A stretch of 64,000 nt of DNA from Massariosphaeria phaeospora (Eukaryota; Ascomycota; Dothideomycetes; Pleosporales): the NCBI GenBank assembly GCA_011032825.1, contig JAADJZ010000029.1, positions 248,001 to 312,000 on the forward strand. Reading direction: 5' to 3'. The translations under genes were made by a program, and so were the position numbers. Below, in pieces: positions 1 to 64,000 of the stretch. Each line of letters begins with the position of its first letter. Position 1 is the stretch's first letter. The notes under the pieces were generated by a model. It saw nothing but the letters and a program-made list of their open reading frames with translations, did not search any database and was not told where the DNA came from.

Positions 1-491
1 GATCTAATCGGTCAAGTCCTCCAGAGATAACTTGTTGCTAAATATATAGAGAGCGCTTAAAATAAGCGCTTTACGGGCCGTCAATCGGTGTCATGTTGGA
101 GAATGCGAGACAAGCATTTAGCGCCCATAACACAACAGTCCAAACCGTTGGGTCGACCGTTCCGCATTTCCTCCCAACAGGCTACTCCAATCACCTGAGC
201 GTAAGTGGGCTTGCCACACGGCATATGACAACTGCGCCTTAGTGTTCGAAACGTCGCGCAGAAGTTGCTGAGCCATAAAGGTCGCTTTGTCCCCAAAGTT
301 GGGGGGTTAGAGGATCCGGCATCACTCCCAATCTACCCTTCTTTCAAAAGCATCTTCTTGTTTTCAGGCAGCGCCTACCTTCATTTATCCGTGCTGTGCA
401 CTACTACCCACACACTTTCCAAGTACAAAAAAACTCATTCCATCAGCCTATCAACTTACCGGTCCAATCTCACGAAACCACAATCGTCAAT
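1..491. other. Intergenic, 5' flank of peptide gene
   Basis: No convincing gene is visible. The last 100 bases before the first gene are pyrimidine- and A-rich, as expected for a fungal promoter and 5' leader. Short open frames on both strands lack coding character. Confidence 0.5.
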
Positions 492-848
492 ATGCACGCC
501 CCTCTACTCTTTCTCATCACGTCTTTTGCGGCTTCCGCCGTAGCTGCACCTGTCCCCATCGCCTCAATCCGTCCAGTATCTCCAGACTCTCCAGTATCAG
601 CTGTGGAGCAGCTGCTGACCCGGGAAACGGCGGACTTTCCAGTCCTTGACAGCATCAAACGCGCTCTTCTCGAGGGATTGGACACAGTCATTGGCACAAA
701 GCGGGCAGCCAGTCCAGAGGACCCGAACGAGGATTGTGACAGAGGTCCCTCCGCGGATTTGCCGGATCGCAAAGCGAAGCGCTGTACCCACGAGAGAACG
801 GTAGATAAGCGCGAGGCTCTTACCATTGCCACTCGTTACGAAGAATGA
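492..848 (+). CDS. Putative secreted peptide precursor with Kex2 sites
   Basis: Intronless 118-residue protein. I chose the ATG at 492 because it directly precedes a signal peptide (hydrophobic residues about 4-18, likely cleavage after AVAA). An upstream in-frame ATG at 396 would bury that signal. The mature part is polar, with Lys-Arg dipeptides at about residues 56-57, 70-71, 96-97 and 106-107. These are classic cleavage sites for the Golgi protease Kex2. They would release peptides of roughly 10-26 residues, unlike one another in sequence, with only two cysteines in total. This layout fits fungal Kex2-processed secreted proteins, pheromone-like or RiPP precursors, but the peptides are not repeated copies, so a known pheromone or ustiloxin-type RiPP is not supported. 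No modifying enzymes lie next to it. Function unknown; secretion and processing are inferred. Confidence 0.6.
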   Translation: MHAPLLFLITSFAASAVAAPVPIASIRPVSPDSPVSAVEQLLTRETADFPVLDSIKRALLEGLDTVIGTKRAASPEDPNEDCDRGPSADLPDRKAKRCTHERTVDKREALTIATRYEE

Positions 849-1590
849 ACCCCTAGCCCGAACGAAGATGACACTTTATACTAAGGATACGATCCTAGTA
901 TGACCGACACCTCGACGGCGATCTCAAACCTCGGCAAGGACTTCGAGTGTGGATGGCAAGGTCAAACTTCGTTTGTTCCGGGATTACCGTAGCCCGCGCG
1001 CGAGACTTAGTCCAGCGGGGAAGACCTCCAGTTTCCATTAATTGAAATGTGTTCCGCTTGCGAATTCTTATTTCCCCATTGCCCCGGGCCTTCATGTGAT
1101 GTTGCTAGTGACTCCCAACATCCTGTCATCTTTGACATATCGATGCTTCGTATCCACTGTTCTGAGCCTCGCGTGGTAATATCGAGTGTGACAATGCGTG
1201 CATCTTTGATGCAGACTAAACATCGAGCAATGGTAACAGCCTGATTGGCGCCGGCCTGCACTTATGAACGACCAAAACTCGTGAGGAAGGTCGTCTAACC
1301 AATATTATTCATTATACTCACTTACCTGTCTTGCACAAGATCATTCAAGGTTAGTTTATAAATTCAACTGGTCAATTAGAGTCGTCCAGTCGTTGCTGAC
1401 TATGCTGACTACCTAATAACATCAAACGCAATAGCTATGATTCGCAACGACTTTTTTTGCAGCAGCTGCTGCCTGCGCAACCGGTTATCTATAGTGTTGG
1501 CAAGGCAAAGCAAGCGATTTGTAACATAAGACGAAATTTTCCCATCACAACTACATTAAACCGTTACGTATATCCCTTCCCTCTAATAGT
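849..1590. other. Intergenic
   Basis: No gene recognised between the peptide gene and the convergent DUF3176 gene. It contains copy A of the dispersed element (1371-1450). Confidence 0.5.
1371..1450 (+). repeat. Dispersed short element, copy A
   Basis: One of four related copies in the window. The shared core is GAGTCGT, then CAGTCRTTGCTGACTA, then TTGACTACCCACTAATATC and CAAACGCAA. Similarity between A and the copy at 19.0 kb extends further, through a shared GATTCGCAACGA segment. No terminal inverted repeats or open frame are seen. Confidence 0.75.
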
Positions 1591-4053
1591 TTATACCCAA
1601 CCCGGTGGGGGTTCAGACTTATTCCTGGAAGCAACTGGCTTCTCCGATACCCGCCAACCTTTTTTCGGTAGCATCCTGACCCGCATCTCTCTTGCTCTGG
1701 TTCGTGGCGTGCCGTTGGCTTGGGAGTCGGTCATTTCTTTTTGAATGTCGTCGGGCAACCCGTAGAGAAGTGTTGCAAGAGCCGAAGTTTTCCAAACGCC
1801 GAGTCGATCGCTTTCTTTCGATGTCCGTACTACAGTGGCCACAAGAAAAACGAGTGTCAATATGAGGAGGACGAGCGGCAAAGATAACCATGCCCAAACA
1901 ACTTGCACATAGGTCTCTTCAGCCCAAGCTATGCCTGTGGCGGCATCTTCACTCGCCATCCGTATTGTGTTTGTCATCAGCATGGCTAGACGTTCCATGT
2001 GATCAGTCACATTGGTGGGTGCTGACCATGGATTCTTTGTCACTTCCCGGGTAACGGGGTTTTCATCACGAGTTCCGTATTTCCAGATAGCCGAAGTGTC
2101 GTTGTTCTTCACTGTCGCAAACGAAGGCAAGTAGTTGTCAAAGGCGATGAGAACGTTGAATGCGGTATCGTTCGAAACCCCATAACTAGAAATGTCTCCC
2201 TGGCCATCAGGCGCATGAGGATCGACTGTGATGTTCTCAAAGTAGACTTTGTAAACATATTCTCCGTCGTCTGTTGCGTTGAAAGTAGTCCATGGGTATG
2301 GGCCTGCAGTCGTGTTGATGAAGTGATCTTTGACAGTTTCCGTGTATGAGGCGAGATAGTATGAGGACTCAATCGTCTTGACACACCATGACAGCATACA
2401 TTCAACCGCTCTAGGCCTGTCGTGGCGTTTGATGCTTTCCATGATGCCATTGAGATCCGACCCGTTTCCGGCCGTAACCACAACGAAGTCGGTAATCTTG
2501 TTGCGTATATGCTTGAATTTGATAGAACCCCCAAATAGCGGCCGTCTATTTATGTTGGTGACGAGGGGTAAGGCGCGTGTCGTTAACATTCCGCTCGACT
2601 GATTCAAGGTAGGATCAACTTGGTAACCTGACATTAACATCGGCTTCTCGCCGGTGGCATTGAAAAACCACCCGCACATGGTACCGTTCTCACGTTCGTC
2701 ATAGGAGTTTGCGGTTTCGATCCAGTCAAACTGTGCATAAGTACAGGCGAATTCGAGCATGTCAGCAACATCCGAGCATTCGCTACAGACACCTAGCGTC
2801 TCGTATGGCTCCCAGGTACAGTTGCTAGTTGGACAGGAGAGTGGTATCTCTGCACGCGTTCCATTGCCGACTTTAACCTGAGGGACGCCGAAATCGAAGA
2901 AGAACTTTTCGGCGATAGCTGCCATATCCCGATTAGGAATTAATAGTTCTGCGTGATCCGTCTCGTTGCCGAAGTATCTGTACTCTTTGCTGGACGCGGG
3001 CTCGTATCGTATGACTCGAGGGATCGTGCCGTTTTGTGCTTGTCGTTCCCAGCGCGTGGGGTAGCGAGCGACCTGTTGGAAAAATGGATCAAGTGCTATT
3101 GCGAAAATCATGACAGCCGCACCAAGTGCGGCTAGCGTTCTGCCCCGAGTGCGGGCGAGAAGTAAGAAGGATCCCCATGGTCCTCGAGACGCGTTGTCGA
3201 AGATTTCAAAATCCCAAACCTTCTTTGACCTATCGCCTTGAAACCAGCTCCATTTTAGCTGTCCAAGCGCTTCGGAAGCTGGGAGTAATAGGGCAGCAGA
3301 GGCGATCTTGGAGAGTGTTGAGATACAGTCGTTCAGCGTAAGACCGAAGAGCATGTTGCTGGGCACCGACTTGTTCTTGAAGACGATGAGAAGAATGATT
3401 ATAGCAATCATGCATAGAGCACTCAACAGCCAACTAATGATCTCAAAAAGCCAGCGCTTGATAACGTTATCAGATGAACTGTATTGCCAGAGCTTCCGCT
3501 CAATACGTTGAACAACGTCAGGTGCTGATTTTGCCGGCGATCCGCCATTCCTATGCGAAGATTGTATCGGACTGGGATCGGATTTGAAGGGAGCTTCTTG
3601 AATCCCAAGTCCTAACTTAGTCCTGGTATCATCTTCTGGTGTATTTGGAATAGAGAACCCGCTGCTATGACTGTTCCGACCGTGGTCGATGTCGTTCATT
3701 GATGTTTCCGGCGAAAGAGGAGAAAATGTCGATTGAGGAAATCGCATGCGTGGCTTTCCTTTTGCATCGAATCGAAGGGCACGACGGGGAGCCTGAGGGT
3801 GGGGCCATTGGTGTGACGTTTGTACTTGAAGACGAGGTATTGCTGGTGTCGGGGTCGAATGGTAGGATGGTGGTGCGGGTGAAGCTATCGTTATACAGTG
3901 AATTGACTGATCCGTCGAGCATGTGTCGCAGGTGGGACAGGTGCGCCGATGATTCTGTTTGGGTAGTGGCGCATCGGAATCCTCTCCAGTAACGACACAT
4001 ATCGGAATGTCGTGGTTGCGAGACCAGAACGGAGACGAAGGTAACGTAGACAT
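1591..4053 (-). CDS. DUF3176 domain integral membrane protein
   Basis: Intronless 820-residue protein. The first ~180 residues are Ser/Pro-rich and probably disordered. The DUF3176 core follows: a basic-aromatic stretch at about 185-200 leads into a strong membrane helix (about 201-226, SWLLSALCMIAIIILLIVF). A second hydrophobic stretch ends in the hallmark GQLKWSWF (about 264-271). A third helix lies at about 306-325. A long, probably extracytoplasmic domain (about 330-725) carries many Asn-x-Ser/Thr sites and cysteine pairs, including CPTSNCTW. A final helix (VWAWLSLPLVLLILTLVFLV) lies near 735-755 before a basic tail. The domain order and length match the fungal DUF3176 family, whose function is not known. 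The protein is probably in the plasma membrane or an endomembrane. It faces the peptide gene convergently with no visible functional link. Confidence 0.88.
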   Translation of the reverse strand: MSTLPSSPFWSRNHDIPICVVTGEDSDAPLPKQNHRRTCPTCDTCSTDQSIHCITIASPAPPSYHSTPTPAIPRLQVQTSHQWPHPQAPRRALRFDAKGKPRMRFPQSTFSPLSPETSMNDIDHGRNSHSSGFSIPNTPEDDTRTKLGLGIQEAPFKSDPSPIQSSHRNGGSPAKSAPDVVQRIERKLWQYSSSDNVIKRWLFEIISWLLSALCMIAIIILLIVFKNKSVPSNMLFGLTLNDCISTLSKIASAALLLPASEALGQLKWSWFQGDRSKKVWDFEIFDNASRGPWGSFLLLARTRGRTLAALGAAVMIFAIALDPFFQQVARYPTRWERQAQNGTIPRVIRYEPASSKEYRYFGNETDHAELLIPNRDMAAIAEKFFFDFGVPQVKVGNGTRAEIPLSCPTSNCTWEPYETLGVCSECSDVADMLEFACTYAQFDWIETANSYDERENGTMCGWFFNATGEKPMLMSGYQVDPTLNQSSGMLTTRALPLVTNINRRPLFGGSIKFKHIRNKITDFVVVTAGNGSDLNGIMESIKRHDRPRAVECMLSWCVKTIESSYYLASYTETVKDHFINTTAGPYPWTTFNATDDGEYVYKVYFENITVDPHAPDGQGDISSYGVSNDTAFNVLIAFDNYLPSFATVKNNDTSAIWKYGTRDENPVTREVTKNPWSAPTNVTDHMERLAMLMTNTIRMASEDAATGIAWAEETYVQVVWAWLSLPLVLLILTLVFLVATVVRTSKESDRLGVWKTSALATLLYGLPDDIQKEMTDSQANGTPRTRAREMRVRMLPKKGWRVSEKPVASRNKSEPPPGWV

Positions 4054-6932
4054 TATTAAAAGTCAAGTATAAACAGCGGCCAGCCAGCTGCCAATATCGA
4101 CTACGACTTGTGTAGATGATTTTTTGAGCCCTAGATATGTGAGGTGAGGCGAAGTAAAACGAACTGCTGCAAAAGAGAGATATGGCACAATCATAATGGA
4201 TAGCCTGGAAGGTTATTACTGTGTCCGGCGGCCGCTGGAAACGCTAAACGTTCCTGTTCCCGAGCTTCCGCTACCGATGTCCAGAAAACGTATAGCCACT
4301 TGTATATCCAGTCACAATGGGGAAAACGTGCTGCAGGTTGCCTACGCCGCAATCAATCCATCTACGCCGCAATGGACTATCCAGAGACGGGCATCGTGTA
4401 AGCGCTTGGATGCATCACTTGGTCTTGGATCATCGCTGAGCGCCTAACGCTTGGTTGGCATTTACCTAGTGCTATTCGTGATGCATTGACGCTCGCATGC
4501 GGCACAGTGGCGGCTAAGTGATCTGCGGCTGAAACTTCTCCTGCGGCTCTCCCGCGCCTGCAGATGTCCTAGAAGGAGGAACGAATCAAGTAGTCGATGA
4601 AAGTACTATCGGGGTACTGCGCAGGAAGGTTTATGCGGGCGGGTGTTGGTGTTGTGGTGCGACTTTGTTTATGGGCGGCTACGTTGGAGATTTTCGCGCG
4701 GCTAAGCTTCGAACGCCAAGCCAGCTAAGCCACATGTGATCGTTGGCAAGACTAATTCCGGCCGCCAGGATCACGTTGCCCGGCGCCAACCATGGGAGCT
4801 CGAGATGGATCAAACCGTGAAAGGATGTGTGTGTCACCACTGCCATGTGATCTATTCGAAAGAACTTCGTATGGAAGTTATTCGCAAGGCTGTGCGACAA
4901 ACATCATTTCTAGGCACTTAATCAGCACACTATTCGTGTTTTGGGGTACTCCACTCGAGTCCTAGTATATATCATAATTAGTGCCGTTTGATTGTCGGAG
5001 GGCCTGATCACGTCCCGTTCCCTCGTCCATCAGAGTGAAAGGCGGCAACACATCTGAGCACCTAGTCCTGATAAGGGCTAGTGCGTGCCCCGCCTCCCAA
5101 GATCTTTGGAACCTTGTAATCTTCATCTCGCATCCCTCTTACTCACCCTTTCCCAGAGGTAGTCTTATGCAAGATGCGCGTCCCTTTGCAACCTCCTCGC
5201 ATTATATATAATGGATTGGGACTAGGCACACGATGAGGGGGCCTTTGCCCTGCGGCTGGTCAACAGTGAGTATAGACACCGAAGAGGCGTCCAGCATTAC
5301 GAACGATGCGTAGTTGAATGACATAAATTATAGGACTATTCTACAACGCGATCCTCGACGTCATGGTTTGCACGTCTTGCCTAGATAACGTCTTTCGCAG
5401 CCAGAAGGGATGCGTTTCCTCCACCTCTACCAAGTTTGCAACGTTGGTGCTTACACTTTCGTATCCGAAGGCACCATCAAGAATGGCCATCTGCATTAAA
5501 GACGCTCTTTTCACTATCACTCAACTTGCAGCTCGAACGGAGACGAACCAGCTACCACGAACACGACGAAGGCGCAAGAGCGGGGGTGGTAGATGAAATG
5601 CTGACTGGAATTGACCTCAACCGTTTGGACAGCAGGTACTTCCCAAATCAATGAGGCCTCTTCCACCAAGGCCACGGCCAGGACATGCCAGATTAGCTTT
5701 TCAGACACGATGCTGAAGTACTCCTAAATGTGAACATACATCTTCTCTTCTGGAGTCTGGTCTTGGTGCACTGCTTTTCCACTTGTACTTGATGGACAGC
5801 AGAATTGACCCTCTCCGCCCCGGTACCGCGCGAGCATCGATTATCAAGAAGTTTGGAAGAGATAAGACTGCGCATGGCCTGCACTAGACCTTTCGTGATA
5901 TATTTGGAAAGAGCTACGATTCCAGGAAAAAAACATCGTTACACGCTACCCGCGCTGGAATGCGATTCCTCAAAAACAGATCGAGGGGGGAGCTGCGCCA
6001 ATAATAGTTGAAGAGGCTACCCAGATCAAGGAGCTGAAGGCGATCTAGCTGGAACCTCAACGATGGAAAGCTGGTTAGAGGAAGGTCAAGGTTTATTTGA
6101 CTGAAAGAAATTGTTTAGGGCAAAGATTACCAGTACACGGCTATACGACTAGAGTTGGGTGCTGAGTGGCAAGGAATTCGCCTGCCGTATAAACTCGCAT
6201 GAGTATCTGACACCTGATTGGCAGGATAGAGCCGATAGGAGTGATCCAAAAACTTCATCGGAGTCCGGGACGATCATTCTACTAGTTCTCGGCGAATACC
6301 GCAATCTTATAGCAGTATCCATCTCCAACTTCAATTCGTAATGAGTTGCGACATCAGATAGACTCAAAGCGAGGCGCAGCGCGCCACGTATCTACCCGTA
6401 GGTAACGTCCTTCCCCACTCAGCCGACCCACCCCGACCCCCATACACGCCACACCCGTCACATCACCCCTTAAACCGACCACATCTCACCACACGACCTC
6501 AGATCTCCGAGTCTCGAGCCCGTTACCTCGCCCTATCGCTCAAGCCAAGACGCGCCGCTTGCACACCTTCCTAAAGCGGCACCGCCAAGTCATCTCTCGC
6601 CGCCGGAAGCCTATCACGTCAACAACACACACCTTCCCATAGCAAACGAGCCAAGCAGCCTATCGTAGCTCGATTAGATGAAACCACCACCCACAACGCG
6701 AGGGCGCGGGATTCAGGCCCTCGACAGAACGTCTCCCGCGCGTGCAGGAGAGTTGGTACCTGCCTGATCCAATTGTGCGACTTTGGTGGCTAAGAAAACG
6801 TCGATGGTGGGACGAGTTTGGTAGGTGCGAGTGGTAGCAAACGAATGCTGGAAAGACATAAAGAGATCGGGTCCGTCTGATGTCCGATGGTCAGCACCTC
6901 TCGCTTTTTTCTTGCGGTGTCAAGTGTCAATC
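4054..6932. other. Gene-poor stretch of 2.9 kb
   Basis: No gene can be supported. Several open frames of 60-90 codons occur (about 4196-4447, 5363-5660, 5805-6011, 6149-6367), but none shows a recognisable domain. Frames around 5.4-6.3 kb are broken by stops in a way that would fit an old gene relic, though I cannot name it. From about 6380 to 6660 the plus strand is C-rich and may be promoter for the downstream carboxypeptidase. Confidence 0.45.
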
Positions 6933-8398
6933 ATGAAGGGCCTCGTAATCTCATCGTTACTCCTTCCTCTCGCGCTTGCGGGTGTGGTCCCCAGGGCTGA
7001 AGAGAAAGTCGATTACAGTGGTTTCAAGGTGCTGCGCGTGGCTCTTCCGGAATCCACCGAGGACATCGAGGCTCAGATCGAGGAGCTCGCCGCTCACGTC
7101 TTGAACCCCGGCAAATCGGCTCATCTCGACGTTGTCGTGTCTCCCGAGAACATCGACGCAGTCACCGCTTTGGCTGCTGAGTCTTCCGTCGTCAACGAGG
7201 ATGTCGGTGCAGCCCTGGCAGAAGAGGGAGAGTTCAAGGCGTACGCAGGTTTGTAGACCCTTCATGAAACTGATTGTATGGCTGCTGATTTCGATAGTAC
7301 CAAGCGAGTCGTGGTTCACAGCCTATCATTCCTACGCCGACCACACCCTATTCCTGAGGGACCTACAGGCCGGCTTCACGGGCCAGTCCGAGCTTGTTAC
7401 CGCAGGCAGCTCAGTGCAAGGACGCGTGATCAACGGTATCCACATCTGGGGAAGCGGAGGAAAGGGATCGAAGCCAGCTGTGCTCATCCACGGAACGGTC
7501 CACGCCCGAGAGTGGATCACCACTATGGTATGAATATTTGCCCGATGGACGATTAAAGGTCGTTAACCAGTTACCCAGACCACCGAATACTTCGCCTGGC
7601 AACTTCTCACCAAGTACAGCAGCGACGCAACCATTCGCGCTCTCGTCGACAAATTCGACTACTACATCATGCCCGTCGTTAACCCGGACGGTAAGCCACC
7701 CATCCCCACCCAATCTAGTTCCCCTCGGCCCCTGCTAACTTCTCCCAGGCTTCGTCTACACCCAAACCAACGACCGCCTTTGGCGCAAAAACCGTCAAAC
7801 CCTCAGCAGCAACTCATGCGTAGGCCGCGACATCAACCGCAACTGGCCCTACAAGTGGGAAGTCCCCGGCGGCGCCTCCACCAACCCCTGCTCCGAGACG
7901 TACAAGGGCCAGGCGGCCGGCGATGCGCCTGAGAACCGTGGTCTTGTGGCGCAGGTCAACGCGTTGAGGGATGCGCGTGGTATTAGGCTGTATCTCGATG
8001 TGCATTCGTATGGACAATACATCCTCTGGCGTAAGCACCCTCTTCCCCACCCATCCCGATTTAGTTTGAACGGCTACTGATCTGAACAAGCATACGGCTA
8101 CGACTGCTCGCTCCGCCCCGACAACGACGCAAAGCTCCGTTCGCTCGCAACGAGCGCTGCGTCTGCGATCCGCGCCGTTTCCGGCACTGGATACACCATT
8201 GGCCCTGCGTGTTCGACTTTGTATGCGACCACGGGTGATTCGACCGACTACACCGACGTCCCCGGAAACGCGACGTACTCGTACACGTACGAACTCCGTG
8301 ATACGGGAACGTACGGCTTCTCGCTGCCGGCGAACCAGATCCAGCCGACTGTGAGGGAGACTTGGGCGGGTGTTGTGTCCATGTTGCAGGGTGCTTGA
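6933..8398 (+). CDS. Secreted M14 metallocarboxypeptidase (A-type) with propeptide
   Basis: Zinc exopeptidase that removes C-terminal residues from peptides outside the cell. Proposed exons are 6933-7248, 7298-7527, 7579-7690, 7749-8030 and 8091-8398; four introns of 49-60 nt with GT..AG ends all keep frame. The ATG at 6933 starts a signal peptide ([17 protein letters not shown]). An activation propeptide follows ([20 protein letters not shown] and on). The catalytic domain shows the zinc motif HGTVHAREW (His and Glu ligands), [17 protein letters not shown] with the substrate-carboxylate-binding Asn/Arg, the third zinc ligand in LDVHSYGQY, and the general-base Glu in [12 protein letters not shown]. 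The set is complete, so an active enzyme is expected. It resembles fungal MCPA-type carboxypeptidases used in nutrition or host tissue degradation; that role is inferred. Confidence 0.93.
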
Positions 8399-8940
8399 GT
8401 GCTTTCGGAGTGGACTCTTGGAAGTTGGGGTGTGAAGCTTGTGCGAGATTCATGCCACGACGATAATGAAACATTGCATGCAAAAGCTCCAGTACCACCT
8501 TGCTCTCGTGTGTTTTATCTGAAAAACCTCACCCCCTCTGACATCATTTCTTGCTCATTAGCACAAGTCGCGGCCGCTTCAACATCGCCCCCGGCACCAT
8601 TCGTCCAAATCAGGCAGGAATTCAGCCTCATTACCTCTTGATATATTACTTACTATGCTGTATACAGTAGGGCTTCGTAGTATAGATGTTAGCCTTGAAA
8701 CATTGACCTAAAATGGCGTATCCAGGCTGGAGTATAGCATATTTCATACAATTAGGCGATCCTCTTGGCAGTATACAAGATTTCAGCGGTAGGTAAATAG
8801 TTCACTTTTAATTTTACAAAGCCCTGTTGTATCTAGCAAAACAGGTAATGTCCAAAACTGGGGTTGTAGATGTGAGAGCGCAATTATTGTGCGCATTGGC
8901 AAGGAAATATGCTAGAAGGGTGGCATGCACCTTCTCTTTC
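8399..8940. other. Convergent intergenic region
   Basis: Lies between the stop codons of the carboxypeptidase (plus) and the beta-galactosidase (minus). It probably holds both 3' UTRs. Repeat copy R1 sits at 8645-8688. No gene seen. Confidence 0.6.
8645..8688 (+). repeat. Short dispersed repeat R, copy 1
   Basis: Matches a segment at 12646-12690 on the same strand and 14772-14815 on the opposite strand. The first 21 bases (ATTACTTACTATGCTGTATA plus C) are identical, inverted, in the 14.8 kb copy. This is followed by a shared TAGGGCTTYGTA-like part. Confidence 0.6.
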
Positions 8941-11900
8941 CTACGCATATGCCAACCTCTCTTTTGTCCACCCCGGTCTCAAGTACCCGCTATCAAACCT
9001 CGAACTCCAACTACTCTCAAGAACATACTGCGTCTTGAATCTCACATCCACTTTTGCACCATCTTCGTCCTGGGCCCAAACTGCTAACCCGATTGTATTG
9101 TCGCCCGCGTAGTTAAGGATACCCGGAGGAACTGGAAACGTCCTCTCATTCCCGACATATGGGTTGAAACGCGCATACTGGTAGCCGTTGACAAAAAGCT
9201 GGACCCGAATCTTCTGCGACCTTGGTGCGCCCAGTACGAAAGCGAGGGAGGCGTCGATACCGGAAGGGATGTCAAGGGGAACGACTGTGCGGTAGAAGTA
9301 TATACCGGCGCCGGTGAAACCTGTCGAGGGGGAACTTGTGTTCCAAGCAGAGTCGTCGAAGCCGGGGAGATGCCAGCCTAGACGTTCAGCGGTGAGTCCA
9401 CCTTCATTCAGTGGGCCGCGAACGGGGTCAAGCTGTGCTCTTTCACCGTTCACCTCACCGGCTATTTTCCAGGAAGTGAACTCTGCGCCTCCTTTCAAGC
9501 TAGCGCTTAGAATGCCCCGGGGTTGTACGGCTTGAGCACGGAGATCGTGTCCTGTGTTATCTTGTGCGAGTAGCAATGTGTTTGTTCTGTTCATTCGTGC
9601 AGTACCATTTCTGAACGGGAGTGTCAAATTCCCTATTCCGGTGGTTGAGTTGCCAGGATGGGACCCTAGAAACTCGCCGTTCACCCATGCACTCCAGCCA
9701 AACGCCAGACCACCCTGCACGGAAAGGTCTACAGCGGTTGCGAACCCATCAAAGTAACCACGGAAGAGATGGAAGCTGTTGTGGAACCCATAATCGTCCA
9801 CATACAAAACTGGAAGCATGTCGGGCTTAACCGGATTTGGCGTTGAGAGATGGTCTGCTTCCACCCAGGCCAAACCAGAGTCGTCGTAACCCGCCAACCT
9901 TTCGGGGAGGCTATCATGGACCTTCCAGTGCTCTAGCGATGGCAGGTGAATGGTGGCATTTAGACCACCCGTCCGCGCTTTCAAGCTTCCGTAGGATGTT
10001 CGTGAAGCGTCCAACTGCCTCCCATTCCAAGTCAGAGTCGTAGCAGACTGTGGGGCGAAGATCTCTACGGTTGTGACGTTGGATACATCGCCTTTCAGCG
10101 TCAAGATGTTACCCTCCAGCCCCGCACTCCGAACCAAGTATGGCCCTTGGACTATGACTACAAGGAGGGTTAGCCTTGCAAAACAACTGAGCATTGCAAA
10201 TAAACTGACTAGATTGGTCGACAGGGGCGAATGGGTCATCCGACAGGTTGGGCGCCCACATAAGGTATGCAGTCGGTTTATCAGCAACAATCACCTTGAC
10301 CCCGTTGTCGAATTCCAAAACGGTCATGCCAGTCACTTGTGAGACGGAAGCAATAACTCCATGCCCGTCCTTGTGAATAGTGGCATTCGAAGCTCCTCCG
10401 TTCTTGGCGATAAAACCGTTCCATGCGCCCTTGACATGGAATTCCACTGACTCGCCGGTACTTGTCCACAGGACAACCATGGGTTTACCATCAATTACGG
10501 CATAGGTGAGAATCTCTGCTGTAGAGTATGTCAAGATTTGGTCTCCGATTGTAAAATCGGTGACTAAGATCTTGGATTGATGACCGTTCAACACAATGTT
10601 ACCACCCTGCTGAGGAATCGTCAGGTTGCCAATCGAAGTACGGACCCGAAGTTTGAAAGATTCTCTAGTCGAAGATGGTGAGTAAGAATGAATTGTCACG
10701 TAGAAAGCTCCCTTTGTGTTCGGGTTCCGCAATTCGCTAGCCGTGACTGCCGAATTCGTGGTGTATGCCGTGCTGTTCCCGATACGGTCTGTCACTGTCA
10801 AATCGGTCGCCACGCGAATGAAGAGTGCCAGATTCTTGGTCTCGTAATATTTGCTATCGATTCTCCGGTTCTCGCTGATGGGGCTGGAATAATCGTACGA
10901 TGAGCTAACGACTGGTGCCGCCAACGCTCCCCAGTTGGTACCACCAAACATCATATACAGACTGATGGCGGTCACCCTCTGTGAGATGAGATTTCGATAA
11001 AACCTTCGCGATCTTGAGTCAGTATCAAAAAGTCATACGCTCACCTAGATGAACGTACAAATTTGCGAAATCAGCACCAATGTCTGCTGGACACCCGCCT
11101 TCAGGCCCACCCCACGGATTATATGAGCCGCCTTGGAACTCCGGGAAGAACTTTGGCTGCGTATCCGAAACTTCGATGAAATGATCGTAATAGTTGATTG
11201 TCTGATATGCGACATACTCGCCATTTGTTCCGGTACACTCGCCCAAGTTGCAGCTCCAGCATGACGGGTAGCTGTCGAGGCCGGTCACGTCGACGTTGCC
11301 AGTAGCATTGGGTGCAAAATCCTCCGACCAGCTTCTCGTATTCATGTTGGGATCGTTGTGGATCACTGGGACGGTGATCCCATTTTGTCGAGCAGACTCT
11401 TGGAGCGCAGCCATGTACCGCGCGGCTGCTTCATTTGGTTTCTTGTTGCGCGCATTGCCTTCCCACTGCTCACCGTACTCGTTCTCCATCTGGTACACGA
11501 GCGTATTACCTCCATTGGTCACCTGGTGTTTGCTGGTGATGGCCGAGTAGTTGGAGAAGTATGGCTCCCATGCAGCGGTATATCGCGGATCATCATCCCG
11601 AAGCTCCCCGTATGCCCCGGTTGTAAGCCAAAGCGGAAATCCGCCTGCCGTTGTCTCTGCGTTAACATAGGGTCCCGGCCGAGTGATGATGTAGAGACCG
11701 ACTCGTTTCGCGATGTCGAATAGGCGTGAAAAGTCATGGGCGCCAGTCTCGAAGTCCAGGGTGTGGTTATTCGCGCTATGGTAGCCCCAGTGGCCGTAGA
11801 AGGCGAATGCCGTAAAACCGGCAGCCTTGATCTTCTCAAGAAGATCCTCCCACACCTCGGGTACTGGAATGCGCCAGTAGTGGATCTCGCCCGAAAAGAC

Positions 11901-12083
11901 GAATAGCCTCTTGCCGTGGACTTTGAAGCCGTAGTGATCCCATTGTACCACGTCGTTCAGGCCGTTGTCGTGCAGCGGCCACTGGCGCGGCAAGCTGCGC
12001 TGCGCATTGGCTTGGAGTCGGTTCAAAAGGTAATTCGAGCAGGACACAGCGGATGCCCACGCGAGACCAGACAAAAGCCTCAT
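8941..12083 (-). CDS. Secreted GH35 beta-galactosidase
   Basis: Hydrolyses terminal beta-galactosyl residues, for example of plant cell-wall polysaccharides, probably outside the cell. Exons on the minus strand are 12083-11059, 11003-10210 and 10157-8941. The introns are 55 nt (GTACGT..AAG) and 52 nt (GTCAGT..TAG). Joining restores conserved text ([20 protein letters not shown]) that is lost if the first frame is read through. The product is 1011 residues with an N-terminal signal peptide. The catalytic (alpha/beta)8 domain shows the acid/base Glu in [12 protein letters not shown] (about residue 202) and the nucleophile Glu in [10 protein letters not shown] (about 315). [10 protein letters not shown] follows, then beta-galactosidase jelly-roll domains with many N-glycosylation sites. 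Length and order match fungal large GH35 lactases (about 1000 residues). It ends tail to tail with the carboxypeptidase gene. Confidence 0.93.
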
Positions 12084-12747
12084 GATGCTGGCGGGCGAAA
12101 GACTCGAGACCGGCCGCCGAGGACGATGACAGACATTTTGTTCTGTAGCAGATGTACCCGCGCAGTTCTAGCGGCGCGCGATCATGCAAGCGCTATGGGG
12201 ATGCGGGGTGCTCATACAAGAGCGAGTCTCGACGGACCAAGGGCCGGGAGAATTCACCGGCCAGGTATTGCTTCGGCCCAGAATGCACCGATGGACGGAA
12301 AACAGTCGCCTTCCATGTCACGAACGCGCTGCGCGAAACAGCAAAAGATGCGGGGCGAGACGACGACAAGACCGGTGATGCTGTGGTTGCGGATCGGGTG
12401 AGACGAAAGGGTTGGCGTTCAGCTGCGGTTTAAACTTTACGCTTTACGGTACGCCTTGTTGGCGCAGGGTAGGCTAAGCTCTACAGAGACTAGCGTAATA
12501 CCATGACCTGACTCCGCTCTGCTCTACCTGCACCCTCCCCTCGGCCTCATCCTGAACTTGGACCACTGACTTGGTATAATCTATTTCCGATGCGCACCTA
12601 GGTACGCTCTTGCCTCAACTACTGGTAGCACAAGCCCTACGTACAATACCTACTGTGCTAGATACGATAGGGCTTTGTAAAGATAGAGGTAGACTATCTA
12701 CTAGCTGCTAAAAACTCCTAGGCTGTCAAGAGGACACTATTCGTAAA
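12084..12747. other. Promoter side of the beta-galactosidase gene
   Basis: GC-rich near the galactosidase start, then AT-rich. It contains repeat copy R2 (12646-12690). No additional gene seen. Confidence 0.5.
12646..12690 (+). repeat. Short dispersed repeat R, copy 2
   Basis: Diverged copy of the 8645 repeat. It shares TACTGTGCTAGATACGATAG and GGGCTTTGTA with the other two copies. Confidence 0.5.
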
Positions 12748-13561
12748 GTGCACCGGGAACAAGCTACGTTCAAAGAAGACGTGGCACTTGGCCGCTCCCC
12801 GGCAAAACTGCTAGAGTTTCGTCGTTGGTCGCACGCGAGTGACAACTTTCGTGAACCCCACGGAACTCTCCAGGGACAAGACGAAATCACGAACCTAATC
12901 GACGAGTTCGCAGACAGTATTTTCCCAGAGGATTATGCCCTGCCTCCTTTTCTGACAAAGACCTCATCGCCGGATCCAGAGAGTCCGGGTGCGGACCTCT
13001 ACATGGAAGATCTACATATCCAAGACGATGACATGCCAGAACATCATCGTATCCAAGAGCCTCTCGAAAGTGAACGGGAGTTTAATTCCGCCCGTCCAAC
13101 CCACGCCAAAAACTCATGGAACAGAGTCTATGAAATGGGTCCTCGATGTGCGTGGGAAGATTATAGACTTCTCCAAACTGCCTGTTGCTACGCAGACAGA
13201 ACTCGAGCGGATTTTCCAACACTTCTACAGCGCCAAAGACGAGGTAGTCCCGCGATACTCTGACGCAGACGCAAAACGCCACAAAGTATTTACTACTATG
13301 GTCCGCAATCAACACAAACACGCTGACAGCGGGCGGTGTGTAAACAATATTGTTTGGAATCGATCCAAAGACCCAATGAAGTTTACCAAGTCCAACCAAG
13401 ACACCGCAAAGACTTGCGATGCTTGCTTCAATAAAGGGAGTATTTGCACTAGAATTATCACAGACCGGGATGAGTCCAAACTCTGTCTCTATGCGCTTCC
13501 AGACGACCGTCAGGTGGACAAAGACTGGCGATCTGTCCGCTTTTGGATTAATAAGACATAG
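12748..13561 (+). pseudogene. Frameshifted relic of a fungal hypothetical protein
   Basis: Two overlapping frames each carry half of a plausible protein. Frame one, up to about 13120, is acidic and ends ..NSWNRVYEM. Frame two, from about 13131 to the stop at 13561, continues WVLDVRGKIIDFSKLP through a region with TCDACFNKGSICTRI (a Cys-x2-Cys..Cys pattern) and ends RFWINKT. A one-base shift near 13125-13140 separates them, and no GT..AG pair there gives a normal intron. The upstream frame also lacks an ATG before residue ~90. The C-terminal half, with a CDxCFxKxxxC motif and a following LP..W..FW stretch, resembles lineage-specific hypothetical proteins common in Dothideomycetes; that is from memory of the family type, not a search. 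A sequencing error is an alternative to a true pseudogene. Confidence 0.5.
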
Positions 13562-14117
13562 GTCGGTAAACTTCTGTAGCATCGAGACACCAATTTAGAG
13601 CTTTTAATTTGCAGAATAACTTGCAGAGTGTTGAAACCACATCTATTATCGCACGTCATGTCCAGTCCAGCACACCGCGTCGATGCGCACGGCTCCGAGC
13701 TTCGCCTCTGCCCTCTCGTTGAGGGGCAAATCAACGAGAGCTCCACTACTTCAGCACTGAACCGTCACGAGCCGCTTCCCACGGAATTTCCACTTGTCAT
13801 CGTGCCGGTAGAGAGCGATTGTGATCACTTGGCCCGATCTCTTACGCTCGTGCGAGGGTGGCGATCACAGGGCATATACGCAAACAATCAGCAGTTGTCA
13901 GAATTGCACTCCCATATAACATATATTATCAACTAGCGAAGGTGATGAGTCCTGGATCTGGATGGTTATGCATGCCCAACACAAGCCTCTCAGAGAGCAG
14001 TCCACGGGTATCTACAGCACCTGAATCAACTCTGTCTGCAGGATATATGGTAGCCCGTTCGGTCTCTATGCATACTCTACCTTCTACTCCTACCTGAATC
14101 CTCTTATCTTGGACACA

Positions 14118-14631
14118 AGCCAGAGCTTCAAGTACAGCTCCAATGCTATAGTTCACCAACTCTCCGTTCCTGAAATTTCTACTACGTTCTTTGCGAAAGG
14201 GCCTCTGATAAATACGTAAGGTTGTAAAGCATTTATATTACTACTATATACGCATCGCTATACAGCCTACATAAGCCACAGCTTCGAATAGAGCTTCAAA
14301 GTTAGTTACACCAACTCTCAGTCTCCTGCCAGTAACCGTAAGTCAGACGCCTAGAAATTTCTGCTTCGTCCTTTGCAAAAGGGCGTTTTGCGAGATACGT
14401 ACGGTTTAAAGCAATTGCATCACTATCACGAGTGCATCGCCATAGCTACCGCATACAGAAGCCAGAGCTTCGAATATAGCGCTAACATTCTAGTTCGCGA
14501 ACTCTTACTTGCCTCCCAGCAACAGTAAACCGGACGCCTAGCAATTCCTGCTGCATCCTTCGCAAAAGGGCGCCTGCTGGGATACGTGGGTTGTAACCCA
14601 GTTGAATGATCCTTGCGCATACGGCTACATA
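14118..14631 (+). repeat. Three degenerate tandem units of about 155-185 bp
   Basis: Units begin near 14118, 14274 and 14460. Each starts with AGCCAGAGCTTCRA-type sequence. Each then contains AAATTTCTGCT-like text, TCCTTYGCAAAAGGGC, GATACGTA-like text and a run ending in GCATCGCYATA or GCATACGGCTACAT. Divergence between units is clear, with several indels. Confidence 0.7.
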
Positions 14632-14771
14632 CTCTCGCATGGCCTATCTATTACACCCACACCAATGGTCCTTGAAAGTAGAATCACCGAAGTCGTTTCT
14701 CTGAAAGTGAGAAAGATGCTCCTGATGCTCTAGCACGCATAAGCAATTCTAGCTCTCTCTTTCAGGGTTGA

Positions 14772-14815
14772 GGCCTGTCTTACAAAGTACTATCGTATAC
14801 AGCATAGTAAGTAAT
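14772..14815 (-). repeat. Short dispersed repeat R, copy 3 (inverted)
   Basis: The reverse complement carries the same 21-base block as the 8645 copy, followed by GATAGTACTTTGTAAGA, close to the 12.65 kb copy. Confidence 0.6.
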
Positions 14816-15018
14816 GCATTGAAAGAGCGTATGTTAAACTCTTTGGCTATTATACAGATGAAGTATTAGTCTCCATGAAGGTCACTCTAACTCCACCATG
14901 ACCTCTGGTGAGAAAAGAAACAAAGTCAATCTTGATATCCTTGAACCGGCCTCGGCCCATGCACGTCTCTCAAATGAATGCCATATAACAGATGATATCG
15001 TCCACCATAACAGAATAC

Positions 15019-17017
15019 CTACTCCTTGTCAGAAGCACTCACCGGCGGTACCTCGTCTGGGCCCCTCAACCGGGACCATTTGGGGACGAGCGTAAAGAGC
15101 GTGGCGACTCCAGCCATGGGGATGGCCAAGGCGAACGCTGCCCACAGACCATGGCTGTACGCTTCGAGGATGCCCGCGAGCTGCGCTGGCGTGAACAGAT
15201 GCCTGAGAGTCGTGGCATCGGCGCTAGCCACGCTGAAAGGGCTGATATCTGGGTTGGTTTCGCGAAGCTTGTTGATGAGCTCGTTCTGGAAGATGGACTG
15301 GCCAGCAGACACGACGATGGAACCACCCATGGACTGGAAGACTGTGACCATGCTATTAGCATATAAAGCAAGAAGGAGGGGTGGTGATGACTTACAAAGC
15401 ACGACGGAAGTTGTGGTGGCGACGTCAGAGGCCCTGACAATTCTTTGCGTCACGATGATAGGCACGTTGAAACAGCAGCCAAGTCCTATGCCGGCAATGA
15501 TCTGGTATCCAATCCACTCGCCAGCGCCAGAGTCTACCCCTAGGTTGAGAAGCAGGCCAGAGCCCACTGTTGTCATAATTCCGCCGAAAAGCATAAGCGG
15601 GTTCCAGACGCCGGTGACCGAAATGGAAACTCCAACGACGACCTGAATAATGGCTAGAGGCTGTTAGCTAGATTCATTGAATCAATTAGGCAACTTACTC
15701 ATGGCTAAAATTAAGGGTAGGAGACGGATGCCAGAGTCGACTGCACTCGTGCCTTTGACGGCCTGGAAATAGATGGGAAGGTAGAACAGGAGGATGTAGA
15801 AGTTTCCGGCAATGCTATTCACAGACAATTAGCGCACAAGTCATACAAAATGCTGAAGTAACCTACAAGAAGCAAAACAAGCAGCCTGGAGTGATGGTGC
15901 GGTGCTTCAGGAACCGTGGATGGATGAGCGCGCGCTCGCCCATCAGCCACTCATTCGCGGTGAAAGCGAGGCCAATGACAACAAATCCAACGAGCAATCC
16001 TATAACCTCGGAGTTATTCCATGCCTTAGAGACACCTCCCCACTGAAGAGCTAGCAGGTAGCAGACGACGGAAGCGCAGATCAGCGCGGTCCCCTGGATG
16101 TCCATTTGCAGCAGTTTTTCTTTGAGGGGAGCCTGGGCAGGCTTCGCGGCTCGGGGCGGGTGGAAGAAGAAAAACACGGCAGCAGCAGCGATACCACCAA
16201 AAGGCAGGTTGATGTAGAAGCACCAGCGCCAGCCGATGCCATCGGTAAAGGCTCCGCCAATCAGAGGTCCGACAATGCTCGCGATCGCGTACGTTGCTCC
16301 CAGGATACTGGTCATAGCTGGGCGGCTCTTCGACGGGGTCGAGAAGGCAATGATGATGTAGCATCCTGAGAATGTTCTATCAGAGGTTAGCTAACGGACC
16401 TCAGAGGACAGTTGGCCCCGCGAGACTGAATCGCATGGCACCATGATTATCAGGCATGATGATGTAATACGAGATTGACCTCTCAATCAGTACTAGCCAG
16501 GAGAGTCTCTTACCCAGCAACACCGGCTCCAGTAATGGCACGGCCGGCGATGAATGTGTCGCTGTTGGGCGCAACGGCGCAGATCAACGAGCCGATCTCG
16601 AAGACGAAGATACTGAACATGAACACAAGCTTGATGTTGAAGTACTTGAATGCTTTGCCCCACATGGATTGGGTGGCTGCCACGGGCAAGAAGAGAGCGG
16701 ACGCGTACCACCCGACATCTTCGAGCGACTGGAACTGATCCGTGATCTTGGGGATGGCGGTCGAGATGATGGTCAAGTCCAAGGAGGCCTGGTCTGCGTC
16801 AATTGCCTCCCTCTATCTTGTTCGACGTGGGCTGACTTACGAGAAAGATGCTAAAGACTAGGGCGACCACTATCATCCAGAATCGCAGTCCCGTGGGGTA
16901 TTCGCTCTCGTCGACTTCATCTTCAGGAAGAACAACGTGGGAGTCGGAAGATGCGGGCGTGGCCTCAGGCTTCGTATCGAAGGTGCCGGCAGCAACGTGT
17001 TCCTGCGAGGAGGTCAT
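15019..17017 (-). CDS. MFS drug:H+ antiporter (14-TM, DHA2 type), cluster efflux pump
   Basis: Plasma-membrane proton-driven exporter of small molecules. Minus-strand exons are 17017-16841, 16788-16514, 16376-15867, 15814-15699, 15653-15396 and 15341-15019. The introns are 52, 137, 52, 45 and 54 nt. Joining gives 552 residues in frame throughout. After an acidic cytosolic N-terminus the first helix leads into [17 protein letters not shown], the 14-TM family signature. [10 protein letters not shown] matches loop 2-3, [15 protein letters not shown] is motif C-like, and [20 protein letters not shown] is the TM5 antiporter motif, followed by [13 protein letters not shown]. These place it with fungal toxin/metabolite efflux pumps. 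At the edge of the terpene cluster it is the natural candidate to export the product. The substrate cannot be read from sequence. Confidence 0.92.
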
Positions 17018-17744
17018 GTTCGAGATGGAAGGAGTGTACAAGATACTGCAGCACAACGGAAGGTGCAAGTGGAGTATCAAGAAGGGCCGCCAGCTGCCAG
17101 GACATGATGCGGGGTGCCGGTGATGGTGGCTGGCTTTGAAGACCAGTAGCAGTCCCGAGCATCTGGAAACGGTCCCGAGCAGCTGGAGAACCCCTGCCGG
17201 AGGAGCCAAGACGGACCACAAGCGCACAGCGGGCGAACGATCTGATCAGCCTTACGGGGGATAACATGAGTGGCTGTTGCTGTTGGAGAGGGCCGGGGTC
17301 GGGGTTACCGCGAGCGGCAAGGCTCCGAGCGCCATCTCCCGGGGCTCCTAGCTGCGGCCATCAAGCGTGTCTGCGTCCGAGGCCGGCTTGTCGACCGATG
17401 GGGGTGGGCTTAGTTGGGCAATATTGTCGCGCCCACATCTGCGGGTGCTCAGCGAGTGCGTCAGCCAGCTGCTGAACGGCGCGGAAGGCTGACGTCCGAT
17501 TTTGGTCCGCGCCAGATGTCCGTCCCAGCACAGCGGGACCTGGGATTTGGGAACGGTGAACGGTGAGCGGCAGAGGTCAATCAGTTTTCCATCGCAACCG
17601 CATTCGATTCGACGGAGACAAGTAATGAGTGTGTCTCGGGTGGACTGTCTGGATACGGAGGTAGGTACATGCATCATGGCGCAGCCCTAGCGTGCCTGCA
17701 GATTCGCCCGTCCACCCGCCCGCCCCGCCCCGCCGACCTACCAC
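17018..17744. other. Promoter region of the MFS gene
   Basis: GC-rich spacer between two minus-strand genes. Open frames in it are antisense or low-complexity. It contains several CCG/CGG triplets that could serve Zn2Cys6 factors, but no clear inverted pair. Confidence 0.45.
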
Positions 17745-18401
17745 CTACACGGCAATCGCATCCCACGTCACCACCTCCACGCCCTCGACCTCGCCCGCCG
17801 TCTTGCCCTGCAACTGCGCCACCAGCCCGCGATCCTGCGCCTTCACCACGATGCCCCAAGTCCCGCCGTGCTGAAGCTCCTCTTGGTCTGCGTCCATGAT
17901 GTCCTTGCAGAACTCCCTCGACTTGGCGTGGCTCGCTTGATCCGTGACATTCCAAGCGGCCAGTACGGGCTTCGTGCCAACGACATCACGGGTGGTCTCT
18001 TCGAATGCCCGCCGCCCAGCGCCGCCGACGTGGAACAGTGCCGTGGTCGTCCTGGCGCTCAGGATCTCCGTCTGCGCTGGCGAGAGATTCGGCGTGTTGA
18101 GGTACACGGCGCCCTTCATGGTCAGGAGGTCGCCGAGCTCAATCAGCAGCGACATGATGGCGCCTCTCTCGAGAAACTTGGTGTGCAATTCGTCCGTGGG
18201 CCAAATGCCCGTCATTCCCAGCAACTGCTCTCTGGGGCCGTCGTCGCCTGGCGAGCTCAAAAGAAAGCGGAAGTGCTCGCCGCCGGCATCCTGGATTTCC
18301 GCAAGGCACTGCTGCAGGAATTTGACCAGACGCTCGTCCGTGGGTGCTAGTCCGTCTTTCAATTTCAGGTATGCAAACTCGAGCACTTGATCGTCGGCCA
18401 T
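17745..18401 (-). CDS. ABM-like (dimeric alpha-beta barrel) protein, function unknown
   Basis: Intronless 218-residue soluble protein without signal peptide or membrane segment. It appears to be built of two similar halves. Each half has a hydrophobic strand, a helix with FLQQCL- or FCKDIM-like text, a second strand and a GxWG/TGIW-type turn (MTGIWPTDE near residue 66; GGTWGIVVKAQDR near 185). A central helix AIMSLLIELGDLLTMKGAV precedes the second half. This pattern fits the fungal two-domain antibiotic-biosynthesis-monooxygenase-like fold. Such proteins occur in secondary metabolism, but many members have no known reaction. It sits between the efflux pump and a divergently transcribed P450 (511 bp apart), suggesting shared regulation with the cluster. 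Its catalytic role, if any, is open. Confidence 0.6.
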   Translation of the reverse strand: MADDQVLEFAYLKLKDGLAPTDERLVKFLQQCLAEIQDAGGEHFRFLLSSPGDDGPREQLLGMTGIWPTDELHTKFLERGAIMSLLIELGDLLTMKGAVYLNTPNLSPAQTEILSARTTTALFHVGGAGRRAFEETTRDVVGTKPVLAAWNVTDQASHAKSREFCKDIMDADQEELQHGGTWGIVVKAQDRGLVAQLQGKTAGEVEGVEVVTWDAIAV

Positions 18402-18912
18402 GGTGTGGTAGTTGATGTGAAGGTGTACGAATACGTGCTAGTATTAATGCAGCGTAGAAGCAGATTGCGTGTGCAAACACCACTTGGTTAGCTCTATACT
18501 TGAGCTATATAAAAGTGCACAACATGAGAACAGCTCACGTGAATCCCTATTGGGTCAACTCCGCAACCGTCCCATTAGTGCGTAAGACCACTTGTACTCT
18601 AGCACCGCCTTGGGACAGGTGCAATGTATTTCCCGAATCAGCCACTTGCGCCATTATCCATTAGCGTGTCTGCGCCGAGGCTGAACATGGCAAGTTTCCA
18701 GGCGAGGTGCAGCATGGATAGTCTTTCATACTTCTCCTTTAGGATAGTCATGTCTTGCTGTTGGAAGTGGCTTAACGGGCAAGTCTGCTGTACGCCTTAA
18801 AGTTGAGAAACTTGACCCATCGAATTCTTTTCTGAACCTCTTTTATACAGGCCGAACATTTCCGTCCGACTTCATTTGAGCACAGCAGCATCAGTCGGAC
18901 CAAAGAATCAAC
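18402..18912. promoter_or_regulatory. Divergent promoter between ABM-like gene and P450 A
   Basis: A 511-bp spacer separates two start codons pointing away from each other. It contains a TATATAAAAG box at about 18508. An inverted repeat, GTCCGACT..AGTCGGAC, lies at 18864-18900 just before the P450 start. Confidence 0.5.
18864..18900. promoter_or_regulatory. Perfect 8-bp inverted repeat before P450 A
   Basis: GTCCGACT at 18864-18871 and AGTCGGAC at 18893-18900 are perfect inverted copies with a 21-base spacer. They end 12 bases before the ATG. The arms contain CCG and CGG, the half-sites used by Zn2Cys6 regulators, but the spacer is long and the site may lie in the 5' UTR, so binding is a guess. 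Confidence 0.4.
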
Positions 18913-20655
18913 ATGACGGACGCATCATCGGTAGTGCCACCAGCCCCATTTCCGCTTGGCACCCTAAGCCTGTCCTCTGTGCTGGCTACGGGTCTCTTAA
19001 TTGTAAGTACAATTAATTTAATTGATCAATCAGAGTCGTGCAGTCGTTGCTAAGTTTATTGACTACCCACTAATATCAAACGCAACTGATGTGATTCGCA
19101 ACGATAATGTTGCATGACCTCTTCTCGAGCCTCGAGACTTTCGCTAACGTCACCACCACAGTCATTCATTTCACTTTTGTGGAACTATGTCTACAATCTC
19201 CACTTCCACCCGCTCGCCTCTTACCCGGGTCCGAAGCTCTGGGCAGCTTCCAGAATTCCGCATGAATACAGCTTGGTCCGAGGACGCATTACGCGTGACC
19301 TTGCGGTTCTTCATGCCCAATATGGCGATGTCGTTCGTGTAACGCCCACAACGCTCGCCTACATTCACCCGGATGCGTGGCCTGACATCTACGTCAGGAA
19401 GCCTGGACAGTCTGTGTTGCCGAAAGACATGAAGCGTTACTCGTACGATCTCTGCATTAACAACGCGCCCGAGAGCCTTACAGCTGATGAGCCAACCCAT
19501 TCGAGACTTCGCCGAGCCATGGCCTATGGCTTCAGTGAAAAGGCTCTCCGGGAACAGGAGCCTCTGGTGCAGTCTTTGATCGATCTATTCATCAACCAAA
19601 TGCGTAAGCGCGCCCACGACAAGATCGACATCTCAGCCTGGAGCAACTGGGCGACTTTCGACATTGTCGGTGAACTGGGCTTCGGTGAGACATTTGGCTG
19701 TCTTGCGAAAGGAGAATATCATCCCTGGGTGGCTCTCATCTTCGACGGAGTCAAAGGCGCCACCTTCCTCGGTGCCGCAAGGCAATTTCCTTGGCTAAGT
19801 GTCATCTTTCAGCGGCTCGTCGACTATTTCTTCATTGAGAAGCTCCGTGAACACAAGGGACTTGCTATCGAAAAGGTAGATCGCCGCCTTGCAGCCTCGA
19901 CGGACCGCAACGATATCGTGGGCCACATCATCCAGCATGATGGCAGCGCCAAAGAACTCTCGCGCGACGAGATCTACTCGAATCTCAATCTTATCATCAT
20001 GGGAGGCTCGGAGACGTCGGCTGCTGCCATCTCAGGTTGTGTCTACCATCTCTGTGCGTACCCTGACATGCGTCGGCGGCTTGAAGACGAGTTGCGTCAG
20101 TTCTCTTCCGAGAAGGACATTACCTTTGAGTCGACCTCGACCATGGAGTTCCTCGACGCCTTCATCCACGAAAGCATGCGTAAGTACCCTTCTCAGCCCA
20201 TCTCCACTCCGCGCGTTGCTCCCCCCGGTGGTTGCACGGTCGCAGGGAAATATGTGCCGGAAGGGACGAGCGTGGGCATCTATCAATCGGTAGCCTACAA
20301 TTCTGCGCGGAACTTCCGCGATCCGACAACGTTTGACCCGAGTCGATGGCTGGGGAATCCAAAGTACGAGAGCGACAGGAGAGATATCCTACGGCCGTTT
20401 TCGGTCGGGCATCGCAATTGCATTGGCAAACAGTGAGTCAGCCTTAATCATGATAACGTTTGACACTAGGGAGATGTTTGTGCTGACAGTCCATGCAGGC
20501 TCGCCTATTCTGAGATACGCGTCATCCTGTCGCGTTTGGTCTGGAATTTTGACATGGCGCTCTGCGAGGAAAGCAGAATGTGGACGGATCAACTGGCGTA
20601 CTGGATCTGGGCTCGACCGCCGCTCATGGTAAAATTGACGGAGAAAAAAGTCTAA
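18913..20655 (+). CDS. Cytochrome P450 A (CYP65/TRI11-like)
   Basis: Membrane-anchored heme monooxygenase, probably oxidising the cluster terpenoid. Exons are 18913-19002, 19162-20432 and 20499-20655, coding for 505 residues. Exon 1 supplies half of the N-terminal anchor (LSSVLATGLLI) and exon 2 continues it (SFISLLWNYVYNLHFHPLA). Visible motifs are the YPGPKLW proline-rich hinge, the I-helix GGSETSA (a variant of AGxxT), the ExxR in ESMRKYPS, a PERF-equivalent DPSRWL, and heme-binding FSVGHRNCIGKQ (Cys near residue 450). Intron 1 is 159 nt, three times the local norm, and contains copy B of the dispersed element. The gene ends only 51 bp from the convergent AflR-like regulator. Family assignment (isotrichodermin C-15 hydroxylase-like) is from overall look. 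Confidence 0.9.
19021..19103 (+). repeat. Dispersed short element, copy B (inside P450 A intron 1)
   Basis: Starts ATTGATCAATCAGAGTCGTG and continues through TTGACTACCCACTAATATC-like text and GATTCGCAACGAT. It lies wholly within the proposed 159-nt first intron of P450 A. Without it the intron would be about 76 nt. Confidence 0.75.
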
Positions 20656-20706
20656 GTCTAGCAAACGTAGTGTACCTACAGCCGTCCAACGCCAGATCTA
20701 TCGTAG

Positions 20707-21998
20707 CTATTCACCCATCTTCTCCCCCAGTTCGACTACCTTCTTCTCGTTCATGACAAGCTTAGAAAACTGTGATTGCGGTAGCGCGGACGACCCAATG
20801 GTCTTCATGTCCGCCAAGAACTCGGACAAATACCGCAGTTGCAAGAGAATGAGAGCCCGCATGAGACAATTCCACTCGCGTCCAGAACTCACTTCGTACT
20901 CACCCACAGCTAGGCTGTGGCCGAGCCCCTGACTTTCTTCAGTGTGCTTCGCATATCCGTTCACGACTTTGCTGCAGACTTTGACCAGTTTTTCGCAGAT
21001 GAACGTGAGTAGCATGAGCGTCTCGGTACGGGTGGTGCAGTCGGGGCAGCGCAGCAGCCGCTGGCAGCTCGACAAGGCGCCTTTGTTGGACGCCAGCGAA
21101 GCGTCGAGCGACGACTCGCCAACCACGGCAATGGACCCTTCCAAATCCTCAAGCAGAAACACAATGGTTTCCAGACAGTGGCACGTGCGTGTCCTCTGGT
21201 TCGCGGCTTCGAGGGGCACGGCATGCTGCGAGAAACTCTGGAATTGAGCATTCGTGTTGGACACCAGACTGCGGGGACTGATGGATGCAACGGGCGATGG
21301 GGGGAATGCTGTGTTCAGGTTGGCCAGGGGGGAAAAGCTGATTCGGTCCGAAGCGTCGGATCCGGGGCACAAGCCATGGGTAAACTCTTTGAAGTCTTTG
21401 AAGTCTGTATCGAACAGCGGGACAAGATCCTTCAACAGGTCGCTGGTATGGTCCAGTCCGAGATCCAGCCCAAGCAATTCCATGTCGTCAAGCGCTTGTG
21501 TAGGCTCTAGGATCTCTTCAGCATGGGTCTCGAGGGGGTTCGATGGTGGTGGAGTGATGGTGGTTGGCTGCTCCGTGAGTGGTACGGAACCCAAGTCCAT
21601 GGGCTCGTACGTGGACGGGGGAAGGAGCGGGGGTGAGGGAGGCCTGGAGATCGACGTGCGGGTTGCTCGCCTGCCTTTCCTCGAAGACTTGGCTTGGCTG
21701 GAGTCGTTATATGTGCACGACCTAGACAGAGCAGAGCATCGCGTGCAGCCATTACTGTCGCCGCTGCATCGAAGCTAACAGGCGAGTCAGTCGGGTCAGA
21801 TGTGGTGCTGCACAGAGCAGAAAGTACCTTCTTCCGACGGCAGTAGTCACAGGCCGAGTGCTGGAGCATGCTACATGGAGATTAGGATATGGCTCTGGCA
21901 CTTTACAGTTGCGGACAAAAGACTAACTCAAATGCTCCCGCCTTCTTCACAAACTTGATGTCGTTCTCTCGGGCGTCGTACTGCAGCATGCCAAACAT
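20707..21998 (-). CDS. AflR-like Zn2Cys6 pathway regulator
   Basis: Nuclear binuclear-zinc-cluster transcription factor, likely the cluster-specific activator. Proposed minus-strand exons are 21998-21928, 21870-21828 and 21774-20707 (introns 57 and 53 nt), coding for 393 residues. The second intron splits the DNA-binding domain; joining gives CDYCRRKKLRCSGDSNGCTR followed by a two-cysteine end, a perfect C-x2-C-x6-C-x6-C-x2-C-x6-C. The C-terminal half matches the AflR family pattern: a leucine-rich segment starting CHCLETIVFLL, then LLRCPDC, TLMLLTFICEKLVK and ILLQLRYLSEFL. The 24-residue N-terminal exon is the least certain part; translation could instead begin at the ATG at 21869. The gene is convergent with P450 A, and a second P450 lies 1 kb beyond its start. 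Confidence 0.85.
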
Positions 21999-23003
21999 GG
22001 CGACGTAAGGTGTGGTTGGGTAGAAGACTAGGGAAGATGTCGGATATCAGGGTGCAATTCACGGCGAGGCAAGTGCACACACAGAACGGGAGCTGGCCAG
22101 GCAAAGCGGAGAGTGGTAACCTTGCAAGAGCTGGACAACGTGCGGAGGTACTGTGAACCTGGATGCGGGAACGGCGACATGTAAATTGCTACAAACAAAG
22201 GGCATGTGCAGGCGCGTCGACGCTTGGCTGTCCAACGTACGCTAGACAATAAATACAGCAGAGTCGCAAAGGTACGTACGAAGATAGCGTCCCGCTTACT
22301 GCCGGACCGCTCTGGCGGATACGCACTCGGTGTAGGGAGCATACCTACATGATACATGATACGAGCTGTACAGATGCGGGCTGAGGTGTGTGAGTGTGAG
22401 CCGTGGTGAAGGAGCAGCGGCGGATGGCTTGAAGGAGGAGTGGTGGGCCTACCACCGACGAGTGCGAGGGAGCGGGTGAGATGGTGAGATGCACCCTGCC
22501 CGGCCAGTCTGCGATGGCTGGGCGGGGAGGTGCTGATTGGCCAGGCCGGGCGTGGGGTGGGTCGGCTTGGCGCAGCTAGCGGGCGCGCACGGACGCAGTG
22601 AATGAGTGAAGGCCGGCCGGCCGTTGCACGACCACTCCACTCCCGCTGACGACCAGGGACCACAAGGCTATGCCTCCCCGATGCCTCCTCCACCTCCCTC
22701 CACACCCCCGCCAACACCCCTCATGGCACGCCCTTGGCCCGACACCGCATCGGCGCCAGGGCGGGGGGTCCAGGGCTCACGTCACCATGTGCTACCCGCC
22801 GCTTATTGCACGCACGCCCAAACGGGCAGCGGCAGGGACTGAGATAGAGTGGGGTACGCTATTACTACGCATGTTCACTCATTATGACTGTAATGACTGT
22901 ATCGCTCGCTGGGTGCTCTATGCCGCACCCGTCGACGCGTGCAGCGACCACAGCCCTCGACAACAGCAGTCCTGCCGGCTGGGCTGGGCTGGGCTGGGCT
23001 AGG
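21999..23003. other. Intergenic, GC-biased, about 1 kb
   Basis: Upstream of the regulator and downstream of P450 B. Long G/C-skewed open frames are compositional and have no recognisable protein. A GGGCT tandem repeat is at 22981-23000. Confidence 0.5.
22981..23000 (+). repeat. GGGCT microsatellite
   Basis: Four perfect GGGCT units, followed by AGGCT, directly downstream of the P450 B stop codon. Confidence 0.85.
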
Positions 23004-24705
23004 CTAAGCTGAGCCGCTCGCTCCTCCCTCGGCCCTCCCTCCAGCGCGTGCCTGCCGCCGCCTCAGTCTGACCGCGATGGCGCGTTTCTCGACGAGTAGG
23101 AAGGTGCGCAGATGCTCCCACTGCAGCGCGCCACCGCCACCGCCGCCGTCCCGCTCCCGCCCCGCCGCCGTGATGTCGAAGGCCCACACCAGCCGGGCCA
23201 CGATCAACCGCATCTCAGCCCACGCCAGCTGCTTGCCCAGGCAGCTCCGCGGGCCGACGCTGAAGGCCTGCACCGCGCCGCGCTGGTCGCTGGCATACGG
23301 CGACGCCGCCTGGCTGTCTTCGCCCGCCAGCCAGCGCTCCGGCACGAACGACGACGCGTCGTGGAAGAGCGCCGGGTCGCGGTTGAGCACGTACTGCTGG
23401 ATCGACACTGCCGTCTGCACCACCGCGCGCACGTCAGCAAAGGGCACTCGGCAAACGCACCGGAAGGCGCACTGAGTTGCTTACACCGCCTGCCAGCCAG
23501 ACTCCGCACACCCTCTCCCCCCCAGCGGGCACGCGTCGGGGCAAGATCCACGGCACCGGCGGGCACAGGCGCAGGCCCTCGTTGATAACGCCGTTCATGT
23601 ACTCCAGCCCGCCCACTCTGCTCAGCGTAATCTCAGCCTCGCTCGCAAACGCCGATCGGACTTCGTCGGACAAAAGCCGGCATCGGGCGCCGTCAGCGGA
23701 CAAAAAGTTGACAATGCCGCCAAGCACCGTCGCCGTCGTCTCGCTGCCCGCGATGGTGAGCGCTGCAAACGTGTAGTCGATCTCGTCCAGCGACATGCCT
23801 TGGCCCTCCTTGGCCTCCTTCAGCGTGTGGAACATGAGGTCCTCTCGCGTCACCTCCCAGTTCATTCGCCGCCGCACCTTGTCGACCACCTGCTGGAAGT
23901 GGTCTGCCTGCACTTTCTTCAACGATGCCGGAATGCACCTTGTCAGCAGCCAGTCCAGCGCCGGGTAGAATTTGACCGAGTTGACAAACGCAATAGCTTT
24001 GATGTTGTCGAATATCAACGCAATCCACGGGTGATACTCGGAATGCTCCAGGCAGTTGAACGACTCGCCGAAGCCCAGGTCGCCAAACACATCAAATGTC
24101 GTGAAGTTCAGCCAGGGGAATATGTCGACCACCGCGCCGTTCGTGCTGCCATCTGCCACTTCGGCTGCATGCACCTGCTGGCGCAATCGCTCGATAAGCA
24201 GAGAAACGTAACGTTGGATAATGGGCTCCTGTGCCTTCAGCGCCCCTGACGTGAAGGCGGGCACGAGCGTCTTGCGAATGCGGGCATGAGTCGCTGGATC
24301 GATCGCATTGATCAGTGACTTGGGGCTCGGTTCACTCCACCAGAGAGCGTCCTTGAGGAACTGCTGGCGTCCAGGCCGTGGCTGGAGGATCTCCGTCCAC
24401 GCATCGGGGTGCGCGAAAGTTACTTCGTCAGGCGCAATCCGTACGACCTGGCCATACTTTCGGTGCAGTCTCTCGACATCTTGGACCAAGGTTCCGCGGA
24501 GGAGGCAGCGGATGAAGGGAATTCGAGACGCCGCCCAATTCGAGGGACCAGGGACATTCGAGAGCGGGTGGAAGGCCACATTGTAGATGGCTTTGGCGAT
24601 GGGGTACTAAGTCGATTAGTGCGTACCACGACGTCGTAACCACAGATCGGGTCGTACAAGCAGCGATAGAGAGAAGGTGATGACGAGCGCGCTGACGTGA
24701 ACCAT
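23004..24705 (-). CDS. Cytochrome P450 B (CYP65-like)
   Basis: Membrane-bound heme monooxygenase of the same broad group as P450 A. Minus-strand exons are 24705-24658, 24606-23485 and 23414-23004 (introns 51 and 70 nt), coding for 526 residues. The small first exon encodes MVHVSALVITFSLSLL and joins in frame to YPIAKAIYNVAFHPLSNVPG, rebuilding the anchor and hinge. Motifs: I-helix IAGSETTATV, ExxR in NEGLRLCPP, PERWL, and heme-binding FSVGPRSCLGKQ (Cys near 448). The C-terminus is Gly/Arg/Ala-rich and runs into the GGGCT repeat, so the last ~15 residues may be a recent extension. Its start faces the PTH11-like gene at 25215 (509 bp apart). Confidence 0.9.
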
Positions 24706-25214
24706 AACGAGAACTACTGGACATCATTAGCTTCGACGTGAGTTTGTGCAGCTCCAAAAACAAATACCTCTCCTGAACCCGCTCAATTCGAAACTCGGTG
24801 GTGCTTAGAATACTGCTAACATGAACCTTCGAGACCTAATATAGGTGCTTCACACTAGTGAGACTGCTGTGCACTGAAGATCAAGTTTCGTGCGTCTTGG
24901 ATCGCGGAGGCTGTGCCACCTCAGGGGCTCAACACACTTCTGGCACGTGCATGTCCATCCTTGTGCTCTCTCTATCGGCCATCGGGCACCGATGCTCCTT
25001 GCTAAAGATGAGCAAGCTTACGTTGTGTAACCGGAGACGACAGCATTGCGGAGTGCACATGATGACCCATGGCCACTGAGATGTCTTATATTGCTCTGGT
25101 GGCTTGTGCAGGCTACCACCACTCTTGCCCGCATTTCCCTCGGCCTCAGCCTGCTCTTTTCTAGCGCTTCGCCCGTCCAGCTTGCCTCAACCTGGACCAG
25201 GTACACCAGCAACC
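24706..25214. promoter_or_regulatory. Divergent promoter P450 B / PTH11-like gene 1
   Basis: A 509-bp spacer between start codons on opposite strands. A CT-rich tract precedes the plus-strand start (about 25130-25170). No specific operator recognised. Confidence 0.45.
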
Positions 25215-26598
25215 ATGTCTGAAGTTTCTGATCTTTGGGGAGCCATGCCCCCTCCGATTGGGGTGGAGCCTAATTTCCACAGCCCACCAGATCAGAAGGA
25301 ACTAAACATCGCCTGCCATGCCGTTTGCCTCACACTGGTCACACTGTTCTTAGCCATGAGGCTGTACACACGATACTTCGTTACGAACACTATGAGTTGG
25401 GATGACGGTACGTAAACTCGATACTGCCTCCTTCAGCCACATGAGATCGCGTTGGTTGACGTGCATAGGGCTTTTGACACTATCCTTTGTAAGGTGCCAC
25501 GATCTCAAGCACGATATTCAAGCGCGATCAGGCCAGCACTAAGACCAGATCTTAGATCTTGACAGTTGCCTTTTCGGGTATGCTCATCAAGAGCTACGAA
25601 TTTGGAATCGGTCGACACATGTGGGACGTTCCCGCTTTCTGGATTCCCAGCGCGCTCAGGGTACGTACTATCACTCGCCTACAACTCGCATTGAGTCATT
25701 CAATAGCATTTTGATACTCACCCGGTACTACTATAGCTCTATACGATTGCAGCGTGGATTTACACGATTCTAGGTACATCCTACCGTCTCGCCATCCTAG
25801 CCGTCTATTACCGTATTTTTACTGTGAACAAACGCATCCGTGGTGCCATCATCTTTGGATTCACAGCCATTGCTATCATCAATCTCGCCTTCTTGTTCGT
25901 TATGATCTATGCCTGTAATCCGCCCGACAAGGCCTGGGACGCGCTCAAGCCTGGCGAGTGCCGCGACCCCCGCCCTATAGCATTTGTAAGCGGAGCTCTC
26001 AATGTTAGCGAGGATCTGTACGTGCTAGTGCTTCCACTTCCAACAATACATGGCATGAAGATGAGGCTTGCGCGAAAATTGAGGCTATTGGCCGTGTTCG
26101 GGCTGGGGGTTTTTGCGCTTGTGGCGAGCATCATCCGGTTGAGCAAGACGCAGGACTTGGTCACCAGCAAGGACACCACCCGGAACTTCTCTGAGATGGG
26201 CTTTTGGGCGTGAGTCACAGTCACCTTATCGATAGTATGACATTGCTGACAAGTATAGCGTCATTGAAGTAAACGTCTCCATGATGTGTGCGTGTCTCGC
26301 AGTGCTTCCCGCCTTTATCGAGCATCACTGGCCGAAAGCAGCGAGGCATTTCAACTCAGGGAACAAATCCCGCATCCAATCTTCGCAGGGCACTGCTTCT
26401 GTGCAGCGTATGCGAGGTTCTGCACCGCTCACTAAGCCAAGAGCGGCCCACCATTCGTCATGGACCAATATCAGCTCAACGCACACTTCGGACGAGAACT
26501 TGACCGCCAACAAGGGGCCCGCAGGACGCATCACCGTCACCCAAGAATTTGAGATGGATTATCTTAGCACGGCCGACGCTTCACGGACTCGCAGATAG
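25215..26598 (+). CDS. PTH11/rhodopsin-like integral membrane protein 1
   Basis: Seven-helix fungal membrane protein of the rhodopsin-domain (PTH11-like without CFEM) family; ligands and partners are unknown. Exons are 25215-25407, 25469-25488, 25556-25660, 25737-26209 and 26259-26598, coding for 376 residues. Exon 2 is only 20 nt; with it the frame reads WDDGLLTLSFILTVAFSGML, the expected TM2-TM3 text. The family pattern is clear: MRLYTRYFV..SWDDG at the end of TM1-2, GIGRHMWDVP, SYRLAILAVYYRIF, IYACNPPDKAWD and LPLPTIHGMKMRLARKLRLL. The C-terminal ~100 residues are polar and cytosolic. Such genes often sit in or beside fungal clusters; a role in sensing or transport here is inference. Confidence 0.82.
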
Positions 26599-27509
26599 CG
26601 AGCGAGATGCATGGACCTTGCAATTGTACATTAGCCTCTCATACTTGCTCTTGCCGCGTCAGACGAAGCGTAAGGGCGATAATCAACTCACAATAAACCA
26701 AGTTCGCCGACTTGGCTGTACTTGGTAGCATAGAACCAAGTCCGATGGAAAGCTGGGCTGCGTGGCAGTTACGATAGGCTTTTGCGAAGGATGCGAAGAG
26801 CAATTCAAATCTGAAACGAGCGATATGCCGATATCGCGCTCGCGCAATCCGTAATTCCCACATGTGTCGTATACTGTCGAACAAGGGCTATCTTAACTCC
26901 GGGCCAGCCCGCATATACCTCCTGCAGCAGGTCGGGGGGGTCGGGAATAGAGCGGCAGAGAGCTGTGATGTCGAAGGCTGATATGACTTGCAGCTCGTCC
27001 GGTCGGAACCATTTTCGCTTGTCTAACGCTTACTACACTGCATACTGCATCGGTGAAGCCGCAATCCCCACCGTCTGCAACCGTGGCGCACCGTTCTGAA
27101 ACTCGGCTTTTGCACCAGTTGCGCAGTTCTCATTTGGGACGGGATAGTACCTAGCCTTACGGTAACACAGCCGACCGGGATTTGGCCAAATGCCCTGCAC
27201 GACGGTTTTCCTCCAATTGCGGTAATAAGCTCGCGTGTCGCCAGATGCATCTTACCCAGATCCAGATTTGTACTCGTGCCGAATACGGAGTCGAGATTCT
27301 AGCCGCTTGGCCTCGTGCAGCTTCCGAGCCTTCGGTGCTTTTCCAAGATCAGGCGTGTGACTCGATAGGCCAACCGAATCGGGGAATGCAAACTACGAGA
27401 TTGAGAAATCCCGCTACTTTTGTAGAGCACAGTTTCGACCATGAGCGAGACTTTGGGTATGCCGTGTGTTTGCATGATTATTGAATTACCGCTGTCTTGA
27501 ATATCAGCA
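26599..27509. other. Promoter side of the GGPP synthase gene
   Basis: No gene supported. A TCCGGTCGGA pair (CCG-N2-CGG-like) occurs at about 26998 and could suit a Zn2Cys6 factor; this is weak. Confidence 0.4.
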
Positions 27510-28961
27510 ATGGCTCCTCTACTCGACGAAAGCTTTCATGCGGAGACGTGGTCGCACCATCAGGAAACGTGTTCTACGACTGCACTTCCGAATGATCTCA
27601 CCGGTGATGGAGTGTCCGGGGTTAAGCGCTCACAATCCATGGCTTCTGTACATGCCGACGTGGTAACTTATAACGACTCCGCCACTTCTGATAGCAGCGG
27701 AACTACCGCCAACACTGAACGTAAGGACACGCCCATGTCTAGCGAAGGCGAGATTACCGGCTCCAATGGAAAAGCAGACGCCGGCAAGGCTCAAAGTGCT
27801 CACTTGGCTTTGCAAGAGGTGCTTGGTGATGGAACTTGCGATGCAGAGGTGTCGCTTTTGACGCAGACCGTTCCAGCGCTAGAAGACGATGTGAGTACCA
27901 TGTCTATTGGACTTCGGACACACTGTTGGCGTTAATAATGACTTACCGTATACCAGGTAATACTTGAGCCCTTCCGCTACCTCTCTTCCCTGCCAGGGAA
28001 AGGCGTCCGAGACCTCGCCATCAATGCTCTCAACTGCTGGCTCGAAGTGCCCGAGGAGATGACCGGAGTTATAAAAATGGCCACCAACATGCTACACAGT
28101 TCCAGCTTAATGCTCGATGACCTCGAAGATCGCTCACCTCTTCGGCGTGGGAAGCCATCCACACACACCATCTATGGCCCCGCATCAACGATCAACTCGG
28201 CCACATTCCTGTACATCAACGTGATTAACGTCCTGGGAAAGCTAAATAACTCTCAAGCAATAACCGTGTATACCGGTAAGTGAAGCACCTACGAAGGGAC
28301 AGTGTCGTCTAGGTGTTAATCGTTGTATTTAGAGGAGATGCGAAGCCTCTTCATTGGCCAGAGCTACGACATCCACTGGACCGAGAGTCTGAAATGCCCC
28401 TCTGTCACAGACTATCTCCGCATGATCGACGGTAAAACCGGCGGGCTTTTCCGCTTTTTCGCGCGCCTTCTCATCGCCATGTCACCGCACCAGCACCACC
28501 ACACTTCCTCGCTTGATCACCTGTGCGCTCTCTTGGGTCGGTACTTCCAGATCCGAGACGACTACCAGAACCTCGCCTCGTCAGATGTACGTCTACATGC
28601 ACCTCATCCAATACTTGCTCGACTAACGTGGATACCACTATAGTACACCGCGCAGAAAGGGTTTTGCGAAGACCTCGACGAGGGCAAATATTCACTTCCG
28701 CTCATCTACACCGTGAACAACACCTCCGACATGATGCTGTTGAGCGGACTGCTTCAGTGTAGAAGGTTCGGCGGCGGCCTCACGTTCGAGCAGAAGGTGT
28801 TGATGTTGGAGCACATCAAGGCGAGCGGCAGCTTGGACTATACGTTGCATGTGCTGCATACCTTGTATGTGGAGATTGACACGGAGATCGGCAAGCTGGA
28901 AAGGCATTTTGGCAAGGATAATATGCAGTTGCGACGGCTTTTGGCCATGTTGAAGGTCTGA
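27510..28961 (+). CDS. Geranylgeranyl diphosphate synthase (chimeric-PT-like) with long N-terminal extension
   Basis: Makes GGPP, or possibly GFPP, from FPP and IPP. Exons are 27510-27890, 27957-28275, 28333-28586 and 28644-28961, coding for 423 residues. Residues 1-127 are Ser/Thr/Gly/Glu-rich, low-complexity and unlike a normal GGPPS N-terminus. The trans-prenyltransferase fold begins at about 128 (VILEPFRYLSSLPGKGVRD). It has the first Asp-rich motif LMLDDLED (about 181-185), the RRGKPSTH loop, GQSYDIHW, the KTGGLFRFFARL helix, the second Asp motif RDDYQNL (about 309) and KGFCEDLDEGKYSLPL. All catalytic residues are present. The core looks most like the prenyltransferase half of bifunctional fungal diterpene synthases. 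Here it is a stand-alone gene 3.3 kb from the cyclase gene. Chain length cannot be decided from sequence. Confidence 0.88.
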
Positions 28962-29929
28962 TTGCGGAGGTGTGCATGAGCAAATGTGGTTGGGCCGCTT
29001 ATCGTCATGGTTTACGTTGGAGTTGGGGTTTTGCATTTGCGGGATAGGAGGAAATTGGTTAACGCGTAGTAAATCAAATGTAATGTCCTTCATTAGGGGC
29101 TGTTGAGATGTTGCGAATGTGTTCTACAATTCTCGGAACGAGCTGCTACGATGGACGAATCGCCACCCATGCGTATCCCGGAAGGGCTTTGAGTGATTAT
29201 TATATAAGTAAGTATTAATCCAAACAAAATTAATCCTGAATAGCACGACATCGTTCAGTAGATTTACGGCGTGGGTTAGAGTTTCAATTTCTTTTTTCCA
29301 CACCTTGTGCTGCTTTGAGGCAGATGCGGGGAACCACGAAGCAATAAATTTGCCGTAATATGGTACTTGAAGTATGTTCACAGTAAAGCAGGGCGGGACT
29401 GTCCCCACATATTTGTCCACGTGAATGTAATGGACTAGGCGATGTCAAGTAGACACTGTCCCCACACCCACGTGACTTACAGTATCGCCCCTGTGTTATA
29501 ATGTGATGTGGTTGTCTGGTGCTGCAGAGCGGCACAGCCTGTTTCAATATGTGGGTTTTCGTTTTGGCGTGGGTATCAATAATGATGTTCAATAAAACTA
29601 CTGGGATTGGGTGTTTTCAATGGTTGTTAATATCAAGGACCTTAATTCGCAAAGTATTGCACGTTGCCTGGATAGTTTCCCATGGTTGTCGATATGAAAG
29701 ACCTTGGTTCGCAAAATATTGTTTCATCTCCAGGCGAGTCAACGAGCTTGTAAGACACGCAATTTCTATGACACCTTTTTATATTGAGTACCAAGATAGA
29801 ATAGAGAGCGACCCACGCTACGTACGTCTAAACAAATGGGGAAATCTAACCATCCCGCCTGCTCCGCTCATACAACTCCTTCATACTTGTTCCCGTGTCT
29901 ATCGTTCAGAGTGAGCATTGTCCCATCGT
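28962..29929. other. Intergenic between GGPPS and P450 C (convergent)
   Basis: AT-rich. No gene supported. It contains two 38-bp imperfect direct repeats at 29621 and 29683. Confidence 0.5.
29621..29720 (+). repeat. Pair of 38-bp imperfect direct repeats
   Basis: Copies at 29621-29658 and 29683-29720 differ at 7 of 38 positions, six of which are transitions. Shared parts include TGGTTGT, GACCTT and TTCGCAAARTATT. Confidence 0.65.
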
Positions 29930-31747
29930 TCAGTACACTTTGATTCTCAGTCCCTTGCTCGTGAGTTTAGGAAGCGGGATCAAATAGTCGTGGGACTGGA
30001 CGATGTCGCTCTCGTCTGTCTCGTGCAGCCTCAGCTCTGGGCCGCCAGGTCGGAACAGACTTGCAAGCACCAGATTCAGCTCTACATATGCCAGACTGCA
30101 GTAGAAATCTCAGTCAGTCTAATCCAACTACTGCGAGCGCATGCGGCGGACTTACTTCATTCCAAGACAGTTTCGGGACCCTTTTGCAAACGGTACCAGA
30201 CTCCGGTTCATCGCCGGAGTGACGTTGTCGAGCCAGCGCTCGGGTTTGAATTTGAAAGGTTCGTCGTAGACCCTTTCGTCAGTGTGCACTAAGTTTGTTA
30301 GATCGGATGGTATTGCAGCTTGATGTGTGGAAAACTTACTCATGTAGGCGGACATGCCAACAGGTACCTAAATGCAGTGAGCGCGGAGCTACCAAGAGCC
30401 CAGATGAAGAACTTACCCCCTTCGGAATGACCCAGTCCTTGAATCGTATAGCTACATCGGGGGAAACACGTGGAAGTCTATGCATGACTCCATAGCTGAG
30501 CCGTAGACCTTCTTTAAGGAGCGCCTGGAAGTAAGACAACTTCTCCAAATCTGCCCAAGAGGGCATCTTGTGCGGATAGTCTTTCATCAACGGTGCCAGT
30601 TCTTCCTGGAGCCTAGCGCGGACTTTGTCGTCGTTCATGATGTAGAATGCAATGAAGTCCATGGTGCGGGCCGAGCTCACGGTGCCTGCTCCGAGAAGGA
30701 CCTGGGCTTCCCGGCCCAACCTATCTACGGACAGGTCACTTTCGGGGAGGCCGCTTGTGAGAATATGGCGAAAGATGGTGTTGTTCTTCGATTGAAAGGA
30801 TGAATCGGAAAGCTTCTGCTTCTCCGATTTTGCGTCGATGATGTGCTGCCTGGCCATGTTCTGGAACTTCTCCATTTGCTTCATCCGAGGATCCAACCAT
30901 AGCATGATTCTTTCGGGGATCAATCTCAATGCACTGCATTTGGTTAATTATGGATCGGTTGTTTCCACGGGTATCATACGTACCTAACCATCTGAGGAAA
31001 TGCCATGACAAGAGGAATACGGTGAATGAAGTCGTGGAGTAGATTGTACCAGTCTACGCCGAAGTCTTCCTCATCGACCATATCGGTATGGTTGTCGCAG
31101 CAGATTCGGCCGATCACATCGCCGGAGAGAGCGACGAAGGCGTGATCCAGGCGCATGACTTGTCCAGTTCCTTTCACGGCTTCGAACCTCTTTACCAGCC
31201 TGTTGGCCACACCGGCTACCATGGGCTCCAGGCGGGTTACGCCGAGCCGAGAAAAGAAGGGCTCAAGCGGCTTGCGGCGACGTCGATGCAGATCATGATC
31301 GGTGGAGAGGAAGTGAGAGCCGTCGAATTCAATGCCTCTGGCGAAGTGATCGTAGTTCTCGGTCCGTCTTACACTACCCGCAACATATAGCTCATTGTAA
31401 AAATCAGGATCATGGACAGACAGTTCGTCAGGATTGATTCGGACGATGGGGCCTGTTCCCGTGTGAGTAATTGGGATCTCATGCATGTATGTATGATACG
31501 GTCACTTACCATATTTGTCATGCATTTTCTTAATCTCGAAGACGTACTGTCCATGCCTGAAGTAGTCGTGATAGAATTCATAGTATCCGGTGGCGGCAGC
31601 GATCTTTGGACCCGGGAACTTTGCGAGAGGCGAAAGGAAGAGGCGATAGAAGACAAGACCAAGATTGTAGAAGAGAAAAGCTGCCAGCACAGATACAGCC
31701 AAGTTGCCAGAAACGACGTTTGTGATACTGTCAACGATGGCTGCCAT
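29930..31747 (-). CDS. Cytochrome P450 C (TRI4/CYP58-like)
   Basis: ER-anchored heme monooxygenase located between the GGPPS and cyclase genes. Minus-strand exons are 31747-31510, 31452-30984, 30933-30417, 30367-30340, 30288-30156 and 30095-29930. The introns are 57, 50, 49, 51 and 60 nt; one exon is only 28 nt. The product is 516 residues and every junction keeps frame. An N-terminal helix (LAVSVLAAFLFYNLGLVFYR) precedes the hinge LAKFPGPKIAA. I-helix LLGAGTVSSARTM has the AGTxSSA form seen in trichodiene-oxygenase-like enzymes. ExxR is in KEGLRLSYG, PERWLDN follows, and the heme motif is FAKGSRNCLGMNLA (Cys near 458). It is divergent from the cyclase gene (513 bp), so co-expression is likely. 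It is the strongest candidate for the first oxidation of the terpene product. Confidence 0.92.
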
Positions 31748-32260
31748 TATTCCTTAGTCGCGATATTCACAAGATGTTCCACAATCGAGGGTGATATCAA
31801 CGTTTTGGCGCCATAAGTGAGTCACTGCTCAACAAGGTATCGTCTGGCCACGGAACTGGTAGTCGACCGCCTGGAAGCCGGGTTGCGGGAATCCGCCCAA
31901 AACAGCCTAGCGCTTACGAATCGTCTCCCAGACCTGCAAGCAACCGAATGCACAGCCGCTAATCGGGACTTCCATATTAAGCATTATCGGAATTCATCTT
32001 CCGCAGAGTATGAGAGACGCGCTCTCGTTCCCGAAAGGTCTCTACCCCTCTCGTCTGGAGCCGCGGACCCGGAAACTGCGAAATGGATCTTGGGACCGTT
32101 CCGCCTTGGGCTATTGATATACCCAAAACGGCCTTTGTCCAATCCAGCCATATGGAAGCCATGGATTAGTCCTCTGCCAATTATTTCTCACTCCTCGATT
32201 TCACCTGAACTCAACTTCATACCCCGCGCTTTTCAAACTCTCTCTCCAAAGCCCCTCAAA
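31748..32260. promoter_or_regulatory. Divergent promoter P450 C / terpene cyclase
   Basis: A 513-bp spacer between two head-to-head start codons. CT-rich tracts lie immediately before the cyclase ATG. Several CGG/CCG triplets occur, with no unambiguous AflR-type TCGN5CGA palindrome seen. Confidence 0.5.
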
Positions 32261-33565
32261 ATGGAGTACAAGCACTCTGACATCGTAGATCCTTCCACTT
32301 ACGACCTCGAAGGTCTTTGCGATGGGATCGATCTTCGCTGCCACAAATACCAAGACTTCGAGGATATTGGTACGTTAAGAGCGCAGGAGGACTGGCGGAA
32401 ATGGGTCGGGCCAGTGGACATGTATCGGGGAGGCTTGGGGCCAAAGTATAGCTTCATGTCAGTGTCGGTGCCAGAATGTCTGCCAGAGAGATTGGAGATC
32501 ATCTCTTACGCAAATGAGTTTGCCTTTCTGCATGACGGTATGTTCTATTGCAAGAAAGCCAAGGGGGCACAGATTCTGATCTAGTCACAGATGTCACAGA
32601 TGTTGCTACACAGGCCGTCATTGACAAGGAGAACAACGACATGCTGAGTGCATTCAGCCAAATAGCCAACACGGGCCGTGCAAGCTTCCGAAACTTCGGA
32701 AAGAAGCGGATACAGGGACAGATCCTCCTCGAGATGATGGCCTTGGATCGTCCGCGCGCACTGACGACGGCAAAGTCGTGGGCGACTTTTGTGCAGACGG
32801 CTTCGGGCAAGGAGCATCACAAGAACTTCAAAACCTTGGACGAGTACCTACCATATCGAAGCATCGATGTCGGTCAAATGTACCGCTTCCTTATGCTCCT
32901 CCCCTTACTTTGGCTAACAACAGCATAGGTTCTGGCATGGCATGGTGACGTTTGGCATGGCTCTCACTATTCCCGAGCACGAAATGCCTCTCTGCGAGAA
33001 GCTCATGCTGCCGGCCTGGCACGCCGCTTCGCTCCAGAACGACCTGTTTTCGTGGGAGAAAGAATACCGCGACGCCAAAAAGCACGGCCAAGCGGATGTG
33101 GTCAACGCGATATGGGTGATCATGAAAGAACACAACATGAAGGTCGACCAGGCGAAGGTGTTCTGTCGAAAGAAGATCAAGGAGGCCGTGGCTGATTACG
33201 TCAAGATCGTCGAACGGACGAAGAAAGACTTGACCATCTCGCTCGACTTGCGCAAGTACATCGAGGCGATGCAGTACAGCCTCAGTGGCAATGTCGTCTG
33301 GAGTCTCTCATGCCCTCGGTACCACGAGAAAAAAGACTACAACGAACTCCAGCTGTTGCGGATGAAGCACGGCGTGAAGAAGTACCCTACTAAGCTTCGC
33401 CTGGAGGGCAGGAAGCAGCGCGGTTTCGCGTGGCTTCGGATACTACTGGTCAGCCTCACGGTGCTCGCCGGTGCGCTTCTGTGGGGATCGTCCTTCCTTT
33501 CCCATATCCAACTGCCATCGCATCTGTTGAATCTTCCCCAGTCATGGTCCTTGACGCAAACTTGA
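32261..33565 (+). CDS. Stand-alone class I terpene cyclase with C-terminal membrane helix
   Basis: Ionises and cyclises a prenyl diphosphate, probably GGPP. Exons are 32261-32537, 32591-32879 and 32929-33565 (introns 53 and 49 nt), coding for 400 residues. The N-terminus (YDLEGLCDGIDLRCHKYQDF, then RAQEDWRKWVG, then VSVPECLPERLEIISYANEF) matches the cyclase half of fusicoccadiene/ophiobolin-type bifunctional synthases. Splicing creates the metal-binding motif LHDDVTD (DDxxD, residues 92-96). The NSE motif is NDLFSWEKE (226-234), and a basic WSLSCPRYHEKK end matches the RY effector. Both metal motifs are intact. There is no prenyltransferase domain. After residue ~345 a basic stretch leads into a clear membrane helix (about 355-378, WLRILLVSLTVLAGALLW), which is not normal for this soluble fold. 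The product is unknown. Confidence 0.88.
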
Positions 33566-34624
33566 GTGGGGGTCTCCTGATACGTATTCTACTAGTTCAA
33601 GGGATGTGCATGGATGACGATCGGTTTTAGCATGCACATCGAATGTCAGGGCTGCAGTTATCTCCTCGCGACCAACGGGTAGCTGGATAGATAGCGAAGT
33701 ATGATGTACAATGACAATAACTGTTTTCTGAGTATTGTTTTATGTACCCTGTTCGCTGTGTCGGATGGCTGCTTTCGTGTGGTCACGTGAGGCCACGGCT
33801 CCCGAGGTCCCGGCCGAGGTCAGCTCGCTACAGGGCTAGCCCTACCCCATAGGCGCCCCCCTGCATACTTGCACTGCAGTCTTCAGCCGTGCATCTCCTG
33901 CGCTCTCTCCGTCTGCCACATTCCAAACAGCTGTGGACGCTGTGACACTGCTTCGGGTCATGCTTCGACAGTTGGGGTCCAGCAGCATGCAGGGTAGCCA
34001 TCGCAAGGCATGATGGCGCAACCGGACATGCGCACCCCACACCGAACGGAGCGTGTATGCAACCACCTCCTTTACCGTCAAAGTAACGTATCCGTCGCCA
34101 CGAGGCCTCGCCTTCCATATCTGCAGCTGGGTAGGTGGGCGGAGATTACCGGGAGCAATATGGGCGCCCGCCTCGCGTTCGGTCTCCGTCGTCCAAACGC
34201 GATGGCCGTCGTTGCTATAAGTACCCAAGTGCGTTTTGCGATTTTCCGCATCCCGCATACTACCACGGCTGCTAATATCTCTTGCGGGCGGTTCCTCCCG
34301 CGCCTTTGTTTCCTCGGTACATTACGTCTTGGCTACTTCTCGTTTTCGATTATTAATTTCATGCCCACGGATACGGCTTTCTGGCACGATACGTCTATGG
34401 TAATCGCGAATCTATATTATCGAGCTTCAAGTCACACAGGAAACCATCCAGGTTTCCACCTCGCTGCAACGGACAAGACACTCAGCTGCGCAACTTGCTC
34501 TGGCAGCCAGGCCCGTTCCAGCCACCTTGAGTTTTACATATGATCACCACATCCCGATCTTCTTACTTTACTCAAAGAACGCATCTGCTTGGCCCACGGA
34601 AACGATTACCTACCACGATCAAAA
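33566..34624. other. Intergenic, about 1 kb
   Basis: No gene supported. Open frames on both strands overlap each other and lack a recognisable domain. Confidence 0.5.
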
Positions 34625-35836
34625 ATGGCACACGACACGCCTGCTCACGGTAACGACGCGGACATGAAAATGTCATTTGTCAATAGCTCGTTGCTTGGTG
34701 TTGCTATTTCACTTCCCATCATCGCTTCTATCGCAGTAGGGCTACGGCTTTACGCGAGAAGACTGAAAGGGCATACTGGGATTAAGACGGATGACTGGAC
34801 GCTTTGGATCACCCTGGTACGTTGCAATGAATTCCACTAAACCACACGCCGCTAGTCTCACAATCGGCAACGCAGATCATGTGCTGGGCCCATTCAATCA
34901 ATACTATCATCGCAGGTGTAGTTGGTGGGATTGGTACCATCACGCTACCACCGCGCGAGTACGCAAATGTCGCGTTGCGGGTATGTCCATCATCTCTTCA
35001 GCATGTTGCTCCATCAACTAACGGCTTCTAGACATTATGGGTATCTAGCTTTTTCTTGATAACTGCCCTTTACACTGTCAAGCTTTCTATCCTGTTCTTC
35101 TACCATCACCTCTTCTCAATCAACGATTCGTTCAGACGAGCCTGTTACTTCATGGTAGGGATCCTAACGCTGTGGTGGATATCGTCTATAACAGTGAGTC
35201 TTCCTCACTTTGAGTGAACTCAGTAACTCAACGGATTTTTAGATAGTACTTCTCTCGACTGATCCTTTCGATGCCGCCTGGAGGGACGCCTCACGTGCAA
35301 GACATCGCTTCGACTTCAATGCCTGGTACGTTACGTACTCAGGACTATCCATCTTCTTCGACGTCGTGATCCTCTGCTTCCCAATCCCAATGGTCAGATC
35401 ACTCCGCGTCAACACCCGGCAGAAAATCTCGATACTCGGAATATTCTGGCTTGGAGGCTTCGTCTGTATTTCCGCTATTGTCCGCTTCGTTTTCCTATAC
35501 AACTCCATCTATCAACTCACCGACTTCGGGCAAAACCGGTATAGCAAAGTCACTGCTGCATTTATCTGGGCGGAAATCGAACCAAATTGCTCCGTCATCG
35601 CGGCCTGTCTACCAACCTACGGTCCCTTTTTCAAAGAAGGGCGCTTCTTGCCAGGCTTCTTTCGGTCCCTTCGGTCCAAGATTGGGTTGTCGCCTACTTC
35701 TAGACATATGTCGCATCCGATAGGCACGAGTCACAAGGATGGCAGCGCCTACTACGAGCTCAGCAAGACTGCGGGTAGCAAAAAGGGCACCGGAGAAATA
35801 AGCCACGGGAGGGGTAGCCAAGCTTCGCTAGCTTGA
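34625..35836 (+). CDS. PTH11/rhodopsin-like integral membrane protein 2
   Basis: Second seven-helix PTH11-like protein, without CFEM domain. Exons are 34625-34816, 34876-34980, 35032-35193 and 35243-35836 (introns 59, 51 and 49 nt), coding for 350 residues. Recognisable text: TM1 GVAISLPIIASIAVGLRLYA followed by RRLKGHTGIKTDDWT, LWVSSFFLITALYTVKLSIL with FFYHHLF (TM3), AWRDASRARHRFDFN in the loop, FFDVVILCFPIPMVRSL (TM5), ISILGIFWLGGFVCISAIVR (TM6) and AAFIWAEIEPNCSVIAACLP (TM7). The cytosolic tail is about 75 residues. It differs clearly from protein 1, so this is not a recent tandem duplicate. It marks the right edge of the terpene region; membership in the cluster is uncertain. Confidence 0.87.
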
Positions 35837-37453
35837 TGAAAAGTGGCGAGCTGTAAACCGCAACGGGAAATAATAGTCGAATTGCGTCGGTGTTCGGTGT
35901 TCGGAGGTTGAGTTGGTGGTGTTCGTGTTCGTGTTCGTGTTCCAAGGATGTTTCGCATTAATACTCGCTTAACTCAGCGGCTGAGAGTCCGGCACATTCC
36001 ACGTCGTCGGGTCGTACAGTACTTTTATATCGGATTCCAGATTGCGTACGGAGCACAAGATGAAGGTTGACTCTGGGTCTTTGGAGACACAGCGCAGGAC
36101 GGATAAAGCAAAAGTAAATTACGAATCATCTTATCGTATCAGCACTCGCATGGTTCCGATATTCGGAATGCTGTGGCGTTCGGCGATGGCGAGGCTGTGA
36201 GGATCCATGGTTTGTTTTTCTTGCGACAACGGGAGAAAGGAAGCAACAGTGCAACTCAATACTACGACATTGCACCTCTGTCCAGCCACGTATGTCTTGA
36301 CAAAAGCATTCCGATGATCACTACCCGACTTCTGTCCTGGTCGACAGGCATACCCGACCCCGACCCTAGGAACATGTGGCCCTACGCCAAGACGCCCGAA
36401 CGGAACGGGACGTCTCGGATGGTAGCATTTGCCTAGGCCCACGTGACAAGCCAGCAGGCCAGGTCTATCAAAGCGGAATCGTACATTGGATTACATACTT
36501 GCTGTGCTGTCAGGCTCGATTAAGGCAACATATCCAGCAAATGATGCGGGAGTCAGTGCTCGCCAATCCCTCTTCCCAATATAAGTGCCAACCTCGTGGT
36601 GCTGCCGCTCCCGAGGTCGCGCGTCGCGCGTCTCGTGCGAGTTCGCTTCGGAATTCCGTACGATATGTCCTATGCCGTTTTGCTCCTGCTAGGGCAGAGC
36701 CATACGAATAATCTAGTGTTGTCTACTCAGATCTCTCAGATATTACTACCACCTAAGTAGAACTATAAAAATCTTCCTTAACGCCTCTGCACAGCTTATA
36801 TCTCACCTAGATAGCTAAATATGACGAAAACAGGGCAAAAAGCTCACTGTGCGCTATGTCCTGCTGACCTCCGCGGAGCTTACCCCAGCAGGAAAAAACG
36901 GTATGGGACAGACTATAGAGTAGTATGACCTCATGATGTTGGCAATACACCGCCATATGCAATCTGGTCAATCAAAGTCAGCTTATATGCTTATTTTCCT
37001 TTGCCGACCCGCCTGCACTCCATTTAGTGGCATTTTCGAGGAGCTGTGCAGCGGCATGCCGCACTGAGATGGATTCGTGTGAACATATCTTGATCCGTCC
37101 GTTCAGGACGGTACAGTTCTACAACCGCGTGGGTTGCCTTGAACATCTTCACTCACTCAGTTGCTTGTTCATAGGGCAAGGTAGAGTAAGGCAACCTACT
37201 GATCTTCAAAATGTGGACAACGGTTACATCCAACACTCCCATATGGTGGCGGGGATCTATATTGCGTGTCCCAGTACGTACAGGTAGTGTTCTTACTCGA
37301 CTTTCAGTATCATATAAAGGTGATGAAAGCCGCCTTCAGTTCAAGTCATCAGCCATCCGATCCACTCAGTCTCTTACACTTACCAAACGACGGAAAACTC
37401 TTCATCTCAGTACCTCCTTCAACTACCACCTCCACCACCACCACTCAACCACG
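35837..37453. other. Intergenic, 1.6 kb
   Basis: No gene supported. It contains a short GTGTTC tandem repeat (35919-35942) and AT-rich segments around 36.7-37.0 kb. The last ~150 bases before 37454 are CA-rich, as in fungal leaders. Confidence 0.5.
35919..35942 (+). repeat. GTGTTC hexamer repeat
   Basis: Four perfect GTGTTC units 80 bp downstream of the second PTH11-like gene. Confidence 0.85.
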
Positions 37454-37930
37454 ATGAAGTCCTTCGCCGTCCTTGCATCTATTCTCTCTCTCGCCACCGC
37501 TGCGCCCCTCGACGGCCCTACGACGCTCACCAGCGGCACCCAGCTCTGCAGTGCCACGATGCCGTGCCCGGCAAGCCAAGTCTGCGCCGAGAACCTCTTC
37601 CCGGACCTTGCCGGTAATTTCTTGGGAGATGCCTGTTACTTTCTCGCGGATGTTCCTCAGACCTGCTATATCCGAGGCAACAGCAGTCCTCGTCATGGAT
37701 GCCCAGAAGGCCAGGATTGCTTCGAAGCGAAGCCAGAATTCGAGCAGGACAATTTGAAATGCTTCGTTCCCGGAAAGCAGCCTCAGCCACGTCCTCAAGG
37801 CGTAAAGGCCTGCAATGACGCGACCAACTGCCCGGACAAGATGGGCTGCTACGAGAAAGCCCCAAGCACCAACGACAAGAGCAAGTTCTGCTATGCCGCC
37901 ATCTTCGCGCCGATCCCCACCTCTGCTTAA
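37454..37930 (+). CDS. Small secreted cysteine-rich protein (candidate effector)
   Basis: Intronless 158-residue protein. The ATG at 37454 follows a CA-rich leader and starts a signal peptide (MKSFAVLASILSLATAA). The mature part has 12 cysteines in pairs separated by short loops: LCSATMPCPASQVC, then AC, TC, GC, DC, KC, AC, NC, GC and FC. That predicts up to six disulfides. One N-glycosylation site (NSS) lies in the middle. A Pro/Gln-rich hinge (GKQPQPRPQG) divides it into two cysteine-rich lobes. No named family is recognised; the spacing recalls secreted epidermal-growth-factor-like or Dickkopf-like knots seen in fungal small secreted proteins. Extracellular location is well supported; an effector role is inference. 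Confidence 0.8.
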   Translation: MKSFAVLASILSLATAAPLDGPTTLTSGTQLCSATMPCPASQVCAENLFPDLAGNFLGDACYFLADVPQTCYIRGNSSPRHGCPEGQDCFEAKPEFEQDNLKCFVPGKQPQPRPQGVKACNDATNCPDKMGCYEKAPSTNDKSKFCYAAIFAPIPTSA

Positions 37931-38820
37931 GTCGCCACATCAGACCATCTCAGAACCCGGACAACTCACTTTTCTCGCATTGGACTTCGGGCTCGCTGGT
38001 TTTACTTGGGATGGATCTGTAAGATAGGTGCATTGTAGTGCGCAGAGGACAGGAGACGTGAGGAGACAAGCCTGTAGTGAATTTTCGATATTTCTGTATC
38101 TAATTACACGCAAGTGTGTCATTCGTTTAAAATTAAAGTAAAATAAATCTTATGCAGATTTGTGTTGCCTGCAGGCCTTTTTTTGAAATACGTGTTTTGT
38201 GTTCTGAGATACGAGGGGCTTTGATCTCAGGTTTGTGTACTAGCTAAACCCCAAAAAACCCATAAAATGATACATCTTCTCAGAGCTCTTTAGTTTGTTT
38301 ATGTAATAGATTTATAGCGTTAATAGATTCCTTAACGCTGCGTGCTTAGCTATTACGCATACAACAAGCGCAATTCGTAACGATTCACCCGCTCGACAAG
38401 ATCAACAAGCAACGCGAGCCTGTTGGCAATTGTTTAGCAATCCCAACCGATCAACGATGAGCGTTGCGTTCACAACGTCTCTTCCGGCGCAGCCGATAGA
38501 CGTGAGGCTCGCATCGAGAACATTTAGCCAGATGCAGTGGACGGGCGTTGATACCATCTCGTCTGCGGTCGCATTGAAAACATCTCTCCTAATGTTATCG
38601 ACAAGCGTGAGGCTCGTACTAACAACATTTCCTTAAGTGCTGTCGACAGATGCGCGCCTGAACACTCTATGCGTGAAGGCTTAGGTGCTTTGAAGGCTGG
38701 GATAGATGGCACTAGGAAGCGTTGGTTACTGTTATGTTTAAACATGCACTACTCTCTCTCAGTTATTGAAGTCTATTTGCTGATGTTAGTTGATGCTTGA
38801 AAATAATCGTCTTGGGCCGA
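37931..38820. other. Intergenic with short repeats
   Basis: AT-rich 3' flank of the secreted protein gene, then a repeated segment at 38472-38635. No gene supported. Confidence 0.5.
38472..38635 (+). repeat. Degenerate repeat pair around GCGTGAGGCTCG
   Basis: Segments at 38472-38529 and 38578-38635 share the order ACRTCTCTYC, then CGAYARRCGTGAGGCTCG, then AACATTT. A third, weaker half-unit lies between them. Confidence 0.5.
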
Positions 38821-39063
38821 CTACCTCCGTCCTGTGACCTTCCTGATAGCCCTCAACCATAACTCCCGTCTTCTGGCTCTCCTCAACTCCTTATATTTGC
38901 ACTGGTCACATTTACCCTCCCAAACCTGACCTTGGTACATGCGTGAATCCTTCTCATCGCACAGACCACCTCGGCGAACGATGTCGCACTTGAATATGAC
39001 TGGATAATTCTGATAACATAAGGATCTGCAATCGCGATATCTGTCGAAACGCCAGTTACACAT
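38821..39063 (-). CDS. Small cysteine-rich basic protein, unknown
   Basis: 80 residues if read from the ATG at 39063; an upstream in-frame ATG at 39132 would add 23 hydrophobic residues, but the MCNWRFDRYRDC start looks like the family's usual beginning. Eight cysteines are arranged as C..C..C..C..C..CxxC with a strongly basic C-terminus (ELRRARRRELWLRAIRKVTG). It resembles short fungal cytosolic proteins that begin with a C-x-RF-x-C pattern and have a zinc-ribbon-like CDQC. No function is known. It heads the minus-strand array of small genes. Confidence 0.5.
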   Translation of the reverse strand: MCNWRFDRYRDCRSLCYQNYPVIFKCDIVRRGGLCDEKDSRMYQGQVWEGKCDQCKYKELRRARRRELWLRAIRKVTGRR

Positions 39064-39403
39064 TTTGAAGAGATTACGTGTTGGGGGAAAGAGCAAGAAA
39101 TTTTGTGGAAGGTACAGGATAATTGTGTTCAAGGTTTCTTAGGGAGGATGCTGCCATCAGGGCGCCCAAATACTTAAGCACCACAAAAATGTGATGATCA
39201 ATGCCCCTCGTAGAAGTGTATGATAGTCAATAATTGACGCTGAAGTTCAGTCGCGGGTGAATCAATCAAAGCACAGTTTCCAGTGAACCGCGCGCAGTAC
39301 ATCGCAACTTTGGATAACGACAATTCTGTGAAATTCCGGGAATCGGGCTGAGTGATAATGATAGACAACTCCCAAGGAAGCGGCAGTGCTTCACTAGACT
39401 TAT

Positions 39404-39922
39404 TCAATTGTCTGAGGTCTTTTGCAGCTTTGAGGTGGTCTTTGTAACGTTTTTCTTCGTGTTGCCAACCCAACTATGAGCCTTCTGCAATATCGACCGG
39501 GTCGTCGTTTTGCCGTTGTTTTCCTCATTGATCGAAGTCTGCATGGGTGTTCCCTCGCTGGATGCGTTAGCGGCATCACCCAAAATGTCCTCGAACGTTG
39601 TCTTCGGGGGCGCTTTTGGCGTGGAGGACTCCTGTTGGGGTGGTTCTGCATCCTTGTCCAAGTGATCATAAGCCTTGACTTTACCCTGCTCTGCATTCCC
39701 CATCTGTTTTGCGGCCCATTGAAGGGCCTCACTCGACGGAGTTTCAGTGGCAGTCTCTCCAGGTGCCCATGTCTTCTCAGTTTCGGGAATCTCGTGAACT
39801 TCTGGGGTAGGCACGAACTTAACGTGGGTTGGTGCGTCGTGGCTTTCATCGCCTCGGTTGTGCTCGGTCAACAGAATGGGTTTAGGCGCGAGCTCTATGT
39901 TGGGTTTAAGGGTTGGTTCCAT
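39404..39922 (-). CDS. Array protein A, low complexity, unknown
   Basis: 172 residues from the ATG at 39922. The frame is open 33 bases further upstream, but without an ATG. Acidic, Pro/Thr/Glu-rich, probably disordered, with HVKFVPTPEVHEIPETEKTW near the N-terminus and a basic, Lys/Thr-rich C-terminus (KAHSWVGNTKKNVTKTTSKL). The FVP and W-x-x-basic-tail layout is like neighbours B, C and E but too diverged to call homologous with certainty. A GCACAATGT-like site (TTCACAACGT, 40088) lies 166 bp upstream. No domain recognised. Confidence 0.55.
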   Translation of the reverse strand: MEPTLKPNIELAPKPILLTEHNRGDESHDAPTHVKFVPTPEVHEIPETEKTWAPGETATETPSSEALQWAAKQMGNAEQGKVKAYDHLDKDAEPPQQESSTPKAPPKTTFEDILGDAANASSEGTPMQTSINEENNGKTTTRSILQKAHSWVGNTKKNVTKTTSKLQKTSDN

Positions 39923-40087
39923 AACGGTTGTGAATTTCTGGTAGGTTAGGTTCAAAGAAACTGACTGAAATTTTGGAGAATTCTCTTTGCGTTATCGTGT
40001 GGGCTTTAAGTATGGCGGATTGAAGTGTCAAATTTGGCGAGTAGTGACTGCACTTTCTTATCAATACTAGACTATCTTCGTTGATCA

Positions 40088-40097
40088 TTCACAACGT
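40088..40097. promoter_or_regulatory. CACAATG-type element upstream of A (variant)
   Basis: TTCACAACGT on the plus strand, 166 bp before the start of gene A. A weak match to the shared element. Confidence 0.35.
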
Positions 40098-40266
40098 CTA
40101 AATCTTTCGTAGTGTGAACGAACGTAGCGTGTTGATATTCAAGGACATGTCAATCAATGCTAGCTTTTAAACGTAAGTTGGTAATCTTAAGGGTACAGGC
40201 ATATTTCATATGGACAGTTGTATTAGATGATGTGATCCAGTCACATAGTTTGTTCGCACAGCGAAC

Positions 40267-40764
40267 TCAGCTGGTTGCTTTCTCGGCCATCTTCTTCGCA
40301 GTCTTCTTGCTCCAGCTCTTCATGGACATCACTGTCTTACTGCTAGATGCTATAGATACGAATGACTTATGGCTTCGCACAACTCTATGGTCGTCCAGCT
40401 GCTTCCACGTTGTCATTTGCGATGCTGGGAGAAAATCTCCAAACTTTGGAGTCCCGGATGTGGAATCGCCATCTACCTCGAGGTTGCGGCGCTGCTGGAT
40501 GAAGTATCCAGTCTTTTTGGGAGTTGGCGTGCCGATTCTCTGTGGCACCGGCTTGCGGTGAATAGCTCGGGCGGCTTCTGCCTCAGCTTTTTCGAGAGCA
40601 GCAATCTCCGCGAAAGCCTGCTCAGTCAGGAAATCGGCCATCTCGACTTCCTGAGTCGAAGGCGTATACGCCTTTTGCTCATTATCCCACGTACCCATAC
40701 CATATGGTATGTATTCAACTTGGGTTTCGAACGGTTCAAATCGAACTGACTTGTGTTGTTCCAT
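40267..40764 (-). CDS. Array protein B, unknown
   Basis: 165 residues from the ATG at 40764. The longer frame to 40950 starts with sequence that covers the TATA region, so the internal ATG is preferred. N-terminus MEQHKSVRFEPFETQVEYIP; an Ala/Glu-rich helix (EQAFAEIAALEKAEAEAARA) at about 50-70; then GTPKFGDFLPASQMTTWKQL, the FLP...W pattern shared with C and E; and a Ser/Lys-rich basic tail (MKSWSKKTAKKMAEKATS). No signal peptide or membrane segment; probably cytosolic or nuclear. TATA-like TATATATA at about 40885 and GCACAATGT at 40981 lie upstream. Confidence 0.6.
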   Translation of the reverse strand: MEQHKSVRFEPFETQVEYIPYGMGTWDNEQKAYTPSTQEVEMADFLTEQAFAEIAALEKAEAEAARAIHRKPVPQRIGTPTPKKTGYFIQQRRNLEVDGDSTSGTPKFGDFLPASQMTTWKQLDDHRVVRSHKSFVSIASSSKTVMSMKSWSKKTAKKMAEKATS

Positions 40765-40980
40765 CTTTAGTGCCGGACTAATCTTGGAGTTTCGGGTTCG
40801 AAGATGGTTTATTTCTGGTAGCTGTCTAGTGTGTTGAGATTGGTTAATGATACAAGAAGTATAACATTGAGGACAGACTATGGTATATATAAGCAACGGA
40901 TGGAGACTTCGGATGTCGATGTTGATGTACAATTCCAACGTGCACGGCAAGGTCGCATTGTTATATGCAGCATCGAATTA

Positions 40981-40990
40981 GCACAATGTC
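40981..40990. promoter_or_regulatory. GCACAATGTC element upstream of B
   Basis: Perfect core GCACAATGT, 217 bp before the start of gene B, beyond a TATA-like sequence. Confidence 0.5.
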
Positions 40991-41433
40991 TTAGATTTGA
41001 ATCCGGGCAACTACTGTGAATTAGTTATAGCAAACACGTGTTTACAATGCATGAAACTCTGTCTAAAGCGGTAGCAGAAGTAGCCTCCATACAAAAAGGA
41101 CTATGGTTATTAGTGTTAATCTGAATTTGGAGTGGCCAAGGATCCGAGACTCTTAGGAAACTACAAGGAAGAGAAATTATGGATAAAAGTTAAAACGCAG
41201 CGCAAGAATGGAAACAAGATCATGCGTGGCTTTAACGACGTTCCGGGCGGAAACATGGTATTCTCAACGTCTTCGCTAGATAACTAGAGCTATAATTTAC
41301 TCTCTACAGGGAAACAATTGCGATTCACATTTTGATACTTCAAAGGGTACACAGCATTTTTCAAGTTGATAATATTGTATTCAGGAGTTCTCCACGTACA
41401 ACAGTTGTGCAATTGACGACACCTTAGTATCCA

Positions 41434-41721
41434 TCAACGACGAGAGAATTTCGCGGCGTTCAGGATGTTCATGAGAAGCTTCTTGGTCTTCACAGTCTTT
41501 CTCTTGTTCTTTTGCGCCTCCTCCCATTCAGCCATAGTGCGAATACGTTCCGCAGGCACGAATTGGCTGAAATCAGTCTTGTAACGCTCGTTGTTGGGAC
41601 GCCGCGCTTGCCTGGGAGTAGATTGTTTCGCAGTGTATGAATACACTGGCTTAGCGTAGTACACGTGGCCTGTGCCCGTTTGCTTGCTTGCGTCAGAGGC
41701 TGAGGATTGAGTTGAGCTCAT
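41434..41721 (-). CDS. Array protein C, small basic, unknown
   Basis: 95 residues, intronless, ATG at 41721. Ser/Thr-rich N-terminus, then YKTDFSQFVPAERIRTMAEW followed by EEAQKNKRKTVKTKK. The F-x-x-F-(V/L)-P-x4-I-(R/K)-(T/S)-M-x-x-W-E core is nearly the same as in array protein E, so the two are probably paralogs. The C-terminus is basic. A TATATA box sits 80 bp upstream (41801) and GCACAATGTC about 195 bp upstream (41917). Function unknown. Confidence 0.65.
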   Translation of the reverse strand: MSSTQSSASDASKQTGTGHVYYAKPVYSYTAKQSTPRQARRPNNERYKTDFSQFVPAERIRTMAEWEEAQKNKRKTVKTKKLLMNILNAAKFSRR

Positions 41722-41915
41722 GTTTGCTATGGTATGCTAGCTATTTGAGTTCGTAGATGTTCTGAGAAGAATGCATCAACATCGGTACGACAAGATAAGT
41801 TTATATATGTAGTCGAACTGAGATTAACGCGATCTTTGTGAAATCACACGACACCATCAACAACTCCTGCGAGATTCCTAAACAGCGCATTGTTAACGAC
41901 GTACGGCTTTGTGCG

Positions 41916-41925
41916 TGCACAATGT
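41916..41925. promoter_or_regulatory. TGCACAATGT element upstream of C
   Basis: Perfect TGCACAATGT, 195 bp before the start of gene C; same orientation as the other copies. Confidence 0.5.
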
Positions 41926-42214
41926 CTGAAACCTAGTCAAACACGATAGGGTACACGATTTTCCAGCTTGCGGCAACATTATTCATTGATGACCAAACTC
42001 GTCTCAGTTCCAGGACCATCATTTTAGTCTACACAGGTCACTTGGCTATGTCTCCTAGATAGATGTGCAGCGGAGAAGATAAGTCATTAATACAACAGTT
42101 AATTTAATATTCGACATGCATTACATACTTCTTACAACAAAATTAGTCAGACGAACCAGTTCACAACATGACCTCGACTACGTCGAGATCGCTGCCACGC
42201 TGTCCCACTAATGA

Positions 42215-42508
42215 CTAATGGTGCGTAATATGCAAAGCATCGCTGACCTTATGGCCAAGCTCACGAGCTTTGGCATTAGCCGCTTCCAAACGCCCAGTGT
42301 GGTTCTTCTTCGCAGCCTTCTCTAACTCCACCATAGTGCGAAAACACTTGCACGGAACTACCTCGTTAGGATCGGTCCGCGGAAGTTGAGCGAATAGGGG
42401 CTCGAAGTGTACCTCGTTAGTTTGGCCTTCGTTGTCTTTGGCAATGACGCTGAATCGGAGATGTAGAATGGTTACCGTGGAGTCGCTCGCGGGGGCTGTG
42501 GAAACCAT
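42215..42508 (-). CDS. Array protein D, unknown, possibly frameshifted
   Basis: 97 residues from the ATG at 42508. The frame is open upstream to about 42547 without another ATG. A different frame from the ATG at 42629 (MHCITVMQTQYPTFIVKGR and on, to TIKL) runs into this one near 42545. A one-base shift would join them as ..TIKLSKSAIAKLLRDK.. into a 130-residue protein, so either the start is internal or the gene has a frameshift. The core has HFEPLFAQLP..VVPCKCFRTMVELEKAAKKN, a diverged form of the FLP..M..WE..K pattern. It has a His-rich end. A TCACAATGTA element is at 42664. Confidence 0.45.
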   Translation of the reverse strand: MVSTAPASDSTVTILHLRFSVIAKDNEGQTNEVHFEPLFAQLPRTDPNEVVPCKCFRTMVELEKAAKKNHTGRLEAANAKARELGHKVSDALHITHH

Positions 42509-42663
42509 CTTGTCTCTGAGGAGTTTTGCAATCGCACTCTTGGACAAGCTTTATAGTCAGGGGCTCAGCGTTTCTGCCTTTCACAATGAAGGTTGGGTAC
42601 TGTGTCTGCATCACGGTGATACAATGCACATCTTTGGGCTCTGAGAAGCAAATCGATGTCTAG

Positions 42664-42673
42664 TCACAATGTA
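42664..42673. promoter_or_regulatory. TCACAATGTA element upstream of D
   Basis: One mismatch from GCACAATGTA. It lies 156 bp before the ATG at 42508 and 35 bp before the alternative ATG at 42629. Confidence 0.4.
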
Positions 42674-42995
42674 CGAAATTGACGAGATCGTATCAGCCCG
42701 GAATTTCGGAGTCAAGGGCGTCTAGGAGCCCGGGCATAGTCACTAAGAGAGGCCTAGGGCACTTTTTCCTGGGTCTTACAGAGTTCAGGGGTAATGTGTA
42801 ATTCACTAGTATCGTATGCAAATGTTATGTTATATCAATTCAATTTGATCTATTTATGGAAGAAGCTTTCGAAGTAGCTCGTTTGAAGCATGGTACACAT
42901 GCCCAAACCATATTGTGCAGTCATCGAAGAGCCATTCAGGCTCCTACTCTAACACTCATCTACATAGCACACATTACATCTGCGTCATCATCGCT

Positions 42996-43343
42996 TTAGT
43001 AGCGACGACGAGCAAGGAACCGAAGCACCTTCTTACTAAACCGCGTGAACTTAGCCTTCGGCTGCGCATTCTTCTTCGCCATCTCGCGATCCTTCTCCTC
43101 ACGCTCCCACTGACCCATAGACTTGATCTTCTCGTTAGGCAAGAAGTCGTCAAAGGCAGACTCGGGCTTCAAATTGGGGTCGCGAGCGAAACCTTTGTAT
43201 TCCTTCTTCATGATAGGCTGTAGTGGCACGTCCGTGAAGTCGCCGGAAGTGGTGTTGCGGTTTTTGCGTTCCGCTTCGAGGTATGCGATGTCTTCGGGTG
43301 TGGCGTTTGGGCCCTCAATTTCGACTGCGAGGTAACGTTTCAT
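42996..43343 (-). CDS. Array protein E, small basic, unknown
   Basis: 115 residues, intronless, ATG at 43343. Acidic start (MKRYLAVEIEGPNATPEDIA), then FDDFLPNEKIKSMGQWEREE, closely matching protein C, then a Lys/Arg-rich tail (KFTRFSKKVLRFLARRRY). Length, charge layout and core motif support paralogy with C. No signal peptide; the basic tail could direct it to the nucleus or to nucleic acid, but that is a guess. A TTATATA box is 80 bp upstream (43421), with two CACAATG elements at 43487 and 43538. Confidence 0.65.
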   Translation of the reverse strand: MKRYLAVEIEGPNATPEDIAYLEAERKNRNTTSGDFTDVPLQPIMKKEYKGFARDPNLKPESAFDDFLPNEKIKSMGQWEREEKDREMAKKNAQPKAKFTRFSKKVLRFLARRRY

Positions 43344-43486
43344 GTTTTTTCAATGAAGATACGTGTGGTTCTGTAGTAAATAGAACAAGTGATGATCGGA
43401 TTTAGGAGGAACGGTTATGCGTTTATATACATGATTCTGGGCGTTTACTTCATGTCATTGTAGATGATCGTAGCAGGAATCGTGAA

Positions 43487-43496
43487 TGCACAATGT
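43487..43496. promoter_or_regulatory. TGCACAATGT element upstream of E
   Basis: Perfect TGCACAATGT followed by ATC, 144 bp before the start of gene E. Confidence 0.5.
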
Positions 43497-43537
43497 ATCG
43501 TGAATTTTCGTTGATTCACTTCGTCAGACATTGACTG

Positions 43538-43547
43538 TGCACAATGG
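43538..43547. promoter_or_regulatory. TGCACAATGG, second element upstream of E
   Basis: One mismatch at the last base, 195 bp before gene E. Confidence 0.4.
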
Positions 43548-43760
43548 TTACTCTTTAGATTCACGAAAATAGTACTATACCATTGTGGAAGTTTGGGGAA
43601 GACGGTAGGTCCGTAAATGTAAGTTCGGATAAGTACCCCATGTCCAAGCTAATCACTGTCAGCACATACTTGTCTCAACGGTCGCATACTGTCTTCACAC
43701 TAATGGTACTCTTATACTCAGAGATTCACTCAGTTCAGCATCCAAGTACGGCAACCAAAT

Positions 43761-44465
43761 TTATACTATTTCGAACATTCCGTTCGACACTACCAACTTA
43801 ACCTGCTGGCCTATATCCTCAATTTGAGTGCTCTCAGATAAGTTGCTGAGCTCAGACTTGTAACTGCCAATGTTACAGTTCACCCCAGAACCCGATTCCA
43901 TACGTTCTGGAACCGCAAGTTTGCGCTGGTGTTTGTGCAAGAACGAGTGCCATTCCGGAATACTGTGATACGCTTGGTCTTCAGGTTTCCCACTCATAAC
44001 GACTTCTTCAATATGCAGATATCCATCCGTGTATGGAGAGTCACCGACAACACGAGGCTCGCGTAGTCCCTCCAGCAGAGCATGCACAACATCCTTCGCA
44101 ATATCAACCTCTCTCACCGGCTCGAACTTCCCTGGTAACCGCTTTACCTTCTTCCCCTTCGGGCGTGTCTCCCGCGAAGTAAAGGTAATACCTAGATACA
44201 TAGGCCGTTGGACCGGACGAGCACTGGCGAACTCGTATGTCACTGGATACGGTATGTGATGCAACCGTTTTGGACGTAGCATCTGAAGAACTTTTGGTTT
44301 TGTGCGGAGCTCCTCGATTTTCTCTGGGGTTACTTCAGCTTCGATGAGGAACGTGCGCGGGATGATGAAATAGGGGTCATCGATGATGCGGATGCCTTCG
44401 GAGGTGTAGGAGGTGTTGGAGGTGGTGGAGGTGGTGGAGACAGCTGAGTCACTTTGGAAAGACAT
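43761..44465 (-). CDS. Array protein F, unknown
   Basis: 234 residues, intronless, ATG at 44465. A Ser/Thr-rich N-terminus is followed by a folded-looking region: DPYFIIPRTFLIEAEVTPEK, a Lys/Arg/Pro segment (KPKVLQMLRPKRLHHIPYPV), RPMYLGITFTSRETRPKGKK, then an amphipathic helix VDIAKDVVHALLEGL and HIEEVVMSGKPEDQAYHSIP. No membrane segment or signal peptide. I recognise no family. It is larger than its neighbours and lacks the FLP..W-E motif, so it may be a separate family sharing the array's upstream element (TGCACAATGT at 44586, 121 bp upstream). Confidence 0.6.
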   Translation of the reverse strand: MSFQSDSAVSTTSTTSNTSYTSEGIRIIDDPYFIIPRTFLIEAEVTPEKIEELRTKPKVLQMLRPKRLHHIPYPVTYEFASARPVQRPMYLGITFTSRETRPKGKKVKRLPGKFEPVREVDIAKDVVHALLEGLREPRVVGDSPYTDGYLHIEEVVMSGKPEDQAYHSIPEWHSFLHKHQRKLAVPERMESGSGVNCNIGSYKSELSNLSESTQIEDIGQQVKLVVSNGMFEIV

Positions 44466-44585
44466 GGCTGGTGAAGCAGGGTGAAGCAGAGTTCACGAAT
44501 AGATACAGCTTGAAATCGGAAAGAGAGAGAAGATGTTAAGTAATTTGTCTATTCTGTAGATCGTATTGTGTCTGAACAATAGATA

Positions 44586-44595
44586 TGCACAATGT
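44586..44595. promoter_or_regulatory. TGCACAATGT element upstream of F
   Basis: Perfect match, 121 bp before the start of gene F. Confidence 0.5.
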
Positions 44596-44656
44596 TAAAG
44601 AGGTTTTTCGCGTTGGGTTGGAAACGCCATGTGTCTTCCGAATATATGCACAAGGG

Positions 44657-44728
44657 TTCTGTTGCGTTTGTAACTAATGGATAGTCAACATAGTCAGCAA
44701 TGACTGAACGACTCAAATTGATCAAATA
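44657..44728 (-). repeat. Dispersed short element, copy D, flanked by 16-bp direct repeats
   Basis: The reverse strand carries TTGATCAATTTGAGTCGT, CAGTCATTGCTGACTATG, TTGACTATCCATTAG and CAAACGCAACAGAA. It is bounded exactly by AATATATGCACAAGGG at 44641-44656 and again at 44729-44744. This looks like a target-site duplication or a pre-existing repeat. Confidence 0.75.
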
Positions 44729-44895
44729 AATATATGCACAAGGGCATTAACTATACTCTGAAAAGACTCACCGAGTTTATGTCATACGTGGTAGAAATAA
44801 TATTCAATAGCAGATGTAATTGTTTTCGCATGTAGTCAAGGACAACACAGCAGGATATCTGCGTATCATTACTATAACAGGAAGCTCAGAAAGCT

Positions 44896-45375
44896 TCAAA
44901 AGTAACTATCCTCTGCCTTAGCCTCAGCCTCATCCTCGTTATTAGTGCACCTCTTCTCCAAGGCCCGAAAAGCAGGCACTACCGTACCACGACAACCCTT
45001 ATACTCTGGCAGGTTGATATTTAACATGCCAGCCCGAAGCTTGTAAAAAGTCTCAGCAACAACCAAATCCACCTCCTGCTCCACCACATCCATTTCCACA
45101 GGAGGAATCTTGGGCTTCTTGACCAACGGCGCCATAGACTTCGTACCGCGCTCCTTGCAGAGCTTGCGGTAGGCATAGATCAGAAACTGCGGATAGTTTA
45201 TCATGAATCGCACGTCAGCGGGCGGTGGGGGGTTGATGCGTACCCAGTTGGTGATGAGAAAGGGATCGGCCTCTTGGACTTGCGGGGTGTCAGTAGCTGC
45301 ATCAGCTTGTGAGAGTGGGTTAGACTTGGGGACTTGGGAGTCCATTTTGGGAGTGTTGGGAAGTTGGATGTCCAT
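44896..45375 (-). CDS. Array protein G, unknown
   Basis: 159 residues, intronless, ATG at 45375. The start has a short repeated phrase (MDIQLPNTPKMDSQVPKSNP), and the same NTP phrase continues in frame upstream without an ATG, so an upstream exon is possible. The middle is better ordered: DPFLITNWVRINPPPPADVR, INYPQFLIYAYRKLCKERG and VDLVVAETFYKLRAGMLNIN. The end is acidic. No known domain. Three CACAATG-type elements lie 150-213 bp upstream (45525, 45557, 45588). Confidence 0.55.
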   Translation of the reverse strand: MDIQLPNTPKMDSQVPKSNPLSQADAATDTPQVQEADPFLITNWVRINPPPPADVRFMINYPQFLIYAYRKLCKERGTKSMAPLVKKPKIPPVEMDVVEQEVDLVVAETFYKLRAGMLNINLPEYKGCRGTVVPAFRALEKRCTNNEDEAEAKAEDSYF

Positions 45376-45524
45376 TGCAGGAGTGTTAGGGAGCGGATTT
45401 GGAGTGTTATCAGTGTTTGCCGTGCTTATCGGTAGTGTTTGGGTACCATTGGGGAGAGCATTGGGACATCGACTGAACTACATTGAGGGTTGACAAGGGC
45501 CCAAGAGGATAATCGTGGCGTTCA

Positions 45525-45534
45525 CGCACAACGT
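45525..45534. promoter_or_regulatory. CGCACAACGT element upstream of G
   Basis: One internal mismatch (C for T) to GCACAATGT. First of three clustered copies. Confidence 0.4.
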
Positions 45535-45556
45535 TGGATATAACGTGGATTATTCG

Positions 45557-45566
45557 CGCACAATGT
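45557..45566. promoter_or_regulatory. CGCACAATGT element upstream of G
   Basis: Perfect GCACAATGT core, 182 bp before gene G. Confidence 0.5.
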
Positions 45567-45587
45567 TCGACCGGACATAACCGCACA

Positions 45588-45597
45588 AGCACAATGT
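45588..45597. promoter_or_regulatory. AGCACAATGT element upstream of G
   Basis: Perfect GCACAATGT core followed by ATC, 213 bp before gene G. Confidence 0.5.
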
Positions 45598-45935
45598 ATC
45601 TCACCTGTAAACCATTTCAGCCTAGTACACGAAATTAACACAAACGGGGTAGTCTGGCATGCGGATGACTTCGTGTTACAAAGGATAAACTTACCAAACA
45701 AACTTGGAGCAATTTGAGTACAGCACAAAAGGAGCAGAAATAATCGAATAATGTATTTTGGCAACTGTGCCATCAACAGCCATCCCTGCCGGTCGGTAGT
45801 AATATGTATTCCTATAATGATGAAATGCGAGAAGCTTACATGACTGAAAAAGCCGTCGGCCTTTCATTTTCCAGCAGAAGAGCGTCGGAAAATCACATGA
45901 CCTATCCGTTCGCGCACCTGGGCAGACCTAATATC

Positions 45936-46688
45936 TCAAGTCTTCCTCTCCCCCGCCTCTTCCTGCCCCCAAACCTGCAGATTGCCGTCTACAAAGAACT
46001 CCACCTCTTCTTCCTTTGCTTCGTCTCCATTTTCAGCATCCGGTTGCCTCTTCGCCGACTTTAGCGCCTTATCACTATCGCTTACCTTCCGCTTCGGCGT
46101 ACTCGGCGCAACAGCTGCCTTCGTCATCGCACCCACAGCCGTCAACGCACGATCTATGTTAATAACCACCGCATCCCACGAGCAAACCCGTTCGTTAACG
46201 AAGGAGCCAGCGGTGGTGGCCCCTTTGAGAACTAGTTTCTTAGCGGCGTTGAGAGGTATAGTCGAGGCGCGAGAAAGCTTTAAGTTAGTGGAGGTAGAGC
46301 TGCGTATGGAGGTGTCTCCAGACGTACGTCGGTGGAATAGGGGGTCATGGTTGAAGTCGTCTTGCGGCGAGTTGGGAATGCCGGGTTTGGACGCGGCCTT
46401 CAAAGCTGGGGTATCGGATCTAGACAATGCCTTGTCAACGAATGTAGGGCCATCTTTCACTTTCGAGACGGTAGCCGGGCTAGCGCCGAATGTAATAGTG
46501 CGGGTCATGGTGACTTCTTCGACTTCGCAGGTTGTCATCGTCGATTTGGGCAGACCTGAGGTCTTTCGAACAATGACGAGATCACTGTCGGATTCCGTGT
46601 CTGTGTTCATGTTATTGTCATGATGTGTTTCCAGTAGGTGGCCGAGGTCGTTGTCGGCCAGGTCAGCAGGGGTATATTCTGACAGCAT
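45936..46688 (-). CDS. Array protein H, low complexity, unknown
   Basis: 250 residues, intronless, ATG at 46688. Acidic start, a Ser/Thr/Arg middle (FHRRTSGDTSIRSSTSTNLK), a short ordered part (NAAKKLVLKGATTAGSFVNE with VCSWDAVVINIDRALTAVGA), a basic Ser-Pro-Lys segment (STPKRKVSDSDKALKSAKRQ) that could be a nuclear localisation signal, and an acidic end. No domain recognised. The array element upstream is absent or very weak (TGTACAACGG at 46831). Confidence 0.5.
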   Translation of the reverse strand: MLSEYTPADLADNDLGHLLETHHDNNMNTDTESDSDLVIVRKTSGLPKSTMTTCEVEEVTMTRTITFGASPATVSKVKDGPTFVDKALSRSDTPALKAASKPGIPNSPQDDFNHDPLFHRRTSGDTSIRSSTSTNLKLSRASTIPLNAAKKLVLKGATTAGSFVNERVCSWDAVVINIDRALTAVGAMTKAAVAPSTPKRKVSDSDKALKSAKRQPDAENGDEAKEEEVEFFVDGNLQVWGQEEAGERKT

Positions 46689-46991
46689 TACAGATTGAGT
46701 AGGTGTCGTAAGATCAGATTGATGAGCTTGTGTCTGATTGCGGTCCCATTTCGGAATTGAATTGCAAAATTATATATTCGTTCGTGGCAGTAGTGTTGTG
46801 TCCGCACTTTGGTCGAGCAGACCAAGTGGGTGTACAACGGGTTCCGTAACATTGGATCACACTAAAGACTTCATGCAAGCAGAAAACGTCAGTCAGCATT
46901 CCAGACTGTAAATGAGACAAGACGGTATGAGTTAAACGTGCTCCGCTTACGCATACACCCGGATTATCTCTTTGACCTTCTACTCAAGGGG

Positions 46992-47450
46992 TCAGTCCAC
47001 CTGTTGACAGATGACGACTTCTACCAAAGTCTGCTCCGGTTCCTGATAACGTAATGCAAGCTGTGTTTCTGGCGGCATTGGATTCGCGTAAATATCTAGG
47101 TATTCCCCACCGTCTTTTTCTGTCTCGACATGGTTCCATATTCCATGTTTCCTAAGCTCCGCATACGACAGATGAGACAAAAGTCTAATCTTGTTCTTGT
47201 ATCGAGCAGCCGAGGGAAGCTGGTTCATTTTCTTAGTTAGGCCCGTAGTGAAGCTTATCACATGTGCTTTCAAGAATTTCCTGGGAGTCTGACGGGAACG
47301 TCGAAGCGGAGGGGGGTCACTGTGTAGATTTGGTTCATCGTTCTCCTCTAAAGCATCTTGGGACTCTTCGTTGACCGGGGCTAGGGCAGCGTCAGGTTCA
47401 TGGATGTTCTCCACAGCATTAGTGCCGGATGTTGAAGTTGAATAGCTCAT
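46992..47450 (-). CDS. Array protein I, unknown
   Basis: 152 residues, intronless, ATG at 47450. Acidic disordered N-terminus, then a basic region RSRQTPRKFLKAHVISFTTG and a possible amphipathic stretch YKNKIRLLSHLSYAELRKHG, ending in LALRYQEPEQTLVEVVICQQ. Family not recognised. A TATATACAATGTA sequence at about 47577 combines a TATA-like box with an ACAATGT core 131 bp upstream; GAACAATGTT is at 47621. Confidence 0.55.
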   Translation of the reverse strand: MSYSTSTSGTNAVENIHEPDAALAPVNEESQDALEENDEPNLHSDPPPLRRSRQTPRKFLKAHVISFTTGLTKKMNQLPSAARYKNKIRLLSHLSYAELRKHGIWNHVETEKDGGEYLDIYANPMPPETQLALRYQEPEQTLVEVVICQQVD

Positions 47451-47580
47451 AGCGGCGATGAGAGGCAGCTAATCTTGTTCGTACAGTTCGCTAATGTCGA
47501 GCTAGATTTCCGCCAAAGAGTGTTCCGAGAAGGTATTAGACCTACATATGCAGTACTTAGACACGTTTAGCATAGTTTAT

Positions 47581-47590
47581 ATACAATGTA
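47581..47590. promoter_or_regulatory. ATACAATGTA element upstream of I
   Basis: Shares ACAATGTA with the array element and overlaps a TTATATA box; 131 bp before gene I. Confidence 0.35.
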
Positions 47591-47772
47591 GTTGTACTGG
47601 GAGTCAAGTATTGAACCCATGAACAATGTTCATCGTGTGACCTAAGTCTCTTGAAACAGAAACATCAGTTGATACTGGAAAGCACTACCACGATCCGCGT
47701 ATCCGAAAATGTTTGCTTACGCGATGAGTAATGGCTAGTTCTTTGCCAACGGGCTTCCTCAGACGCCTGCGG

Positions 47773-47970
47773 TCACTTTGCAGTTTTCGTCCCCACGGAG
47801 TCCGGGACCGTAAACCAGTGAAACAAGCGGGAAGTCCTGGTATACAAAGTGCTGTTGTTTCTTGTCGCCTGATCATCGTCGTTGAGAGTCCGCTCAAGCG
47901 CGACCCTTGAAGAACTGTATTTGAGAATACCGCGCCTAGGTTGCATGATGTCACCGTGTCGAGACATCAT
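47773..47970 (-). CDS. Possible small gene J (3' exon)
   Basis: 65 residues from the ATG pair at 47970. The frame stays open upstream to about 48110 with plausible coding text (EKQVNFEGTDSSTTTNTNP) but no ATG, so an unseen first exon is likely. Within it, QPRRGILKYSSSRVALERT is basic and may be ordered. No family recognised, and no clear array element upstream. Low confidence. Confidence 0.3.
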   Translation of the reverse strand: MMSRHGDIMQPRRGILKYSSSRVALERTLNDDDQATRNNSTLYTRTSRLFHWFTVPDSVGTKTAK

Positions 47971-48070
47971 CGATAGGGTCTCGTCAGAAGAAAATGTGCA
48001 TGGGTTGGTATTCGTGGTAGTGGAACTGTCGGTGCCTTCGAAGTTAACTTGTTTTTCTTGTATGACATGA

Positions 48071-49120
48071 TTGATGCTTGGTGAGAGATTGCATCCCAGC
48101 GTGTGTTCCTATGATTCGAGGGCACAGGGCTTAAAACCCGCGTAGCAAGTGACTGTGACTAATACTGTAATCGCCTGTGAATGCATACCTTGGGATGATT
48201 TCCACGGTTGTAGGGAAGACCAAGGTTGCGGTGGAAAGCAAAACATCGTGCGGCGCATATAAGACGTCCCTTTTGACCCAAAAGTAATGATTTGTTGAAA
48301 TAGGAACCAAGATATAAGAGCGGAGAGATAGGGAGGTTTCCTAGAAGGTCTCTAGTAAAGAACATAACCTAGACAGTTTATTTTTGCCTTACAGACACCA
48401 ATTGTATACAACCATACATGATAATACACCGGATAGAGCTACTGAACGTAGGGTGAATATCAAGGTTGGCATCGGAAAACAACCGCCTGGTGCATCGCAT
48501 CAAGCCATTGTAAGCTTAAGCAGCTGGTACAGTGCGTGGCGTTCCGAGCATTGCCACAGGAGACCTCGCAGGTTGCATGAACTGAGTTGTAGAAGACGTG
48601 GAAAGAGGCGAAAACCAAAACCGCGAAAGGTGAGCGCCTATGCACGGACCTCGGAGCTCGCAGGAAAGCTTGCGCACCTCGATCCGATCCACCGCTCCCG
48701 GAACACCGCCCGAGGCAGCGAACGACGAATTTGCGATGCACTCGATACGCAATACACGCTTCGATCCAGACAGAGCGACGGCCGATCATGCCTCTTGTTC
48801 GCCCGGGGTGGAGTACCACATCGGAACCGTGAGCGGGCAAAACAAGATGGCTTTCACCCCGACATGCATGCTCGCGGGAGCACAGGACGATGATAGGTTT
48901 GTGTAGCAGCTCGGTTTCGCCACCCGCACTGTCGGAAAGCGGAGGTGGGTTTGGATAAACCGCCGCTGTGTTCTGCCCAGCCTGGTTGAGACCAAAACAG
49001 CCTTGCCTCTTCTGCCTGCCCTTCGCCTTCACTCGCAACGCTTGCTAGTTCCTCAGTCCTGCGACTCGAAACTCCGAAGTTCGGCTTCATTGCAACACTC
49101 GTGTCCAGCTCGAGATCACC
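48071..49120. other. Intergenic, right edge of the small-gene array
   Basis: No gene supported. A long minus-strand open frame (about 48460-49038) is Arg/Ser/Cys-rich with no domain and is probably chance. The last 100 bases are the probable tetraspanin promoter. Confidence 0.5.
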
Positions 49121-50178
49121 ATGGCCTTCAACAGGAAGCAGATTGTGGTCTCCGTGAGCATCGTGGTATGTGTCCCAGTTCGCCACTCACCACCAGAGCT
49201 AATCCATCTAGTACCTCATTCTGGCCACTGCTTTAGCTGGGTAGGCTTGATTGAGCGCAAGCTATTCCCGTATCTAATGTTTACAGATATGCCACGTACC
49301 GCACGAACGACCTCTCCGTCCCGATCCCCCGAGTCCTCTCTGGCTTCACGACAGCCCTACCCATCGTTGCGGGCCTGCTCCTAGAAGGCGGGTACGACTT
49401 CACCAAGCTCCAAGAACGCCGCCGTCTACTACCTCGCGGCGATACAACTCGCCCACCTCTCGTCATCGTCGCAAACACGCTCATCTTCATATTCTCGACC
49501 GTGGTCATCACACTGCTCGGCACGCACGCAGCTCCAGCCAGCGGCCTCGACTGTGGGCTGCGAGAGCATTGGCAGAGTTTGTTCCACAGGAAGAGATCTG
49601 AGGATATCAGGCGTATACAGGATGCGTTCAATTGCTGCGGTTTCAAGAATCCGCGCGATATGGCCTGGCCGTTCCCGGGAAAGAATGTCGATCAGTGCTC
49701 GACGGCTTTTGGACGCACTAGCGGCTGTTTCCCGGCCTGGAAGGCAGAAGAGCAGAGGCTGGCGGGGATCTTCATGGCAGTTGTGGGCTTAGTGTTCATC
49801 TGGCAGGTAAGCTATTCCATGGTGATACTATAGGCATTCGTGGTTGTCCTAACATGGGACGTACAGTTCGCATTCATCGCGATACCCACCAAACGCGAGT
49901 CCTGGCTCCACCAAGTTGTCCCTGATCGAGTCTCTCGAATCATCGCCGACGAAGAGCATTCTAGCAGCGGAGGCCTTCGACGCGCAATCGACTACCGTCC
50001 GAACGGCCATGGATATAGGGACAATGAGGCCGAAGAGGTATCGGACGACAGTGATGCAGAGACTAGGCCTCAGCGTACGCTCGAGTCTGGTGCTCAACAG
50101 GCGAAGAATAGCCGGCCGGGAGGGAACGGCGAGCAACAACATCCGCTCATTGATGAGAGCGTGTGGGGTCGTGAATGA
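49121..50178 (+). CDS. Fungal tetraspanin (Tsp3-like)
   Basis: Four-helix membrane organiser of the plasma membrane or endosomes. Exons are 49121-49165, 49212-49240, 49287-49806 and 49867-50178 (introns 46, 46 and 60 nt), coding for 301 residues; the second exon is 29 nt. TM1 (VVSVSIVYLILATALAGYAT) is rebuilt across the first two junctions. TM2 is around FTTALPIVAGLLLE and TM3 is LVIVANTLIFIFSTVVITLL. The large extracellular loop has the hallmark NCCGF plus later cysteines (DQC, GCF). TM4 is FMAVVGLVFIWQFAFIAIP. The last ~85 residues are a polar cytosolic tail. Tetraspanins of this type are conserved in ascomycetes; specific partners are not visible. Confidence 0.9.
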
Positions 50179-51190
50179 AACGATGGCATTTTTTGAGAGG
50201 GGCCATGTCGGACGCCCAACATCTGAGCGGTGAACAGATAGTGGGTCAACTTTAGAGCTTTAATGCGGTGGAGCGGCACTATGAATAAGGAGCGACACAG
50301 GGCTTTGTAGATCACGCGTATCTAGAAGCCACTTCTTGCTCTGTATAGAGCGACTTCGAACGTGAAGAATAACAAATTTCTCGTCTAAATACTCTGCTTC
50401 ACATAGGGAGCAACGCCTGAAGAACATGTTTTCCTGAGGAAGATATCGCAGACTGAGCAGTGGAGTCTTCGACGGGCTGGCCTTATCAAAGCGCTATCCA
50501 GGTCCACTGTCTGTTGGTGTTGACCCTTCGGTCTGACGTAATGAACACTAGTCTAGCATTTAGCTCCCTTAGCCGCATATCCGATACCCGCAGTTCGAGC
50601 TCGACATCCCGGACAGCATTGGCTGTGAAGGAAGACTGCAGAGGCTCTGCTCCACACGCAGCACCAACGATGACTACTGCTTGCGCGTCACTCGCGGCGA
50701 CACACGATTGTGGCTTACAGACGTCCATTCCTGTGGCCCTCGTGAGCGGAGACGGGCGCCCGCTGATCCAACGGATTGGCCCACGCGCGGAAATGCTTGG
50801 CCCTGGCTCGAGCTCCGCCGGAACGTCACTCGGGAGCGACCACATGTGGGCAACGTACCCCACGAAGGACAGACGACGAGAGAGAAAGCGTGCCGCCAAT
50901 CCCGCCGTCCATTACGTCGTACCTAAGTCTGTTTCTGCCGCTGTACACCACGGGGCCGCCCTACCGCATGACCAGCCGCCCGCGTGTGACTGCGACGACG
51001 CTCTCGCGCTGCAACGCCGACCATCACCCTGGACCGCCTTGTTGGACATCGAGAGAGCTCGTCCGACCACGTCTTCGAGCTCCAGGAGCTACACCCGCGC
51101 ACCGACACTCTACAGAAGGGGACACCGGGAGAAAGCAGCCGCGAGCGCAAGAGACGGGAGAAGCTCGCGCGGCTTCGCGAGGCCGACGAG
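50179..51190. other. Promoter region of the phosphate transporter gene
   Basis: About 1 kb. Open frames overlap on several strands and have no recognisable product. The last ~150 bases are GAG/CGA-rich, and no upstream in-frame ATG in a strong context competes with 51191. Confidence 0.5.
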
Positions 51191-54019
51191 ATGAAGTTCT
51201 CGCACAGCCTGCAGTTCAACGCGGTGCCGGACTGGAGCAGCAACTATATTGCCTACAGCAACCTGAAGAAACTGTACGTCTTGTGCGCACCCAGCGAGTT
51301 GGTGGGGTAAACTCTGGGAGGCTAGTGTGGAGATTGTTGTCTGCGGACACCGGCAGGGCTGAACGCTGACGGGTGTCGCATTGCACAGGATCTACACGCT
51401 TGAGAGCCGCTTCAACCAGCAACACGCACAGACCGACGCCGAGTCGTCACCTCTTCTGGACGGCCCCGCCGAAGACCCGGATAAAACCTTCACGCATGCG
51501 CTGGATTCGGAACTGGAGAAGGTGTGTTCCTTCTTTCAGCTAAAGGAGCTCGAGGTCTATGGCGAGGTCGACCACCTGCTCAAAGACGAGGAGTCGTATG
51601 AGGAGGAGCAAGGAAATTACGAGCAGGAGCAACAGAATGCACCGGCCGGGAAGACCACACGGAGCGCGAGCGTGTTCAAGAACATCGGCTTCCACCGACC
51701 CCGGCGGAACAGCACCATGAGCACGCGCACCGACGGAGACGACGCCGACTCGGATGACGACGAAGCGAACGAGACATCACAGTTACAGCGGAAGACAAGT
51801 CAGGACGGGAAGCGACGGCCGCGGCCAACATGGGACGGACACAACGACGATAACATGTACGCGTCCACCGACTTCGCTTCCTCCAGGCGGCGGGCGAGCG
51901 CTGCCTTTGATGACTACAACGACATGGCCTTCTCCGCACTATATGACGAGGGCGTATCGCTCAAGAAGCGGACTGTCAGTGTGTACGTCTCGCTTTGCGA
52001 GCTGCGGTCCTTCATCCAGCTCAACAAGACCGGTTTTGAGAAGGTCCTGAAAAAGTACGACAAGATAATGGATAGGAAGTTGAAAGGCTCATACTTGTCA
52101 CAACATGTTTACCCTGCCCACGCGTTTGCACAAAGCACCATGGACAAGCTTACAGAGCACCTCAAGCGCATCGAGGATGGCTACTCACGGATATGCACCC
52201 AAGGAGACGTCGAAGAGGCCAAGCGAGAGCTACGGCTTCACCTGCGAGAACATGTGGTTTGGGAAAGGAACACAGTATGGCGAGAGATGATTGGTATTGA
52301 GCGGAAAGCGCAAGCCGCCAATCTTGGTATATCGCAGACCCTACTGGGTCGGGACACAAACGGGCGACATACCCGGTTGCAGGGGGACGATGTTGACCCA
52401 GAAGTGCAAGAGGTTGTCACACCGATTGGCAGATATCGGTGCCCGCGATGGCTCGTCAGCAGACCCTTTTGGCTTCTGCTAGCTGTTATTGCTATCTTCG
52501 TTGTTCTACTCCTTGTGCCCATCATGGAGAAGCCTGAGCAGCAAAATTGTCTCGCATTGGTGGTCTTCGTCAGTCTGTTATGGGCAACAGAGGTTTGATG
52601 TCCGTGCCGTGCATGAATCGATACTTACATCTGCTAGGCCATCCCTCTCTTTGTCACGTCGCTACTCGTCCCTTTCCTGGCGGTTACATTGCGCGTTGTT
52701 CGCAGCGACGAAAAGCCTCACACGCGCTTAGACTCCAAGCGAGCAGCCGGTTACGTCTTTGCAGCTATGTGGACGCCAGTCATTATGCTACTTCTTGGTG
52801 GCTTCACCATCGCGGCAGCTTTGTCCAAGTATAACATTGCCAAGATGATGGCAACTTTTGTGCTGAGCAAAGCTGGGACGAAACCAAGAACTGTGCTTCT
52901 GACAAACATGTTCGTTGCCATGTTCGCCAGCATGTGGATTAGCAACGTCGCGGCGCCTGTATTGTGCTTCTCCATCATTCAAGTAGCTATCCCCCACATA
53001 TGGATCTTGTTTGATGCTAATTAAATCAGCCTATCCTTCGCAACCTCCCTGCCGACTCCGATATGACGAAAGCTCTTCTACTCGGCATCGCACTTGCATC
53101 CAACATGGGTGGTGCCGCTTCCCCTATCGCCTCTCCCCAGAATCTCATCGCGCTCCAGAACATGGAGCCTGAACCATCATGGGGTGTCTGGTTCTTCATC
53201 GCACTTCCAGTGTGCATCATCTCCATCCTACTGATTTGGCTACTTCTTCTGGTCACGTTCAAGCCCGGCCGCAACACCACCATCGTCCCGATCCGTCCCC
53301 TCAAAGATCGCTTCACAGGAATCCAATGGTTTATAAGCATCGTCACAGTCATCACCATTATTCTGTGGTGCGTCAGTCATCAGCTGGAGCCGATCTTCGG
53401 GGATATGGGTGTAGTGGCCATTATCCCTCTGGTCTTGTTCTTTGGCACAGGCATCCTCACGAAAGAAGACTTCAATAATTTCCTCTGGACCATCATCATT
53501 CTCGCTGCTGGAGGCCTGTCTCTTGGTAAATCTGTCAACTCGTCTGGGCTTCTTCACACTATTGCCGGATCCATCACCGAGTCCGTTGAGGGCATGAGCT
53601 TGTACCAACTCCTGGTAGTCTTCGCAGCTCTGATCCTCGTCGTAGCCACCTTCATCAGCCACACCGTCGCGGCGCTGATTGTGCTGCCTCTAGTGAAGGA
53701 AGTGGGACAGTCCATGCAACAACCTCATCCGAATCTTCTAGTCATGGGAAGCGTCCTCATGGCGAGTGCCGCCATGGGTCTGCCCACTTCTGGATTCCCA
53801 AACATGAGTAAGCGAGCCCTTTTCCACTCGTCTAGCGCACAGGAATGAACACTGACTTTCCCGCCACGCACAGCCGCCATCATGATGGAAGACCAACGCA
53901 CAGGCCAGCGCTACCTCTCCGTCAAACACTTCCTCACCCGCGGCGTTCCGGCGTCTCTCATCGCGTTCATGGTGGTCATCACTGTTGGCTACGGATTGAT
54001 GCGCGCCGTCGGATTTTGA
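51191..54019 (+). CDS. SPX-domain low-affinity phosphate transporter (Pho87/Pho90-like)
   Basis: Plasma-membrane inorganic phosphate permease. Exons are 51191-51273, 51389-52592, 52638-52982, 53030-53807 and 53874-54019 (introns 115, 45, 47 and 66 nt), coding for 851 residues. The SPX domain starts at the N-terminus (MKFSHSLQFNAVPDWSSNYI then AYSNLKKLIY). It is interrupted by a long acidic insert (about residues 120-230) and ends with LNKTGFEKVLKKYDKIM and the following helices; these carry the inositol-pyrophosphate-binding lysines. The C-terminal half is a DASS/CitT-type permease with about 11-12 helices, including SNMGGAASPIASPQNLIAL and FISHTVAALIVLPLVKEV with MGLPTSGFPNM, matching the two substrate-binding SNT-like loops. 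Domain order is that of Pho87/Pho90/Pho91. Which of these it equals is not decided. Confidence 0.93.
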
Positions 54020-54741
54020 TTCCCCGGCCTACTTTTTTCTTCCATATAGGAGTGTGTTCTTGTCCATAGACCATGTCCGGATTGGGTGGTAGGGTGCATA
54101 ATTGTAGGCGTTCACTATGTTGGTCTGTGGACCCAATTAGGTCGGAAATATTAGGTTCGTGTTGTTTGGTATCTGTTGTACCGTCAATCGAGCAATTCTT
54201 TCCCGTCTCAGAGGGCGGCGTTGTGAAATTGGTGGGTGCTTGCCATCTAAGTGCTGTGAACCTGTGGGATAGTGCGCATTGCGTAGTTTATAACTTGATC
54301 TGGGGTCAGTGTATTATGAACGTCAATATCGCTTCTGGTTGACCTGGTTTGGTTCGCGGGGGCGAAGATTAGTCAAGAAAGCTGTCAAGAAAGTTGATGG
54401 GGCTGTGAGATTGGTGGTTCTTCCGATGTTGGAGTCACGGAAGTCTAGGTAGGGAACTTGGGGTTGACATTGGATTTACGCTAAGTGGGTAGTCTATCTC
54501 AGGCCCGGTCGATTGGTACTTCGTTTTATGGATCTATAAGTCGAATCTCAATTACGAGACTTATCACCCCCTATCCTTTACAATCGATCTCCACGCCTTT
54601 CTTTCTCCCGCCCACCTCAGTCCATGTACAGTTGCTCGACGTCCATCTTCCTAGCCTCTCCGCCCCGCCCAGTGCACAATGCGTTCCTCTAGTAGCTAGA
54701 CATCAGCACAGTCACAAGCGTACAACATCGTACTGCATCCA

Positions 54742-54852
54742 TCACATACGATTCACGCCATCCCCCTCCACGAGAAAGTAGTCCTGGTACTCGTCGCTCC
54801 AGGTCCACACGCCAGGGAGTAGGTCGTATGGGGGTGCGGTGTAAGGGTCCAT
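54742..54852 (-). CDS. Possible micro-ORF or first exon
   Basis: 36 codons from the ATG at 54852: MDPYTAPPYDLLPGVWTWSD, then EYQDYFLVEGDGVNRM. Aromatic- and acid-rich, it looks more like protein than chance. A GTATGT splice donor overlaps its last codons and a TCTAG acceptor lies about 53 nt further on, so it may be the first exon of a slightly longer protein. No family recognised. Confidence 0.3.
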   Translation of the reverse strand: MDPYTAPPYDLLPGVWTWSDEYQDYFLVEGDGVNRM

Positions 54853-55004
54853 GGTCTGGTCTGGTCTGAGTGGAGAGATATGTGGTTAGTGAGGCACAGG
54901 TCGCGATGGCGCGTTTCCTTCGTTTTGGAAATGCAAGGGGAGAAGATGGGGAGAGGGTGGGGATGGAGCGAAGGACATGTGTAGCAAGGCTGAGGTTGGG
55001 GGCC

Positions 55005-55036
55005 GGACTGTCGGGCTGTCAGGCTGTCGGGCTGTG
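55005..55036 (+). repeat. GGGCTGTC octamer repeat
   Basis: Four units (GGACTGTC, GGGCTGTC, AGGCTGTC, GGGCTGTG). Confidence 0.75.
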
Positions 55037-55312
55037 TTGTCGTCGTTGTTGTTACACGGCAGAAGCTAAGCCTAAGCTGGGGAGGGAAGTGGGGTGCTGA
55101 GCTGAGCTGTGCTGGACGTCGGATGTGGGGGCTGTGCGAGCCGTTTCGTAGTCAGTCCACATAACGCAGGTACTTTGAACAAAGCATTCAAAACACTGTT
55201 CGATCTAGGACTAAATCCAAGGGTCACAGATAGAGTCTATGAGGTGGTATATACACTCTGTTCTTTATGTTGGCGGTGAAAAAAGTGTTAATATAGGCAT
55301 CTTAGGCAATTC

Positions 55313-55380
55313 AATTGAATCAATTGGAGTCGTGCAGTCATTGCTGACTATGTTGACTACCCACTAATATCAAACGCAAC
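55313..55380 (+). repeat. Dispersed short element, copy C
   Basis: Contains GAATCAATTGGAGTCGTG, CAGTCATTGCTGACTATG, TTGACTACCCACTAATATC and CAAACGCAAC. It is the closest copy to the common consensus, in plus orientation. Confidence 0.8.
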
Positions 55381-55669
55381 ATGCATAAGCATTGCGGAGC
55401 TGTGATGATATTCTACATCCATCCACAAGCACAATCAGTTCTGAAAAAGCAAGCTCCTTCTCTAATCGTCGGTGCACAAAAACAGAGTATATATCTTCGA
55501 GAAATCGGAGTCGTAAATCCGAAGACTTGCCTCGCCGGTACAGAGAGATTATGAGATACCAACATATGCTGCCGTTGTAGTGAGCTCGTAGAAGGAAAAT
55601 TTACTCGCCTGTCCTGTAAATGCCACGCTCCTACCATGCCGCTCTATCCGCTCAAACCCACCCACCTAC

Positions 55670-58600
55670 TTATTCATCCCAGTTGACCTTCAACGCTACA
55701 TCAGAAGTCAGTCACAACTCTCAATTTATCAGGCTCCTCATCGAAGGATCTAGACACGAACTTACCACACGGGAACGGGAAGAAGGCATCCCAGTTCTCT
55801 GTCAGATACGCATGGTACGGATACTCGGCGCCGCGCTCGCCCATGACCCGCGGCACCTTGTGCACCTGGCCCTGCAAGCCCTTGGCCACACGCAGGTTCT
55901 TCAGCCGGGCGATTTCGCGCAGCATGGTTGTCAGCGCGACGCGCGTCATTGCCTCGCCGAGACACTTGTGCGGGCCGTGGCCGAGGTGGATGTACGTGTC
56001 GAGCGGGCGCGAGAGGTCGACGACGTCCGGGTCGGGGAAGACGACCGGGTCGTGCGATGCAGCGCGCAGGCTAATGAAGATGGTTTCGCCGGCTTTGATG
56101 GTCGTCGTTTTGCCCGAGTCGGTGATGGACGTGTCGGCTGCAGCAGCGCGCACGATGGCCGTCTCACCGTTGAGGCGCGCGCCCTCGAGGACGTAGTGCA
56201 TCAGTTTGTCGAAGTTCTCTTCGGAATCGCCTTGGGCGAGTTGCTGGATCGCGGGCCAGTGTTGCTGGCCGTCGCCGACGAGGAAGTACTCGATGATCTG
56301 GCCGAAGAGCTGTCCTTGGCTTGACACCATGCCGCCAGCGGTTCCAAGAATATGGCCCCAGACGAGCTGCGCGGGATCCATGCCGGTCGCGAGGAGCCGC
56401 TTGATCATGTGAATGCCGTAGTTCTTGAGGGTCGACTCGTTGGGCCAGATGGTGCGGATGGCTGCGGAGAGGAGCCCGCTGTGCGCGATAGCGTCGACGT
56501 TCTTCTCGACGAGTTTTCCGAGGACCTGGGTGGCGGCTCGAGACTTGATATGCAGGGGGAATGAGCTAGCCGGGTCGACGTCGAAGAAGATGAGGGCGAA
56601 TACGGACGACATAAGGAGATACATCTCCGCCTCGGTGAAGATGCCGTGTGGCTGCTTGTCGGTTTTCAACGGCAGCATGAACATCTCCGAGCAGAAGTGC
56701 ACATGGACCAGGTTGCCAACGTCGCGGATGATGTCGATTTGTGTGAAGTCTGCTATCTTCGCGCTCTTCTCCGCAAGCAGTTCGCGGGTCTTTGCTGCAT
56801 AGTAGGATCGCACTTCCTTATCCCAGTCGGACACGTAAATTGCCTTGCTCATCATAGAACGCGAGGCTGTATTGTTAGGCCCGTCGCCTGCAAGCATAAA
56901 GTCGGACGCGGCAGGACCCATGAGGTATTGCATCGCTTTGCTCCAAGTTACTTTGAAGTTGGTTTGGTCGTTCAAGATGTTGATCGCAGTCGTGTATTCA
57001 TACAAGAAGTGGGGACGAGGCGTGTAGCTCGGTTTGTCGAAGCTGTACAGTTTGTCCTTGTCCAGGTTCTTGAGCGCTTCCTTCATCGCGGATGGGATAG
57101 TGAGCGGGTAGTGCGCGTACACACTGTCTTGCTTGAAGTGTCGAGGGAACGCACGCAAGAAGAGCTTGTAGAACACACAGCCATTATCGATAGAGGTGTC
57201 GTAGTCAACTAGACGAAAGCCCCAATTAGTAAGTGTACGGGGATTGTATTCGAGAGTGTAGAACCTGTCACCACGCACCAACGCCACTGCGTCGGAAAGA
57301 ACGGCACGGGAGACAGTGTATGAGGGAGCGAGTCCAGAGCCAGGCGCCATAGGTTTCTTAGCGTCCTCAACGACAATACCGGGGTACATTTCGACTTTGT
57401 CCGGGTGACCGTACAGGTGCTTGAGCTGCTCTTGGACGTACTTGTCCTGCGTGATATCCTCGAAAGTACGATGCGGTGCCAAGTCGAAGTGCTTCCTGAA
57501 CTCATTGAGCGTTGCAAGATTCCACGTGCGAGCTTGCTCGATACCGAGGACTTCGATAGCGCGCATAACTTCAGGAACGCGATTAGGCCCGAATGCATTA
57601 GCGCAGTCTTCGATGCTGGATGTAAGCATGTCGACGAGGTCTTGGTCTGGAAGTGTGCCATTCTCGTTACGCTTCAACCCGGCGAAGTTCCTCTTCGAAG
57701 GGTCCTTGTCAGTCTTCTTGTACACTGCATCGAGTGTGCCTAGAAACTCGTATTTGCCAACAGACTTAGGATCGCGATCCTTCCCGAATAAGCCATTCCA
57801 CATCTCTTTAGTCCACTTCTCGTCGCGGTCGGAAACAGTGGAATGCCATCGATAAACCAAGTTGAACTCTGCAGAGACCTGATTTCCAACGCCGATGGGC
57901 ACCCCCTTCATTTCGGTGCGCGGATTCAGCTGCCAATTACTGTCTGTGCGATTGAGATCAAGGATCGTGCGGACGTAGTCGATGAGGATAATGTTGCAGT
58001 ACATTCCACAAGTGATTAGACGACCGGTTTGGAACAAATCTTCGTCATATTTGGCGCTCTTGATCCTATAAGCCTCGGCCGCGTCTTTATCGCTAGCGTC
58101 CTCTGGTTGGTCAGGTTTTCGAAAACGGTTTCCCTCGTTGATGTCCGCCAGATTCGTGACGACATAGTTGTGGAAGCGATTGAACATGATCAACAGAGCG
58201 CCGACACCGGGAGGGAAGAACAACAGACGAGCCTCGGAGAAGCAGTCCGGCTTTATGCTTCCATTTACTTTTGTCCTCATCTGATCTTGCTCAGCCTGGT
58301 CACTACCGTACAGCGGCGACAGATCAAGATATGACGAAGTTAACGACTTCGCGTAGTCCTTGTGATCGGTCCGGAAGCAGTCATGGATAATGATAGAAGC
58401 AAGGTAGAACAGCATGCTCGATATACGATTCGGGTGCAATTCAGCATGCTTCCTCGTCATGACACTATCAAATACGACTCCTGGGTCCGGTAGGGCAGGC
58501 GTCTGCATCAGAGCCGGCTTAACCGTCCTCGCATACGGTGTACCCGCAGCGCCTAGCTGAGGATGAAGAAGGCTGTTGAAGGACCCATCAGCCGAACGGT

Positions 58601-59105
58601 ACTGATATTTTGTTCCAAGATACGACTGCGGTGGATGCGGCAGGTCGGTCCACAATTGCTCGAGGAATTGATTTGTCAGCGTGTCCCGGTTTTTCGACCC
58701 ATCGGGCAACTTCGAAGCTGTGCGGATCAAGCCTTCCATCAAGTAAGTCTTGTCGTTAGTCAGTGCGCCCGACATCTTATGCTTATGGATCTCGATCAAA
58801 GTCTTCACATCGGTGATGCCGAGATAGCTCATGTCTTGGAGGTCTCCCTCGACCTTCTTGTATAGAGCGTTCTTCTCTTCTGGCTGTAGTCTGGAGCCAT
58901 CGCCGGTTTGGTCAGGTACTGGCGCCGCGGCAGCACTGATGAGGCCTGCGAGTGACTTGAAGGGGCCGCCGATGGTCTTGCGGAGCTTGTCAAGTTCAGA
59001 GCGCTCATCTAGCTTCGGTGGAGCGGGACCCGTACGGGAGTCTACGTGGTCTTTCCACGCGTGCAGGGCAGCCATGATGGCCTCCGAGACTGAAGATTCT
59101 GTCAT
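55670..59105 (-). CDS. ppo: Psi-factor producing oxygenase (linoleate 8R-dioxygenase / diol synthase type)
   Basis: Oxylipin-forming fusion of a heme peroxidase-like dioxygenase and a P450-type hydroperoxide isomerase. Minus-strand exons are 59105-55766 and 55695-55670 with a 70-nt terminal intron, coding for 1121 residues. Splicing replaces an odd read-through tail with FFPFPCALKVNWDE, the family's usual ending. Dioxygenase half: IIIHDCFRTDHKD (distal His region), SYLDLSPLYGSDQ, FNRFHNYVV, and the catalytic Tyr/proximal His in FNLVYRWHS. P450 half: heme-ligand Cys in HLGHGPHKCLGEA (about 1048) is present, unlike PpoC-type 10R-dioxygenases, so an active isomerase is expected. However, the I-helix motif that is usually ..NQxQ.. 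reads GGMVSSQGQLFGQ, with Ser at the Asn position. Such enzymes regulate sporulation and sexual development. The exact product is not predictable. Confidence 0.92.
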
Positions 59106-60406
59106 TATGGGTAGAGTGGTTGTTGTCAGTGGTTAACAGAGTGAGATAACGCTAGCAGGATCGGAAGCTGAGCGACCGGGGAAAAGATCCACCATCCACC
59201 GGAGCCCGGGCCGACCCTTAGAGAAAGTTTTCGCAAGGCTCAAACTTGTTGCGGAGAGCCTCATTGTAAGGCCGACCCTTAGCGTTCTTCACTCTGCTGA
59301 GATGGGACGGTAGACAATGTAGCCAGAAAGTAGAGAGTGGAGCTCGCGGTACGGCGAAAAAAAAGATAGAAATCTAGATGACGCAGAGAATCCTACACTT
59401 CACGCGCTGTCCCGAGACCCGGAGAGAGGCAACGAGCGAACATAGGACAGAAAAATAGGGGAACTTAGGAAGATACATAGACTGGTGATGGTCTGGCGTT
59501 TGCTTCATTTCAATGGCACGAATCACAGACCGCTGAATCAATGGGGTGACTGAAGTACGTAGGAGAAACCTGCTCAACCGACTTACATCTATACGCAGAC
59601 GCTCTTGTTCGATTCCCGCTCCGGTAGCAGTCCGAGCAGATATTTTCTCCAATTCAGAGAACACTCCTGGTCGACACCAGTCACCCCTCTTAAGAAGCAA
59701 GAAAGCACAGGCCAGCTAGATAACGGCGGGGTATCGATTTTTGGGACCTTAGCGGGAGAGGCGTGCAAATTCGAAAAGTACGAAACCTTCTCAGGCAGGG
59801 CGCCGTCGTCGATGCAACCTGCGACCCCTTATATGGATGCTCCCAATCCCAACGTACGCCGCATTTAGACCAGCCTAGAAACCGCTAATCGCTTGTGTAT
59901 CTTGCGGCTGAACCCGTTCACCAGTACAGTCGCAGTTTGGGTTTTCGCCCGTGATGTCAACCGTAAGCGTCTCTCCACATGCCGCCAGCGGCCAGCCACG
60001 AGCTGAGACCCCCTGCACGGCTAACGCCTCGGCCCGCCAAAAGACGCCCCACGCCACCAATCAGAATCCTTTCTTCGCCATATCGGCTTCGCAATGCTGG
60101 CAGTCAGCTGAGTCGAGAGACACAGAAACGATGAGTTGCTTGGATGGGTGTGTGATGATGGGGGGAGACGACGGGGTGTTGTTGCGAGACGCATCCGGAC
60201 TTGGAGTTGACTCGAGGCACAGGATGGTGAGCAATGTATCTGTACGGCGTGGAGTATCTAAGGTTGGTGGGAGGGGTGTCAAAGGAGGAAAGAAGGAGCT
60301 TTGTCCCACAGGGCTGTTTTCTATAATAGGCAGCCTTATCTCAGGTGCCTGAAAAAGGCTGAGCGTAAGCTGGGATGGCAGATCGTTTGATGCCGCGCAT
60401 CATGCA
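59106..60406. other. Promoter region of the Ppo gene
   Basis: A short phrase (AAGGCCGACCCTTAG-like) occurs twice around 59210 and 59268, including GGCCGACCCTTAG both times. No gene supported; open frames are short and overlapping. Confidence 0.45.
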
Positions 60407-60676
60407 TCAGTCGGTGAGCCCTGGAGGCGGTGGCTTGATCCACGCGCGAGTGCGCGAGTGCGCGTATGCAGGGTTTGCTTTGTGCAGTTCGCGAGGTTCT
60501 AGATAGAAGACGGCGGCGTGAGCCATCACTGATAAATAGATCATGACAATGAACGCCGCCAATAACAAAATATCGAATGGTGCGAGCGGTTGCTGAAAGT
60601 CTGAAGTTGTACTACCAAGCTGCGTTGTATGACTTATACTTATGCGGCAACATGGCGGGCCACCGGACCACATCAT
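60407..60676 (-). CDS. Small single-pass membrane protein, unknown
   Basis: 89 residues from the ATG at 60676. The N-terminal ~25 residues are not convincing, but from about residue 30 the text is protein-like: PFDILLLAAFIVMIYLSVMA is a membrane helix, followed by HAAVFYLEPRELHKANPAYA and a Pro-rich end (WIKPPPPGLTD). A spliced start is possible. It lies 125 bp downstream of the TSC13 stop on the same strand. No family recognised. Confidence 0.4.
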   Translation of the reverse strand: MMWSGGPPCCRISISHTTQLGSTTSDFQQPLAPFDILLLAAFIVMIYLSVMAHAAVFYLEPRELHKANPAYAHSRTRAWIKPPPPGLTD

Positions 60677-60800
60677 GGTCTTGCGTTTACTCTGTTGTAT
60701 GCCGTATGCCTTGTCTCAGGCTGATCGGGTGCTCACTTGATATATCGACTACAGCACCCCTGGTTCGGATCCGTTGCTGTGCCGCACTATGGCGGGAAGC

Positions 60801-61827
60801 CTAGTAGATGCCCGGGAGCATGACGAACCGCTTCCGCTTATACTTGTCACCGAACTCCTTGCGATACCGCCGCTCCTTCTTCTGCGCCCACAATGCCATC
60901 TGTATTGCGGCAACGACGACAAACACAATGGTGCTCAGGCTCCAGTTGATCAGCCAAAAGCCAGCCCACGCTACGATCTCGAACATGTAGTTGGGACATG
61001 TCACCAGGTCAAATCCGAGGCCCCGCGGGATCCCCCGGTCTGTACTGCCTGGCCGGCGCAGGTTCTTCAAGACATTGTGGGTGTACAGTGTCCCGAGTTC
61101 ACCGAGCACGAATAGGGCGAGACCGAAATAGGTAAAAAGAGGATTGGAGGCGCGAGCCGTGGGTGCTGTAGGCGCGTACGTCCAGTATGCAAGGTTCATG
61201 CCTCCAAGGAACCAGTAGTGGCCGAAATTCTTGAGGGTCAAGATGGCGGGCATTGTGGCCAGCGAGAAGCGGTGCACGAACAGCGTCTCGTATTCACGCT
61301 TTATGAAGTGTACCATGACCAGTATGAGGGACAGTTTCTGGAGTTCGGAGGGCGATGTAGATGTGCCATAGATCAATGGGCGGCCGTAGTAGAAGAGTGG
61401 GTGGACGAGGAGGGGTCCGAGGTACTCGATGATGAAGACGGTACGCCACGCAATCTGCGGCCCTAGGACTATTATCAGACAGGGAAGAAAGACTCGGAAT
61501 AGTCACACACCTAGGTCCTTTACATCCACGGCACTCCTGTTTCTTAAGCCTGTATCATGCACCGTCACATCCGTGGCATTGGGGATTGGTGACCCATCGC
61601 TGCCTTTTGTAACTCTTAGCCGATTCGCCGAGAATTTGGAAGCATCCGAAATTTTCTGGAATATCTGTGAGGTCGAGTCTTCGCGGCCGATTGTGATGAG
61701 TTCTGGAAGGTTTTTGATCGGTTTGCCTAGAGAAGAATCACAGGTCAGAATGTCGAAGCCATTGAAATGATCTGGAGCTGGACCCACCCCTTGGCCGTAT
61801 CGTAAGGTCAATGACCGAAGAAGCCAT
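60801..61827 (-). CDS. TSC13: Very-long-chain trans-2-enoyl-CoA reductase
   Basis: ER membrane enzyme catalysing the last step of the VLCFA elongation cycle (NADPH-dependent reduction of trans-2-enoyl-CoA), which also feeds sphingolipid synthesis. Minus-strand exons are 61827-61788, 61726-61511 and 61462-60801 (introns 61 and 48 nt), coding for 305 residues, the usual length. The N-terminal part is ubiquitin-like (KPIKNLPELITIGREDSTSQ). The steroid-5-alpha-reductase-like domain has IEYLGPLLVHPLFYYGRPLI, KREYETLFVHRFSLATMPA (with conserved REYET and HRFS), HNVLKNLRRPG, IPRGLGFDLVTCPNYMFEI with the catalytic-region Tyr, and a C-terminal KKERRYRKEFGDKYKRKRF motif. It is highly conserved. Confidence 0.95.
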
Positions 61828-62333
61828 TTTAGCAGACGTTCGGAGGTGCGAAGCGATGAGATGGAAGCATCTAAGCGGTGAAGGTGGAGGGTTTTTGACC
61901 TCGGGACTGATGCGGATCTTGGCACCGGCGAGGCCTTCCCGAGTCGGGTTAGACTGGACGCTACGCCGAAATAGTTGATATTCGAAATCTACAGCACCAT
62001 ATAATAAAGACAGATCTCTCCAAGGTAGCATGTTGCAGTACCCAAGTTCATGTCTCATCACCATCTCTACCCCAGAGACGCTACAAGATAAGACGCCAGG
62101 GTACACGCTTCTATTTTCACCAGAGTGACAACCAATACACCTACGATTGAGAAGCCCCCACAAGATCCTCGACTGAAGACAGCTTTGACATTTAGCTCTT
62201 TACTAAATCACGCTCCAAAGTCGATCACGACTCGCCGGGCGACATCCGGCCCTATACAGGCAACCAGTTCAGCAATGATGCCTTTAATGGATTGTGGGTC
62301 GCGAATATCACCGTCGTCCCATGCAATTAGTCT
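61828..62333. other. Promoter region of TSC13
   Basis: 506 bp between the TSC13 start and the ATE1 stop, both on the minus strand. No separate gene seen. Confidence 0.55.
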
Positions 62334-63733
62334 CTATTGGCAATTAGTCGGCATGTACGTGGTGAGCACGAGGTCGAGGGAGCTTACACTAGCTTCCAAC
62401 GGTCGAGGTGGGCCCCTGATTTGGATCTTTTGTTGGTCGAGAGCAACCTGTTGTTGGAGCTCTTCCGCTGTCATTACACCGGGCATTTTCAGATCGAACA
62501 GCGACATTCCATCCTCAACCGCCTTTCCACTTTCTGCCGCTGTGGGTAAGGGATACTCGGCATAGTCATCTTCCTTGCTGGCCGTGTCCGCAACTGAGTT
62601 ACCGTCTTCTACAAAAAGAAACTTTCGGTCCTTGTATTTGAGCCGACGCTCTCGAGACAAAGATACGTAAGGCTTCATGTCGAGTAAGTGCCGGACCTCT
62701 CCATCTAAAGGATTCCACTCGTACGATTCCGGGTCAAGGACGTATTGAGGTCTAAAGTCTCCCTTGTACCGCATCTTGACACAGGAGTGGATGTAGTAGC
62801 CCATGTAGTAATACTTGTAGCCACCTTCAAGAGCCAGAACGGTCTCTCTCAGAGCACTCAGCTTACCGAAACTCCATTTCTCGAAGTCGGAATGATAAAG
62901 GAAGTAGACTCCGCTGACACAGTGGGGTAGCAAGTCTAGAATGCCCATAGCGATGAGGCGTCCATCAAGCCGATAGCATTGGTGATATGACCCAAGATTT
63001 TGCGGCTGTCCGTCTGCATCTAAGATCCTGCGCTGCAGAGGTGAGTCGCACAGGAAGCGTCTGAAGCCATTCGGGGACACCTGCGACGGCTCATCGTGAT
63101 GAACGTTCTGCTGATAATCGCGAAACAATTCAAACTTTTCTTGCGTGAAATCGTCTGGCTCAAGTGTCACCTCGAATCGATGGGCGGGCTCCGGGGGACG
63201 CTTGACATGTTCATGTTCGCTCTCGTGAATAGCGGCAACTAGATCAAAAGTATTTTTCAGCCGCGCTTTGTCCCTTGATCCCCGGTTAGAGGCGTGGGAT
63301 GTGTAAGTTTGCGGCTACTTACTTTTTCGACTTCGGGTATAGCTTCGCAGCCTCTCTAATGTACTGTTCGCCTAAGACGAACTTATTCCATCTGTTAATG
63401 GCCTGACGGTGCTCTTTCCCGGGGGTGAAACAATCTGCGGGAAGTCTATGCCTGTATAAGCAAGTCATTTTGGCGTGGGATGTTGGTTGCTAACCGGATC
63501 GTGTAGTGCGGACAGCAGTGTCGAAGAACATCCGGTTTGTAAAGGATGGTGCCAGATCTACACAATACCGTTAATGGCGGATCTCTCGGCTTGTTGTGCG
63601 GGAGCTTTCTCGCCGTATCCGCACTATGTCGTGCAGACGGTTGGGAGGCTCGCTTACCGTCTCCAACCTCGATCTACTAGCCCCTGGTAGACTTCGACCG
63701 TCAAGCTTTTTGATTTGATGTAGTAACTCGATC
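62334..63733 (-). CDS. ATE1: Arginyl-tRNA--protein transferase (N-degron pathway), 5' end unresolved
   Basis: Transfers Arg from Arg-tRNA to proteins with N-terminal Asp/Glu, marking them for the Arg/N-degron pathway. Recognisable minus-strand exons are about 63733-63658, 63557-63495, 63451-63322 and 63273-62334 (introns 100, 43 and 48 nt). They read GSSYYIKSKSLTVEVYQGLV then DRGWRRSGTILYKPDVLRHC then CPHYTIR, matching the ATE1 N-domain. NRWNKFVLGEQYIREAAKLY follows, and the C-domain has SYHQCYRLDGRLIAMGILDL, LPHCVSGVYFLYHSDFEKWS, FGKLSALRETVLALEGGYKY and YYMGYYIHSCVKMRYKGDFR. The first exon, which should carry a CxxC-type Cys pair (usually CGYC) just before GSSYY, could not be found with confidence before the window ends. 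Exon boundaries near 63322-63360 may be off by one base. The enzyme is otherwise intact. Confidence 0.88.
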
Positions 63734-64000
63734 CTGAATATGTGGTAAGTCAGCACCGGAGTTGGCCGCCTTTGCCCCGACTCTACCCGCTACGACCTTC
63801 AAGCCTGACAGTAATTGAAGCGGTGACGGGGCATTGTGAAGAACCGTGACGTAGTATGCAGATAAGATTTGTGACTGAACAGTCCCGGGTTTGTGTCACC
63901 ACGCGGGTGGAAATGCTCCTCCAGACGACGTTCAGGCGCTTGGCCGCAGGTTTGGCTGTGGATTTGCACGTGAACGTGGGAGAGGCTTGGAGTGGACGCG
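63734..64000. other. Right end of window; ATE1 first exon expected here or beyond
   Basis: A splice acceptor (TATTCAG) ends at 63734. A candidate upstream exon in frame (reading ..ASITVRLEG) would end at a GT near 63798, but it has no ATG and no CGYC motif. Start not called. Confidence 0.4.

Follow-up and report, generated by a model that had tools for sequence, protein, structure and literature searches.

A probable PaFS-type diterpenoid gene cluster in Massariosphaeria phaeospora with an unfused cyclase that probably carries a C-terminal membrane anchor

Described systems and the layout of the locus

PaFS-family enzymes yield many different skeletons. In fusicoccadiene synthase PaFS of Phomopsis amygdali the cyclase is fused to a prenyltransferase through a linker of about 70 residues, as described in the accessible text of PMC8190136. 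Separate genes for both core enzymes are already known: the accessible parts of PMC9095873 and PMC12006653 describe sordarin clusters that encode the diterpene cyclase SdnA and the GGPP synthase SdnC as separate proteins, with SdnC absent from more compact clusters, and fusaterpenol synthase FgGS is described as a monofunctional diterpene synthase in the available portion of PMC7065159. In Talaromyces wortmannii, the fusicoccane-type cyclase TadA forms a two-gene cluster with one multifunctional P450, TadB, and addition of a GGPPS gave five-fold more product (PMC9551204, in the excerpt available).

The window analysed here is a 64-kb stretch of Massariosphaeria phaeospora (Pleosporales) DNA, in which ten genes with intact spliced frames lie within 15019..35836 (Table 1). 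Its class I terpene cyclase (TC) shares with PaFS (P0013) 54.6% identity over 350 columns of the cyclase domain, together with the fold and catalytic motifs, whereas it is unfused and has a hydrophobic helix at its C-terminal end. Compared by description in the same partly accessible sources, the sordarin pair SdnA and SdnC (TdnA and TdnC) is like the window in keeping cyclase and GGPP synthase separate beside several P450s, but the sordarin clusters hold other tailoring genes. The tad cluster is like the window in joining a fusicoccane-type cyclase to a P450, but consists of two genes and has no GGPPS; a T. wortmannii P450 (P0260) is 56% like P450C of the window, and our guess is that it is TadB. 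FgGS is a PDB match of the window TC, but at only 28-29% identity in the structure alignment.

Table 1 Features of the cluster region, in window positions
Feature	Position	Strand	Exons	Assignment
MFS transporter, 552 aa	15019..17017	-	six	Pfam MFS_1 and TRI12; candidate pathway member
218 aa protein (initially labelled ABM-like)	17745..18401	-		no Pfam match
Cytochrome P450 A, 505 aa	18913..20655	+	three	Pfam p450; candidate pathway member
Zn2Cys6 regulator, 393 aa	20707..21998	-	three	Pfam Zn_clus and AflR; candidate member
Cytochrome P450 B, 526 aa	23004..24705	-	three	Pfam p450; candidate member
Membrane protein 1, fungal rhodopsin-type (PF20684)	25215..26598	+	25215-25407, 25566-25660, 25737-26209, 26259-26598	Pfam Fung_rhodopsin; candidate member
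GGPPS-type prenyltransferase, 423 aa	27510..28961	+	27510-27890, 27957-28275, 28333-28586, 28644-28961	Pfam polyprenyl_synt
Cytochrome P450 C, 516 aa	29930..31747	-	six	Pfam p450
P450C/TC head-to-head promoter region, 513 bp	31748..32260	.		start-codon gap
Class I terpene cyclase (TC), 400 aa	32261..33565	+	32261-32537, 32591-32880, 32930-33565	Pfam Terpene_syn_C_2
Membrane protein 2, fungal rhodopsin-type (PF20684)	34625..35836	+	34625-34816, 34876-34980, 35032-35193, 35243-35836	Pfam Fung_rhodopsin; candidate member

The ten genes and their order agree with the initial annotation, as do its three head-to-head promoters, in which start codons are separated by 511 bp (218 aa protein/P450A), 509 bp (P450B/membrane protein 1, with the ATG of the latter at 25215) and 513 bp (P450C/TC). 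Its ABM-like label for the 218 aa protein is unconfirmed, because the protein has no Pfam match and its single-sequence structure model (mean pLDDT 41.8) is not good enough for a test of it. The TC and GGPPS models are identical letter for letter to M. phaeospora database proteins (P0001 and P0121), and the P450C model matches P0236 at 100% identity over 100% of its length; all three database proteins, which were the ones covered by this check and used as queries in the homologue survey, are encoded on a 578,537 bp contig. The Fung_rhodopsin matches of both membrane proteins were obtained with earlier gene models, the exons of which have since been revised. The AflR domain of the regulator reaches 27.0 bits, the cut-off being 24. 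Intron 1 of P450A contains a repeated element. The intergenic gaps hold open frames of up to 230 codons, as taken from the open-reading-frame list, so that a further gene may lie in them.

Core enzymes, their descent and the associated P450

The initial annotation of a terpenoid cluster in which the GGPPS-type gene is separate and three P450 genes are present was upheld, and the cyclase can be placed further, as a PaFS-type enzyme by sequence and predicted fold. Residues 1-337 of TC correspond to a PaFS-like cyclase domain, in which DDVTD, NDLFSWEKE and CPRY, taken by us to be the catalytic motifs, are intact in the translation; the aspartate-rich and NSE motifs, the RY pair and the alpha fold of PaFS-subfamily class I enzymes are all present. 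The best PDB sequence match was the PaFS cyclase domain (E 1.1e-125), with bit scores among PDB sequences of 422.8 for PaFS, 331.1 for stellatatriene synthase and 313.0 for astellifadiene synthase. The predicted structure (mean pLDDT 88.4) had PaFS cyclase chains as its top four PDB fold matches, with TM scores of 0.94-0.97 by target length.

The GGPPS scored 190.3 bits for polyprenyl_synt (cut-off 27) and carries the GGPP-synthase motifs DDLED and DDYQN, which are intact in the translation and presumably catalytic. Its best PDB relative was stellatatriene synthase (E 2.4e-87), and the nine PDB matches at E<=1e-70 are by name bifunctional synthases or their prenyltransferase domains, except 7wij, which is named only as a geranylgeranyl diphosphate synthase, yet is 718 aa long. 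By descent, on this evidence and that of the tree described below, the GGPPS is the prenyltransferase domain of a chimeric synthase minus its cyclase. An N-terminal extension of about 120 aa, rich in Ser, Thr and Ala, is linker-like in length and make-up; it is not claimed as a linker relic, because extensions seem to occur in stand-alone relatives of 393-396 aa as well.

GGPPS and TC are distinct genes, each with its own stop and with P450C between them on the opposite strand, and the database proteins are single-domain, so that the pair is not a chimeric prenyltransferase-cyclase (PTTS). The initial annotation had seen novelty in this unfused state, an argument that fails because SdnA/SdnC and the monofunctional FgGS are in print and because 108 of 120 listed cyclase matches (the best 120 of 231, the window's own included) have no prenyltransferase Pfam domain, in a list that is no census, since it holds proteins of up to 700 aa only, leaves out many fused ones and may include incomplete gene models.

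Simple fission, in which one chimeric PaFS-type gene was split into TC and GGPPS with P450C between them, would account for part of this picture and is nevertheless quite improbable. In trees of selected entries from the listed matches, rooted at the midpoint, the GGPPS is nested within chimeric prenyltransferase domains (98/91, 98/96), a single clade of all 21 single-domain prenyltransferases was rejected (p 5.6e-8) and the TC clade is drawn adjoining 32 fused entries; the N-terminal extension of the GGPPS would also suit a split. Against fission, a group uniting P0126 and P0130 with the TC clade was rejected (p 7e-5), as was the same group with P0124 added (p 2e-4), these groups having been picked after the GGPPS tree was seen. 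Fission is thus disfavoured because the two halves differ in their nearest chimeric relatives. A single clade of all 27 single TCs was not rejected (p 0.148), so TC may never have been fused.

A link between P450C and such cyclases is indicated by its relatives. Of 120 listed P450C matches, 118 had a contig size, and 39 of these share that size with a listed TC or prenyltransferase match, equal size being taken as the same contig; 38 agree in organism too (the window's own included), P0321 being excluded as a size collision between two species. Many of these contigs are hundreds of kb to Mb long and close proximity is established for few only, namely four pairs of P450C relative and cyclase or prenyltransferase whose locus tags are adjacent or close (Nn.00g094310/094320, NUW58_g677/678, PG985_000846/847 and JN550_013232/013234) and two co-occurrences on short contigs of 17.6 and 18.0 kb. 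Source names among the relatives include sdnH, oblB and fusicoccadiene C-8 hydroxylase. The P450C family thus recurs near predicted PaFS-type cyclases in other ascomycetes. Up to three oxidation steps, as originally proposed, are possible with three P450 genes present, and evidence of a link to cyclases exists for P450C only.

The hydrophobic C-terminus of the cyclase

The unusual feature of the locus seems to be the hydrophobic tail of TC, which it has in common with a few close relatives. A segment at about residues 355-373 has a mean hydropathy of 2.13 and is followed by 27 residues, and the structure prediction places a helix at 350-381 away from the cyclase domain; a single hydrophobic helix near the C-terminus is the sequence pattern of a tail anchor. 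Squalene synthase (Erg9) is a prenyl-diphosphate enzyme that is held at the ER through a C-terminal anchor, and differs from TC in family and reaction, so that it serves as an analogy only.

The distribution of the tail was surveyed among the best 120 of 231 TC matches, of which 108 are TC-only; nine without a PRY motif were dropped, and the remaining 99 were scored for a stretch with a mean hydropathy of at least 1.2 downstream of that motif. Six of the 99 had such a tail. Five of these, at mean hydropathies of 1.61-2.20, all fall in one clade (100/97); they are the window TC and four relatives of 64-69% identity, the members of that clade long enough to include the segment, which is kept in them though its sequence has changed. 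The sole tail among the 94 others, in P0088, is weaker (1.44). When the tails were shuffled 5000 times each, an equally strong stretch arose 12 times for the window TC and 191 times for the weakest clade tail, so no single tail is proof. Taken with its retention across the clade, the C-terminal helix suggests an ER tail anchor that would keep the cyclase beside its P450s. A published membrane tail on a fungal class I cyclase was not found in a literature search with most subscription journals outside its reach.

The tail may instead be incidental to an ordinary unfused fusicoccane-type cluster, with a cytosolic TC and a pair that works like SdnA and SdnC, although we consider this unlikely. 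The two sordarin enzymes, as separate proteins, jointly yield cycloaraneosene in the accessible parts of PMC9095873 and PMC12006653, and the available text of PMC9134587 reports Tri5 as cytosolic and leaves open how it joins the ER 'toxisome'. In favour of an incidental tail, the weakest clade tail is near chance, and P0003 stops where the tail helix would start; against it, the window TC and all four relatives long enough to include the segment have it.

Proposed pathway and extent of the cluster

A PaFS-kind diterpenoid cluster with a separate GGPPS, oxidation by P450C and a TC that is probably tail-anchored at the ER is, on balance, the account we favour, and a fusicoccane-like pathway is the best reading of its product from the genes present. 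The gene identities, intact motifs, families and clade-restricted tail are read from sequence, and from them we infer product, substrate length, ER location, step order and membership of the left-hand genes. The separate GGPPS-type enzyme would make a polyprenyl diphosphate, most likely GGPP, which TC would cyclise to a polycyclic hydrocarbon whose skeleton is most likely a fusicoccane-like 5-8-5 system or one closely related to it. P450C would perform the initial oxidation step or steps, P450A and P450B may act after it, the Zn2Cys6/AflR protein may regulate the pathway and the MFS protein may export its product. TC would probably sit on the ER membrane by its tail anchor, beside the membrane-bound P450s and not tethered to the prenyltransferase. 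The initial annotation had proposed an undescribed pathway, and the searches made turned up no close homologous cluster of known product; the nearest characterised cyclase shares only some 55% identity, in a family whose enzymes yield many skeletons, and this counts against our main reading.

In Byssothecium circinans, the nearest P450C match (75%) and the nearest stand-alone GGPPS match (P0122) among those listed share one 1.83 Mb contig, and the TC on that contig (P0057, among the best 120 of 231) falls outside the anchored clade, which counts against our main reading; a further TC may be present on the contig. A sesterterpenoid pathway, in which the GGPPS-type enzyme would make GFPP and TC a C25 skeleton, has in its favour that the GGPPS is closest in the PDB to stellatatriene synthase and that P450C has an oblB-named relative, but is improbable in view of the PaFS score of TC, far above those for stellatatriene and astellifadiene synthases. 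Stellatatriene synthase produces a sesterterpene, and the closest solved relatives of the GGPPS include enzymes with C20 and with C25 products.

The region may also comprise two adjoining units, a possibility that we rate below the single cluster but take seriously: on the right GGPPS, P450C and TC, joined by one of the membrane proteins or by both, and on the left a separate pathway of MFS transporter, 218 aa protein, P450A, regulator and P450B. Relatives link only TC, GGPPS and P450C, the three proteins searched, and P450A and P450B are 37% identical to each other and 24-25% identical to P450C. The seven promoter regions had no common inverted 4+4 motif or 7-mer beyond shuffle level, the best inverted motif occurring in 2/7 regions (2-3 in 40 shuffled sets) and the best 7-mers in 5/7 (4-5 in 40 shuffled sets); an AflR-type site was present in 1/7 and a CGG-N4-CCG site in 3/7, the latter a raw count to which shuffles were not applied. 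As no common motif was found, the left-hand genes are candidate members only. Two units are opposed by the spacing of the modelled genes, at about 1.1 kb or less, and by the presence of a regulator and a transporter, which clusters of this kind usually contain.

More tentatively, the anchored clade may represent a small ascomycete lineage of tail-anchored class I diterpene cyclases that have lost, or never possessed, a prenyltransferase fusion, are inserted in the ER membrane beside the P450s by which their insoluble product is oxidised, and receive GGPP from a prenyltransferase of a different chimeric lineage. Should the anchor prove spurious, the locus remains a plausible source of an unassigned diterpenoid, of a well-known kind. 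If the anchor is genuine, it would be a natural means of keeping a class I cyclase on the ER close to its P450s, and, should the lineage exist as proposed, channelling would take place at the product end, from cyclase to P450, and not at the substrate end, from prenyltransferase to cyclase. The anchored clade and its unanchored relatives provide a ready-made comparison.

Gene content of the cluster and its flanks

The order and strands that the initial annotation gave for the ten genes were confirmed in the window, as were its three head-to-head promoters, whose divergent start codons lie 511, 509 and 513 bp apart. Pfam agreed with the assigned families for nine of the ten proteins, leaving the ABM-like label without a match; the run on the two rhodopsin-type proteins used earlier gene models that partly differ from the final ones. 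The models of the terpene cyclase (TC) and the GGPPS-type prenyltransferase (GGPPS) are letter for letter M. phaeospora database proteins, P450C is 100% identical to a database protein across its length, and all three database proteins are assigned to one 578,537 bp contig. Open frames of up to 230 codons are present in gaps inside the cluster. Seven promoter regions were searched for motifs, and none stood out above shuffled sequences. Six gene models were obtained from a scan of the flanks: a DUF3176 protein, a carboxypeptidase, a GH35 beta-galactosidase, a small protein, an SPX protein, and a peroxidase/P450 fusion resembling fungal fatty acid oxygenases. One predicted protein of Chlorociboria aeruginascens (P0042) combines a terpene cyclase domain with a fungal rhodopsin domain; it is perhaps two adjacent genes joined by the gene predictor, and the domain pair hints that rhodopsin-type genes may adjoin such cyclases elsewhere.

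A short repeat of 73-93 bp has four copies in the window, with 80-88% identity to the copy in P450A, and its 20-base core has 4 matches at ≤3 mismatches (0.04 expected). With one copy in a modelled intron, the repeat recalls the introner-like elements known in Dothideomycetes (available text of PMC4457414).

Repeats and flanking genes in the window
Feature	Coordinates	Strand	Remarks
Short repeat copy	1358-1450	+	
Degenerate direct repeat	14172-14572		just outside the cluster's left edge; two copies of ~215 bp, slight overlap, 74% identity
Short repeat copy	19012-19104		within P450A intron 1 (19003-19161), a modelled intron
Small flanking protein	37454-37930		adjoins cluster; without match
Short repeat copy	44658-44731	-	
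Short repeat copy	55308-55380	+	
Peroxidase/P450 fusion	55670-59105	-	large protein; animal haem peroxidase domain and P450 part; ~20 kb from cluster

Ancestry of the cyclase and the prenyltransferase

Among solved proteins, the closest to TC was the cyclase domain of the fused fusicoccadiene synthase PaFS (E 1.1e-125; 54.6% identity over 350 columns). The AlphaFold2 model of TC (28 sequences) had a mean pLDDT of 88.4, its four best fold matches were PaFS cyclase chains, and the class I motifs are present. M. phaeospora also encodes, on another contig (612,120 bp), a fused cyclase-prenyltransferase of 709 aa (P0136), whose cyclase part shares 54% identity with the window TC.

The cluster had been considered novel because cyclase and GGPPS are unfused. 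This ground falls, since the sordarin cyclase SdnA with its separate GGPP synthase SdnC (available text of PMC9095873 and PMC12006653) and FgGS, a monofunctional diterpene synthase (available text of PMC7065159), are already in print.

Nine PDB sequences matched GGPPS at E ≤1e-70, all named as bifunctional synthases except 7wij (718 aa), named as a geranylgeranyl diphosphate synthase, and stand-alone GGPP synthases ranked lower. In a tree of 59 prenyltransferase domains selected from 127 BLAST matches, GGPPS paired with P0122 of Byssothecium circinans (100/99), and the two grouped with three fused proteins (98/91) within a 23-row group (98/96), where the sole other single-domain row, P0145 (297 aa, on a 1,560 bp contig), is perhaps a fragment. 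In the TC tree (71 rows selected out of 189), the window TC fell within a six-row clade of single-domain proteins (100/97) drawn as sister of 32 fused rows (100/98), the larger 39-row group holding both being weakly supported (69/60). Topology tests, limited by midpoint rooting, the choice of rows and groups defined post hoc, rejected a single clade of all 21 single-domain prenyltransferases in the tree (p 5.6e-8) and did not reject one of all 27 single-domain TCs (p 0.148); grouping of the TC clade with P0126 and P0130, fused relatives of the GGPPS half, was rejected (p 7e-5), as was its grouping with these and P0124 (p 2e-4). The tree position of GGPPS and the rejected single-domain clade argue that it is most likely, by descent, a chimeric prenyltransferase domain minus its cyclase. 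Judged from these sequence comparisons, the pair is probably not a simple split of one chimera, and TC and GGPPS seem to have been joined from separate lineages.

The hydrophobic tail of the cyclase

Few residues past the PRY motif are typical of single-domain cyclases: among the 99 proteins of <480 aa with PRY in the TC matches listed, 65 had <19 (median 3). In a slightly different set of 99 TC-only proteins with PRY among the matches listed (nine without PRY left out), six had a hydrophobic stretch after it (mean ≥1.2). Five of these tails, with hydropathy of 1.61-2.20, belong to one clade (the window TC, P0001, and its relatives P0002, P0004, P0005 and P0021), and the sixth, in P0088, averages 1.44; the remaining clade members are uninformative, P0003 stopping where the helix would start and P0025 being a 230 aa fragment. 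An equally strong stretch occurred in 12 (window), 19, 64, 1 and 191 of 5000 shuffles of the five clade tails. AlphaFold2 predicted a helix at residues 350-381, separated from the cyclase domain by a gap and lower in confidence than that domain (ten-residue means 63, 85 and 76). The window TC has 8 Lys/Arg among the 20 residues before the hydrophobic segment and 0 after it, where P0004, P0021 and P0005 have 4, 3 and 2. The natural reading is that the segment is a putative tail anchor. No description of a membrane tail on fungal class I cyclases was found in literature of partial coverage, which is weak evidence; the conserved TC tail is the new part of this locus.

P450s and the proposed pathway

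Contig size was available for 118 of the 120 P450C relatives among the matches listed, and for 39 of them it equalled that of a listed TC or prenyltransferase match. One of these, P0321 from Canariomyces, was discarded as a collision with the size of an Aspergillus contig; 38, including the window's own, also agree in organism name. The other 79 agree with no listed TC or prenyltransferase match and, the comparison being confined to the matches listed, may yet have a cyclase nearby. Close proximity of P450C and cyclase is only partly shown because many contigs are long; short shared contigs occur in Glonium (17.6 kb) and Melanomma (18.0 kb), and four pairs of a P450C relative and a TC or prenyltransferase match have adjacent or near locus tags. 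Source names among the listed relatives include sdnH, oblB and fusicoccadiene C-8 hydroxylase. P450A and P450B share 37% identity, and each is 24-25% identical to P450C.

In the proposed pathway, GGPPS would supply GGPP, or possibly GFPP, from which TC, given its family, would form a polycyclic hydrocarbon of predicted skeleton, and P450C, judging by its own family, may oxidise this product; TadB is described as performing several oxidations of talaro-7,13-diene (available text of PMC9551204). Fusion to the prenyltransferase raises the rate of PaFS about two-fold (available text of PMC8190136), whereas the window TC is without such a link. Tri5 is reported to be cytosolic, and binding to the toxisome or attachment to the ER has been proposed for it (available text of PMC9134587). 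If anchored, TC would stay on the same membrane as the P450s.
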